Shown here piece by piece: positions 1 through 64,000 of a stretch of DNA of 64,000 nt. Made by a program: the position numbers and the translations under genes. How positions within the stretch are numbered: position 1 is the first letter of the stretch; the number at the start of each line of letters is the position of its first letter. This DNA comes from Dryococelus australis (taxonomy: Eukaryota; Arthropoda; Insecta; Phasmatodea; Phasmatidae), in the NCBI GenBank assembly GCA_029891345.1, contig CM057002.1, positions 60,068,777 to 60,132,776 of the forward strand, given 5' to 3'. Below the pieces are notes generated by a model. It was given only the letters and a program-made list of their open reading frames with translations, ran no database searches and was not told where the DNA came from.

Positions 1-1273
1 AGCTTTAACACTGACCTAAAGGCTCAAAATCACTAACAGTGAATTTTTCACTATTCAGAGGAAATATTCCTGCTGCTCTGAATCCAGAGAGTGCTTTTTC
101 CATGAATGCTACTTTCAGATATGCACGGTTAAAAAGCTCAGTCATTTCAAATGGAGTGAGTCTAGCATTTTATTCTGACGTTTTAAGAAAAAGGCCTCTC
201 TCTGTGTCAAGGGCATTTTTTAGTGGACCAAAGAATGTGAGATCAGGCGGTTGCAGCTTGTGAGACGTGTGCGGTGGGATCGTCAACAGGACAATTCTGG
301 TTTCTTTGCAAAAGCTATAAATATAAAGTGATATATGGCTACAGTGGTTATCACGAATTACGAGAACTGGATCTTCTAATGTTGGTCTCGTGAAGCTCTT
401 AAAGTGTTGAAGCCAGTCAATAACAAGGTCCTCGTTGCTCCAGCCATTATTCGAGCATTTATAAATAGCTCTTACTGCTCCATTCTTGCTGAGGTTGTTA
501 TCCATTATTTTACGAGGGAAAATGAATAAGGGAGGCACATATGTAACAGAAGCACTGACTGCACAGATTGTTGTAATATTCTTTCCCCTCTCCCGTGGAA
601 TCCTTGATCCAAACTGTTATACTCGTTTAGGGCCGAGCAATTTTGGAAGTTTCTGCACTGTGGTGATTCCCGATTCATCCACATTGAAAACTCTATCTTC
701 TGTGAATTTGTGCTTTTCCATGACATTTTCCAAGTTGTCAAAGTATGTCTTCAATGATTCTTCATTAAAAGCTGTGATTATATTCAAACTTGTGCCTTTT
801 GGTTTTCTTAAGCTTATATCTGGGTACCTGCGCATGAAAAGATAATACCAATCTTTCCCAGCTACTTTCTTTTCCATGTTGAAGTTATGAGGAATATTAT
901 TAACTTCTACATATTGAAACCCGAGCCTTCTGGGCTCGCAAAGACCATAAATGCCATAAAACAACTTAGCTAATTTTAATACATGTGATACCAGTTCATC
1001 TTCTTGAGTTTTAGTAAATGCAGGTCTTCTACCTAAATTCGTTTTCATGGGTATTTACTTTGCCTCGCTTTTTGCCTACTTGATTTTTCTTCGTACTGAA
1101 GACTCGGAAATGCCATATTTTAATGCACTTTTCCTAATTGAAGTGCCTGATTTTACCTCTTCAATTACAGCTACCAGCGATTCTGCCGACCACAGGGCTC
1201 TATTAGTATGCATCCTGTATTTTCTTGGCATCTGCAACCAAACATAACCACCGTACTGTACTTCAACTGCCAC
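1..1273 (-). pseudogene. Decayed pogo/Tigger-type transposase (Tc1/mariner superfamily), cut by window edge
   Basis: Read on the minus strand, the parts occur in correct order across several frames. 1273-1076 holds a psq/CENP-B-like helix-turn-helix with MPRKYRMHTN and SALKYGISESSVRRKI. 1048-617 holds a second DNA-binding part and the first catalytic aspartate in FNVDESGITTVQ. 538-170 holds the second aspartate in VIRDNHCSHIS and the third in HTSHKLQPPDLTFFGPLK. Near 100-10 is a tail with SGFRAAGIFPLN. All three catalytic aspartates survive, but frameshifts and stops between the blocks make it inactive. The likely start is the ATG of MPRKYR near 1231. No terminal inverted repeat was identified, and the 3' end is at or beyond base 1. 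Confidence 0.85.
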
Positions 1274-2635
1274 GATGTTTTAAAAATATGCTAATAAAAT
1301 ATATGTGGGTCAATATGATGCACTGTGGAATAACATGACGCGGGAAGACACAGTGTGCCAAATTCTCCCAACTGGTAATTGCATACAAATCAGGACTTTC
1401 TATTTACGTATTTGCTAATATAAACTAATTCGACCAAAGAAAATAAAAGGCAAACCACACACTATTTCACCAATTACTAACATTTTATCATATACTACAA
1501 CTATTTCCGTACCTTTTAGGAAAGTGCAGTGAAATATTTGATAAAATGGTCACGAAAACAACACTGGTTCATAGCTCCGGCTTGACACAATGGCGACACG
1601 CATTGGGATGTGGAGATAGTCACCGCGACGGACGCTAGAGTTCAGCACCTGTCGGGCACTTCTACAATGGCTAGCAAGCTAGAAACAGCCTTGCGTCATT
1701 TTGCCCGCGGCGCCATATTCCCCCACTCTCCCCAAATATCTTGAACATCCTTCATTGCTTCATATCTTTCAAAGAACACTTCCTGGGGGAGGTTACCTGG
1801 GTAATTCGCAGTCTGATTTACTCATTACAAGTTAATCTGATTTGGCTGTGATATGCATGCTGGGCTATTGCGACTGATATTTGTATTTGTTCTCACTTGA
1901 CACATCTGCGCTCTAAATCTGGAACAGTAGTATTATTCTACTGAATCTTCATCAAATGAGCTCTTAGCTACTGGCGAATCAGTGGAAGGCCCAACGAGCT
2001 TTACTGCCAGGTAAGTCAGTGCAGTGCAACTTAACAACCAGGAGTCAGTAGAAATCACTGTTCGATCAACGAATACCACTATCTAAAATGACCAGTAAAA
2101 TTTCACGGATCCAAGTGGAGCAATTTCCACAGATCTGCAGTCAAACTCTATAATTGGAGCAGTTTTAACTTCAATTGTAGAGCCTGGGATATGGATTCTC
2201 TAGATTCCAAACATTTTTTTTAAATAAACTAAAAGTATTGGTTTTTATTTTTTAGTTTTAACAGTGTTTTCAATTTTGGAGATTAGTGCACCTCACACAG
2301 CATTTTATGATAGGCTCAGTGTAGTTAAGTTCAGTGTGGTTGGCATTCCAAAAAAAAAGTACTAGGAATGTTTGAATGTGATGGTCAATTATAGACATAA
2401 TTTTGATTCATTGTAGACCTGTCTGTAAAATTTTAGGTACATTTATTTGATAAAAATAGGTGGTAATGAAAAGCGAGAAGAATGGTCTTGCTCGTCCAGT
2501 GATGAATAATATGATTTTTAATGTGCGGGAATGCAAGCTTTCACCAAACATACCCTTATATGAGAGGAAAAGGCATTTCCAATAATTTTTCCGTCGCTAT
2601 TGAAAAAAGTACAACATGGAGCAAATGGAAACCTT
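1274..2635. other. Intergenic, nothing recognised
   Basis: AT-rich sequence upstream of the pogo remnant. It may contain that element's terminal repeat, but no pair could be matched inside the window. Confidence 0.5.
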
Positions 2636-2645
2636 GAGGATATAC

Positions 2646-2873
2646 AGGGGCCACGGTGGCTGAGCGGTTAGACTGCTCGCCTCCCACCAAGGCGAACCGG
2701 ATTCAATCCCCGGCCGGGACACTCCGAATTTTCGCAAGTGGGAATCGTGCCGGAAGATGCCGCTAGTTGGCGAGTTTTCTTGGGGATCTCTCGTTTTCCC
2801 TGCCCTTGCATTCTGGCGATGTTCCATTCTTACCCCGCCCCCCGCCCCGCCCAAATATTCCAACTCTCAACTC
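2646..2873 (+). mobile_element. SINE-A copy 1 (tRNA-derived), with target-site duplication
   Basis: Starts GGGGCCACGGTGGCTGAGCG (pol III A box in a tRNA-like head), with a B box in GGATTCAATCCCCGG. The body contains TTTTCGCAAGTGGGAATC. It is bounded by the 10-bp direct repeat GAGGATATAC at 2636-2645 and 2874-2883. The head is serine/leucine tRNA-like. This is the best-preserved copy in the window. Confidence 0.88.
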
Positions 2874-3087
2874 GAGGATATACTAGGTGTTACAACAATC
2901 AAGATGACACTACGAGAGTACACATAACAGAGAGGGGGGTCAGTACACACCAATAGGTAATAATTGTATTCTTTTAATGTCGTGATAGATTCCTACGAGT
3001 GTTTACTGTTAAAAAGATAAGCGTTTTAGCATGACATAAATAGCTGTTAGACCGAGGATAGAAAAAACGGCTGAATAATAAAGGATG

Positions 3088-3398
3088 AAGGGGAAACATA
3101 CAGAGTGAAGGAGGTACATACAGAGCGAAGGGGAAACATATAGAGTGAATGGGGAACATACAAGATGAAGGGGGAACATATAGGGTTAAGGGGGAACATA
3201 CATGGTTAAGGAGGAACATGCAGGTTTAAGGGGGAATATACAGGGTTAAGGGAGAACATACAGAGTGAAGGGGGAACATACGGGATGAAGGGGTACATAC
3301 AGAGTGATGGGAGTACATACAGAGTGATGGAGGTACATACAGAGTGAAGAAGGAACATACAGAGCGAAGAGGGAACATAAGTGAAGGGAGAACATTCA
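3088..3398. repeat. Minisatellite, unit about 20 bp
   Basis: About 15 degenerate copies of GGGGGAACATACAGAGTGAA. Open frames on the minus strand here (repeated MFPLHSVC-like peptides) are artefacts of the repeat. Confidence 0.93.
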
Positions 3399-5159
3399 AT
3401 GGTTTCTGATACGTGACTATGCTTATGTAAATTGTTTGCCAAAGGAAAAGTGTCTGGCCCAATGTTTAGGCATTTACAGCACGAACACTTTAAACTTGAA
3501 AAAGTGAGAACTGAGCAACTGATAATTAGTGCCAGAAAAACTAATTAATATAGTTGTTGAATTTCACTGATTTGTTGGTGATTTCTCACCGAATGTCGAG
3601 AATTCCACTGATATAAATCACTTGTTCCCAGTTAATTTGCTTGATTCGCCAATCAGCAGTAGCCAATCAAATGTAATTCAGTGAGCATTATTTTGTTGAC
3701 TGATACGACTGATTCGGAACTCTAGTGAATGAAACGTCGATTTGATCAATGTGATCTTTTGAAATGGTGCAGCTGAATACGTGACTTCATCCGGCGATCG
3801 CTCTGATTTCTAACTGGGTGCAGTGAATATGGCAAAGTAATCTTTCTGAATTTTCTCAGCATAAAAATATAAAAATTTATTGCGATGACAATTTTGAAGA
3901 CGCTTAGTAATTTTGGATCATTTTGAGCTTATCCGTTTTTAGCTATATGGGATAATTAGCTTGCATCACATAGTAAGTTATGTGTTCAATGAACACATTC
4001 TATTTTTGATAAAGATAGTAATAAAAGTGTGGTTTAGTTGAAAATTAGTTTCTGGTGTCATACAAAAGGGATTCCAGTAAATTTGAACATGTAATTTATT
4101 GAATTCGACAAGTGGTTTCTAGCTTATAGGGTTCAACATTTTATTTTACTTTATTTTTGGAAAATGATAGTGGCGCTTGTAAAATACTTTGAAAATCATT
4201 ATTTGTGTATTTCAACAAGCGGTCGACATTAAAAAATAACGGTTTACTACATGAAAAGCAATGGAAAGAGTGTTTTGTCCAGATGTCGTTAAAATCAGCT
4301 TATCGTGAAATTCATAAAATTTATACTACAAAAAATGAGAAGATTCATGTTTATTTGTCACGACATTTATTATACGATACAAATATATACAACAAAAATA
4401 TAGCTTTGATCGCAATATTTTACAATGAATTACACTTATAAAACATAACTTTTACACGAGTACACGCACAAAATACTGTTTAGAAAACATTAACTAAACA
4501 ATGGCTTTTTATAGTTTATTTAGTTATACTGCTCTTAAATACAGTAATAAATCACAATATATACCATGTATTTGTATTTCCAAAACTTCATAATACTCCA
4601 TAAAATTTTTTTAACATTATCTTGGGAAAATATTTTATGATATTGTTTGACTACGAAGCATATATTAGCATACAAATTAATTTTTCACTTTCAAACACGA
4701 GGGAGACACAGGGGCGATATTCATGTGTTAATTGTATAAAGACATGGAAATCTGTCCTTTTCGAAAACCTGTTGTTATTATAGCAATTCCTTATTCAAAA
4801 ATACAATATGAAATGGTGTTTACAGTATGACACAAATGTATACACAAAAATTACACACGCAGTTTATTCAGTGAACAAAGAAATTACACATATATGTTGC
4901 AAATTTTAAGATTCAAGGTTCAACAATTTATGTGCATCAGTCTTAGTAAAGAACATATTTATAGAGAATTTTGCTGAGGAAATTAATTTAAGTCTAGCTT
5001 TGCCATTTTTTTTTCAAATACTGTCACGAACATGAAATTTGAACAAATTGTTTTCACTGTCCTTAGCAAGGAGACGATCAAACTCTTATTTTTGAGTGTT
5101 TTATTGTTCAGTAAGTTATAATGAAGTAAAACGAAGCTTGTTCAATGACTGGAACAAAA
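3399..5159. other. Intergenic, nothing firmly recognised
   Basis: AT-rich. 3490-3780 is rich in TCACTGA/TCAGT motifs in both orientations, also seen near 33520-34140, perhaps an old inverted-repeat element. Its borders cannot be set. Confidence 0.4.
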
Positions 5160-5430
5160 ATCAGATATTAGGGTGATTGAAGAACAAATACTCTCGAGAG
5201 AATATCAGATATTAGGGTGATTGAAGCACAAATACTCTCGAGAGAATATCAGATATTAGGGTGATTGAAGCACAAATACTCTCGAGAGAATATCAGATAT
5301 TAGGGTGATTGAAGCACAAATACTCTCGAGAGAATATCAGATATTAGGGTGATTGAAGCACAAATACTCTCGAGAGAATATCAGATATTAGGGTGATTGA
5401 AGCACAAATACTCTCGAGAGAATATCAGAA
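5160..5430. repeat. 44-bp tandem repeat, six near-perfect copies
   Basis: The unit begins ATCAGATATTAGGGTGATTG and includes the palindrome CTCTCGAGAG. The first copy differs by one base (GAAGAACA for GAAGCACA) and the others are identical, so the expansion is recent. Confidence 0.97.
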
Positions 5431-6087
5431 GTTTTCACGTTACACTTTTGTCCTCAGACTTTGACGGTATTTCCAATATTATTTAATGACTTGAGTCATT
5501 AAATGAAAACACCTCTTACATTATTTTCTTTAAAAATGTATAAAAAGTGGCCAGATTTTAATGGCTACAGTAGTTATCCATTTTGCAATCCTCATCTGTA
5601 AAAACCAAATACATTTTAAAGTATAGGAAGTGTGAATAGTGATAGATTAATGGATATTGATTACAAATGGACGCAACAGCAATAGACAAAACAAATTTAT
5701 GAATGAAATGACAGTTATTTATAAGGATGGCTGTAAAGTTATTAAAATACACGCCATCTTACAACATAATCATTGACCCGTAATAAGTTCCAACAGCCAA
5801 ACCACTCATTTTTACAGTATTTCGTTAGCAATCAAAATATATCTAAGTGGTAACCTATTTACATCTTTTTTTTTTGTTTCAGATGAAAGGTAACCGTTAT
5901 ACTTATATATGTGTCAAGAGTAGCTAATTGAAACGAACTGTAATTATATATGTCGCTTAAAAATTAGTTTGAAGGTTTTGATTTCTTGGTCGTTTAAAAA
6001 TTGTCACCACATGTTCAGTGAAATAACTGCACTACTTATTTAAAAAAATTATACCTATTTTTAAGTCTACAAAAATTATTGTAACTA

Positions 6088-6145
<58 letters not shown>

Positions 6146-7061
6146 TGTTTGAAAAAGTATGAAACGCTTACTTAAAATTCATTTTTCAACAAAAATAAGA
6201 AATATATTTAACCTGTTTTTGTAGTAACATAGCAATCAATTGACACTGGAGATAGCTGAGAGTATTTGCAAACACTGCAAGGACATGTTTTCTAACTGAA
6301 AGTCGTCTGTAACTACACTCTTAGATTGTTCTTGTGAATTAAAATGTTACGAAATTACACATTCTGTAGAGAAATGTACATAGCTACGATGCTGATACCA
6401 ACAGTCTTCTTAAGAAAATTTTTCTGCATGTTAACTATCTATTATATGACTCCATCGTAGATTTTTAAATCCACTTTTTAAAGGATTTTATTAAACCGCG
6501 GAACTAAAAAAAAAAATCACGGTCTGTCGAAACACAAGAAAAGCTTTTCATTTGCAAATCGGTTGTTGTTTACAACCACGTTTGTTTGGAAATATTGGAC
6601 AGACAGTCTTCACATAAGAACATTCGTCAACTCTTGAGACATGATCACTAACCACAGTGGTGAAGTGACTGTAACAAAACAAAAGATCAACTGTCTTTAT
6701 CACGCTTTCCTATGTGTTTCGACTTCGATTTCAGTAATAATGAATTCAGAGATAAATCCAGTGTGTCAAAAATGTATTATTTATTTTCAGGACGTATGGA
6801 AGACGGGAAAGTTTTCCAAGGAAAAAAAAAAAAAAAAAAAAACGCAAAATTTGAAACACCCGCAATTAGGTTTCATACCTTTATTTTAAAAGAATATTTG
6901 TAAATTTCTATAAAAAAAAATTACCAATAATTCAGCAACATTGTTATATTCAAATGTATTTCGGATATGCTGTAAAAGAACATGTGAAAGTCTGAGGCAC
7001 AGCCATATTGGTTTGGTTTCCCATGTTCAAATTAGATCACGGAATAACATTCCTATCAACC
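5431..7061. other. Intergenic with a TA/CA microsatellite
   Basis: A (TA)n run followed by (CA)n lies at about 6090-6145. The A-run near 6823-6841 is low complexity. No gene seen. Confidence 0.7.
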
Positions 7062-7873
7062 CAAGGTTGAAGTAAATCAACTGCCTATGGAGCACTGCAC
7101 CCGACTATACAACATGAAGAACTCATAAAAAATTGGTACAGACACCAGAAAAATTGTCAGAAAAGTGCGATTTATCCTGTATATGAAAGGAGAATGTATA
7201 TATTTTGGAACATTATAAAATATTTTACTAATATGTATGTTTTAAATGTAAAAAAATAATTGATTAAAATAGTCTGTATTTTTAACCAAATTTAAGCATA
7301 TTTCTATTCTGGATGCTTCAGAAAGCAGAATTTCCAAGAAAATCTTTATAACGTAATATCGTCATAACGTTCACTATGACTGTATGTAAGAAAATTGTAA
7401 TAATAATGTTGGAAATAATTTTTTGTAATTGATTTTATGTACATCCATTTGCCTGAAATATTTATGACTGAAACTGACGTAAATAAAGTTAATTATAAAT
7501 TTGATATGGTACATTATTACTATTATTTTATTACACATGATCACGGTAAATATAATGACGATATTCCATTTCGAAGATTTTCTTGTAAATTCGGTTTTTC
7601 GAAGCATCCAAAACGGAAAAGCACTTAAGTTTTGTTAAAAAAAAAAAAAAAAAAATACAGACTATTCTAATCAATTAAATTTTTACTTTTAAAAGTATAT
7701 TTTACTAAAATATTTGATAATGTTGCAAAATATATACATTATTCTTTCATATACAGCATAAACGCATTGTTCTGACAATTTGTATGGTGTCTATACTACT
7801 TTATTTACGAGTTCTTCATGTTGTATAGTCGGGTCTAGTGTTCCACAGGCAGTTGCTTTACTTCAATCTTAAC
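7062..7873. mobile_element. Foldback element FB copy 1 (long inverted repeats)
   Basis: The left arm from AAGGTTGAAGTAAATCAACT (7063) returns inverted in the right arm ending AGTTGCTTTACTTCAATCTT (about 7870). Each arm is about 300 bp, with a spacer of about 200 bp. No coding capacity, so non-autonomous. Confidence 0.85.
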
Positions 7874-10566
7874 CGTTGTCCCTGCGTAGCTCATATTCTT
7901 TTATATATTCCTGATTTTTAGGGTACTTATATTTTGACAGAATTTATAACAATTTAAAACACTATGCAGATGCCAAACACAAATTCATTGAGAGTTTTAA
8001 AAGGAAATACGATTTTATAGATAAAAACGAAGTAAGTAAGATATTCTCTTATTTGTATTAATATATTTTGCAGTAATAACTTTTTGAAATATACATTAAA
8101 CATCAAATTTTTCACAATTTTTTTTTCTAAACGGCACAAATGGACAATTTATCCAGAACAAAATAGTCCGACATCCACACATATTTAATAAAATGGTATA
8201 CATAAAGTACAGTGACATGTTACGAGTACAAAACTATTTCTACATAAACTGACGAATATAAACAAGTTTACATAGTAATTTTCACTTTGTTCCTGTCTCT
8301 TTCGTAATGGGACAATTTTTTTTTCCTTCCTTCACAATGGCCACAAATCTTTGTAATTTTCTTGTAAACTATAATCAGGTAAATATTTCCTTCCTATTAC
8401 GAAAATTATGAATACCAATGTGCAGTTATCGCCATACCATGTTTAAAAGACTGTACGTACAAAACGTGAAAGTTGTAGGAAAACTTGCATAACACAACTT
8501 ATTGCGTGAATGTGCGCACAGTTGTTTCTAGGTAAACGTATAGAACAATTTCGTTACCTATGTCATACATTTTTCAGATGTTAAAATTTGGAAACTGATG
8601 GAAAATAGCTTACATTCTACGGATAATTATGTATTGTGTAACCTTGTGAAACTTAGACACCACGATTACTCAGTTAAAAAGGATTATATATATATATATA
8701 TAATTTTGCTACCCGGAATTTTCACATGTCACAACTGAAATTCTACTATATTTGTATGCAGTAAATGTCTAATTTTAAATAAAATACGCTTTCTTTGTGA
8801 TGGTGTCATAATCCTATTACGGAAATGGTCTTCAAATTAAGTACAGAAGATATCATTGTTTTCAATAAATAAATCATATACAATTTTATACTTCAAAAGT
8901 TTACCATATGCCTATAGTCATCTAATATCTGCATTATGTTTAGACATTTGTCGTAGGACAATATGTATGCATAGTTTATCAATACACACATGTATTATAT
9001 TTAGATTTGTAATGTAAAATAGAAGTACTAGAAGCATAATGTTTCCATTTCCCTGCCAACACACAAAGATTCAAAAATATATTGAAGACATTATTCCAGT
9101 AAAAAGAGAATTATTTTTACGAGAGTAACATTAACGCTAGTGAACATATTAATAATGAATCACCAGTTACAACATATTAATAATGAATCACCAGTTACAA
9201 CATATTAATAATGAATCACCAGTTACAACATATTGTAACACATGTGAGTATGTACTGAAGCCATTTGTATTTCTTTATTCTAGAAGTTTGTGTATAGCTA
9301 TTAAGATTAACAACATCTTCTTTAGATATCTTTAACTCTCTTAATTTAACTATTATGTTTGCAGTATTACAGCGTGACAAGCACCAAGAATCTGTTCCTT
9401 GTTTGCATTTAACTTCGTAAACCTACACCACTCCACCAGTCTCTCTACTGTTAGTTAGACCACTTGCAACTGCAAAGTTATCGTTAAATTCAACTTTAGT
9501 CACACATAATCTGCGTCATACATCTGCTGTAGTGTATATAATAACTGAGAGTCTTACATCCACAGATATTCATATTGCCAACGGTCCGAAGTACGGCAAT
9601 AGAATTTTGTTATATTTATTACTCCGTACGTGGGTAGTGAGTGCATAATAAGTATCAATCGTCGGGGGAAAAATGCAAATCATCCGGCAGATGCACTCAA
9701 TTAATATAAGAAAGAAATCCCTGGAATTATTTTACATCTTATCTGAACACCTACAAGAAGAATAAACTGTTTTCGAGATTTCAGAATGTTGGATTCCTCC
9801 TCTGACGATTGAATGATACCCTCAGACGCCATAAATCGTGACTAGAGCTCGCGTTAAGCATGATTAGATGTAATTCGTTACAATCAGACAAGTTAAACTG
9901 CTTGATTGTTTCATTCTATGCAATAAATACATTCGAATTTAAGATGATTATGAATATTCACTTCACAAAATTTGCATTGATATTATTCAACTTTTTATCG
10001 AACATCAAACGGCAGGCGTGAATAAAATGATCAATAATTGTACCTGCCCAAAAAATATCAACATTCTACATTTTGCAATCATCCACACAATCTTCGTTAC
10101 CATATCAACCTCTAAGGGCGTATATTTATCTTTATCAGTCTGCAAAGCAATAGAACTTTGCGTATTAGCCTCAGAGTTCAATAAGATATGGAATAAATAG
10201 CGTTTTCCTAATTTAAAAGATTATTTCACGCTGAAGGAAAACTGTCACGTGCGATTTTTTTCAGTGGTGCTGAAAACAGCAAAAGAATGATTTCGAATTG
10301 AACCAATAAATCCAACACAATAATCAAAATCACCTATGCAGATGACAGAATGTAATCCTGTATGAATCTTTAATAGCAGCGATCACAGGGATGTAGTACG
10401 AAAAGGCCATCTAAAGACCTTCAGCTCCAGGCTCAATGTTACAGTTCTGCAGAACAACATTAAAGTAGAATTATTTCATGACATGTCAAAATAAACATCT
10501 TGACCTCAGTCAGTAGTCACCTTTCCAGCAGGAAAGAAACAAGTGAAAATTACTATGTACTGTATA
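7874..10566. other. Intergenic, mostly unrecognised
   Basis: AT-rich sequence with a TA microsatellite at about 8683-8702 and the 28-bp tandem repeat listed separately. No gene recognised. Confidence 0.6.
9143..9232. repeat. 28-bp tandem repeat, three copies
   Basis: Three identical units of ACATATTAATAATGAATCAC plus CAGTTACA, followed by a partial unit. Confidence 0.95.
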
Positions 10567-11242
10567 CGGGTTGCTCGGAAATTCCCATTACACACGTCTA
10601 GGACTTGTAGAGGGGACTGAGTAGACGATATATTGAATAGGAACCCATGTCCGGAAACGTACCGTTACCACGCTACAGCCATTTCAACTCAGGTGTATTA
10701 CTCGTCCACTTTCACCGAGGGAAAGGTCGGATTTAACTCCATTTGACTATTTCTTGTGGAGTCTTATGAAGAGTATGGTGTACGAGACTCCTGTAGGGAC
10801 AGAGGAAGATCTGCTGGCACGAGTTATGGTCGCTGCACAACAGATTGGTGTGATGGAGCGAGTTTACCGGGACATAATTCGTAGGTACGATGTGTGCAAC
10901 GATGTTGGTGGTCGCCACATCGAGCCGCTGTTGTAGTGGATCAGTACCGTATACTACACATCCTTTGAAGAAGACAGAAACCGGTTGCTGCGTTTAACTG
11001 CAGACAAAAGTGTTGTTGTGAGAAATGAATGCATTTCTTTATTGTTCCCTTGGCACTGTTACTTAATGAATTTGAGTGCTAATTAAATTACACACTCAGA
11101 ATTGGCCACGTGAAACGCCTGATTTTAAATGGCCATAGCACGGTGACGGTACGTTTTCGGACATGGGTTCCTATTCAAATGATCGTCTACACAGTCCCCT
11201 CTACAAGTCCTAGAAGTATGTACGGGGAATTTCCGAGCATCC
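10567..11242 (+). mobile_element. Internally deleted mariner-type element with about 110-bp inverted ends
   Basis: The left end GGGTTGCTCGGAAATTCCC and the right end (GGGGAATTTCCGAGCATCC) are inverted copies, and the match continues inward through TAGGACTTGTAGAGGGGACT. TA flanks both ends (10565-10566 and 11243-11244), the expected target duplication for the Tc1/mariner superfamily. It contains only the 3' end of a transposase. Confidence 0.85.
10709..10936 (+). pseudogene. Mariner-like transposase C-terminal fragment
   Basis: One open frame encodes SDLTPFDYFLWSLMKSMVYE, ending in VGGRHIEPLL and a stop. This is the last catalytic-acid region and C-terminus of a mariner-related transposase often found in insect genomes. 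The DNA-binding part and the first catalytic residues are missing, so it cannot act alone. Confidence 0.85.
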
Positions 11243-11833
11243 TATATATACCTACATATACAAATTTCTTCACACAATGCACAAGTTTTGAGAGTGATTG
11301 ACTAGAGTAGCACCAAGTTATACGGATCCTGAGAAAAACATTGCGTTTATATCCTCAGTCATAGGAATTCAGGTAGCCGGAACGCCACAAAGCAGCGATA
11401 GTAAATAAACAAATATAGTATAGTCCAGTCAGTCTCCTGTAGTTATAACTGTTGTCTAAGTTTTAGTAAGTCTTGTGATTACTTGGAAAGAGAAAATGAA
11501 ATAATACTGAAATTTGAAAGTACGTGTTGTAACAATAACAAATATTCCATTACACCATGTCTTTGAATACTATAAGCAAGTCACATGATATGAGCGAATA
11601 TTTTAAAAATAGGACGTTTATACTGAGTTAAAATACAGTACATTTAAAACAGATTGAGTTACACTGCGAATACAGTAAATGTAAGCTAATTAGAGAAAAA
11701 TATATGTTTTCCAAAACTTTATCTTGGATGGGATGTAATTCTTGCAGACAAAGAGTCTTAGATTTTCCTTCTTGAAATATTGAATGTTGTACAACTCCTT
11801 GACGGATTTGCGTTACACGCGAACTAATACTGT
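11243..11833 (-). other. Probable 3' untranslated region of the PDE10-like gene
   Basis: AT-rich sequence just after the stop codon on the minus strand. No AATAAA or ATTAAA on the minus strand was seen here. TATAAA lies near 11616-11621. The true transcript end is unknown. Confidence 0.4.
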
Positions 11834-12412
11834 TCAACTGGCATTGTCCTGATGCCCGTTTGTTTGGCTTTGTACGCGACTCTTCTCGCCAATGCCTTGC
11901 TTCGACTTCTCGCCTCCACGTTCACCATTTTCGTTTCCAAGTGTTGTTTCTGCGACTTCGAGCCATCCGTCGTAATACTGCGCGTCACTCGCGTCTCCGC
12001 ATCCTGTGTTTGGGGCTGCAGTTGATATTTGTCGCTCTTTCGGCTGAGGATCTTCTCCCGCTACAGGTGCTTGGTCTGCGTCTGTCGGTACAACCTCGCA
12101 CGCTGTCGTTCCTGGCTGCACGCTCTCGGCTTCACCCGTGGTCATCTCATTATCGGCGGCTGGAGTCTTCGTCTCTGCGCCTGCCCCCGGGTTATCACTG
12201 CTCACCGCCCCCTCGTCCTCCTTGTCGCTCCTCCTGTTCTTTTCCTCCTGTTTTCGCCGCACTTCCTCCAGTTTCTCCCTCACCACCTGCTGGTCTATCT
12301 CGCTCCACCTCTCCAGGTTCGACTGACACTGGTCCAGGAGAGGCTGCGTGGAAGGGATGAGCTGGTGCAGCAGGCTGTAGCAGGGGATGCAGATCCCTGT
12401 GAGGAAGCCCAC
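11834..12412 (-). CDS. PDE10A: PDE10-like last coding exon (end of catalytic domain plus charged tail)
   Basis: Minus-strand exon of 579 bp, 192 codons and a TGA stop. The acceptor is [34 protein letters not shown] and [12 protein letters not shown] close the catalytic domain; F594 is the base-clamping phenylalanine. Residues 632-783 are a hydrophilic tail: a Glu/Arg/Lys-rich likely helix ([14 protein letters not shown]), then low-complexity Ala/Pro/Thr/Glu sequence without recognised domains. Vertebrate PDE10A stops soon after the equivalent of residue 631. The stop codon is followed by no clear polyadenylation signal; TATAAA on the minus strand near 11620 is a weak candidate. Confidence 0.92.
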   Translation of the reverse strand: MGFLTGICIPCYSLLHQLIPSTQPLLDQCQSNLERWSEIDQQVVREKLEEVRRKQEEKNRRSDKEDEGAVSSDNPGAGAETKTPAADNEMTTGEAESVQPGTTACEVVPTDADQAPVAGEDPQPKERQISTAAPNTGCGDASDAQYYDGWLEVAETTLGNENGERGGEKSKQGIGEKSRVQSQTNGHQDNAS

Positions 12413-15400
12413 CTGCAAACACAAGATGCGCACTTAATTGTGACACACTTGTTGGAGTTGATAGCGTACTGTTATATGCACATTCAACCAAACACAGACT
12501 GAGTTGCATGTGTTTTAACAGGCAAGTGGTTATCCATGCGATCATTCTGATAGTTTGTTAGGTGGCATGTGATATCGCAAATCCACCATTTTGCCAACCT
12601 GCCTCGGAATTGAGGCGACATAGCAAGAAATAAATTTATTTAGGCAATTATTGCACTGTTTGTTTATAATTTTTCATTAACGAACAGATTTTCAATACAA
12701 TTATAAACCATTATTTAGTTTTATTTGTTAGAAAGTTACTGCAAATGGAATTCAGCATTTCTATACAACTAATGTTCATATTGTTTTGGATGTACGTATC
12801 CACTGCCTGCAAATGTCAATTTTCAGAAGGAAGTGTATAAACATTTTTACTCGGGTATATTCTGTATTACTTATAATGGCTGAAAGTGATGTAGAGGTCA
12901 TAAAAATTATTAGTATCAAATAGTTTTATAACTGGTTATTCAGAGAACGTAACGAATCTATTGATCTCGAAAAAAAAAAACTAAACATCGCATGCTAAAC
13001 AAGCAGTGTCGTTATAAACATCGCATGCTAAACAAGCAGTGTCGTTATAAACTAAACATCGCATGCTAAACTAGCAGTGTCGTTATAAACTAAACATCGC
13101 ATTCTAAACAAGCAATGTCGTTATAAACCTTCTTCCAATAATACTGTTCAGCAAGTAACTTATTTGTCATCATGTAATAAAAACGCTCTTTTTGGTAGTT
13201 TAATTTCTTAACATATATATTAAGGAAATCATTTAATAAGCTTCTACAACAAAATATATTTCAGTACTCGAAGCAAATGAAAAAAAACTGCTAATTTATA
13301 ATAAAACATTTACAACGATTTAAACATAATGTATAGTCTATGTTTACGAGAAAATGTGTTTTTCAGCAAATGTATTACCATAAACAGAACATGAAGACAT
13401 AATTCGTCCAAATTATTTAAAAACAGACTGTTACAGTTATGTAACGACTTTAACAGATATAGTGTGAAATGATCAGAGTCCCTAATTAGTGTCAGCTACC
13501 TTAACAGAAGGTAATTTGTTAAACTCTTGCAATCTGGAAGAATTTTCTTGCCACACATTTCTGGGGTATAAGGTTATTTTGATGATGATGGTTATGACGG
13601 ATAGACAGTCAAATTATTCAGATATACATGTTCTCGTGCTGTACATTAAAATTTAGCTGAAGCTCTTAATGAGGACAAACAATGTCGTAATACATCTCAA
13701 CACTAAGCATCCGAATATTAAGGGCAGATCTTTCCGGTTGGCAGCTGTAAAATTTAAATAGGAAATCCCATGTTAAGGAAATTTCGATTAAGTTTCTTAA
13801 TTTTAATGATGGGTATTTAAAACAAATTTTATTCTTCACGATTTTTTTAGTAGAGGATATCTATGAGCGTATATTTTCAATATAGATAAACTATATGAAC
13901 TCTTTTGTAAAACATGAAATTTACAAATTCCTTCCAAACAGGCTATACGTGTTATGGAAACATCTTCGCTGTACGGAACTTCTAAAAAATTCACGAAGAA
14001 TATGTTTTGTCTGAAACGCCTATCTTTAAAATTAACGCACTAAGGCGAAATTTACTTGGTAGGCAGTGACCTTAACAATGTATTATCGGAACTGATTTAT
14101 TATAATTAATTGGTAATTGTTTTCCTGCCTAAAAATTTACAGTATCAGATGGCGAGGGAGGGCGATTGGGACAGAAGATTCATATTTTAAACCAAACCTA
14201 AACTTACGCTGACAATGTCTCTGCACAGACGAAAACCCAGAAATAGGAAGTTTAACATCACGATCCAAATTACGATCAAATGTCGTCCATTACGAATGGC
14301 CATAAAGGCTGTTCACTATAAAGTAACCACTATAGAAATGAACCTTAGAAAAAAGTCACTGCCCCTGCATGTATCTATTTTAACTGGCGCACTGAGTGAC
14401 ATTCGCTCAGTAAAGTCGTCAACGATAGATGTAAAGTAGTTCTATACATTAAAGTCGAGTAAAAAGTGTTAGGTAACCATTTGTGATAATTTAAAATTAT
14501 TTCTTTTGCTTTATGTTTTTTTTAATGCACACAAGTGTAAAAATTAGCAGACTGGTGAGTATTTACTTTCTTAATAATTTCACAGTTCCATTTGACCGGC
14601 GCATGAATAAAGTTATGGCCCATAGCAATGTTAATTTTACATCAGGTGGTGGAATGCACAGCATGTACACAAACAGATCTTAAGCAGGGCTTTCAAAAGT
14701 GCTCATTTTACAGCGAACAGTCTGTATAAAAAAGTTAGCAGCTTCAGGGGTTACGTCAAGGTAAAATGGGCAAATGATCTTGTCATCCATAGCGTACCTG
14801 TGAAGCAGCTTGCTGGTCTGGTTGGTTGCGGTCCATCATTGGAATAGGTATCCTGCCAGTTGCTCTCTCGGCATCACCCTGTAAGTTAATAAGACCTCAG
14901 AGCACAAAATTTTAATCTCTGAAAGACAAGGATCTAATTCCCTTGTTCAAAATTGGCGATTGATCAGAAGGAAGGATAGGAGGACTCTTATCATTGAATA
15001 GTCATGGGCAAGCACATCCCTAAAAATTTTACAGTTTTATCTAGACAAGATTTCACACTTGCTATCAAATTAATGAAGTGTGTTTTAGTCACGGGGCGCG
15101 TCAGACGTGTGTTATGAACTCACAAGTGGCAATACTCTGAATTGGAAGTAAGCTGTGCCCCTTCTTGTTATTGTTTTGGAAGAGAGTCTTTCTATCTTAT
15201 GACGTGTTAGTCAATTCTCAGCTGCCCTCAGGCATCTCCATACCATAATCAAAATGAATGTAGTTGTTCAAGTTTACGCCGTTTTACCTCTCGTGGATAC
15301 ATTTATAGCTGTCACTGCAATGGGGAACCTGACAAGTTTGATTTTTTAAGTGGAAAACTAGCCAGTGCTTGACCGAAAATAGTGTTATGCGCCTCTAGTG

Positions 15401-18400
15401 TGAATCCTAGTCGGTTGGATATACTAACTTAACTCCGAAGCATTTCGAGATATTAAAGAAGGTGTCCACTGTGGCTTCCGAAATTAAAATATGTATATAT
15501 TTTAATAACCTATAGTTGTTGTTCTCAACTAATATATTTTTGGGGGTCAACGAACAAGAAAATAATGTTGAAATAAATGTGACATTAATACTTATTACTA
15601 TGGCCAGTATGGCATCCAATACGTCTGCCAAAATAAAAATAGCTCGTATGTTACCTGCATGTTGGGCGTAGACATTTATCTTATTGGGTGTAGTTTCCAA
15701 ACAAATTGTTAACATTGGTTATTTACAATTTGTAATACCAGAAAATAGTGGATAAGAGTACTGTAGTTATTCAAGATAAATATGTAAGACAGAATTAATA
15801 AAGAAACAACTTTATGGAAATTTTGCTGGAAAACTATATATATATATAATTTCAGTAATATTATTTATACATATAATGGTACTGAAATTTTGAATAAACA
15901 AAAATTTTTGGGTACCTAAAATGGTTGAGTACAATCTACGTTAGAGAACAAAATATAATGATTTTGTCTAGATTATTGTAATACATCTTCATCAGAGGAA
16001 GTAGCCATACACTCGTCTTCTTCACCTAAGTCAAAGTGGAATGTAAGTGTGTTCTAACATTCACTTGTACCTTTACAGTTGAAAAACTTGGTATATCTGA
16101 CATGAGCTGAAGCACATCCACATCTTCCCAAACACATTTTATCCGAGGAGCAACCACACAGCATATCATCTTCACAATGCAGATGAGACTTTCTCAGTTC
16201 CAAGTGGCAAAGTAGTACGTTATAGTACTTCATTCATGTCGTCACGATACCATCCAAATAGTAATGGATACACATTTGGTGGGCTAGGTTTGTCACCATC
16301 TTTCCAGATACACACATGGAAATGCGCCCAGTCCATTTTCCCAGAGAATGGTTCTGTAGTACGTGGGATGCTTCTAAGTTTTGGCATACGGATCACAGCA
16401 TCCTTATACGTCTTTTTTCAGCCAAATATCTCTCCTTATGTCAGGCATTGTTGTGGTTTCGTGACACAAAATGGAATGCACAACCATCACGATATCCGAA
16501 GTATTGGCAAACTTTGATGCGGCACCCGAATCATGTTTTTCGGGACATGGGTCCTCTCCTGAAAAATGAACGGTTTTCCATCCCGCGCAACATACTAAGC
16601 GTTACCGGTGTGGTTTTGGATCACGTGGTGTGTTGCAGCACTCATGAAATAGGCTACAGTACTCATCAATGCAGATACACCCAACACAACATTAGGAGCA
16701 ACACTCAACAGTGCGTCACAGTTGGTTAGAAACTACTTTCTTCGCCAAGACACTCAACAGTGCTTCCCGAACTTCAACCCATACAAACAAGTAGCTCCTT
16801 GATGCACTTGCCACTATTAAGATAGCCATTACGCTATATATGACATAATTTTAATGCAGCTAGACAGTGTGTTTGTATTGAATTTTAGTGGAATGCTTAT
16901 GCCATAAATATGTATTATTTAAACACAGAGACGTGTTGAAAAGACACATTTTGTCTTACACAAACTGACTTTTGCACTTCTGTAAATCATGAATATGAGG
17001 GGGTACCACAGTAGCCATAATATATACTCCCCAATGACACACAATTGTGAGTTTTCCTGTTCATTGTCGCAGAAAATAAATCATAGACACCTGCCAAAAT
17101 TCATGCAGACAGTCAAAACCTCAAGGTGGACATGCTGGTGGATGAAGCGGCGAACACCAGCAGTCGTTTGTCAAGCTACGTACATCAACCAGTTGTTAAT
17201 GCTGCACTGTGGCATGTGGGTGCACTTTGGCATCGTTATAAACTGAACTACTGGATATAGACTTCCAAGCACAAGGCTTGTAGTCTGAGAATGGTACACT
17301 CGGGTTACCTAGAAGATAGTCTCATCGTATGAAGGTGAAGGTATCCAGCAGCATCTCTATAAGATCCAACTTAGAAGACACTTTTAAGACTACAGCGTAA
17401 TCATCTGGTCTCATACTTACGAATCAGCCTTAGTACCAAGAAAATAATTTGTAATTTTATGGAAATTCGTGTTTTTTTATTTTTATTCTTCATTGACATA
17501 AAGTAGGTTATGAAAAATTCGAAGCTCTACGTTTGTTTAATTATGAAAATTTGTAAAAAATATCAATAACAATATTTGACCCAAACTCAATTTTTACAAA
17601 GTTCAATTTTTTTTTCAGTTACTTACGAATATATTTTATATGTTACTACGTATAATGACATATAAACAGAATGATTTACCTGTTCGTAGAACTCTTGAAA
17701 TATGACCTGGACTGTCTTGACTTGCAGGTCCCATGGCTTGGCGCTAGCAGACAGATCACTGGCGGTCATTGTTATGGCCTGCAGCAGCAACCTGTGAGAG
17801 AATAAGATAACCGTGATGTGAAACAGGAAATTTCGTACACAATAACCAAGACTGATGAGTTTGACTGAACACTATGAGAGTCCATTCTATAAATTAAAAT
17901 CCAAATTTTTATCAAATTAAAGTTTATTGACTTATACTTCTTACAGTGTCCTGAGGAGAATACTGTCTGAGATGGGGAAATGAGTTTTTAATTATTTTAC
18001 AACGTAAAAATTTATCATGACATATTATTATAATCAGTGACGAATTCAATGAATATACACATGAAAAAAAAAAGACTGCCTTCTTCGCGTGTCTTGAGTT
18101 CTCAAACTTATTTTTGTTAACAAGATATCATTGCTTGTTCAATCCTGTATTCTTTACTAGTACTTTATGTACAAGTTATTATTTCCCTATAGCTATTGTG
18201 TGAGTCTCTCATTACTGCCAACCACTGTGTTGCCTGATCCTTAATATATGATATATAAAACACCAAAGGGACAACCCGACGTTGCCCGGATATTATTTGT
18301 CTTTTGATAATCTACAAATCTAGGTTTTTCGGTAAATAGTAATAACTCGGTCACTACCTATGACACAACATTCAAGCCATGTTATCAAAAAGAGGATAAG

Positions 18401-21400
18401 CATTTTTCTAACCACGACAATTAGGTGATGTTTATTCTTTGATTAAGATACCCTAACAGTCCCTGAAACATGGTTCCTGCCGCAAAGGCATATTTTTAAT
18501 CATAAAAAATAAATTTACATTATTAAATAAAGTAATCTAATTTTGTTGAACCTGTTCTGTGGCAGTGAATTTTACTTAATATAATGTAACGATTATATAA
18601 TCAGATTTGAAACGTCTCAATGACAGTATAAAATTCAACAATGCAATAATGACAAAGCAAATTGTTAATGTAACCATAGAAATGCAATTTTTAAGCATGA
18701 TAAAGCAAACTAAATTTGTCGTGCTTAAATTGCAATTGTTGCACATTAACTAAGTTTGTAGTGGCAAGCAGTAGCATACATTTGTTGGACTCCGTATGGA
18801 TTATTACATTCATTGCATGTGAAGGAATTTCACAGTGCGTTAGAAAGCACACAACGAATTTATAACTTCAAAACACGAAATATTCCAAACCGTATGATAA
18901 GCCCAGAAAGAAACAGGAACAGTTCATTCAGACCGTACATCTGCCTAGAGGACAGCAAATAAACAATGGACCTTTGCATTTAGCACCGAGGAGAGATGTA
19001 AGTTGTGAATGAGGGATACCGGACCCAGTTTGTTTGACATTTTGGACCTAGAGGATCGGAGCCTAATGTGGCCTACACTGTATTTTGAAATTATGCACTG
19101 CAGGATATCCCTGCCAAATTTGTTCCAGATCCATCTAATAGCGTAGAATGTATAAAGAACAAACTTATAAACGTACATACAAACTTTGACTTTTACGACA
19201 GTTATACCAACCTCAAAGTAGCTACTTTTTTTCAGGTATCTCCACAAATATCAAGTGGTGGGTAAAGTGAAGAGATGCCACGGTATATCACAGCAGTGCT
19301 GCACTGGCATACTAGATGGAATTTTCCAATTCAGTCGATAATATAATATATATGTCCTCTCTTGTTCCCAGAACCAATCTGACAGCACTTTGATATTATA
19401 TTTTATGTTGAAAGTTTCCAGCAATAAGATAAACCGTTCATCAACTAATGTCTCCTATAGTATATTAATGAAATGTAATATCATAATCGCCAAAAAAAAC
19501 CAAGAGCTGAACCATAGGAAATTAGGAAATATTTGACGCCTTTTGAAACTCTCTTTCATCAATATTGCTAACGTGAATTTTAAGCAAGTTATTAATGACT
19601 TTTAAGTTTAATCATGTTGGTCTAAACAGTACATTTATGATAATTCAATCATTTTACGAATGGTGTAGAGAAAATAAGTTTTTCACAAGAAGATGTATTT
19701 GTAACGAAGGAAAGAAATTAGTATGTGTATACAACAGTAGTGTGTGTTTATACTGCTGAAAGTACTATGGAATATAGTAATGAGACGGGGTTCCACGGTT
19801 AAACTAAACTAAGGATCAGTCCTGAGGACGTCTTTAGTGATGCAATTAGGTATGCTATTTTCTCTTTCTAGACCCTCGCCACATGAGTCTGAATCTCAGT
19901 TGTCAAGCACGTTCAGAATTTGAGAACTCTATTAGTGCAAACGAATTAATGGGTTGCTAACGTAATGTCTTGAGATAATTATTCGTGTTTATGTGAGAAA
20001 TACTTCTGCAATACATACTAAAGGCTGTTCACGACAAAGTGAGCACTTTAGAAATGAACCTTAGAAAAAAGTCACTGCCCCTGCATTCGTATATTTTAAT
20101 GGGTGAAAGCGAGTGACATTCGCCCAGTAAAGTTGGTAACGATGGATGGAAAGTAGTTCCATATCTTAACGTCAAATAAAAAGTGTTAGGTAACCATTTG
20201 TGATAACTTAAAAATTATTTCTTTCGCTTTCTGTTTTTTTCTTAATGCAAGGAAGTGTAAAAATGAGCATATTTGTAAAGTATTTACTTTCTTAATAATT
20301 TAAAGTTTCATTTGACCGACGCACGAATAAAGTGATGAGGCCCATGGCAATGTTAATTTTACATAAGGCGGAAGAATACACAACGTGTTTATATGTGGAT
20401 CCTAAGCAGGGCTTTCAAAATTGTTCATTTTACCGTGAACAGCCTATACCTAGCATTTAAATGTGTTAAATAGCTGTTTGTCGTGAATTACTAGTTTTAA
20501 ATTCAACATGTTGACGATGTCATAGATATTTTACTTCACCTGTGTCTGTAACTAGTCCAAACGAACTGGTTTGTGCTAACCAGTTCGAAAAGTTGAGCTC
20601 TGTTGGGGAAGAAGACTGCCAGATCAGTGGCGAGTATGCAATGTTTCACAAAGTCCAGTACCTGCTTGTATTCAGAGTTGGTTAGCTTGCTGAAGATGTT
20701 GTGTCCTTTCTGCAACAGTTAAAACAACATAGATCAATAACATTGCAAACAACAGAAAGCTCCACATCGGCAGAAGTGTGATAATTTTCTAAGGAAAATG
20801 GAATTGAGTAATTGGTTTAAATTTTATTATTTAGTATCTTTTTCGTGAGAAACAAAGAGTTTTAGAAATTTCAGTTTCTGCTATCTTCGTAATCAAATAA
20901 ATACTCAAATACTTTTGTCCTCTTAGCATCCTTGCCTAAGGTACAAATACTGACATCTTCACTTATTTATCTAAACCATTTTGGTTGCATAGGCTCTAAA
21001 TTCTGAAAACAAACAACAATCATGGAACCGTTTTCTGTTCTTTAGAAATTTAGGACATGCATTTCGTATCCATAAATTGCTGATGAAGTTAGGTACAATA
21101 ACATTATAAATCTGGTATACTAATAAGAACGTCATTATTGTGGTACTGTACGTTGCCCATTACTACATATTCTGTCGAGCTCGAAGAGTGCCAGCACCCT
21201 GCACTTATGACTACAGTCATCATTCATTGTAATTATCTGCTGCGATCACTCAGCAGTAAACAATTTCCTTTGTACGAATTGCCATATATCTTTCACCAGA
21301 CAGCACCGAATACAGTGTTTGTGCTCGTGAGCTCCAGGTCTCGAGTGGATTTTTCTCTCCCGCCTTCGGGTGAACTTCCTTTGGTGACAACCATCGAAGG

Positions 21401-24400
21401 AATATGGCAAGGGGGACACTATGTCACAATGTCATGTTGTGCGTAGAAAACTGGCGGGTAGCAAGTTTTGGGAGTGGATGCGCCAATCGGTTCTCGGTAG
21501 ACAATTTAGAAGATGTAGCGAACAGCAAGAGACATCGTAGCAATCAGCCTGATTTCGTCATTTTGCATGTATCAGAACACAATGCACGTTTGAGTCAGCA
21601 TTTTGGTGTTTCACAAGCTCAAATAAGCACAAGAGAAGAATTAAAAAACATATATTTTGATGTAGTCGCTACAATTTAAATATACATTCGAAATCATGCT
21701 ATAGCAGGAGCATAAACAGCAGCCTTAGATATCACAGTGCGCAAGATTAACCCAGCATTTGTTCCAGCAATTTAGCTACCTGCTTTCAATATCCGAACAT
21801 TTGATGACCAGTGCGATGAACGGATTTGTTTTTATACACATTTCAATCATCTTCAATCCTTAATGCACAGCAACACATCACTCAGTGACGTAAAAATTAT
21901 TTCACTGTTTCAGATCATCAATGTAACGTGATGCGGCAGATGTTATTTGGTAGTTGGGAATATCTGCACAGAACTATGGAGTCGCGTGTAATCTTTTGAG
22001 GGAAAGGTTGGAAAACAAAATAGTTTTGGTGAGCAAACAGGAATCAACACTTTGAACATCCCGTCACATTCAAGTGGAAACATCCCATTACATTCAAGTG
22101 GAAACATCCCGTCACATTCAAGTGGAAACATCCCATCACATTCAAGTGGAAACATCCCATCACGTTCAAGTGAAAACATCCTAAGCATAGTTTTAGCAAG
22201 CCCAAGAAATTCATTAACTGAGATAAGCAAACTCTGAAGGATGCTGAGCGGACTACACTCATATGGACATATCGGCAATCGCAAATAAATTACATCGTAG
22301 ATAAGGCACAGCGACTACAGATAGATCTCTCCCATGTGAAGAAACATTAATTGTTTTCCTCGATAATGCCACTGGCAAAAACAATTTATCATGTATACCA
22401 ATGCCTAAAACCGTTTCTTAAGTGGTGACAATGGCATCACTTGTCACTGGAGCAAGAGAATGAAGTCACATGGAGTGATAAGTGAGAGAACATGATGTGA
22501 CAATCGGATGAATACACTTGGACCTGGTGTATGGCCCGGCACATGGTATTATCACGAGGATGCTCTGTCGAAACTGAATTTTGGTGGTGGTGGTAGTGCA
22601 ATAAGCTGCTGCTGTTTATCTTGGTGCATGCTTGACCCATTCATTTTAATTGGTAGATCGATGAAATCTGGCACGTAGCCAAACATCTTAAACTATATCA
22701 CAATTCTCACTCTTTGGCAACAGTTAGAAATATAACATTTCCTTCTTCAGTACAACATTTCTCCTGTCCACCAAGTAAGACCAGTCAGTTCAAGGTTTGA
22801 AGAAAATCAGATTAAGTTACTAAACTGGCTTAATCAACCCAAAAGAAAGTTTTTCAGATGAGGTGAAATATTGTTTGCGTTCCAGACCCACGCGACCACA
22901 GTCAAAAGTCTACTATTCGCCATGTTACAGGGAAAAGAAAAACGAATCCCACCAAATATATGCCATAACTTACTAAATGTGTATTCCCAGAAGTTAAAGC
23001 TGCAATAATAGCAAAAGGAGCTCCAAATTTATATTTGTCACATGGCTAGCACCTCTTGAACAGACATCACTATTTGTTCTGTGGCGTTTGACCTAATGTG
23101 TACATTCAAATCATTTTCTCGCAATGTCACACATAAGCACTAATTGTGCACATGAATGTCTATTACGAGTTTTTCTATATTTCGTTATAGGTAAACTATG
23201 AGTCGTAAAATAACCATGCAAGTTTGCATCTTCCTTATTCACATTATTATCTCTGATGATTTTCAGAGGAGTCTCTGGTGGTTGTACTAAACGAAGTACG
23301 AATGTCTTGGTTCACATATTAATAAACACTCGAAGTTATTAAAATACAACATAGTATAGTTATTAAAATATAGGATCACTCATATAAAAACGCAATATTG
23401 TTATTTGCATATAAACATGCATTTCTTTAGCAAATTTTTTAAAACTGGTATTACACACACTAGGTTCACATACATATTTGAGTCTTTTAGATGGATTTAT
23501 TTTGAAATTTTTAAATGTTTTGTTAGGTTTAGCAGATAATTTATTTTTTCCTCAAATATATTATAAAAGGAAGAGCGTATAATATCTTTGCAGTTTTGTA
23601 TTATCTGCTTATACACTGTTATGTCAGCACGTACAATATTTGTTCTATTATTAATAGTAATACGTTAAATTTTGCAGTTTAATAATTTATTACATACCGA
23701 AAGGAAGTAGGCAGTATTGCTTATGGATGGTTGTAACACACCCCACTCTCCCACATGTGATACGTAATACTGCGTGAAGTAGGAACCAACGACATACTTG
23801 AAGCGAGTGAAATAATTTCAGCGTGTGTATCTACCTACCTGTTGAAGGATGGTAACCGTCTGGTTGAAGTGATGGTGCTCCATGGTGGATGTGCTGTAAA
23901 TGGCAGCCAATGGCGACTCTGTCTCTAACATGAACTTGTTGTTCTTCCCTCTGTGGTCCAAGTCGTGACACAGGGATGCCACATATAGAGCCAGAGCCTG
24001 CACAAAGTGGAATATAAATAACATAGTCCGAGTTGGAAAAAAAATATTACTTTAAGAGAACCATCCCAAAGAAATTAAAAAAAAAAAAAAAAAAAAAAGA
24101 TAGCTACTTAACATGGATCCATAATTTCTACAGAACTACATAAATTGCACGTGCCACTGCAACTAAAGTTTCTTTTGACGCGAATACGTCTTTAAATTTG
24201 CGACCATAGTGGGAGGCAAACCAGAAAATCCGATGATAAAATCTGGGGATAGAGTTTGGCATTGCAGCTCCGAATCTATCGTCTACATTCAAAATGCAAT
24301 TACACCACTCGATTACCAAAGGATCAAAGAATATGTTACGTCGAGTTAGGACCGCGAAGCATCGCGTGTTGAAGAACGGGGTGTTTGGGTGAAAGGGGGG

Positions 24401-27400
24401 GGGGGGGAGGCACAGCAACTTTCAGTTCGTTTTGCCGCGTTTCATAACTTCCGCGTAGTATAACTTTTTACTATGCGAAGCTACGACGCTCGTTTAGGTT
24501 TAAATCGACAGCTCTCATCAAGATCAATAGACTGCGCGTATAAAAACATTTGTGTGGCGTGGTCATGGCAGAATTGCACGAGTTTAATGTAGAAAATGAA
24601 GAAAACTTAACACAGTGTCGGCCTATACTCGTCAAAAAGCCAAGTCGAAACTCGGAAATCGTATACGGCTGGAAAGAGCATCTCAAAAACAATCCAGTGA
24701 TACATATAAAACTCCATATGATAGAGTGAAGCGGCGCCGGGAACGTAAAAAATACGTCAAGGTGTCCGAGCGCGTCAACGTAGACGTATTCACGCAAAAC
24801 AATCGGCCGTGTCCCCAACACAGCCATACCCCATCCCCCCCCCTCCCTGAAATACATGAAACAGGTGTTGTTTTGTCGTTAACAAGTCAATGAAGTATGC
24901 TTCACAGTCTGAAAGTTTGACTTGTTAATCTTGGCAAAAATATTTTACGATACTAGTTAGCAGATGGACTTATTACTTTGAAGGTAGCTGTGTGATGTGT
25001 TCGTACCATTTCATATATTTAGGTCAAGATCAATGGCTGGCTGACATTAAACTGGAACCAGTCTGTTCGAGTACAGTTAATTTAGCAATGTTGTTTTTGG
25101 ACAGACGGACGTAAGATGGGAGCTTTAAAATTAAAACTAAGGTTTTTAACCACACGCAGAGTGTACTGAGCAAAACATTCCCCACAATATTTTGCAATAT
25201 CTTTTGATGCTCGTTTGTCAAATGTCAAGTTTATTTGACGAAATGCTACCAGTATGCAGTGCTGGCTCACTTTACCTTGCCAGCCATACTGCAGTAGTAA
25301 CATTACTGAGGCACCTCAATACCGAGGTTGAATCGTTAAAATAGCAAAAACATTTCCTTGTAGAATTTTATAGATTTTTGAAGTAACTTTTTGCATCTGA
25401 TTTCAGTGTGAATTATCTCATTTCTGTACGTATTTCAGTGTTTGTACGATTCTAAAACAGTAAAATTGTGATTTTTTTTTGCGAGGAAAGAATAATTACT
25501 TATAATGTTTAAAATTTCAGAAGTATGCGGTACAAACTAAAAATAACAGATTTTTCCGGGGCCAACACCGAACTTCTAAAAGTTGTAACGCTATATATTT
25601 ATTTGTAGTTGAATATTTAAGCAGAAATTCCCCCTCTTTATTTACCGGGTACTTTTAGCAGAAGACATCGACTGTTTTGAATGCTATTTAAGCTCCCGTT
25701 ATCAATATTCTGAAATTACAAAAAAAAATTAAAACAACCAAAAATTTATCATGAAGTTTATTCCAGTTCAAATAACTAAATAAAGAGTGTTCGTTTCACA
25801 GCTCTCTCTTTATTTAAGAGATGTGTTCATGAATACTTCAAATTAGATAATTCTGCCGTGCGTCCAGGGAGTTAAGAAAAAGTGAGCCGTCGTGTTGTTG
25901 ACTTTATAGACAATGTATACAGATAACCTCTGGAAACCAGTTCGTAACTTACAGTTCGAAGCTCTGGATTATATTATACGAAAACACAAACATTGAAATT
26001 GGCCAATCTATTATTTACGTACGAATGAATCAGTTTCCAGAGCAAATCTTGATTGCTGACCTCCAATTAGTCTCATATTATGCTCTTAAATTTCGCAAAC
26101 CGCGACCGGGAAGAGCATGTACGTCCTCTTCAAACTTGAACGATTTTAGCCACCTCTTAACTGTAGAAGCTCTAATCAGAATATCTTTGGCAATTAATCT
26201 AGAGGAAATATAGGTAAATTTTATGTATTAACACGAGGCAATTGGGTAGTGCTTGTATAATTTTATAACCAGTTATAGTCTTATGTTCTTTGAATGACAC
26301 TAACAGTTGGGCTGAAATTTTTGCGAATCTACGAAAGTGTCTTATGAAAATGGCATGTCTGCTTGTTTACAAGATATGTATTTGCATATGGTAAGGAGAA
26401 TATTTTTATTCTGTCGTGCGTTGTATAGTTTTACAAAAACAAACAGTGGTGGTGTATTGCCGAAAGCGATTTGTCAACAGGTTATTTGTAATGCAGTGGA
26501 ATTCTGGTTTTTCGCAAATCGTTTATTCCTTCCCTTTTCCACGAAAATTTTGGCATAGATCTTTAACGTGTGTCCCATCAATTATATAACCCCAAAATAG
26601 TGCCCTCTTCGGTTTATAGGCTTTGTATTGTTGGAGTGCAAGAAAAGAGTGAAAAATACCATACTGAACAACAACTGGTAAATAACAAAGTTCAGTCAAA
26701 AAAAAGTTTGCAAACACACCACATAAGTGTATATGTATAGTGAGAAAGCACAGATGGCAAGTGCTCTTTGCCATACACTTATGGCAGCTCCCCTACATCT
26801 GTTCAGGAAAGTGTCAAATCCATAGTGAAATTCTAAAACTTTGTATATAATCCAATCACGGTTACTTCACACTTTTCTGAAGCCCTTCTTAAAATATATT
26901 TACAGATTATTCCTCTGCCTTGTACAAACTAAGCTAAAATAAGTTTAGATAAGTACACGAAAGGACAAGGCACCGAATTCGTGCGCACTCAGTTGTAATA
27001 ATGTTTTGCATGAGAACTATTTATTATTAGGCGTTACCAATACACACGTTTCTTCACTGGTGTTATACATATTTATTAAAAATGAAACACTACAATTTAT
27101 AAATAAACTATTTGTCAAAATTAACTTTAAAGGAAAATATGATAATTTTATATCAACAGAGGTATAAAACGCTTGTGAAACATGGCATATTTAGAAAGTA
27201 ACTAAACACTGCATATATGGGGTGATTTTTCTAAGGTTTGATTTTAAAAAAGTGCGAAGAAACCACGAATAGACTATAGTAAAAGCTGTTCACGATAAAA
27301 AGAGAACTTTAGAAATGAACCTTAGAAAAAAGTCACTGTCACTGTATGCATATATTTTAATGGACGCACTGAGTGACATTCGCCCAGTAAAGTTGGTAAC

Positions 27401-30400
27401 GATGGATGGGAAGTAGTTCCATATCTTAACGTCAAATAAAAAGTGTTAGGTAACCATTTGTGATAACTTAAAATTATTTCTTTCGCATTTTGTTCTATTT
27501 TAATTCATCGAAGTGTAAAAATGAGCAGGTTTGATAATTATTTACTTTCTTAATAATTTCACAGTCTCATTGGAACCAACGCAAGAATAAAGTAATGAGT
27601 TACATGACAATGCTAATTTTACATAAGGCGGAAGAATACGCAACTTGTATATAAGTAGATATTAAGCAGGACTTTCAAAAGTGTCCATTTTATAGTGAAC
27701 AGCCTATAGTGGAGCTCAATATTTCTATATTTGCACGTTTTATACCTAAAAATAGTTTTACATCACTTGTAAATGTTTCCACATGAAAGAAGGCCGCCTG
27801 GCCTTTGGACGCATTATTATAAGGCATTGGTAAAGTGTAGCGTAGTATTCTGTGCAGACTGCGCAGCCGCGAGCAAAAATTTCTGTACACTTTTCTGATT
27901 AGACTAGGATCACGATGACTTTACGTTTCACGTAACACGTTTACGTAAGCCATCTGCATTTTAAATGACACCTATCACGATCGTTTCACGCGTCAAGAGA
28001 AGCTTGTCAATGTCAATATTTTGAGTGGCACGTGATACGTGACTCTGTACCACGTGATCTCGCTGGCCACTCACAGTACGGACGACGTTGTGTTATCTCT
28101 ACTTTTCATGGGATTTAATTTTTATTTTTTTTGCAAGTGTTTTCTGCTTCCGTTTTTAATTTAGTTACCGCGCATACAATACTCTACTCTCCCGGAAAAG
28201 AGGACGAAAGCGCTGCTAGGATTATTTCTTTTTTATATTTTTTAATTCATAAATATTCAGGTAGCTTCGCGTGGTATTTGCTTTACATTACCGCAGTACG
28301 TTTCTCGAAGGTCTGAATATTCTCGCATGAAATACACAATGTTTACCATTCATTTTGCAATGGCTAGTGCTTCAGGAAACACAATTAAATTTCCTTGAGA
28401 AGTTCAATGTTAATTACATACTGTTATTCCCACGTGCACGAAAAACATGCCTACATCACTCAGGGATATTTCGTTATGGAGGTTATACTGTTAATTTTTT
28501 TTTTTTTTGTTAAACTTCCTAAACTGTAATGGAAATTTTTTAACCTACACACTGTATGGTAATGATACCACACAACAAGCTGCATACAAAGGAATGTTTA
28601 GCAGCGCTACCGTACAAAGTTGCGAACTTCCCTAAGCATTTGACTGTTTCCTCAGCAAATGTAGGAACGCTACAATGGATGTATAGGGGAAAACATCACC
28701 TTTCCAGCTCTCTCACTAAGCGTGCACACTGGTAGGGAAAATTTCCAAATAATTTCTTACAGTGTATAGTAGTAATATAGTTATTTTCAATATTTGTATA
28801 AATCACGAACGCTATACTATCGCAATCTGTTCCTTCCAGGTCAAGGTCAGGGCTCCCGCCGACTGGGCAGCAGAGTGTTTGAAATACTCGTTTTTTTTTT
28901 TCTACAAAACTATTAAACGTGCATCCAATGCACTGATCTACGAAAAAAAAAAACAACAGCACACATCAGATCAGACGAGGCCTGCTGACTGCTTTCACGA
29001 CATCATGCACGTTAGAAACCACGTTTCAAAAACACTCCAACGTACATAAAAACTTCTTTTTCAAAGTGCTGTATCTCAAAGCAAACGTCTCAGATACACA
29101 CAGAACTATAGGCTGTTCACGGTAAAACGAACACTTTTGAAAGCCCTACTTGAGATATACTTTTATACACGTTGTCTATTCCTCCACCTTATGTAAAATT
29201 ATCATTCCTGTGGGCCTCATCACTTTATTCATCCGTCGGTCAAATGAAACTGAAATTATTAAGAAAGTACATACTTTACTAATATGCTCATTTTTACACT
29301 ACGATGCATAAAAAAAACCCCAGAAAACGGGAGAAATAATTTTAAGTTATCGCAAATGGTTGCCTAACACTTCTTACTCGACGTTAAAATATGGAACTAC
29401 TTTCCATCCATCGTTACCAACTTTACTGGCGAATATCACTCAGTGCAACCATTAAAATATATGCATGCAGGGCAGTGACTTTTTTCTAAGGTTCATTTCT
29501 TAAGTGCCCACTCTATCGTGTCCTCCTCTAACCTTTCTACATACTTTCTAACAATACAATAATAGGGTCACCGCGGAAAGTCCTACAGGCACACGCAGTG
29601 TGACGAGAACATTGCGCGCCAGTTGAGAGCCTTGCTCTTAATGGCGAAGTCACACTTCAAGCTCGTGGCAGTGTCGCCCTTATCGCTCCCGCGCTTCTCG
29701 GCCTCAAACGCGGAAAGAATCGCAGGAAGACGGGGGCCTTAAAGCACGAATACACTCGGGTAACTTAAATTTCCAGAGTTTTCATCCTCAAAGTCATTAA
29801 AATTTGTACAGGACATACTGATTCAGTACGCAATAAGATTATCCCGCTTACGTGAAGCGTCACGATGTATAACCCAGAAATACCTTACGAAAACGTGATG
29901 AAGTGTAGCGTAATATGTGTTACGCTTAACGTGACGTTAACGTAATTCCGGGCGTAACAATGGTAAATGCTGGTATAGATTGTTCACGATAAAATGACCA
30001 CTTTTGGAATTCCTGCTTAAGATCTACTTGTAAGCACATTGTGTATCCTTCCGCAATATGTGGCACCCAAATTGCTGTGGACCTGATCACTTTATTCATG
30101 TGCCAGTAAAGGGAAACTGGTAAATTGTTATAGAAGGAAATATTTCCCGAAATTTTTAATCCTCAGATATATATGCATTAAAAAAATAGGAAAGGAAAAT
30201 AAATAATTTTAATATTGACAATGTTTACCGAACACGTCTTATTCAACGTTCAGGCATGGAACTATTTTCCCTCCACCGTTACCAACTTTAGTGGGTGCAT
30301 ACCTCCCCGTGTACCCGTTAAAAATACTTGCATGTATAGGCTGTTCAAGGTAAAGTGAGCATTTTTTAGTCCCTAGTTATTTTATTATTTCAGTTTTTTT

Positions 30401-33400
30401 TATCCTTTAACCTCCTTTATAAGTAATAAACGCAGGGCGTATATTCCACCGCACTCGGAAGTTGACGTCTATGGCAGGATTTACAACAGCCCGTCGCGTC
30501 CGTCCGTCATACGTTCGTCCGTCTCACAGCAGAGCGATTTATACAACCAAACTTCGTACGTCCGTCGTAAGTCCATTGCTAAAAACTAATAATAACAAAT
30601 CTGTTTACAAATAGGAAAAAAAAATTCGATTTAAAGTGAACATTTTTGGCTGTATTGTGTTTCTAAGTACCCAAAACGCACATATACGTAGGCGTACGTA
30701 ACGGAAAATTAATCGACGTAAAAGAAATTTCAATAGCATATAAATAATTATTTTATTACTTTTACTGTTGCACAAAAGGAGCGCGTGTTTCCAAACGTAA
30801 TTATCAATTAGCCTTCAGGAAAAATGTAACTTAACATAAACAAACATAAGAAAACAAAAGACAGCCAAAACAAAACATTGCACATTCTACACGACCTTGT
30901 CAAAAACACGCGATGAAAGAGTATCAAAACGTGCAAGTCTAGAAGGCTTTCATTTCATCCGTCCGTCCGTCAAAAGTTAAAGCTCGCCAAGGTTTCGACG
31001 GACGGCTAGAATTAATGTCCACCTCTGATTGGCTGTTGGTCACGTGATTTGCGGACGAACGGACGCGACGGGTCGTTGTAAACCTTACCTTAAGCTCCTT
31101 ACACAATAGAAAACTTTAGCATTTGACTTTACGTTTCCTTTCCCCTGACGAAACCACCAATACACAATACAATATTGTAAAGTCAGAGTTCAGACAATTG
31201 AACATCGGTTCTGCGAGCTTCGTAAAAATGTGTATCTTGTTATGAAAATAATTATGATTTTATCCAGGAATGCATTTTACGTACCTTTTAAGAAAATAAG
31301 CATAACATTTATGTAAAAGTTTATTTCAAAACAAAAAGCTCATTTGTTTACTTTAATAAAATATGTCAATTCATATATTTCTTCTTCGCATTATATTTCT
31401 TTGCAATTTATTTAATTTAAGAAGAGATTTATTTAATATGCCGCGATTAGAATCGCCCTACAATAAAATAACGCACTTTCCACATAACTTCTGTTAAATT
31501 CCCGGCAAAACGGCTGTTTGACTTTGACTTTAAATTTCAACTTTTCGAAATCGAAAAGTCAAGAGTGCTTGACTTTGTATGTGACAGTTCCATTGTGTCA
31601 AGTTCCACAAGAAACATGTCGGAAAGCAAACGTAATGTCAAATGTTAAAGTTTTCAATTGTGTAAGGGCCTTAAGGCTAAAGTATATCTATTGGATATAA
31701 TCCATTCACGGTTACTTCAGCCTTTTATGAAGCCCTGCTAAAGTTCTACTTCCAGGATATTCCTCCGCCTCGCGCAAACCAAGCTTAACAAGTCTGGAGA
31801 ATTACACCAGAGGGACAACGCGCCACATTCGTGCGCACTCAGTTGTAATGATATCTTGTATAAGAACTATTTCTTACCAGACGTTACCAACATACCAATT
31901 TTCTCCCTATTTTTTATTCGAATTATTTATCAATGAAGCATTTATCAATGAAGAGATAATATATTAATAATATTTCAATCCAACAGGGAAAAAAAGTAAC
32001 TTTTATGAACACAAGTATAAAACGCTTGTGATACAGGGCTGTCTTTAGGAAATAACTAAACACGTCATACGTGGGGAGATTTTTCATAGGTTTGATTCAA
32101 AAAGGCCGAAGAAACCGTGAATGGACTGAGAGGGATTTCAGTTGACGGTGAGCATTCAGGCGGAAGGTGGCGGACATACCTCCAAGGTGGTGAAGATGCC
32201 CGGGCTGTGCTTGATGATGCTGTAGGTGGTGTTGGCGACTGAGAAGCCGTGGGTCCAGTTGTGGTAGGGCACGCGACGGTAGTTCTTCCTCACCGTCAGC
32301 GTGAAGCGCACCACGCTGTCCCGGTCGAACCGCGACAGCCCGAACATGTCCTTGAACATGTAGACGGCGAGGCGCGCCTTCTCCAGGTCCTCCAGCGAGA
32401 ACACGTCCAGGTAGTAGCTGGAAAAACAACGGCCCGCCCCCCAACACACTGGAGTGAGTGACTGAGTGAAGAGATTTGGGCGGCTCATAACAGCGAGGTT
32501 CTTGAAGAGCCGACGAGGGTGATTGGAGTGAATATGGAGCGGCGCCGGAATGAAGGGGGGGACGGGACATCCCCGAGAAAACCCGCCGCCGGCAAGATTC
32601 CCACTTGCGAAGGTCCGGTGACCCGGCCGGGGATTGAACCCGGTTCGCCGTGGTGGGAGGCGAGCGTGCTAATCGCTGGAGCTGAAGTCATTAAAATTAC
32701 CATTATTCAAAAAAGTAATGTGTCACAGTATATTGATGAACTCTTGACATGTACCACGCCATTTTGGACAATGTCATGGAATAGGCCTTTTATTGTATCA
32801 GCATGGTTGTGGTTAAAAAAAAAATCAGTTGGGACTGTTTAACTAGCCTGCTCAAAGCTTGAATGTAAACCGGATAGAATTTCTTTGGGATGAGCTGGAG
32901 CATTGTTTGCATGCCACACCCATATGACGAAGAAGTATCAGCTGTTCACTATGTCTTAGGCAGAAAAGAAACAATTCCCACCAACCGCGGCCCCCACACA
33001 CTGGAGAACGCCATACCCGCCTTGCTCACACGTATAGACTGTTCACGGTCAAATGAGCACTTTTGAAAGCCCCTGCTTAAGATCTACTTGTATGCCCGTC
33101 GTGTATTATTCCGCCTCATGCAAAATTAACACTACTATGGGCATCATCACTTTATTCGTGCGTCGGTCAAGTGAAACTGTGGAATTATTATAAAAGCAAA
33201 TATGTTACAAATCTGGTCATTTTTATAGCTACTTCAAAGCCTTGGGGGAAAAAAAAAAAACTGAAATTGAAAGAAATAATTTAAGGGTTCACAAATGATT
33301 ATCTAATACTTTTTATTCGACGTTAACATATATAAACTACTTTCCATCCATTATTACCAACTTTACCGGGGGCATGTCACTCAGTGCGCGCGTTAAAATA

Positions 33401-36400
33401 TATGCAGGCACGGGCAGTGACTTTTTCTTTGTAAGGTTGCTTTAAAAAATGCTCACTTTATCGTGAACAGCCTTTACACATTTATAGTCCACTCGTGGTT
33501 ACTTCCTCGCTCTTTAATCTGAATCCGTGAGAATTTCACTGTTTCAGTCAGTCAATAGTACCTGACTGATTGAAACCATAGACTAAAGACGAGGTAGACA
33601 GATCTCGCTGGCTGCGCACAACCAATCTCCGTGTCCCAACATTGAACTGCTCACCTGCCTACACGTCTAGCAAATACGGCGTGGATTGGGTTTGAGGGTA
33701 GAACAGTGTTTAGTAAACAAGAGCTTTGTAATGTTTGTATACTTGCTCTAGCCAATTCGTAATGCAGTTTGATTAAATTTCAACTGGTAAATGTATTTCC
33801 TTAATATAATAGTGGTTGTCACTTAGAAATTAAGATATAAACTAATACGTTCATCGCTGTTGACTATGTGACGTTAGTAGTTGTGTAGGATTGGGGTACG
33901 TTAATGTTGGAACATGCGCAGAAGACGAATAAGCAGTCTACGTTATCTTTAGTCTATGATTAGAACAGTCACTTCAGTGAATCTAACTGATCAATCAGTG
34001 AAAAAACGACAGATTTCCTTCACGTATTCATTTAGTGACATTTTCCACCGATACATCAGTTATTTTTTTCTCTGTTTTCCAGTGGTTTATTTTTTGACTG
34101 ATGGATCAGTTAAACAGCGTTAAATAATAGCCGCCAAACAATGTGTGCAAAGTGGAATAACAACGAATAAACTATTAAAACGCAATACAAGATACTTTTT
34201 AAAATGAGGCTCGTCTTTCGAAATACCGATTTTACGAGGTAGTATGAACATTCACACTTTCATTCCGTTTTTACGTCTTTCATTTCATTTTCATGTAATT
34301 ATCACAGCGCTATATTTGAAGGTTTAACCTGCATATAACGTGATGAAGAGAGTACATTCATGTATACTATTCTTATTAACAATCCTAACGGTACCAATTA
34401 AACCAAAAACCTTGAGGCATTAAAAAATTTTACTAGGGAGACTCCCTAAGCCTTGATTTAACATGCACTGATGGAAAGACAAGGCCACTTTGCTTAACCA
34501 AATGAAATCATTCTAAAATGATATAATATTTCTCGAAAAGCCAACGTTATAGTCAAAGGAAATTTGAAAAATTTAAAGCAAGGAAGATAAATAGTTATAC
34601 TTCAAGGTACCAAAATTAATCAATAATTTTTCTACCAATCAGTTACTAATTAAACAATATATGTCAACATTCCAGGCCTCTTTCATGCCGTCCGGCTTTC
34701 TGTAGTGCCTGCAAAAAAACATCATTTTTCCAGCAGTTATGCCAGATGTTGCATCGAGACATAGGTTCGTACGGAAACTTGCCCATGGAATTTCGACTGA
34801 GCTATCCCCGTACCGGTCTGGCAAACTGCCTTCTTGCTCCCAGTGGTGAACTGGTAGCTATGCGGCTTTTTCTACACGCAACAACATGCCGACAGGTCTG
34901 CAGCCGAAATGAACAAGTAGTTTCTAGTGTGTCTTTGGAAAGGAGGTTGTATTTCTAGCGCTTGGTAGACAAATCACACTGAGCAGTGTAATTCCACATA
35001 GCTATTTCAAGACAGTAACCTAAACACCATTGGTAATTTAAAAATATAGCGTCAATAATTTTTATAAAATTCTTGTAATTTATTGTTTCTACTTGTATTT
35101 TCTGATTTATTATGATTATGTGTAACACACATTTAATTATTTTTGCTGTTTTCTCACATATAAAAATTCCCAAAGAAGAGAACAAGTAGGAGGTAGATGT
35201 TGCGTCCAAAACGAGTGACATTGAAACGAATAGGGTGAGATTTTTACGCTAGGGTCCAAATTTGTCTTCTTAGACTGCAGTGCTAACCATACTACATACC
35301 TAGTGCTGGGACTGGGTAGCTATTCCTGCGCAGGTACAAGCTGTTCTCTACGTCGCATAGTCTGTCCACGGTCAAGTGAGCACTTTTTAAAGCCCTGCTA
35401 AAATATATCTTTTAGCTAGTTTCTATCTATCCGACCCTTTTTAATATAAACATTGCCACGTGGCCAATTAACAGAGCGTAGAGCCTATAAATTCCATCAC
35501 TTCCTAAATTTAACGCAAGCTGCCATAAAATATCTTTATTAGTGGTTGATGCCTATTGGAAGGGCCTTGAAAATTCTGACTTTACTGTGAATAGCCTATA
35601 AGAAGGGTGCTCACGGCGAAGAGCGGCGAGAATATTGAAATATTTCCCGCCGGGGAAATTCGCTCGTAATCAAACTGGAACCCGCATATGGGCTGCAAGT
35701 GGGGAAAGACGCCGTGAAGAAGCGTCTTGAAATTCTTGTTCTCGTCGCATGGGGCGGCGTTTTGCCGAACAGTCGTTTGACAGAACATGCTTATGGTGTA
35801 AGATTAATTAGAAAGAACAGTCACGTGGCACGAGAGACGTTCTGTAGACTGGCGTTTAGCCGGTCAGTGATTTAGCAGCTGAACAGGCGTTTGGCATCAA
35901 TTTTCATCACCGCCTGTCGAACATCCTCTATGCTAGACCCTCGGACGTTTGAGCGAATAGTCGTTTGGCAGAACAAGAACAAGAGTGTGACAGGACAGGC
36001 ATAGGACAGAACATGTGCTTGGCCAAACAATCCTACGGCCTAACAGGCTAGCGGGAGAAAATTCTGCTAAATGAGGGTTACGGGCTATTCGCTGTAAAAC
36101 GAGCACTTTTGAAAGCCCTGCTTAAGATCTACTTGTATGCACGTTGTGTATTCTTCCGCCTTATGTAAGATCAACAATGTCATGGTCATCACTTTATTCA
36201 TGCGTCGGTCAAGTGAAACTTTGAAATTATCAGAAACATAAATATTTAACAAATCTCCTCGTTTTTACACTTCGGGGGATTAAAATAAAACAGTGAGCGA
36301 AAGAAATAATTTTGAGTTATCGCAAATGGTTACATAGCACTTTTGTTCGACGTTAAGATATGGAACTACTTGCCATGAATCGTTACCAACTTTACTGGGT

Positions 36401-39400
36401 GCATGTCACTCAATGCGGCCCTTAAGTATATGCGGGCAGTGAGCTTTTTCTAAGGTTCATATTGAAAAAGTGCCCACTGTGAACAGGAAGGGTAGGGTAT
36501 GAGAGGCTACTCACTGGTCGAGCCCCGGGACGCATTCGGGCACGCCGGCCCGCAGAATTCGGCCGACCTCCTCCTCGGAGCACGTGTTGTGGTAGCTGAG
36601 CACGTCCAGAGCGACGCGATACTTCTGCTCGGAGCGGGCGATCTTGTCGTAGAGCTGCGCGTGGTGCAGGGCCAGCCCGCAGTACACCGCGAACATCTCG
36701 AACGCCTCTTCGTCCTCCTGCAACCGACGAGTGTCCTCGTAACATACACCCCAACCTCCGCCGCTGCCCAGATCAGCACTCAAGTACGCACACACTCTAT
36801 GGCCCTTATTCGTAGTCGTTTTCAGTCCGGACTAAGGAAACATCATACTCCGACCAAAATGTTTTCGTATTCAGAGAGCATTTTTTATTTCTAGTCCGAG
36901 GATCATCTTGCTTTAGTACAGCTTAACTCTTAGTCCGGACTGAGGGTAGGATTAACGAAGAATTAAGGTCAAAAATAATCATGGTGAACATAAAATACGA
37001 CAGTTTCGTTAATATTACATGCCAGTGAAAGCTAGATAAAGTTTACGAAGCATAAAAAATTACGTTTAAGGCCGGTTCTGTCAATCTTTATGCAAAAATA
37101 TGCCGGCCTAACGAATGAAATGTTCCTTGATAATAATTGATAGGAAATATACCTTATAAGCTTAATAATACATCAGTTTTTAGCTACAGCAATGCCTTTC
37201 AATTTGTGTGTCAATCAAATGCCTTTTCTGAAAAGAGATTCTTAGGAGACATTATATTAATACACCCACGGAGAATTCTAATAAAAATCTAACGTTGGTT
37301 ATATGTATATATATGAAAGTATAAATTCGTTACTAGAATTAATTGGTAGCTCAATGGTAACATTGTGGGATCGGTCGCAGAAAAATGCAAGTTCGAATCT
37401 CTTCTCGGAGACCGAATTTTAACCAGTTTATAATGTGTTTTTGTATTGTATTTAACATTAGAATACTCATTTAAAATCATTATACAGACACTATTGACGT
37501 AATAAAATGAAACCAGTGCATTGGGGTGTGCTATGAAAATGTAACAAACCAATATGGAATAGTATGATATATTAATTTTATCGTTCTCCATTCTGCAGTA
37601 TTGCCATATATGATACAGTCATAAAACAAGGGTAAAATGAATAAAGTGACGTTAATGTAATGAATAATGTGATTTGTTTATACGAACAGGAAAAAAACAC
37701 ACCACATTACCGAGAGCATCACTTTTGAATGGAAATAATCAAAACAAAATATAGGGCCAAGATATTTTATATACACGTTTTCTATACCAAAGTTGCTGGG
37801 TACAATATATTTATATTTACAAAACGTATACTTTTATTTTAAATTCATCACACAGTATTGTTGCGTGCTGCAACTGGCGCCGACTCAGCTACCCCGCGCC
37901 GTAATCGGAGACCCACCTCGCCCTCCCCTCTTCCTGGAACGATGCTGCTCGCAGCCTCCTCTGCCTCCCCCCTCCTCTTAGAATCCCGTGAATGCCGACA
38001 GCGTAAGACTTGCTGGCGTCACAGACCTATACTCGCCTGCTAGAGTTTCCTATACGTTTAGCGACGACGCAAGAATATTCTGGTGAGACTGGCTGGCCCC
38101 TCAGCCCTCCGCGACGCATCACGCGAGTTGGGGAAGAATCTAGATGGTGGCCTAAGACACCGCGAGCGAGGTGTTCGTGGTTTGAATGGACGAGAGTGTG
38201 TGAAACCAACGAGTGAAGCCTACTGTGCGTGAGGGCGCTTGGAGGACTCTAGAACATTGCGACTGGCGGGACATGGACTGAACTGAGGTGGGACTTAATG
38301 GAAGTGTAATACTGATTTTATTGTAAATATTCGAACTGACAAATATGGAGGCATAAATTATAAAATAATTGAATAGGTTCATACACTGTCTATTGGGACT
38401 GATTTTTTATTATTTAATTTCATTGATTTCTCTGTCGTAATTATAAATTTTATTAATTGGTTTCAATTGTGAACAGTACGTAATTTTAATTTATTATGAG
38501 AATTTGAGTTTAGAGAATTTTGCTGTAGTTATTGTAAATAAAATAAGGACATTATAATTAATTATTTTATTTGATTAATACCTCCATCCCTTAACGAACT
38601 TGGTATAACCCACTTAGTGTCTAGAGAGAGAAATTGTAACAGTATAATAGATTATAGTCTTTTTCTTGTTATGTACATTAAGATTATTGTAAATTACTAT
38701 TAAATTTTAAAAGAAAAAACATTTTTTTCTTTTAACAAAAACTTACACTTTTATAACTTTACCGCTTCGCTGGACTCGATCGGAATCTAAGTAAGAAATT
38801 ACAGAGAGTGAACATTTGATTTCGTAAGAAGAAAACTGTTCTTTTATAGTAATTTCTCAAATGAATGCGATAGGTTTGTTAGATCTGTTACACCTGTCGC
38901 GACACATTTATTGGTACGCAGTAAACGCGTGACTTTATTGGCCGACGGGTAGCCAATAACAAACGCTACAGAGTGCAGTAGGCGTGTGCGGTGTAGCCAG
39001 GACCAATAGGACGATCGTAAGTGTAAATTCAGGGACCAATGCAATAGATATTGCTGCAGTCAGCGGCGTGTGGTGAAGTGTTGCAAGGTAAGCTGTTTTT
39101 GCTCAGCGCTGTACCTAATCGTTTGCTAGTTTACGCACCGTCCACTTAAGGTTGAAGTAAAGCAACTGCCTATGGAGAACTGCACCCGACAATACGACGT
39201 GTGGAACGCATTAAAAAAGTAGTATAGACACCTTAAAAATGGTCAGAACAGTGTGATTTATGTTGCATATGAAAAAAGAATGTATATATTTTGCAACTTT
39301 TTTAGTAAAATATACTTTTAAATGTAAACAGTTAATCGATCGATTGAGTCCATATTTATAACAAAATTTATGCGCGTTTTAGATTTGGATGCTTCGGAAA

Positions 39401-42400
39401 GCAGAGTTTACAAGAAAATTTTCTTCAAGAAAGATCGTCATAAAATTTACTGTGATCATCTTTATATATATATATATATATATATATAATTCTTCTGTGC
39501 GTGTGTATGTCACTAAACTCCTCCTAAACGGCTGGACCGATTTTGATGAAATTTTTTGTGTGTGTTCAAGTGGATTCGAGAATGGTTTAGATTCACAATT
39601 CGGTCCACTACAAAATGTTTTTTTAATAAATTTTTTATTTATAAGTTATTGTTGATCTTGGAATGTTTCACATTGTATCCGGCAGACAGCGCTGTGATCG
39701 CGGTGTCGAATATCCAAAAATATTTCATTTTACTTCCAGTTTGTCCCGATAGTGGCGCTGCGATCAGATTCAGGAGAATTTCGTAACTTTGTGTTGTTAT
39801 TGTGTTAAAATAAATCGCGTGCTAATTGAAATATTACATTCAGATGTAATTAGTGTGTGAAGGGTTTTGAAGTGTAGATAAAAACTATACATTGTGCAAA
39901 TTTAAGTTTCTATTCAACATAGCTTCTATATTCAACTTAGCTCATAGTATAATACATATTCACACGCAATCGATAGGTCGAATTGTGGTAACTGTACATG
40001 TGATGACGTCAGGTATTGTAATAACTTTTTTTATAAAAATTTTCATCAAAACGGTCCAGATTGTTACAACTTATTAAAAAAAGTTTGAAAATTTCGGATT
40101 TAAGACATATGTACAGGACGTCTGTCGGGTCCGCTAGTATTTAATAAAATAATAGTAATAATATATCATATTAATTGTATGATTAGCTTTATTTGCATCA
40201 TTTTCAACCATAAATGTTTGTGACAAATGGACGCACATATAATCAATTACAAAAAATTATTTCCTACAATATTGCCACAGCTTTCTTACGTACTATAATA
40301 GTAAACATTATGACGATATTCTATGACGAAGAATCCCTTGCAAACTCTGCTTTCTGAAGTATCCAGAATGGAAATATGCTTAAATTTAGTTAATAACACA
40401 GACTATTTGAAACGTTTATTTATTACATTTAAAAAGTATAGTTTAGTAAAATATTTTATAATGTTTCAAAATATATACATTCTTCTTTCATACACATAAT
40501 AAATGGCACTTTCTGAATATTTCTATGGTGTCTGCACTAAAATTTAATGAGTTCTTCACATTGTATAGTCAGGTGCAGTGCTCCACAGGCAGCTGCTTTA
40601 CTTCAACCTTAAACACAGTAGTGTGCTTGACGTCACGGCAAGTTTGCAACGGGTGCCTCGCCGCTCTCTCGTGAGTGGCCGCAGTACATTCAGTTTCTCC
40701 CGGCTCCACCCTGGTTACTGGTTCCTGCTGCGTGCGCCGAGTGTGTACAGCACCGAGCAAGCACCAGCTTACCTCGCAACACTTCACCACACACCACTGG
40801 GTGTACGTAGTGGAGAACATAGGCAGCTCACTTGAACCTTGTCCTCATTGCCAGTAATTTTTTGCTATCCTCGAAGGGTTAACATTGATCTTCGCAAGCT
40901 GCAGTATAAGTAGAGACCTGAAGAATTCGCGGATTCATTTCGGGACAAGCAAGAATTCTAAACAAGCGCGTTTTATATAACTTTAGCCATTGGTCCACAC
41001 GGTGTTTGACACCTCCTGGAGAACGGTGACCAATCGTTTCCTTCCGCTCTAGCAGCAGACAATCAACGTGTTTTTGATACGGGCATATTTGTACATAAGA
41101 CTGTAGAGTCTAGCCTGCAGGTAGAGACGTGAGAAATTCGCGGATTCATTTCGCAACAAGTTAGAAATCATGAGCGTGTACATATTTGTCACTTTTGCAA
41201 CTGGTCCACGCGTTTTTTTGACACGTCCTTGAGATTTCTGGGCCAATAACAAACTTACAACAAAACGCATGTCCAATCAATAGCGGTAGTGAGATTTCGC
41301 GAAAGTATTCCGAGACACGATATGTTTCAAAACACTGTAGGGTCGTCTACCTACCTTGATTGGCTGAATTACTTTTTGACACGTGTTAACTGTCTGGACA
41401 CGAATCACGTAAGAACCGTGCCAATGTTGTCGAATTCTGATTGGCCCGGTCAAATATGACAACTGCTTCTCGAGCATACAGCAAACCAACGCCAATAGAC
41501 GAACTACTCTTGTGTGCTTATAGCATTGAAGTCTACCGTGTACTCATACTTGTTCGCGAAAAATCACTAACTCAACCAATCAATGCCATCCACCCTGGTA
41601 GCAAGCAACGAATGAGACGTTGATATCTGATTGTTTGTACATAGGACTGTGGAGTCTAGCCTGCAGGTAATTGAACTCGGGAATTTTCCAAGTGACCGAG
41701 TACTTAAGTAAAGGCCGTTCACGATAAAGTGAGCACTTTTGAAATCAACCTTAGAAAAAAGTTACTGCTCCTGCATGCATATATTTTTAACGGGCGCACT
41801 GAGTGACATGCGCCCAGTGAAGTTGGTAATGATAGACGGAAAATAGTTACACAACTTTACATCGAATAAAAAGTGTTAGGTAACCATTTGTGATCAATTA
41901 AATCATTTATTTCGCTCTCGGATTTTTTAAATGCATTAGCAGTTTTTTTTTAAATGCTTACTTCTGTTATGATTTAACAGTTTGACTTGACTGACGCATG
42001 AAGAAAGAGATGAGGCCCATGGCAATGTTAATTTTACGTAAGGCGAAGGAATACACAACGTGTACGCAATTAGATCCTAAGCAGGGCTTCCAAAAGTGCT
42101 CGTTTTACGGTGAACTAGTCAAGTAGCGTCGTTACCTTGAGGAAGCGGCCCGAGTGCTTGTTGACCATCTGCACCACGCCGATGACGCCGTCGCCTATGA
42201 AGATGGGCATGCAGAGGATGGAGTGCGTGCGGTAGCCGGTGAGCTGGTCCACGGCGCGGTTGAAGCGCGGGTCGCAGTACGCGTCGGAGATGTTGAGGAC
42301 GTCGCCCGTCAGCGCCACTTGGCCGGCGATGCCCGTGCCCAGCGGGAACCTGCGCACGCACAACACCACTTGCCACTCACTCACAGCTTCTCTGGCGTCC

Positions 42401-45400
42401 AGTGCGACTTGAGGCTAGGAGTTGAGCGCCCCTGTCGCGCCTTCGACAATTGTATTGTATCGTGAAGGGCTTTTTAACTTCCCCCCCCCCCGGTTGTATA
42501 CTTGGAAGCTTAGCAGGGGATGGCTTACACACTGACTTATAACTAGGGATAGGAACATTTCGCGAGTTCATTTCGGGGCAAGATAGTAGTTAAACACTAT
42601 CTATAGTGAAGTCACCTTCTCGATAGGATCACGCCGCTGAGCCAATAGCAGACTTGCAAGGAAACACCTTGCGAATCCCATAACTGCCAGGTGCGGGGCA
42701 ACAACCAATGGACACACAGCTGAGGCTCCAGTATACAGAGGACTGAGGAGTCTAGCCTACAGGCCACTGAACTCGCGAAATTATCCTATCCCTACTTTTT
42801 AACCTAACTTAAATTAACATCCATGCCTTGCCCGGGACTCGAACCCAGAGCCTTGACGGCGCCACGGGAGGTCGGCGCCGTCGATTGTATTTGACAATAA
42901 AATTTGAAGACAAAATATTGCCATAAAATTTTTCCTCACAATGAATTTTATCAAATAATTTTGAATGCGTTTGAAAATGTGTCACACTGTCAAATTATTT
43001 TACTGGGAGAATCAGATTATAAATATTATTTAAAAATAATTTTCATAGTTAAACATTGCTTTTGTTTTTCCATGCAGTCCATTACAAGAAGAAATGTAGG
43101 GAATGTTGAAATTTATTTTCATTTCTTTACTAAATTAAAATTTTATTTATCAGATACGTTTTCTGCACAATGTTATTTAATGCCTCTGAAATCGTAATGT
43201 GTAATATTTACTTAAAATAACATTTACGCCCAAGACAGCTCTACATAAATTAATTATCTTCATAACCTACTTCGTTTCCAGAAGTTGTCCGTTATTTTAA
43301 AGTGCCTTGGCGTCAATTTTTGTCGTGCACCATTCTGATTGGCTGAGACCGTCAAACATCAAATAAATTTCAATACCGGTCCAATCTTCAAATGTTTAAT
43401 GAGAACTGAAGCTATCCAACTTTCACAGACAAATATGTAGGGTGGGTCACTCGCGGATTTTCGCACATGTGGGAAATGTGCCGGACGATGCAGCTAGACG
43501 GCGAGTTTTCTTGGCGATCTCCCCCCCCCCCCCGACCATTCATTCACGCGCTGCTCCATACTCACCTCCATCGCAATTGTCGGCTCTCAAGACCTCGGTG
43601 TTAAGAGCCGCCGGAATCTCTTCACCCACTCACTCGCCTACTTTCCCTCCACGCGTCGTAATGGCAAACGAGGTGTTGCTGGGGTCCCAACCTCGACACG
43701 AGCGGCACGGTGTCACTCAATCACCGACGAGAAGAAGGGAATGCGGGGCGCGGCCAGACTATATAAACGGGGTCGCCAGAGTGTCGGCCATATTTATCCC
43801 TCTCCGGACCTCGGATCACTGACAGCGCAGGGTGCTGGCGCCGCTGACAGACTTCGAGCTCCAGTGACCACGCGAGGGGAGAAGATCCACTACGAGGGGA
43901 TCCTGAGAGGTCTTCTCCGCGGTGCGGGCCTAAACGCCCCGCCAATATAATATTCCAGTGGTGAGTGATTTGGATAGCTGTGGATATCGAATGGATTGTT
44001 AGAATGCTCCAGTAGCAGTTTAATTGAGGAGCATTTACTATTGAGGTTTGATAACAATTTATTGCAATAGATTCAACAAAATAAATAATATTTTACTTAA
44101 TCACAGGAGAGTTATTTATGTAAAGAGTATTCCTGATCAATAGAGTATTTGTCAAGTGTGTTGTGAGTCAGGACTACAAGTCCAGTTGGCAGGAGCTCAA
44201 AAGTAAATTATAGCTATGCCTCTAGTCTATTTCCTAGAACCCTTTGTAGTAGGAAAGGGTAATAAAACAGTGTGCTACACTGCAAAAAAATTGAGGTAAA
44301 ATTACCTGTCAAATGTGGAGTATATTTACATAACGTACGGAAAAAGTACCTGACAAAAACATTAAAAATATTGTACAGAGGCCCCTGGGACATGTGTGTA
44401 AAGGAGCGAGGGAATGAGGAAATAGAGACCACGGGGCCTCTTTTAAACGACTCATTCTGTATAACGAATTTATATTTGAAATTACACGGAGTATTAGTAC
44501 TGTTAATTTTTTTTTTATTACCAATGCCCTCTTACGAAGGGTAAGAGAAGCCTCATTACTAAAATGCTCGACACTTGCTAGTGGGCGGGCGCGAACCATG
44601 GACCTTAATCACGACAGGCCGATGCGCCATTCATTACATCACGACGGTGACACGACAGCACAAGTGAATATAAGTGTGTTACGATTCTTTCTTCCGCCCG
44701 TCCTATCACTTTGCTGTTGAGATAATGCTGAAGAGATGTACACGTCGTAAAGTAATTTTCCCATCCATGTATGGGATTTTTCTCTATAGTCCATTCACGG
44801 TTTCTTCGACCTTTTTGAATAAAACCTTTGAAAAATCTCCCCATGTTTGAAGTGTTTAGTTATTTCCTAAATACGCCGTGTATCACAAGCGTTTTATACT
44901 TGTGTTCGTAAAAGTCACTTTTTTTCTGTTAAATTGAAATGTTATTCATATTTTATAATGCTTCATTTATAAATAATCTGAATGAAAAACAGGGAGAAAA
45001 TTGGCATGTTGGTAATGGTTAATGGTAAATAGTCATTATATAAAATACTGTTACACTGAGTGCGCACGAATGTGGGTGCGGTGTCCCTCTGGTGTAATTT
45101 ATCAGGCTTAGATAAGTTTAGCTTGTGCGAGGCGGAGTAATATCCTGGAAGTAGAACTTTAGCAGGGCTTCAGAAAAGGCTGAAGTAACAGTGAATGGAC
45201 TATACCATGTATGCCACTTTGACTCCAGAGTGCGCTAATTTTACCTTACATGAAAGGAAAACTATGTTTCCCACACAAGTTTGCGAATATATTACCTTAC
45301 GCTTGTCAGGTAAATTTACAATTATTTTTGCAGTGTACATGAACGCTCTGACGGGGCGAACAGAGCGAGGTTGGACCACGGCCTCACCTGATCTCCTTGG

Positions 45401-48400
45401 GCGTGGGCACGACGGACTGCAGCACGTCGTCGGACGAGGGGTTGTCGCCGTCCTCGTCCGAGCTGGACACGCCGACGTCGAAGACGCGCGCGTACAGCTC
45501 CTGGCTCTTGGAGTCGACGAGGAACAGCGACGCCCTGTCCGCGTCCACCAGCCTCTGCGCGAAGTTCATGATCTTGATGACGAGGGCGTCCATGCTCACC
45601 ATGTCCTGGAAGATTGACCTGCAAACCACGCAACCGCCTCGCTCACACAAGCTCATCTTTATGCAGAAGGCCGCCTCTGACACCAGCTGCACAAATACAT
45701 GGTGATTTACGAGCAGTTCCCGCCACTCACAGGGCTTATTCCTAGAGACCTGAAGAATTCGCGGATTCATTTTGGGACAAGCTAGAACTCAAAACACGTG
45801 TGTTTATATAACATTAGCCATTGGTTCACACGGTGTTTGACACCTCCTGAAGAACTCTGGCCCAATCGTTGCCTTCCACTGTGACGGCAGACAACCAATG
45901 CACAGTTTACGTCGACAAATTTGTACATATGACGGCAGAATAGAGCCTCCAAGTCATTAAACTCACGAATTTTTCAGGTCTCTACTTATTCCTTACATCA
46001 TTTGGAGCAAGATATGACAATTAAACGTCAGTTCTATTCCTACTATTTACAGAGTAATTCTCCGACGTTCCGTGGCGCAGTCTGTTGGAGCTCCACCGAG
46101 CTGGGGTGCGGGAGGCTCTGGGTTCGAATCCCGGGTGTTAATTTAAGTTAGGTTATAAGTTATAAGTTAGTCTGTAAGTCATCCCCTGCTAAGCTATCAA
46201 AAATAAAACCAGGGGACGTTAAAAAAGCCCTTTACAATACAATACATAGTAACTCGAAAAATTGGAAATGCCATACAATGAACAGCTCGTGACTTATTGT
46301 TAGGGATAGGAAAATTTCTCCTCAGTCCTTTGCATAGCGGAGCCTCAGCTGTGTGTTCATTGCATGTTGCCTCACACCTGGCAGTTATGGGATTCGCAAG
46401 GTGTTTCCTTGCAAGTCTGCTATTGGCTCAGAGGCGTGCAGGGCGGATCTAATAAACTGTGATCCAAGTCTATCTTGTCTCGAAATTAATTCGCGAAATT
46501 TCCCTATCCCTACTCGTTGCTTACCAAAGGACTGCACAAACACGCGAGGAACTACTTGGGCGTATCATGTATGCCACCACAGGAATCAAATTTATCCGTG
46601 TGCACTTCTACACGTGCGGATCATAAGCGTGCGGAGAAATGCATGGAAGTGGACGGAAACACATTTTTGCATTTTTTTTGTGAGCCTGTTAGACGCAATT
46701 GTGATGCTCAACTGTAAACAATACAGGCTGATAATACATCACTGTATTTTCCTCTGAAAGGGTTATTATTTTATTCGTAATTTTTCAAATGTTTCGAATT
46801 ACTCTGTTAAATATTGGGAACAGGACCCACATTATGTGACATATTTTGCTCCAAATGTTGTAAGGAATAAGCCCTGTCAGTGGCGGTAACTCCTAGTGAA
46901 TCATTCTGTATACAATGTATTGCCAGCCAACCTCGAAACTGACAAACCTGCAAATATTTACAAACAGAAACTGAAACACATTTTATCAAGGTCACTGAAC
47001 TTATTCACTGCAATCATTTCATGGCGCTGAGATGAAACCGCAGCAGTATCTTGAATAGGCCATTCACGGTGAAGTGAGCACTTCTGAAAGTCCTCTCATT
47101 TAGAATAATAGTCAATAAATATATTTTATTGTAACTTTAGACGTTAACTTTCGAGTCCGGTGGAATAGACGCACTGAATTTATTACTTACATGACAATAT
47201 TAAAAAAGGTACTTAAAAGATAAAATTATGCCCGGAAGGAAAAAGTAACTAAGGCCTCAAAAGTGCTAACTTTAACGTGAACAGCCTTTAACAGAGGGCT
47301 ATCTTATAAATAATATTATTCAGGGCAATTTTCAATTATTAATGATTTATATATTGTTTATTGATTCTTTGTACACCAAAGACTATATTTGCAATAAAAT
47401 ACCAGCATCATTTTTAGAATTTTTTTTCTAGTTGACTTTTACTTGTAGTAGTATCCAATAAGTGTTTGCAGGTATAAGCTGTTCACGGTAAAGTGAGAAC
47501 TTTTGAGGTCCTAGTTACCTTTTCCTGTCAACGATTTTTTTATCCTATAGCCACTTTTTAAAATAAATATTGCCGTGTAAGTAATAAACACAGTATTTAT
47601 ATTCCACCGCACTCGGAAGTTAACGTATTAGGCTAAAATTAAATATATTTATTGACTATTATTCTAAATGAGAGTGCTTTCAAAAGTGCTCACTTTACCG
47701 TGAATGGCCTATAAAATTTTAATAAGTTGAATGAGGATTGTAACAATGCCCCGATTGGTTCACGTGTAATAGATTGTCAAGTGTACAATTGACCCCAGGC
47801 TTAAGAGTCCTACTTGACAAATTCCGATATTACATGTACGATGTAGTCCAATGTGATAATATAATAGAACGTAAATAAATTAAAATATGTTTATTCTACT
47901 TAGCTAAGGAACGAGCCGAAGTTCATTGCGTTGGAGTTCGTTGTAAGGAAAGCCAGCCACATACACATCCACACACATTGCTTCCTACTAGCATAACTGG
48001 ACACAAACTACCTATACCATTACAAACCTTGCTATGTAATATTTTTATTCATCCACATATTTTAAACTACATGGAAAGAATGAAACCTACCCAAGAGTGT
48101 TTTCATTCGACACTCGCCTTCGTGAAGTATTTGGTGCCCACTATTGAGAGCGAGGTGAGTATGGAGCATCGCCGAAATGAAGTGGGGGGAGTAAACGGGA
48201 GATCCCCGAGAAAACCCGCGGACCAGCGGCATCATCCGGCATGATTCCCACTTGCAAAAATCCGAAGTGACCCGGCCGCGGGGATCTAATCCGGTCCGCC
48301 TTGTTGGGAGGAAAGCAGGCTAACCGCTCAGCCACCGCGGCCCCGGAATATTACGCCGGAAGCACAAACGCAGCATTTCGCCACTCCCCGACATTTGCAA

Positions 48401-51400
48401 ATCGGGGCATGAGATCCGCCAGGTGCAAGCCATAGATGGTTTTGCGTAGACTGATACCTGTCGTCGACATAACACCAAGCCAGCACGATATACTGTACCT
48501 GCCAGAAGCCGAAACATAGACAAGTCGACCAACGTGTGCCACAAAATTATTTCAACAATGGATTACAAAGTTAAGGTGGAACAGTTCAGACAACAAACTA
48601 GTGTCATTAAAAGTGTGGGTACGTAACCTTCATTAACATATTTAACACTGTGAGCTTCCATCTGCGATTACGTTTTTTCAGTTAGCCACATGTTGCAGTG
48701 TTTTGTAAAACTGATGACTTTCCATTAGATTAATTTAAACTTCTACTTAATGACGTGTGCAAACTCACCATGTCGAAATATTATGTTTGAATTTATTACG
48801 CCATAATAAATAAACTTCATTCGTTTCTGAACAGGGGGCCACGGTGTTGTAGTGGCTAGACTACTCGCCTCTCACATAAGCGAACCATGTTGGATTCCTG
48901 GCGGGGTCGCACCCGGATTTTCACATTTGGGAATCGCCCTTGTATCCCGGCGCTGCTCCATACTCACCTCACTTCATCCTCATCGGCTGTTGAGACCCCG
49001 ATGTTAAGGTGGCCGTCTGGTTGAACGAATTTCGTACAACTGAGACGTAAAAGCGTGGGAGCGCTAGGAGCGACCGAGACGTGCCCATCAACTACTCTCT
49101 CATCGCCTCTGCAAAGCAATGAACTGGCGTGCAGTCTTATCGTCGATAACAAGCCTCTATGAGAATTTCAGCAGCGACCCTACCATTTTATGATGTAATA
49201 ATAAAAATAAAGGTTTGTTACACATCCCTAGTCCTTTTTTAACATTTTGTACCGGAATGTTAATACCTTGAATTGACAGTGAAAACGCCAGTTTCAGTCA
49301 TTTTACACTATCACAAAAAATGCTTTATAGAGAATTGCGCGAACACCCGTATATCTGTAAATAAATGTTCTGTAAATACGAATTTTTGCAAAAAAAAATG
49401 CACCCCTAGCTTTATATATATATAAAGCTAGGGGCGCATTTTTTTTGCAAAAATTCTTCGAGGGAAGAAATCGTGAAACTGGTCAAATATAGCAATTTTA
49501 AAGCTTGCCTATGCAATGTCTTTAAGTGGCAAAAGGAAAGTAGTTTAATCTGTGGGATTTCATCGCTGTAATAAAACCCCTATGTTACAGATCTAATTTA
49601 CACAGTACAGCGTCACCGACGGAAACACTGCACGCCTTGCGCGTAGGAGCGATGAGGCGCTAGAAGTGCGTGTTAGTGTCGCCCGTATAGCTCTCTCGCT
49701 TCTTGACCTCGGACGCGGGGTTCCCACGGGGTTGCATCCCACCCTCAAACGCTATTCGTAAGGAGACCTCGCTCAGACACGTTTTTACAATGAAACGTTT
49801 TTCTGCCGGAGCTAGTTGGGCGGCCTACCCACCCAGGCGGCGGGCCAATTCCCCCCCGACTAACTTGACGACGGTGAGCAGGAAGTCCGCCAGGCGGCGC
49901 TGCTTGTTGATGGAGACGTAGAGGTGGGCGTAGTGCAGAGCGATGCCGCCCCACACCAGGTAGCTGCTGGCTATCTCCTCGTCCTCCTCGTGGAACGGCG
50001 GCGAGCTGTCCCGGCGCCACAGCTCTACCACCGCCGCCACTTGCCCGTCTGGCTGGACCACAGGCTGCCACAGCACGTGGCTCGCGTCCCCCTGCAACCA
50101 AGTCCGTCCACGATCAAGTGAGCACTTCAGAAACGAACCTTAGAAAAAAGTCACTAACCATGAATCCGCGTATTTCAATGGGAGTACTGAGTGACATTCG
50201 CCCAGTAAAGTTGGTAACGAAAATATTGCTATATAAAAACATCTGAAAAAATTAATGATGTATATATATATTTTCGGTTATATGTGAATTTTAATATTAC
50301 ATTTTAGAAAATAATATACTAAACGAAACAATCGGTAAGATCTCGTAACATAGTAACATTCCTTAAGACATTTCACGTAGAATATTTTTTGTTTAAAATA
50401 GTTATCTTTAAAATTGACGCAATGAGAAGAAATTTAGTTTAATATTGATTCCCCACTTGAAGTTCGCGGCCGCCGGCTTGCTACCCAGGCCCCTTTAAAC
50501 GTATTCCTTCAAACAGCATAAGTAGCATCAGGCACCACCTCTAACAGTTTGCAACACTTAAGACGTTCAAACATGACTGCAAGCTGGAAGAGTTAAGTAT
50601 GTCACACATCTAGAAGTACTGTATATAACTCAGGTGCAACAAGACGTTCGTGTGTGAGTGGACTCACAATAGGAAGATCCCCAGCCCGGCCAACCAGATT
50701 TCAGTTATCCATTGTTTTCAGTAATCGCTCTAGAATGGTCCTACACAGGCCCTTGCCGATTCTCTCCCCGTTCCTGAATGTCTATTGTTCCCCTACTGAG
50801 GCCTTGTTGCTGTTCCGGAAGATGAAAAATACGTAACAAATTAACAAATATTCTTAACCAACCTCCGGTGCATAGTTGGCTACACGCCGGCACACGAGGC
50901 GAAGGGGTTCCGGGTTCGAGACCTGGATAGGGCATCTATAGAGCTAGTGAGTTTTCGAGGAAAAAAAAAAATGAGTACGTGGGAAGCTTAAATGCTATTA
51001 GTGCCCAACCGCAGTTAGTACATTGCAATTGGTTGCTGAACGCTCGAGAAGGCGTTTTCATATTCGACAACAACGGCATGGCTCCTACGTGCTTCGTGTC
51101 CAGATGGCTAACATGCGTCAAAAAGTAATTCATCCAATCAAGATACGTGAACGACCCTACAGTGATTTGAAATGTAAATTTTCTTGAAATCTTTTCGCGA
51201 AATTTCACTACCCCTACACGCCTGTACTGGTTGCCGTCTGTGTGATAATTCCTCTAATTTTCGTTAAAATCGACAGTGGGAAGAAAGTAAAGAATTGCTC
51301 TGGGTTCCATAGCTTGTCAAAATTTCGCTAAAGAATAAATTTGTCTAAAAAATAGCAAAACACCTGCATAAGGAAGATTTGAAAAACTATATAGTGAATT

Positions 51401-51719
51401 TACGAAACATTTTCCTAGAATCCACGGAAAGTTCTGGCGAATTTACATTAAGACTGTTTATTGTAAAATCAACATGTCCGTTAATTTGATGGAAAATTCT
51501 AAACATTTTGTCTACCATCACTTTTCCATTAAATTAAGTTTTTTTTTTCAAAACTGTGGTGTTTTGTTGTGTGTACTCACCTGTATGGGAAGCCAATCGA
51601 GGAACCTGGGGTCGGGCTGTGTCCTGGACAATCTGAGAGGTTCCTTGGTTCTCGCCACGTACTGAGGTACAGCCAGACCTGAACCCAGCGTCTGCACCTT
51701 CGACTCTCCGCCTTCCGAC
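11834..51719 (-). CDS. PDE10A: PDE10-type cyclic nucleotide phosphodiesterase gene (partial, 11 exons found)
   Basis: Hydrolyses cAMP and cGMP to the 5'-monophosphates. The exons (high to low) are 51719-51581, 50091-49865, 45618-45388, 42349-42136, 36717-36515, 32417-32180, 23997-23839, 20709-20540, 17791-17680, 14878-14798 and 12412-11834. All have AG/GT borders and matching phases, giving 783 residues. Residues 1-121 hold the end of GAF-A and about 122-337 hold GAF-B, including [20 protein letters not shown] and a split NKFDE motif. The catalytic domain is about 338-631, with YHNWTH (general acid H390, metal H394), [10 protein letters not shown] (metal H428, D429), TASDL (metal D539) and the purine-binding glutamine Q591 with F594. 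PDE10 is preferred over PDE2, 5 and 11 because of KEIRFxxxxGIAGQVA, [24 protein letters not shown] and IPIPMMDR. The N-terminal exons are missing. A charged tail follows residue 631. Family assignment is from memory of vertebrate PDEs. Confidence 0.93.
12413..14302 (-). other. Intron 10, left part
   Basis: AT-rich intron sequence. It holds the 38-bp tandem repeat at 12981-13127 listed separately. No exon, RNA gene or further recognised repeat was seen. Confidence 0.7.
12981..13127. repeat. 38-bp tandem repeat, four copies
   Basis: Unit starting CTAAACATCGCATGCTAAAC and ending GTGTCGTTATAAA; the second copy lacks the first five bases. Confidence 0.95.
14303..14728. mobile_element. M1 element (MITE), orientation X
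   Basis: The inverted ends TAAAGGCTGTTCACTATAAA and CAGCGAACAGTCTGTATA flank a body with GAACCTTAGAAAAAAGTCAC and AAAAGTGTTAGGTAACCATT. It ends about 70 bp from the exon 10 donor. Confidence 0.88.
14798..14878 (-). CDS. PDE10A: PDE10-like exon 10 (IPIPMMDR segment and glutamine switch)
   Basis: Minus-strand exon of 81 bp, 27 codons, phase 0 at both ends. The acceptor is TTAACTTACAG|GGTGAT and the donor TCACAG|GTACGC. It encodes [17 protein letters not shown] and ends with the invariant purine-binding glutamine Q591, the last codon before the intron. GD.E....G..PIPMMDR separates PDE10 and PDE2 from PDE5 and PDE11. Too short to be seen as an open frame on its own. Confidence 0.93.
14879..17679 (-). 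other. Intron 9
   Basis: Intron between exons 9 and 10. It includes an open frame at 15407-15715 (minus) and overlapping frames around 16236-16729 (plus) that resemble no protein I know and lack splice context. No recognised transposon ends. A short TA microsatellite lies near 15835-15850. Confidence 0.6.
17680..17791 (-). CDS. PDE10A: PDE10-like exon 9 (third metal ligand)
   Basis: Minus-strand exon of 112 bp, codons 527-564. The acceptor is TTCTCTCACAG|GTTGCT and the donor GAACAG|GTAAAT. The text [16 protein letters not shown] holds metal ligand D539 (TACDL in vertebrate PDE10A). [14 protein letters not shown] follows, with phenylalanine F558 where human PDE10A has the selectivity-pocket tyrosine. 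The segment between R527 and TASDL is one or two residues longer than in vertebrate relatives. Confidence 0.93.
17792..20018 (-). other. Intron 8, part without recognised element
   Basis: AT-rich sequence. Near 18240-18300 is the text AACCCGACGTTGCCCGGAT, the kind of motif often found at the ends of arthropod repeats, but the element could not be bounded. Nothing else recognised. Confidence 0.5.
20019..20448. mobile_element. M1 element, orientation X
   Basis: Ends TAAAGGCTGTTCACGACAAA and TACCGTGAACAGCCTATA, with the same body as the 14.3 kb copy. It ends about 91 bp from the exon 8 donor. Confidence 0.9.
20540..20709 (-). CDS. PDE10A: PDE10-like exon 8 (catalytic domain, ILATDLA)
   Basis: Minus-strand exon of 170 bp, codons 471-526 plus two bases. 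The acceptor is AACTGTTGCAG|AAAGGA and the donor CACAG|GTGAAG. It reads [18 protein letters not shown], then [27 protein letters not shown] continues TILQQ from exon 7 exactly as in PDE10A. An M1 element ends about 90 bp past the donor. Confidence 0.93.
20710..23838 (-). other. Intron 7
   Basis: Contains the 24-bp minisatellite at 22055-22177. Open frames near 21138-21679 show no family resemblance. No bounded transposon was recognised. Confidence 0.55.
22055..22177. repeat. 24-bp minisatellite, about five copies
   Basis: Unit ACATCCCATCACATTCAAGT plus GGAA. Overlapping open frames in both strands are artefacts of the repeat. Confidence 0.93.
23839..23997 (-). CDS. PDE10A: PDE10-like exon 7 (HD metal-binding motif)
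   Basis: Minus-strand exon of 159 bp, 53 codons, phase 0 at both ends. The acceptor is TTTGTGCAG|GCTCTG and the donor CTTCAACAG|GTAGGT. It carries the PDE signature [10 protein letters not shown], matching HDx2Hx4N, with metal ligands H428 and D429. [18 protein letters not shown] follows, the PDE10-type form of the sequence after the signature. Introns 6 (8.2 kb) and 7 (3.1 kb) flank it. Confidence 0.96.
24073..24099. repeat. Long A run
   Basis: An adenine run of more than 20 bases, about 75 bp upstream of exon 7 on the minus strand. It could be a retroposon tail, but no matching body was identified. Confidence 0.7.
24182..24823 (+). repeat. Duplicated unit DU, copy 1 (with short conserved open frames)
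   Basis: About 640 bp shared with 54119-54757 in opposite orientation, close to 90% identical by eye. It contains a 54-codon ATG frame at 24565-24729 ([18 protein letters not shown] to the stop after KLHMIE) and an upstream ~55-codon frame at 24182-24352 with [17 protein letters not shown]-run interrupts the middle. Neither frame resembles a family I know. Differences between the two copies mostly change the amino acid, which argues against recent selection on the protein. Confidence 0.75.
24824..26845 (-). other. Intron 6, left part
   Basis: AT-rich sequence between the 24.2-24.8 kb duplicate and the first M2 copy. Short open frames are present but nothing recognisable. Confidence 0.5.
26846..27278. 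mobile_element. M2 element (MITE)
   Basis: Ends TATAATCCAATCACGGTTAC and ACCACGAATAGACTATA, with body motifs CTACACTTTTCTGAAGCCC-like and TATAAAACGCTTGTGA. It directly abuts the next M1 copy. Confidence 0.85.
27280..27708. mobile_element. M1 element, orientation X
   Basis: Ends TAAAAGCTGTTCACGATAAA and TATAGTGAACAGCCTATA. It lies head to tail with the M2 copy ending at 27278. Confidence 0.88.
27709..29106 (-). other. Intron 6, middle part
   Basis: Includes T-rich low-complexity tracts near 28495 and 28890. Nothing recognisable as exon or element. Confidence 0.5.
29107..29530. mobile_element. M1 element, orientation Y
   Basis: Starts TATAGGCTGTTCACGGTAAA. The body is the reverse of the X copies (GAAAGCCCTACTTGAG, later CTAAGGTTCATTTCTTAAGT). 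The right end is decayed. Confidence 0.85.
29575..29725. repeat. Dispersed GC-rich repeat, copy 1
   Basis: Contains GCAGTGTCGCCCTTATCGCT and CTTCTCGGCCTCAAACGCGG, resembling GTGTCGCCCGTATAGCTCTC and CTTCTTGACCTCGGACGCGG at 49675-49720. Family unknown. Confidence 0.5.
29974..30334. mobile_element. M1 element, orientation Y, right end lost
   Basis: Starts TATAGATTGTTCACGATAAA. The body matches M1 until CATG at 30334, where another M1-type end begins, so the last ~60 bp are missing. Confidence 0.8.
30335..30470. mobile_element. M1 short variant, truncated
   Basis: Starts TATAGGCTGTTCAAGGTAAA and continues as the 47.5 kb short variant (CCACCGCACTCGGAAGTTGA). It is cut off at the start of the next element. 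Confidence 0.75.
30473..31088. mobile_element. MITE with ends GTTTACAAC..CCCGTCGCGTCCG
   Basis: The left end GGATTTACAACAGCCCGTCG continues CGTCCGTCCG. The right end GGACGCGACGGGTCGTTGTA is its inverted copy. Extra CGTCCGT motifs lie just inside both ends. No coding capacity. Confidence 0.8.
31696..32127. mobile_element. M2 element
   Basis: Ends TATAATCCATTCACGGTTAC and AAACCGTGAATGGACTGA, the same family as 26846-27278. It ends about 53 bp past the exon 6 donor. Confidence 0.9.
32180..32417 (-). CDS. PDE10A: PDE10-like exon 6 (catalytic domain, general-acid histidine)
   Basis: Minus-strand exon of 238 bp, codons 338-417. The acceptor is TTTTTCCAG|CTACTAC and the donor TTGGAG|GTATGT. It holds [20 protein letters not shown] with general-acid H390 and metal ligand H394, then [14 protein letters not shown]. 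The join to exon 7 keeps exactly the spacing between FTxLE and CHDLDH seen in vertebrate PDE10A. It is squeezed between a SINE-A about 28 bp upstream and an M2 element about 53 bp downstream. Confidence 0.94.
32443..32690 (-). mobile_element. SINE-A copy 2, head truncated
   Basis: Reverse of the SINE-A consensus: B box GGGTTCAATCCCCGG, then TTCGCAAGTGGGAATC and the 3' part with GAGCCGCCCAAATCTCTTCA. It lies about 28 bp upstream of the exon 6 acceptor. Confidence 0.85.
33033..33476. mobile_element. M1 element, orientation Y
   Basis: Ends TATAGACTGTTCACGGTCAA and TTTATCGTGAACAGCCTTTA, with the typical M1 body. Confidence 0.9.
33577..33960. mobile_element. MITE with ends CATAGACTAAAGA
   Basis: CATAGACTAAAGACGAGGTA on the left matches the inverted right end ACGTTATCTTTAGTCTATG. 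About 380 bp, no coding capacity. It sits inside the TCAGT-rich sequence noted at 3.5 kb, suggesting insertion into an older repeat. Confidence 0.7.
33961..35356 (-). other. Intron 5, part without recognised element
   Basis: AT-rich. Short frames near 34639-35221 have no resemblance to known proteins. Confidence 0.5.
35357..35600. mobile_element. M1 short variant
   Basis: Starts GTCTGTCCACGGTCAAGTGA and ends TTTACTGTGAATAGCCTATA. About 244 bp, consistent with an internally deleted copy. Confidence 0.75.
36079..36487. mobile_element. M1 element, orientation Y, next to exon 5
   Basis: Starts TACGGGCTATTCGCTGTAAA, with the body GAAAGCCCTGCTTAAGATCT, and ends AAAGTGCCCACTGTGAACAG. Its right end is about 27 bp from the exon 5 donor. 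Confidence 0.88.
36515..36717 (-). CDS. PDE10A: PDE10-like exon 5 (end of GAF-B, linker to catalytic domain)
   Basis: Minus-strand exon of 203 bp, codons 271-337 plus two bases. The acceptor is CGGTTGCAG|GAGGAC and the donor GACCA|GTGAGT. It begins with EDE, finishing the NKFDE motif, then has [18 protein letters not shown] and [18 protein letters not shown], the connecting helix to the catalytic domain. It is GC-rich in AT-rich surroundings. An M1 copy ends about 27 bp past the donor, and a 160-bp inverted-repeat element lies about 85 bp beyond the acceptor. Confidence 0.94.
36800..36965. mobile_element. Small MITE with inner ends CAGTCCGGACTAAG
   Basis: TTCAGTCCGGACTAAGG near 36820 matches the inverted CTTAGTCCGGACTGAGG near 36930. 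The match extends outward to TATTCGTA and TTAACGAAG. About 165 bp. Confidence 0.7.
37325..37430 (+). repeat. tRNA-like fragment, possible SINE head
   Basis: Contains an A-box-like TTGGTAGCTCAATGGTAACA and a B-box-like AAGTTCGAATCTC at tRNA spacing. No acceptor stem pairs, so it is not a functional tRNA. Confidence 0.45.
37860..38300. other. Unexplained GC-rich block in intron 4
   Basis: A sharp GC-rich island in AT-rich surroundings, starting with CAACTGGCGCCGACTCAG. Three short frames cross it, none similar to anything known. It could be part of an LTR element, but no repeat pair was found. Confidence 0.4.
38301..39146 (-). other. Intron 4, unrecognised stretch
   Basis: Very AT-rich with several polyadenylation-like AATAAA motifs. 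No gene or bounded element. Confidence 0.5.
39147..40613. mobile_element. Foldback element FB copy 2, interrupted by a Helitron
   Basis: The left arm from TTAAGGTTGAAGTAAAGCAA and the right arm ending AGCTGCTTTACTTCAACCTTAA are the same arms as in the 7.06 kb copy. The 680-bp Helitron at 39459-40137 occupies the centre. Confidence 0.85.
39459..40137 (+). mobile_element. Non-autonomous Helitron, canonical termini
   Basis: Begins TC and ends CCGCTAG, inserted between A (39458) and T (40138) as Helitrons do, without target duplication. Internal text ACGGCTGGACCGATTTTGAT and the terminal GTCTGTCGGGTCCGCTAGT are typical of arthropod Helitrons. A TA microsatellite follows the 5' end. No replicase coded. 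Confidence 0.85.
40911..41696. mobile_element. Two adjoining M7-type elements (hAT-like MITEs)
   Basis: First unit starts TAGAGACCTGAAGAATTCGC. The second starts at about 41118 with GAGACGTGAGAAATTCGCGG and runs to AACTCGGGAATTTTCC near 41690. Shared body motifs are TTGGTCCACACGGTGTTTGA and GAGTCTAGCCTGCAGGTA. Confidence 0.7.
41709..42115. mobile_element. M1 element, orientation X, next to exon 4
   Basis: Starts TAAAGGCCGTTCACGATAAA and ends GTGCTCGTTTTACGGTGAAC. It ends about 20 bp from the exon 4 donor at 42136. Confidence 0.9.
42136..42349 (-). CDS. PDE10A: PDE10-like exon 4 (GAF-B ligand-binding core)
   Basis: Minus-strand exon of 214 bp, codons 199-270. The acceptor is GTGCGCAG|GTTCCCG and the donor CTCAAG|GTAACG. 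It carries [38 protein letters not shown] and SILCMPIF, followed by the NK (N262, K263) of the NKFDE motif. In vertebrate PDE10A the GAF-B domain binds cAMP, and the conserved core suggests the same here. An M1 element ends about 20 bp past the donor. Confidence 0.95.
42452..42884 (-). mobile_element. SINE-B copy, interrupted by an M7 element
   Basis: The reverse strand reads a tRNA-like head with B box GGTTCGAGTCCCGGGC-like, then TTAATTTAAGTTAGGTT. After the M7 insertion it continues GCCATCCCCTGCTAAGCTT and AAAAAGCCCTTCACGATAC. The same order occurs uninterrupted at 46070-46251. Confidence 0.8.
42544..42794. mobile_element. M7 element nested in SINE-B
   Basis: Ends TAGGGATAGGAACATTTCGC and CGCGAAATTATCCTATCCCTA are inverted copies. 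Compared with the intact SINE-B, it splits the TTAGGTT...TTATAAG region. Confidence 0.8.
42890..43440. mobile_element. M4 element, truncated
   Basis: Shares ATTTTATCAAATAATTTTGA, GTGTCACACTGTCAAAT and CTGATTGGCTGAGACCGTCA in the same order with 51743-52302. The right end is cut by SINE-A. Confidence 0.75.
43441..43650 (+). mobile_element. SINE-A copy 3, 5' truncated
   Basis: Starts inside the body (TCACTCGCGGATTTTCGCAC) and runs to GAGCCGCCGGAATCTCTTCA. It contains a C-run of the kind seen in other copies. Confidence 0.8.
43660..44215 (+). other. Possible LTR fragment
   Basis: GC-rich left part with a TATA box in GACTATATAAACGG (near 43760), then an AT-rich part with AATAAATAAT near 44080. 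The arrangement resembles an LTR, but no second LTR, primer site or coding region was found. Confidence 0.3.
44582..44652 (-). repeat. tRNA-like segment inside M3
   Basis: The reverse strand has an A-box-like GATGTAATGAATGGCGC and a B-box-like ATGGTTCGCGCCC at tRNA spacing. The same segment occurs in the M3 copy at 60120-60190. Stem pairing looks incomplete, so a working tRNA is unlikely. Confidence 0.6.
44785..45204. mobile_element. M2 element nested in M3
   Basis: Ends TATAGTCCATTCACGGTTTC and AACAGTGAATGGACTATA. The uninterrupted M3 at 60.3 kb reads GGGATTTTCCACTACCATGT across the site, showing clean insertion at TA. Confidence 0.9.
45388..45618 (-). CDS. PDE10A: PDE10-like exon 3 (start of GAF-B)
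   Basis: Minus-strand exon of 231 bp, codons 122 (completed) to 198 plus two bases. The acceptor is TTTGCAG|GTCAATC and the donor GATCAG|GTGAGG. Residues [20 protein letters not shown] and [20 protein letters not shown] are classic GAF-B start sequence. An acidic, serine-rich insert ([15 protein letters not shown]) sits before TPKEIR, where vertebrate PDE10A has a shorter EEKEGK segment. An M3 element ends about 52 bp beyond the donor. Confidence 0.93.
45743..45984. mobile_element. M7 element with 8-bp target duplication
   Basis: Ends TAGAGACCTGAAGAATTCGC and CGAATTTTTCAGGTCTCTA. Flanked by CTTATTCC at 45735-45742 and 45985-45992. An 8-bp duplication with such ends indicates the hAT superfamily. 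Confidence 0.9.
46070..46251 (+). mobile_element. SINE-B (tRNA-derived), complete copy
   Basis: The tRNA-like head GTTCCGTGGCGCAGTCTGTT with B box GGGTTCGAATCCCGGG is followed by TTAATTTAAGTTAGG, TCATCCCCTGCTAAGC and a tail with CCCTTTACAATACAATAC. Confidence 0.85.
46301..46513. mobile_element. M7 element
   Basis: Ends TAGGGATAGGAAAATTTC and GAAATTTCCCTATCCCTA. The flanking 8-mers CTTATTGT and CTCGTTGC agree at five positions, an eroded target duplication. Confidence 0.8.
47056..47290. mobile_element. M1 short variant, reversed
   Basis: Starts TAGGCCATTCACGGTGAAGT and ends TAACGTGAACAGCCTTTA. The body is the reverse of the 47.47 kb copy (GTCAATAAATATATTTTATT, CGAGTCCGGTGGAATA). Confidence 0.85.
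47473..47712. mobile_element. M1 short variant
   Basis: Starts TATAAGCTGTTCACGGTAAA and ends TTTACCGTGAATGGCCTATA. The body has ATTCCACCGCACTCGGAAGT. It forms an inverted pair with the copy at 47056-47290. Confidence 0.88.
47713..48149 (-). other. Intron 2, unrecognised stretch
   Basis: No recognisable gene or repeat borders. Confidence 0.5.
48150..48344 (-). mobile_element. SINE-A copy 4
   Basis: Reverse strand starts GGGGCCGCGGTGGCTGAGCG, then GGATTAGATCCCCGCGGCC and TTTGCAAGTGGGAATCATGC, ending in ATGCTCCATACTCACCTCG. Confidence 0.88.
48834..49030 (+). mobile_element. SINE-A copy 5
   Basis: Starts GGGGGCCACGGTGTTGTAGT and carries CGGATTTTCACATTTGGGAA, CGGCGCTGCTCCATACTCAC and ACCCCGATGTTAAGGTGGCC. 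Confidence 0.85.
49380..49456. repeat. Near-perfect 77-bp palindrome
   Basis: Two 38-39 bp arms meet at TATATATATA. The left arm has GCACCCCTAGCTTTATATA; the right arm differs by one base (GGGGCGCA) and by one base in the T run. It would form a strong cruciform or RNA hairpin. Confidence 0.95.
49610..49725. repeat. Dispersed GC-rich repeat, copy 2
   Basis: Related to 29575-29725 through GTGTCGCCC..TAT..GCTC and GCTTCT..CCTC..ACGCGG. Type unknown. Confidence 0.5.
49865..50091 (-). CDS. PDE10A: PDE10-like exon 2 (end of GAF-A and linker helix)
   Basis: Minus-strand exon of 227 bp, codons 47-121 plus two bases. The acceptor is GGTTGCAG|GGGGAC and the donor GTCAA|GTTAGT. The text [18 protein letters not shown] is the last strands of GAF-A, and [15 protein letters not shown] followed by [12 protein letters not shown] is the long linker helix to GAF-B. 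It matches the vertebrate PDE10A region with ANLAWASVAIH and LNDFLLDVSK. An M1 fragment starts only about 9 bp upstream of the acceptor. Confidence 0.9.
50101..50220. mobile_element. M1 fragment (one end), next to exon 2 acceptor
   Basis: Starts AGTCCGTCCACGATCAAGTG and follows M1 orientation X through GAACCTTAGAAAAAAGTCAC to CCCAGTAAAGTTGGTAACGA, then stops. About 9 bp separate it from the first base of exon 2. Confidence 0.85.
50869..50940 (+). repeat. tRNA-like SINE head fragment
   Basis: CCGGTGCATAGTTGGCTACA followed by the B-box-like GGGTTCGAGACCTGG. It is cut by the M7 element that follows. Confidence 0.5.
50941..51218. mobile_element. M7-like element
   Basis: TAGTGAGTTTTCGAGG on the left and the right end CGCGAAATTTCACTACCCCTA form inverted ends. 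The inner text is diverged. Confidence 0.65.
51581..51719 (-). CDS. PDE10A: PDE10-like exon 1 of those found (GAF-A, C-terminal half begins)
   Basis: Minus-strand exon of 139 bp. The donor is CATACAG|GTGAGTAC and the acceptor CTCGTAG|GTCGG. The first base completes a codon from an unseen upstream exon, and residues 1-46 follow. [18 protein letters not shown] is the GAF segment in which regulatory domains carry xTKxPL...DPRF. The acceptor has a poor pyrimidine tract, and an M4 element begins about 25 bp further upstream, so the 5' border is less certain than the 3' border. Confidence 0.8.
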
Positions 51720-51742
51720 CTACGAGCAGCACGTGCTTGTGT

Positions 51743-52302
51743 TGAGCCCCTGTTCCACCATCAAGTATTTACGTTCAACTATATCTGACAACGAAATTTG
51801 AGGAAAAAAAAAACGGCTATAAAAATTTTCCTTCCACAAATTTTATCAAATAATTTTGAATGTGTTTGAATGTGTTACACTGTCAAATTTTTTTACTAGG
51901 AGACTAATTTGAATATTATTCTAAAACTATTTTCGTCGTGCGATATTACTTTTGTTTTTTCATTCGGTATATTACACGAAGAAATGTAAGTAATATTGTA
52001 AATTATTTTAGTTTCTTTATTAAATTAGAATTTTATTTATCAGGTATGTTTCCAGCGCAATTAATTTGACGTCCGTTTTTGTAGTGCGCGATTCTGATTG
52101 GCTGAGACCGTCAAACATCAAATAAATTTTACAACCGGAACAATTTTAAAATGTTTGGTGGAAACTGAAGCCATCCAAATTTCTCAGACAAAAATGGCGG
52201 CGTTTATGACGTTTCGATGACGTCATAACTGTCCAACTTTATTTGACCAAACTTATTGGAAGCAGTTTGACGGAAAAATTTGACATTGTGACAGGGGCTT
52301 AA
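51743..52302. mobile_element. M4 element, complete copy
   Basis: The left end TGAGCCCCTGTTCCACCATC matches the right end inverted (GACATTGTGACAGGGGCTTA). The body is shared with 42890-43440. Its left end lies about 24 bp upstream of the exon 1 acceptor. Confidence 0.8.
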
Positions 52303-52459
52303 GTCCATCATCGGACACACATATCTCATACCACAATCAACATTCTTATACGTTATTTATTAGTACACATTTTTGCATTCTAATAATTTCCCTCCTACAT
52401 TTATTTCGATGTTAAGTGTGTTTTTCCGTCACTGGCTCTATTTATAGGACGTTGATGGG

Positions 52460-52874
52460 TATATAAGCTGGTTGAAACTCAACCTTTGTAAAATTTCACT
52501 GCCCTTCCCTACGTAGGTATTTTAACGGGTACACTGAGTGACATGAGCCCAGTAAAGTTTGTAACGGCAGGGGAAAAAAAAGTAGTTCCATGCCTTAACG
52601 TTGAATTATACGTGTTAGTTTAAAATTTGTGAATACTATCAATTTATCAATTTTACTTTCTGTCTTTGTGATGCCTTTATGTGTCAAAATTCTGAAATTT
52701 GTAATATATTTACTTTTCAAATAATTTCACAGTTTCACATGACTGGCGCATGAATTAAGTGATCAGGCCCCTGGCAAATTTAATTTCACATATGGCGGAA
52801 TAATACACAATGGGCATATGAGTGGATGCTGAGCAGGGATTTCAAAAGTGTTCGCTTTATCGTGAACTGCCTTT
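52460..52874. mobile_element. M1 element, orientation X, diverged
   Basis: Starts TATAAGCTGGTTGAAACTCA and ends GTTCGCTTTATCGTGAACTGCC. The body has GAGTGACATGAGCCCAGTAA. Confidence 0.8.
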
Positions 52875-53317
52875 GTTTTGTTTTATGGGACACAGAGGAC
52901 AATTTTGTTTATATTCGATTATACGTTTACTTATATCTCCGGTATGTGAGGCTGCATCGACTTTATCACTACTTGTAAACATTTTGAGGTCTGCTAATAT
53001 TTATTGGCGGTTACGAGAAGCCAAAGGTGAGTCGTCTTTACACTCCACTAACCAGCGTCTTATTGGTCTGTAATTACCCAGGGGACGCTTACAATAGTTA
53101 CAAGTCCCATCATTGGCTAGACGTCAGCCAGTGAGTAGACAAACTGACGGTGCCCTAATTACAGAGACTTGCCAAGTGTCAATCAAGTTCATTTCGGTTA
53201 TAAGATCTAAACTAAATTATTCGTTCACGAAAATTAAAACACATTTAATCTTTGTGTTCATAGCAGACCGACATGAAAACCAGCGAAACAGTGAAAAAAT
53301 ATTCGTGCGAGTTTTAC

Positions 53318-53530
53318 GGGGACCCCCTGGTGATGCAGTGGTAGGACTACTAGCATCTCACCTAAGCGAACAGGGTTCGATTCCTGGCAGGGGCCCTCTC
53401 GGATTTTCGCATGTGGGAATCGTGCCACGCGATGCCCTCCCATATTCGCCCCCTTGCATTCCAGTGCTACACTATATCCACTCACCACGCTTCACCCTCA
53501 TCAGCTCTTAAGATATCTCGATGGTAAGTG
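53318..53530 (+). mobile_element. SINE-A copy 6
   Basis: tRNA-like head GGGGACCCCCTGGTGATGCA, B box GGGTTCGATTCCTGGC, then CGGATTTTCGCATGTGGGAA and CTCATCAGCTCTTAAGATAT. Confidence 0.85.
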
Positions 53531-54118
53531 CCACCCTAATACCTCCACTCCACTCAACTCGTGCAAGTTTTGTCTTCAAGCGCAGAGAAGCCGTCAGTCT
53601 ATCGTTGGCCGATACTCAAGGTGTTAAAATATTCTCAGATATATTAACAATTATTTTATTCCATTATTTCATCAGTTTATATATATTATTTATCTTTCTG
53701 CTTACTATTAGTTTTTCTAAATATCTTTTAAAGATTAATATGTAATAACCATTTTAGACCCTCGTCAATTTATGGTTACAGATGTTTAAAATAAGGCAAT
53801 ATTATGTTGCAATTTAATATCGTCGGCAGCAAACCAAGAAGGCTGTTTGGCTTGTTAACGTATGCTGAGAGAATTATATTTGAAGTGGTTTCCGCTGGTA
53901 TTGATACTACTGGTTTCACACACTCTGTAGTGGAAATTGAAAAAGCGCGTCATTATTAGTCTATTTGTATAATATGTTTCCACAGTGCCTCTCCATCCAT
54001 GCATACTTGTCAGTTGTGCACATGACTGTCAGAAAGAAAAACAAGCAACGCCTTCAAAGAGCTTGGACCGTAGTCGATAGTACAGGCCGACGCGAAGTCC
54101 CCAAAAAAATTAGATTTG
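53531..54118. other. Unrecognised stretch
   Basis: AT-rich, with no coding or repeat signal that I could identify. Confidence 0.5.
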
Positions 54119-54757
54119 TCTGTGTTGGGGACACGGCCGTTTGTTTTGGGTGAATACGTCTGCGTTGACGCGGTCGGACGCCTTGGTGTTTATTTTACGT
54201 TCCCGGCACCGCTTCACTCGATCATATGGGGTTTTATGGGTATCACTGGATTGCTTTTGAGATGCTCTTTCCAGCCGTATACGATTTCCGTGTTTCGACT
54301 TGGCTTTTTGACGAGTATAGGCCGACATTGTGTTAAGTTTTCTTCATTTTTTACATTAAACTCGTGCAATTCTGCCATGACCACGCCACACAAATGTTTT
54401 TATACACGCAGTCTATTGATCTTGACGAGAGCTGTCGATTTAAACCTAAACGAGCGTCGTAGCTTCGCCTAATCATAAGTTATACTACGCGGAAGTTATG
54501 AGACGCGACGAAACGAACTCAAAATTGCACCCCCCCCCCCTTTTCCACCAAAAAAAACCCTCCTCCACGCGTGATGCTTCACAGTCCACTCTCAACGTAA
54601 TATATTCTTTGATCCTTTGGCAATCGAGTGGAGTGACTGAATTTTGAATGTAGACGATAGATTCGGAGCTGCAATGCCAAACTCTATCCTCCGATTTTAT
54701 CATCGGATTTTCTGGATTGCCTCCCACTATGGTCGCAAAATTTAAAGACGTATTCAC
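54119..54757 (-). repeat. Duplicated unit DU, copy 2 (inverted relative to 24 kb)
   Basis: Counterpart of 24182-24823. It keeps the 54-codon frame at 54214-54378 with ATG and stop in the same places ([18 protein letters not shown] to KPHMIE). The upstream frame reads [17 protein letters not shown]-run sits where copy 1 has a G-run. Confidence 0.75.
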
Positions 54758-54975
54758 TTCAAAATGTGGTCCATGGTAGGATTTCTCAAATGAGTCGGTC
54801 TCCACTGACAGTAACGTTGTGCAGGTCTATATTAACGTCTTAAGTTAATTTGAGCATTTAAAAAGGTAACCATTGAATTGTGTACGATGTAGATAAGAGT
54901 AGAACTTACTAAATATTTTAGAGAAAAAATTTGCGTGAATTTCAGTTTCTGTTGGTCACCACATTGACATTGAGT

Positions 54976-55406
54976 GTAGTCTATTAGCCGTTTCCTTGCA
55001 CTTATTTAATCAAACCTTTGAAAAATTACCCCATATGTGTTATGACGTGTTTAGTTGCTTCCTAAATACGTCATCATCACAAGCGTGTTGTACTTCTGTT
55101 CACATAAAATTATCTCATTTTTGGTTAAATTGAAATGTTTTTATTTCAATTATAAATCATAGTATTTACTTTATAATTAATATAAATAAAAACAGTGAGA
55201 AGCCATGTATGTTGGTAAGACGTAGTGAAAAACAATTCGCATATAAAATATTATTACACCGGATCCACACGAATGCGGTGTGTTGTCCCTTTGGTGTAAT
55301 TCTGTATACTTGGTTAAGCTTTGTTTGCACGAGGCGGAGGAATATCTTGGAAGTAGAACTTTAGCAGGGCTTCATGAAAGTGTGAAGTAACAGCGAATGG
55401 ACTATA
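54976..55406. mobile_element. M2 element
   Basis: Decayed left end GTGTAGTCTATTAGCCGTTT; right end AACAGCGAATGGACTATA. The body GGAATATCTTGGAAGTAGAA matches other M2 copies. Confidence 0.8.
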
Positions 55407-56727
55407 GTTAGCATGTTTATGTAATTAAGGGTGTTCGGTGACCTTGATTGTAAAGCCACTACTCTTACTTGGTGAGACGGGTGGGTAAGTGACGGCTCGA
55501 GAATAACCGCCAGCGTGAATTAAAATTTTTGAGCGCCTAATCAGTAATCAGGCGTCTAGTGGTTCAGAGATTATTAAGAGATTCCGTTGGATCCCTACTC
55601 TGTGCATAATCGTAGGATGTAAAACCGTACTAGAGTTTAATTTCTTTTCCGCCTAGGGATCTTTGTTACAAGTGGCTATTTACGGAAGAATTCGAGTTTT
55701 ACAGCAAACCGAGTATAGACAGGGAAGTACTGCTCCACAAAGCAAACTAGATAAAAGAGACGAAGCTCAATGCTATCTTGGTGGGCTCTTATTTTCCTCT
55801 ATGTTTGGGCTATTAGGTTGAATTTGCTGCCAACCATTCAACTCTTAAATATAATTATTTCAATTTTCATTCAGACTTTTAGTTACTTCTAATAACAATT
55901 TGGTAAAGATGTTATAGTTAGATGCTGTATTTACAAACGGTAACATGGAACTAAATATGTGTTTAACAATTGATGGTAGAGAATACATAGGTTGGCTAAT
56001 CTGTTAACTGCACAATAGTTTGATAAAATATTAATTGTACATATTTCTTTCTCTTAAGAAGGCAATGTCACTGATATCAGTCAATCTTGTACCATTTATT
56101 CTTAGGCAATCAGCATTTAGAAATTCAATAAAGCTCAATTCCAATTCCTGCAGTTGATAACAAACACCAACTCCATCTTCTCCAGCAACGAACATAACAA
56201 CGGAAACAATACAACTCCACGCTCATGCGCTGACAGTGAATGCCTGCATAAAAATTATATATTTTATTAATGATGATGAGAATAATTGAACTTATTTTAC
56301 TTTTGAGTTAAGTATATTTAAAAATACAATCATTTTGTTTACAAAATATATAACTTTCTTTATGAATTAGCATTATTTTTATTTTTTCAACAGTTGGCGA
56401 AGTCATTCGACCCTATAATTTAGTGGCCCACGAAATCACTATAGAGCTTCGACCCCCCGTATTTACCCTTCCATGCATAAGTCGCGAGGATTATTGAAAA
56501 TGTGGTTTCGCGATGTGAGGGCGTAGTCGAGTCGTGTTTGCCTACAGTGTCAAGAGGACGTCGGGAGCTATGAAAGATGCAAGGAGCAGAAGTTTGCCAA
56601 ACTTCCTGTTTGAAAAGCTGGTTTGCGACGGGATTGACAAGCGCGGCGGTGATGGGTTGGGGGGGGGGGGGGGGGTAAGGGGGAGGGTGGTGTGACCTAA
56701 CGACCTTCTCCGAATGCGCAGCGGGTA
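55407..56727. other. Unrecognised stretch with a G run
   Basis: A guanine run of about 17 lies at 56660-56676. No gene recognised. The open frame 56420-56836 (minus) is partly M1 sequence and not a gene. Confidence 0.5.
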
Positions 56728-57074
56728 AGATTAACATCGCCATGGGCCTCATCACTTTATTCATGCGTTGTGTCAAGTGAAACTGTGAAATTATTACAAA
56801 AGTGAATATTTTACAAATATGCTCATATTTACACATCGATGCATTAACAAAAAAGAAAAAGAAATCAAAATAAATAATTTAAATGATCAGAAATGGTTAC
56901 CTAACACTTTTTATTCGAAGTTAAAATGCGGAACTATTTCCCATCCATAGTTACCTACTTTACTTGGCCCGTGTCACTCAGGGCGCCCGTTAAAATATAC
57001 GCAGGCAGGGGGAATTGACATTTTTCTAAGGTTGATTTCAAAAGTGCTCACTTTATCGTGAACAGCCTTTACAG
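56728..57074. mobile_element. M1 element, orientation Y, left end missing
   Basis: Begins inside M1 (GATTAACATCGCCATGGGCC) and ends CTTTATCGTGAACAGCCTTTA. Confidence 0.85.
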
Positions 57075-57094
57075 TTACGGACGGAAATAGTTAG

Positions 57095-57517
57095 TATATC
57101 CATTCACATTACTTAATACTTTTCTGAAGCACTGCTTAAGTTCTACTTCCAGGATATTCCTCCGCCTCATACAAACGAAGCTTAACCCAGTCTTGAAATT
57201 TACAGGAAAGGGACAGCACATCTCATTCTTCAGCACTTAGTGCAATTATATTTTCCATAAGAACTATTTCTTACTAGGCGTTACCAACACATCTTATTTC
57301 TCTCTGTTTTTATTTGTATTAACTATAAGTGAAATATTATTGTTTCATATAAATATAAGCTGAAGTTCACTCTAACCAAAAATAAGACACTTTTACAGTA
57401 ACATAAGTACAAAACGCTAGTGATACATGAAATATTGAAGGAGACAAACACATATCTGATACATGGCGTGATTTTTCAAAGGTTTGATTCAAAAAGGTGA
57501 ATATACCGTAAATAGAC
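57095..57517. mobile_element. M2 element
   Basis: Left end TATATCCATTCACATTACTT and right end ATACCGTAAATAGAC, both decayed; the body has TTCCAGGATATTCCTCCGCC. Confidence 0.82.
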
Positions 57518-59380
57518 ACACTGCCACCGTGTGTAGTTTATTTTGTGTACTGCAATGTCATATTTGTTTGATGTCGAGCTTCGTCATTATTTTTTAATGT
57601 TCAGAATTTCTCAGATTGATCGTTTTGGTGATTTTTCGAGTTTGTGATATATACTGGCTGAAAAGGTTTGGCTGATAACGCCAGTCGCTTTTTGCGCTGC
57701 ATTATTAAAAGTAACTGAAACAACGAGAACACATGTTGATACAGTGCGACAAAGTGGAACAAGATTACATGCACATAGTTACAGAAGAGGGATTCAAACA
57801 AGAAGTTTCTCGAAGTTAGAACCATAGGCTAAAGTAGAATATGATTTTTTGAAAACATTAATTCTGGTTATATTATTTTTTACAGAATATTGGTATTAAC
57901 AATGCACATAGACTGCAAATGAATAAATATTTGCTCATAAAAAATTTAATTGAGAGAAATATTTTATAAAATTTTAAGATTTTTATGGAAATAATATTTC
58001 ATATTTTAACAATTTTCTAAATAAGTATGCATTCAAGGATACAATTTAAACAAAAACATTAATAAACAACTTTTTATATGATTCTTGGAGAAAAAATACA
58101 CATATAAAAATTAATAAAATATTATAAACGTTACTTCTAAAACTAACTAGCAATATATAATTTATTTACCAGATTTATTATAGCGGTCCATAACTTATTG
58201 TTTCATCTTTTGAAATGCGTGAGGGAAGATACACAGCTTAAAACTAACAACAAACAGCTAATACAATATGTCAATGATGAGTGACAATATCAGAGGAATA
58301 TTCGTATTATTGTTATTCGGCTTCCTGCGCGCTTAGTATTTGTTTAAAATTTAGTTTAACTTGTTCATTTATTACAAACCGACATATGTATTTAGATTAA
58401 AATAGCATATTACATTCGCCATTTTTTTTTACGTCCACGTTTGACACTTAGAAAGCTAATCGGTGGACCGCTTACATACTACACACATTTTAACTCCAAC
58501 CAAAGTGCAGAAATAAGCGGTTAATTGAATTAATTCAGAGTCACAGTGACTATCACAATAAATGCATGAAATCACAAAACCAAGAAATGTTTTAATATAA
58601 TTATTTTAGAGTAAAATTATGATTTTCATAAATTGTAGTCATTATTACTGAACGTAATTTCCGTTGAACAAGTTTTCAATTTAATTAAGTATAAGCTTTT
58701 CGGTTTACTTGTCATACATATGTAATACAATACGTTCCTTTCTCCATCCACAAAAGCATTTTATAAACAGATACAGTAAAATTTGACTTCGGCATAGAAT
58801 TATGCAAGGACATTGGGAACGAAATACGAATAATATTTTTTTATAAAATTTACGAAATAAATTTACCGTACTTGACACAGATAAAATATGTAATGTTTGC
58901 CAACCTTGTAACAGGAAATAAAATGTTTACAGTACTTAGGTAATGCCTTACGAAATATTGTTGACTACTTGTAAATATGATATACTTTACTCAAGCTCTG
59001 CACAGTGTTTAGCAGTCTCGAAAGGTGGCTGACAATACAGATTATGTTTAACAGGCATACTATTAATTCTTAGAAACGCCTGAAATTTCAAAAGTAGGCA
59101 ACCCTCATCTCTTTGTGTGTGCATTTGTGTACTCGTAAACTGCCCGACAGAGAAAATGCTACACCAAAAAGGCGTGAATGTAGTACCGTGAAACTAGTAG
59201 AGCGGGTGTACACATACCTGGATAAGCATCTGAATACGATTTCTGGCCAGTAATTCAACAGGCGTTTGTGATATAAGGCAGACAAGCAGCACATGAAGCA
59301 GTAATTCAAGACGTGTTCACGGCCGCGCGAAGTGTTTTGGCTGTCATTGCGTCCGGAGAAAAATCAAGGCGATGAAATAC
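57518..59380. other. Unrecognised AT-rich stretch
   Basis: Very AT-rich. No exon of the PDE gene and no bounded repeat was seen. Confidence 0.5.
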
Positions 59381-59798
59381 CTTTAAGGGGCCGCCGTAGG
59401 CAGTTCCGTGAAACGGATGAGCCCACCAGAGATTTCATTGTAGGTCTCCATATTACCGGCTGGTCTTTTCCCCGTATTGCGTAGTAAACAAAACGTGATA
59501 CCACAGTCGTCGGTCACATTTGGCGACAGTGGTTCCAGGAAGGAAATAAGCATCGTCGTAGCGGGTCCGGAGCTTGGAGACAGGCGAGAGAGAATGAAGA
59601 TCGTCGCATCAGATGATGCACGGTGTGGCTCACCCACAGTCCACGGCTGGCGACATGTTCCCAAGTGTGCCGGGCGGTGTTTCGCCTAGAGGCGGAGGCA
59701 GGTTTGTTGTGAATGGAACAGTGTTTTCTTCAACGACGAATTCCGTTTCTGTCACTCCACTATTCAAATTCCTTGGCCAGGTCTCTGGCGGTGATGTG

Positions 59799-60453
59799 CA
59801 CAGTAAAAATAATTTGAGATAAAATTCCCTTACATGTAAGAGAAGCTAAATGCCTCTACGTGTAAAGTAAGATTACCTTTTAAATGTAGAGTAAAACTAC
59901 ATCACAAGTAAAGTATTATTCCCTAATAGTACGGAAAAAGTACTTGACAAAAGTGGGGAATAATCCCAAGCTAGTAAGGGGAAAATTACCTATATTGTAC
60001 AATAAAATTACATTTAAAAATGCCCTGTAATAAAGGCACTGCCAACTTTGATATTATCTACATTTTCTGACTAATAATAACCGAAACATCAACGCTAAAA
60101 ATCCGTTACAATTGCTGACGGGTGGGCGCGAACCATGCCCCTCTGTCCCGACAGGCCGATGCGCTATCTATTACACCACGAAGGCAACGAAACACCTCAG
60201 TGAATATTATTGTCTTAAATATTGTTTCTTCAGCCCGTCCGCGGACTTAGCTGTTGAGAATGCCGAAGAGATGCACGCTTCGTAAAGTAATTTTCCCATC
60301 CATGTATGGGATTTTCCACTACCATGTACGTGAATTTTGCTCCAGAGTGCGGTAATTTTACCTCACCTGTAAGGAAAACTGTGTTTCCCCCACAAGTTTG
60401 CGAATATTACCTTACACTTGTCAGGTAATTTTCCCATTATTTTTTTACATTGT
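59799..60453. mobile_element. M3 element inside the Tc1-like remnant
   Basis: Ends ACAGTAAAAATAATTTGAG and the inverted CCCATTATTTTTTTACATTGT, with the same inner text as 44278-45335 (CATCCATGTATGGGATTTT, ACAAGTTTGCGAATATTACC). The M2 insertion site is empty here. Confidence 0.82.
60120..60190 (-). repeat. tRNA-like segment inside M3, second copy
   Basis: Reverse strand reads TGGTGTAATAGATAGCGCAT, then CATGGTTCGCGCCCACCC, as in the 44.6 kb copy. The surrounding inner sequence is shared too. Confidence 0.6.
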
Positions 60454-60977
60454 GGCCATCGGCAGATTCCTTTGATGCTGTGGAGCCCCATGCAGCCCGT
60501 CAGCGCCAGCAATCATCACCAATAGCCGCTCACCTCTGCTGATGTACGCATTACAGCCACATTAACCTCACACCGCTGTGTTGATGAGGTTCTGCGGTCC
60601 GTAACAATTCAACACCTAAAAGTCATTTCAAATGCATGTTATCAACAGGACAACGTCCAGCCACAGACAGCTCAGGTCAGCCGCAATGCTTTGCAAGGCT
60701 CGGAGGTGCTTCATAGATCGGCACTATCTCCATATCTCTCACCGATTGAGACTCTGTGGGACATGGGTGGACGTCTGTTGAACACCCTCCCGCCCTCATG
60801 AAATGAAGATGGGCTATTGACTCCGATCAAAAATGCATGATCCGCGTTATCTCAGAACATTACTCGGACACCCATCGCGTCGATGCCACGTCGGGTTCAG
60901 CTAAGTATCGCCCAACCTGTATAATCCCCCTACTCACTGTTCACTCGGTATTTGAGACCACTGGAACCTTGTCTGTA

Positions 60978-61547
60978 TCAATACATAGTATAAAAGGAAG
61001 TTCCTGACGCGCGTCTCTCTATCTGTTTGACTGCGTTAATCTCCACAACCACTGAATGGATTTGGACGCGGTTTCTACTGTTATGACCTGCATTTATTGA
61101 GGAAGGTTTGTGTGTATTAAAAATTTCCCTAGAACTGATAGGAGCTAAGCATTAATGATATTAGTGAATCATGTCGGGAAAAAAGCTTGCCGCCAGTGCG
61201 CTCTCATGGAATACGCAGTCTAATACTTTAGAGTTATAACAAAATTATGTAAGAAAGAATTGTGTGTAATTAAATGATCTACAAAAAGTCAGCGGTAGCA
61301 TATATCTATCCTTAATAGATAAGTAGTAATAAGGGTATTTACAATTTAGATTACGCAATAAAACAAACGTAAAATTCACTGTCTTTTCTAGCCACAAAGA
61401 ACTTAATCATTATCAAAATTAATGAATTCATAATTAAAACTTTTTAATGTATATAAGAAATGTCCTTTAAGTCATACAATTATCGCCAATAATTTAAAAG
61501 TTATGAAAACTAAATTGTACCCGGGTGAAGTCGGGCCGGATCGCTAG
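60978..61547 (+). mobile_element. Non-autonomous Helitron, second copy type
   Basis: The likely 5' TC at 60978 follows an A. The 3' end GTCGGGCCGGATCGCTAG is followed by T. The terminal text CCCGGGTGAAGTCGGGCCGG is typical of arthropod Helitrons, and ACCACTGAATGGATTTGGAC is the usual 5' region. The 5' border is less sure than the 3' border. Confidence 0.75.
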
Positions 61548-64000
61548 TGTGAAAATATAATAGTTTGCCCTGCAACGGTTCTGCTATCTATGCATGTAGT
61601 TTTGTCTAGTTTCGAGTTTCGCTTCATTGTGCATCAGTGTATATGCCCGCGAATGAATGGGTACAGCAAACTACACACTTCTGCTTCAACCGTGTACTGA
61701 ATTAGCCATCTGGGACAAGGTCCGATTTAAAATTAACTTAAGTCAATGCGCAGACTGCCTTCAGAGGAACATTAATAGTATTGTAAAAAGCGAGCGCTAA
61801 AAATAGCAGCTTCTAATAGGCACGGAAATATACGAACTATTCAACGATGATAAATGGGATTTAACCCTGAGGGTCAGTTTGACTCTGTGCTACTCTTATA
61901 TAGTCCATTTCATATAAATGGTCTCAAATTTGACAGTTCTAGGAAAGTAGTGCCAATGGCGTCTGAGCGGCTATGTATCCTTACGCCACAGCTGAACTGT
62001 CGTTGACGTGACTGTTTGAAAACAAACACCATGTAATTACCAGTATTTGTAAACAAACAACATATGACTGCCTGTTTTTTTTGTAAACAAACTGCATGTG
62101 CCTCCTTCCAAATGACTTTTAGAAGCTGTGAAGGGCTGTTCAAACAGTTGCAGGTTGGCCAAAAATCCCATTTTTTTTAGTTTATAAATATTTTATGTAA
62201 ATGACTAACAGCCCATGTAATAAGTCTATAAATTGATAATGTTTTATCTTGCAAGAAATTTGTAATCAGGATGCACGAAAATGAAATTGTATTTTGACTG
62301 TCAAATGAATAAAAGATATTTTACTGTTTCTGAATACACTCTAGATATATTAATGACTAAGCTTGTCCCACTTACCTGAAGTAAGTTCTTGTAAACATAA
62401 AAATTTAGCATGGTTTCCACAAACACCAAATACCAAGATCCCTCCCCCCCCACCCCAAGGAATGAACAAATACCGAAATACCACCCCCCCCCCTTATTTC
62501 ACACCCCAACTTCTTTTCAAAGACAGTATACATTCTTATATACAGGCTATGCCTAATATTGCATTAAAAGTACATAATTCAGCTTTGTGGTATGATATGA
62601 CAACAAACTCTGTACAGCCTGATACTTTTATAGTGGTTATTATTCGCAGAATGTAGGTAGCCAAAATAATATTTAAGCAAATGTTCCATAATTTCAGTAA
62701 TTTTAATAACTCTCATTTAGTAACTCAAATGTTAAGTATTGCAGGCCTCCATACAACATACTTTAATAACTTTTCTTAAATACCTGTGTTCAAATTGTCA
62801 TGCTACAAATAAAAACTTATTTCTGTCTCAGTGTTGATATTTACACTGAAGTTCAGTCGCACAACCTCCCTCCTCAAATTGTGAATACAGCCCTAGGCTT
62901 TTTCTCGGGTACCTAATTAAAAACTGTAATTAAGTTCAGATATGTTACAAAGCGCTCTAGAGAAGCAGATGTGACCTACAGCAACAATATACCTAACGAA
63001 CATGTTACTTACACACTAAAAAGATGTTCCACCTACCCAAGATTGAAGACATCATAAAGTTAATTTTCCTTAGCGATAATTTTGGAATATCGAAGTTCCT
63101 GCTGATGCATGAGGCACTTCTTTATGATGTAGGAGCACCTTTGCTGGGTGCTTAAATTGAAATAATTTTGTTTGATAAGCATGTTGTAATTTACTTGATA
63201 TCAAAAAATTTTCTTACCAATATAAAGACTGTTTATGTGAATTATTCTTCTGCTACTCTTACAGTATTCTTAACAACATATGTTAAAAACATATAAGCGT
63301 TTTTAATTTGCAAAACAAAAATGCTCAAAACGTTTATGAAAGACTCCAACGTTGAAACCTAAATGCCATTATGTTACTTTCAAATACAGCTTTTAAAAAC
63401 AGGAATAACTTTTAAATTTATTTGCTAACAAGTATCCTTGCGTAAAAAGCTTGACAAATTTTATATACGTTCAAAAAATACAAGTGATACAACTTACAAG
63501 TTTGTATGGCCAGTAAGCTTTACATTTTGAAACCCTCCAGAACCAGAGTGTTAGAGTTCCAATCAATAATAACACAGAGATATGTTCATAGCAATGAAAT
63601 GTGGGCTCAATTAGGGTATCATCTTTATTTTATTTCTAGGGAAAAAGGAAAAAAAGAGCAGAGCGCCCGGGGAGGACTTTAGTTTATCGTCTTTCGTGAG
63701 ACTGGATTATTTCAATGTTCTTGCGATGCCGGAATCACATAGCCACAACGTGCCCGACATGACGGACAACAACCAATGTAATACAAGATATATCGTCGTA
63801 AGCCCGACCGATTCTGTCATCCGATCAGCAATTTTGGATTAGAAATTATTTTTATTCTTCGTCATGTCGTGCGGCACGACGCACAGAATGTACAACATTG
63901 CAAAACCAAATTATATTGAAAGCTTTCCCTACAATGGTAAATACGCAGTTTAAAAGAAAAATATATTGAAAACTACTGTATTTAACTCTTAGAAATAATA
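61548..64000. other. Unrecognised stretch to the right edge
   Basis: AT-rich, with C-rich low-complexity tracts at 62440-62495. No exon of the PDE10-like gene was recognised. Confidence 0.5.

Follow-up and report, generated by a model that had tools for sequence, protein, structure and literature searches.

Transposable elements beside the donor splice sites of a PDE10-like gene in a stick insect: non-random placement in one gene, little support for a general rule

Short transposable elements sit almost against the exons of a phosphodiesterase gene in the window analysed here, a whole stretch of 64 kb of Dryococelus australis DNA. The locus raises the question of whether exon edges draw insertions or whether one gene happens to look as if they did. 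Were exon edges to draw insertions, the lengthening of introns and the damage to splice sites in large genomes would have a directional cause, and that cause would be readable from repeat maps alone. The sequence-only reading of the window proposed such a preference, explained by a GC step or open chromatin at exon edges or by introns expanding from their edges. The evidence supports non-random placement in this gene, but the general inference, both of exon-edge insertion and of edge-led intron growth, is mostly not supported.

The gene lies on the minus strand and is, by homology, a PDE10-like phosphodiesterase. Ten exons, each identified by homology, splice joins and open frame, join in silico into a single open frame: exon 2 (49865..50091, the end of GAF-A, with its acceptor at 50091), exon 3 (45388..45618, GAF-B start), exon 4 (42136..42349, GAF-B), exon 5 (36515..36717), exon 6 (32180..32417, the start of the catalytic domain), exon 7 (23839..23997), exon 8 (20540..20709), exon 9 (17680..17791), exon 10 (14798..14878), and exon 11 (11834..12412, the last, with the stop codon). 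An exon 1 previously placed near 52302 shows no homology to PDE10, whether by tblastn or among the translations of open reading frames, so the testable donors number nine, not ten. The nine introns measure 2.4-8.2 kb, where the earlier reading gave 1.5-8 kb. The putative assignment to PDE10 compares scores: PDE10A is ahead of PDE5 on the GAF-B exon (86.2 vs 81.8 bits) and of PDE5-type chains on the catalytic domain (303.5 vs 241-247), but full-length chains of PDE5A (415) and PDE6 (323-329) reach a higher total score.

The elements are very abundant and non-autonomous: M1 and M2 are MITE families bordered by TA, M3 is a smaller inverted-repeat family, and a SINE accompanies them. Most of 47 near-complete M1 copies carry GGCTGTTCAC reading inward at both ends. 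TA stands at the left border in 91-94% and at the right border in 87-91%, although no empty M1 site was seen and the border TA could therefore be part of the element. Tc1/mariner-type MITEs, which target TA, are likewise short, with inverted ends, TA at both borders, and very high copy number; M1 is a candidate member of that superfamily. The M1 profile has 427 positions. An internal M1 22-mer matches the genome 148,522 times at up to 3 mismatches (24 times for a reversed control), and the window holds 9 matches where the genome average gives 2.8 (3.2-fold, P 0.002). The SINE by the exon 6 acceptor is a putative tRNA-type element, containing a GGTTCAATCCC stretch that resembles a B box; an Rfam search of the 64-kb window found nothing.

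As originally described, M1, M2, or M3 elements begin 20-92 bp past the donors of exons 3, 4, 5, 6, 8, and 10, with gaps measured from profile-called element ends. An M3 inverted-repeat element (44571..45329, no strand assigned), in which an M2 copy is nested (44788-45206), begins 58 bp past the exon 3 donor. M1 MITEs begin 20 bp past the exon 4 donor (41710..42115, plus strand), 28 bp past that of exon 5 (36081..36486, minus), 92 bp past that of exon 8 (20020..20447, plus), and 72 bp past that of exon 10 (14304..14725, plus), and an M2 MITE begins 52 bp past the exon 6 donor (31693..32127, plus). By the same profile-called ends, the donor-to-element gap in intron 2 is 856 bp. Introns 8 and 10 each hold a single library element, which lies near the donor and leaves 1.9-2.2 kb of intron beyond it, and a profile search found no library element in introns 7 and 9. 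Elements had also been placed within 10-30 bp of the acceptors of exons 1, 2, and 6. This stands at exon 2, where a 119-bp M1 fragment (50102..50220, plus strand, profile positions 5-123) lies 8-10 bp upstream, and fails at exon 6, where the SINE (32486..32677, minus strand) lies 37 bp upstream by BLAST or 68 bp by profile.

That chance would rarely place elements so close is borne out at the donors of this gene. At six of the nine an element begins within 95 bp, where 0.5 would be expected (exact P 4.7e-7), and for M1 alone the count is four against 0.29 (P 5e-5); the 95-bp limit was chosen by the earlier reader after viewing the data, making these P values optimistic. When the same elements were re-placed inside the same introns, none of 20,000 shuffles put elements within 95 bp of at least six donors, under uniform and TA-restricted placement alike. 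A limit-free statistic, the sum of log donor gaps, gives a P of at most 5e-5. The bias is towards donors: across the nine introns, one acceptor has an element within 95 bp against 0.5 expected (P 0.41).

The comparison sample consists of 103 other conserved exons, with 206 flanks, outside the window gene. It draws on 25 of 30 PDE matches (three lie in the window; L001 and L002 were omitted), 28 of 86 kinesin matches (L009 and L010, long single frames, were omitted), 20 of 72 myosin matches, 20 of 50 TCP1 matches, and 10 of 147 tyrosine-kinase matches, chosen by hand from short-frame matches with the better scores. Outside the window, splice sites were predicted with simple weight matrices, and stop codons in 27 of the 103 exon matches make exon edges there less exact. 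Close hugging does not extend to this sample as a general rule. Elements lie within 95 bp of exons six times against 5.5 expected, at 3/103 donors and 3/103 acceptors, and in the non-PDE genes at 0/78 donors and 1/78 acceptors.

What may remain of an exon-edge preference, beyond the PDE10-like gene itself, lies farther out. At 95-300 bp from the sampled exons there are 15 near element edges against 6.3 expected, an excess that rests on 26 elements and on bins chosen after looking. Because an element truncated at the end of a flank is missed, untrimmed short flanks overstate this excess; the count was made with 100 bp trimmed from the flanks and a stricter match threshold. Acceptors contribute 9 edges against 3.5 expected (P 0.00095) and donors 6 against 2.8 (P 0.03). 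The kinesin genes alone have 7 near edges against 1.75 expected (P 9e-4), and the sampled excess over 0-300 bp was reached in none of 20,000 shuffles. Near-edge rates per kb are 0.26 at 0-95 bp, 0.46 at 95-300 bp, 0.07 at 300-600 bp, and 0.07 at 600-1500 bp. Around the sampled exons, the M1 marker is no denser than in the genome on average (6 markers).

Genome-wide, there is no M1 excess directly after donor-like motifs. An M1 end falls 16-76 bp past the GT of AGGTRAGT 358 times, against 384 times on the exon side (P 0.36). Counts climb with distance (358, 435, and 584 at gaps of 10-70, 120-180, and 270-330), with an exon-side control matched only up to gap 70. A GC or TA step finds no support as the cause: GC (0.35-0.40) and TA (76-98 per kb) run through the long flanks without a clear step, and the window result is the same when placement is limited to TA sites.

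The best explanation, put forward tentatively and at a little under an even chance, is ordinary intronic insertion of abundant elements, with this M1-rich gene as an extreme tail case. MITEs would insert at TA dinucleotides, and selection would probably clear the copies harmful to splicing. A donor requires no more than about 6 bp of intronic sequence, whereas an acceptor takes about 20-50 bp, so a close copy would do less harm next to a donor. That close elements are no general feature of the sampled genes favours this reading, as do the mammalian and cereal patterns described below. The roughly threefold M1 richness of the gene locus over the genome, together with sampled-gene elements that appear somewhat closer to exons than under uniform placement, would do the rest. 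Both are needed, since the exact P multiplied by 33,793 annotated genes predicts only 0.016 such genes under plain random placement. Combining the sampled rates (0.256-0.455 per kb) with 3.2-fold richness yields a probability of 9e-5 to 0.0018 for at least six of nine donors. The sample lacks a donor-over-acceptor bias and its excess at 95-300 bp is stronger at acceptors, an observation that runs against the tail case.

Rather unlikely, yet the strongest rival, is an integration bias towards accessible DNA beside exons, such as the linker that adjoins a nucleosome centred on the exon, with selection clearing the last bases. Such a bias would fit the six of nine donors in the PDE10-like gene and the excess at 95-300 bp in the other flanks, kinesin genes included, and introners, like many DNA transposons, are reported to insert into nucleosome linkers (PMC9860276). 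It would not predict the absence of excess within 95 bp elsewhere and past donor-like motifs genome-wide, the rise of AGGTRAGT-M1 counts with distance, or an M1 marker density by exons equal to the genome average. Also unlikely is the fuller proposal that TA-target MITEs and the SINE preferentially integrate in the first few hundred intron bases beside exons, perhaps in the nucleosome linker; exon position would then be imprinted on the repeat landscape, and the PDE10-like gene would be a nearly complete example, at six of its seven element-holding introns.

A gene-class effect is quite improbable. Phosphodiesterase-type genes, perhaps through weaker constraint or M1-rich regions, would tolerate close elements where housekeeping genes do not. 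PDE exons outside the window do have elements within 95 bp at 3/25 donors and 2/25 acceptors, above the non-PDE counts (donors P 0.013), and the M1 marker occurs 4 times against 1.4 expected at PDE loci (P 0.055) and twice against 6.4 expected at non-PDE loci (P 0.045). However, the numbers are small and some of the PDE matches weak (17.6 bits for L004, beside a donor, and 47.6 bits for L114), and the window gene surpasses the remaining PDE exons as well (P 0.017). It is very improbable that the pattern is a fossil of intron growth, in which short ancestral introns took elements first and then grew on the far side. The lone donor-end elements of introns 8 and 10 would suit this history, but donor-adjacent M1 copies (identity to consensus 0.883, 0.895, 0.957, and 0.889; n=4) show no greater divergence than interior copies (0.76-0.92; n=7), which leaves the proposed growth from edges without support. 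That the elements created the introns has next to no probability: M1 is a short inverted-repeat element by donors and introners are often DNA-transposon-like (PMC9860276), but the introns measure 2.4-8.2 kb and two of the nine lack a library element, and anatomy rules the reading out, with 0/9 introns spanned and no element at both splice sites.

The claim is thereby narrowed: hugging within 95 bp is not general, elements may be in excess at 95-300 bp, and a donor bias is absent outside this gene. A single gene can deviate from random placement with a P of about 5e-7, a contrast that a genome-wide scan for others could use.

Known systems resemble this one in part. Introners, as presented in part of Gozashti et al. 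(2022, PMC9860276), where linker and genic preferences are also discussed, are likewise short, DNA-transposon-like, and tied to introns; unlike introners, the elements here span no intron and supply no pair of splice sites. Class 2 non-autonomous elements of cereals are, as here, abundant MITE-type elements in introns, but the portion of that study considered finds them most frequent in mid-intron and fewer towards splice sites, whereas the stick-insect sample is highest at 95-300 bp from exons (PMC3579700). Mammalian transposable elements avoid splice sites, and the closest ones favour donors over acceptors; in human and mouse, the depletion zones of all SINEs and of DNA elements measure 50-100 bp (Zhang, Romanish, and Mager 2011, PMC3088655). 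The donor bias of the closest elements in these underrepresentation zones recurs in the PDE10-like gene, yet that gene is donor-enriched and the sampled genes are in excess at 95-300 bp, unlike the mammalian near-exon depletion. If exon position were indeed imprinted on the repeat landscape, the stick insect would run counter to the mammalian and cereal pattern.

In six introns of the PDE10-like gene, a repetitive element lies almost against the donor. The donor-to-element gap is 58 bp for exon 3, 20 bp for exon 4, 28 bp for exon 5, 52 bp for exon 6, 92 bp for exon 8 and 72 bp for exon 10; it is 856 bp for exon 2, and the introns after exons 7 and 9 contain no library element and hence have no donor gap. 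The sequence-only reading, which had placed elements within about 20-95 bp of these six donors and thought chance unlikely, is borne out on both points. Random re-placement in the window introns predicts 0.5 donors within 95 bp, a limit chosen after the data were seen, and six were reached in 0 of 20,000 shuffles, likewise when shuffles were limited to TA sites. The exact P is 4.7e-7, which over the 33,793 annotated genes (PMC10268593) amounts to 0.016 expected cases; for the window donors, a limit-free statistic based on summed log gaps has P <= 5e-5. The parallel claim for acceptors holds at exon 2, where an M1 fragment lies about 10 bp upstream, in sequence not belonging to the 9 introns tested; across those 9, elements are no closer than chance (P 0.41).

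The gene comprises 10 exons at 11834-50091 on the minus strand of the window (C10:60068777-60132776; the genome assembly totals 3.415 Gb over 646 contigs), and their phases match, giving one open frame when joined. Its identity as PDE10-like is likely, not proven, since PDE10A leads for the GAF-B exon (86.2 bits versus 81.8 for PDE5) and among catalytic-domain-only chains (303.5 bits versus 241-247 for PDE5-type chains), but chains spanning the whole of PDE5A or PDE6 reach larger total scores. A PDE10 homology search of the window found neither the upstream part of the gene nor the exon 1 proposed earlier. Beyond the catalytic domain, the last exon (11834-12412) codes for a C-terminal tail that is long, acidic and of low complexity. 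Unlike the multi-exon PDE genes, a PDE2A-like locus outside the window (L001, C2:29082820-29083521, plus strand) is a 740-residue single open frame, possibly a retrogene.

The M1, M2, M3 and SINE families were defined from sequence in the present analysis and are novel in name only, the kind of element being already known. M1 (profile of 427 positions) has inverted ends, with TA at both borders in about nine-tenths of 47 near-complete copies, 30 of them obtained by searching for M1 itself. M2 (432 positions) apparently has TA-type ends too; the window also holds 2 copies of M3, one interrupted by M2, and 6 SINE members. An internal M1 22-mer, the M1 marker, has 148,522 genome matches at up to 3 mismatches versus 24 for its reversed control, and its 9 occurrences in the window are 3.2 times the genome average (P 0.002). 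The left inverted end of the M1 consensus contains AAAGTGAGC, which is donor-like, where the right end has ATGAGC; the right end faces the exon in 3 of 4 donor-adjacent copies. At 47055-47712, two M1-related pieces, weakly detected by the M1 profile, face each other as inverted 147-nt arms (86% complementary, 364 nt between). Outside the window, tandem arrays derived from M1, which may represent a satellite of MITE origin, repeat the 22-mer seven times in 68-70 bp steps (C1:11654960-11655399) and at 68- and 204-bp steps (C1:7308694-7309191). Other tandem arrays lie in the window at 3038-3396 (20-bp unit), 5113-5464 (44 bp) and 22031-22205 (24 bp).

The earlier suggestion that insertion prefers exon edges is favoured by one pattern elsewhere in the genome. 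Around 103 conserved exons from other loci (25 phosphodiesterase, 28 kinesin, 20 myosin, 20 TCP1 and 10 tyrosine-kinase exons; flanks of 200-1500 bp), 15 elements have their near edge 95-300 bp from exons versus 6.3 expected (kinesin genes alone, 7 versus 1.75), an excess based on 26 elements and on bins picked after seeing the data. Rates per kb are 0.26 (0-95), 0.46 (95-300), 0.07 (300-600) and 0.07 (600-1500 bp). This excess is stronger at acceptors (9 versus 3.5) than at donors (6 versus 2.8), unlike that in the window. Hugging within 95 bp does not generalize: the sampled flanks hold 6 elements versus 5.5 by random placement. An element this close occurs at 3 of the 103 donors, every one of them in a PDE gene (0 of 78 non-PDE donors), and at as many of the 103 acceptors (2 PDE, 1 kinesin); the PDE versus non-PDE donor difference is weak (P 0.013). 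Counted conservatively for this comparison (M1 and M2 only), the window donors, at 5 of 9, exceed both the whole sample (3 of 103; P 5e-5) and the 25 PDE exons from other loci, 3 of which have a close element at the donor (P 0.017).

Nor does M1 show a genome-wide preference for positions just after donor-like motifs. M1 ends downstream of AGGTRAGT become more numerous with distance, at 358 (gaps of 10-70), 435 (120-180) and 584 (270-330), versus 384 in an exon-side control covering gaps of 10-70. A rough calculation that assumes intron numbers puts the share of true donors among these motifs at only 5-10%, so the test argues against a donor excess of at least 3-fold but not against a mild one. 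Six M1 markers near sampled exons give 0.034 (0-300), 0.052 (300-600) and 0.033 (600-1500 bp) per kb, versus 0.043 genome-wide; at non-PDE loci they fall below average (2 versus 6.4 expected, P 0.045). Intron growth from the edges, also raised earlier, is disfavoured because the donor-adjacent M1 copies are, by divergence, not the oldest. Introners are excluded, since no element spans any of the introns examined.

The likeliest reading is that abundant TA-target MITEs and the SINE inserted into introns, that selection filtered these insertions, and that the PDE10-like gene sits in an M1-rich window. Allowing for M1 richness and the sampled rates, the probability that at least six of 9 donors have a close element is 9e-5 to 0.0018, so the gene is still an outlier, though a less extreme one.

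The literature search returned no title on MITE placement relative to exons in stick insects, a weak negative given that subscription journals lay mostly outside its scope. In cereals, element maxima fall mid-intron (PMC3579700). For mammals, one study describes close elements as favouring donors over acceptors and attributes this to the shorter donor signal (PMC3088655), a bias that the sampled other genes here do not share.
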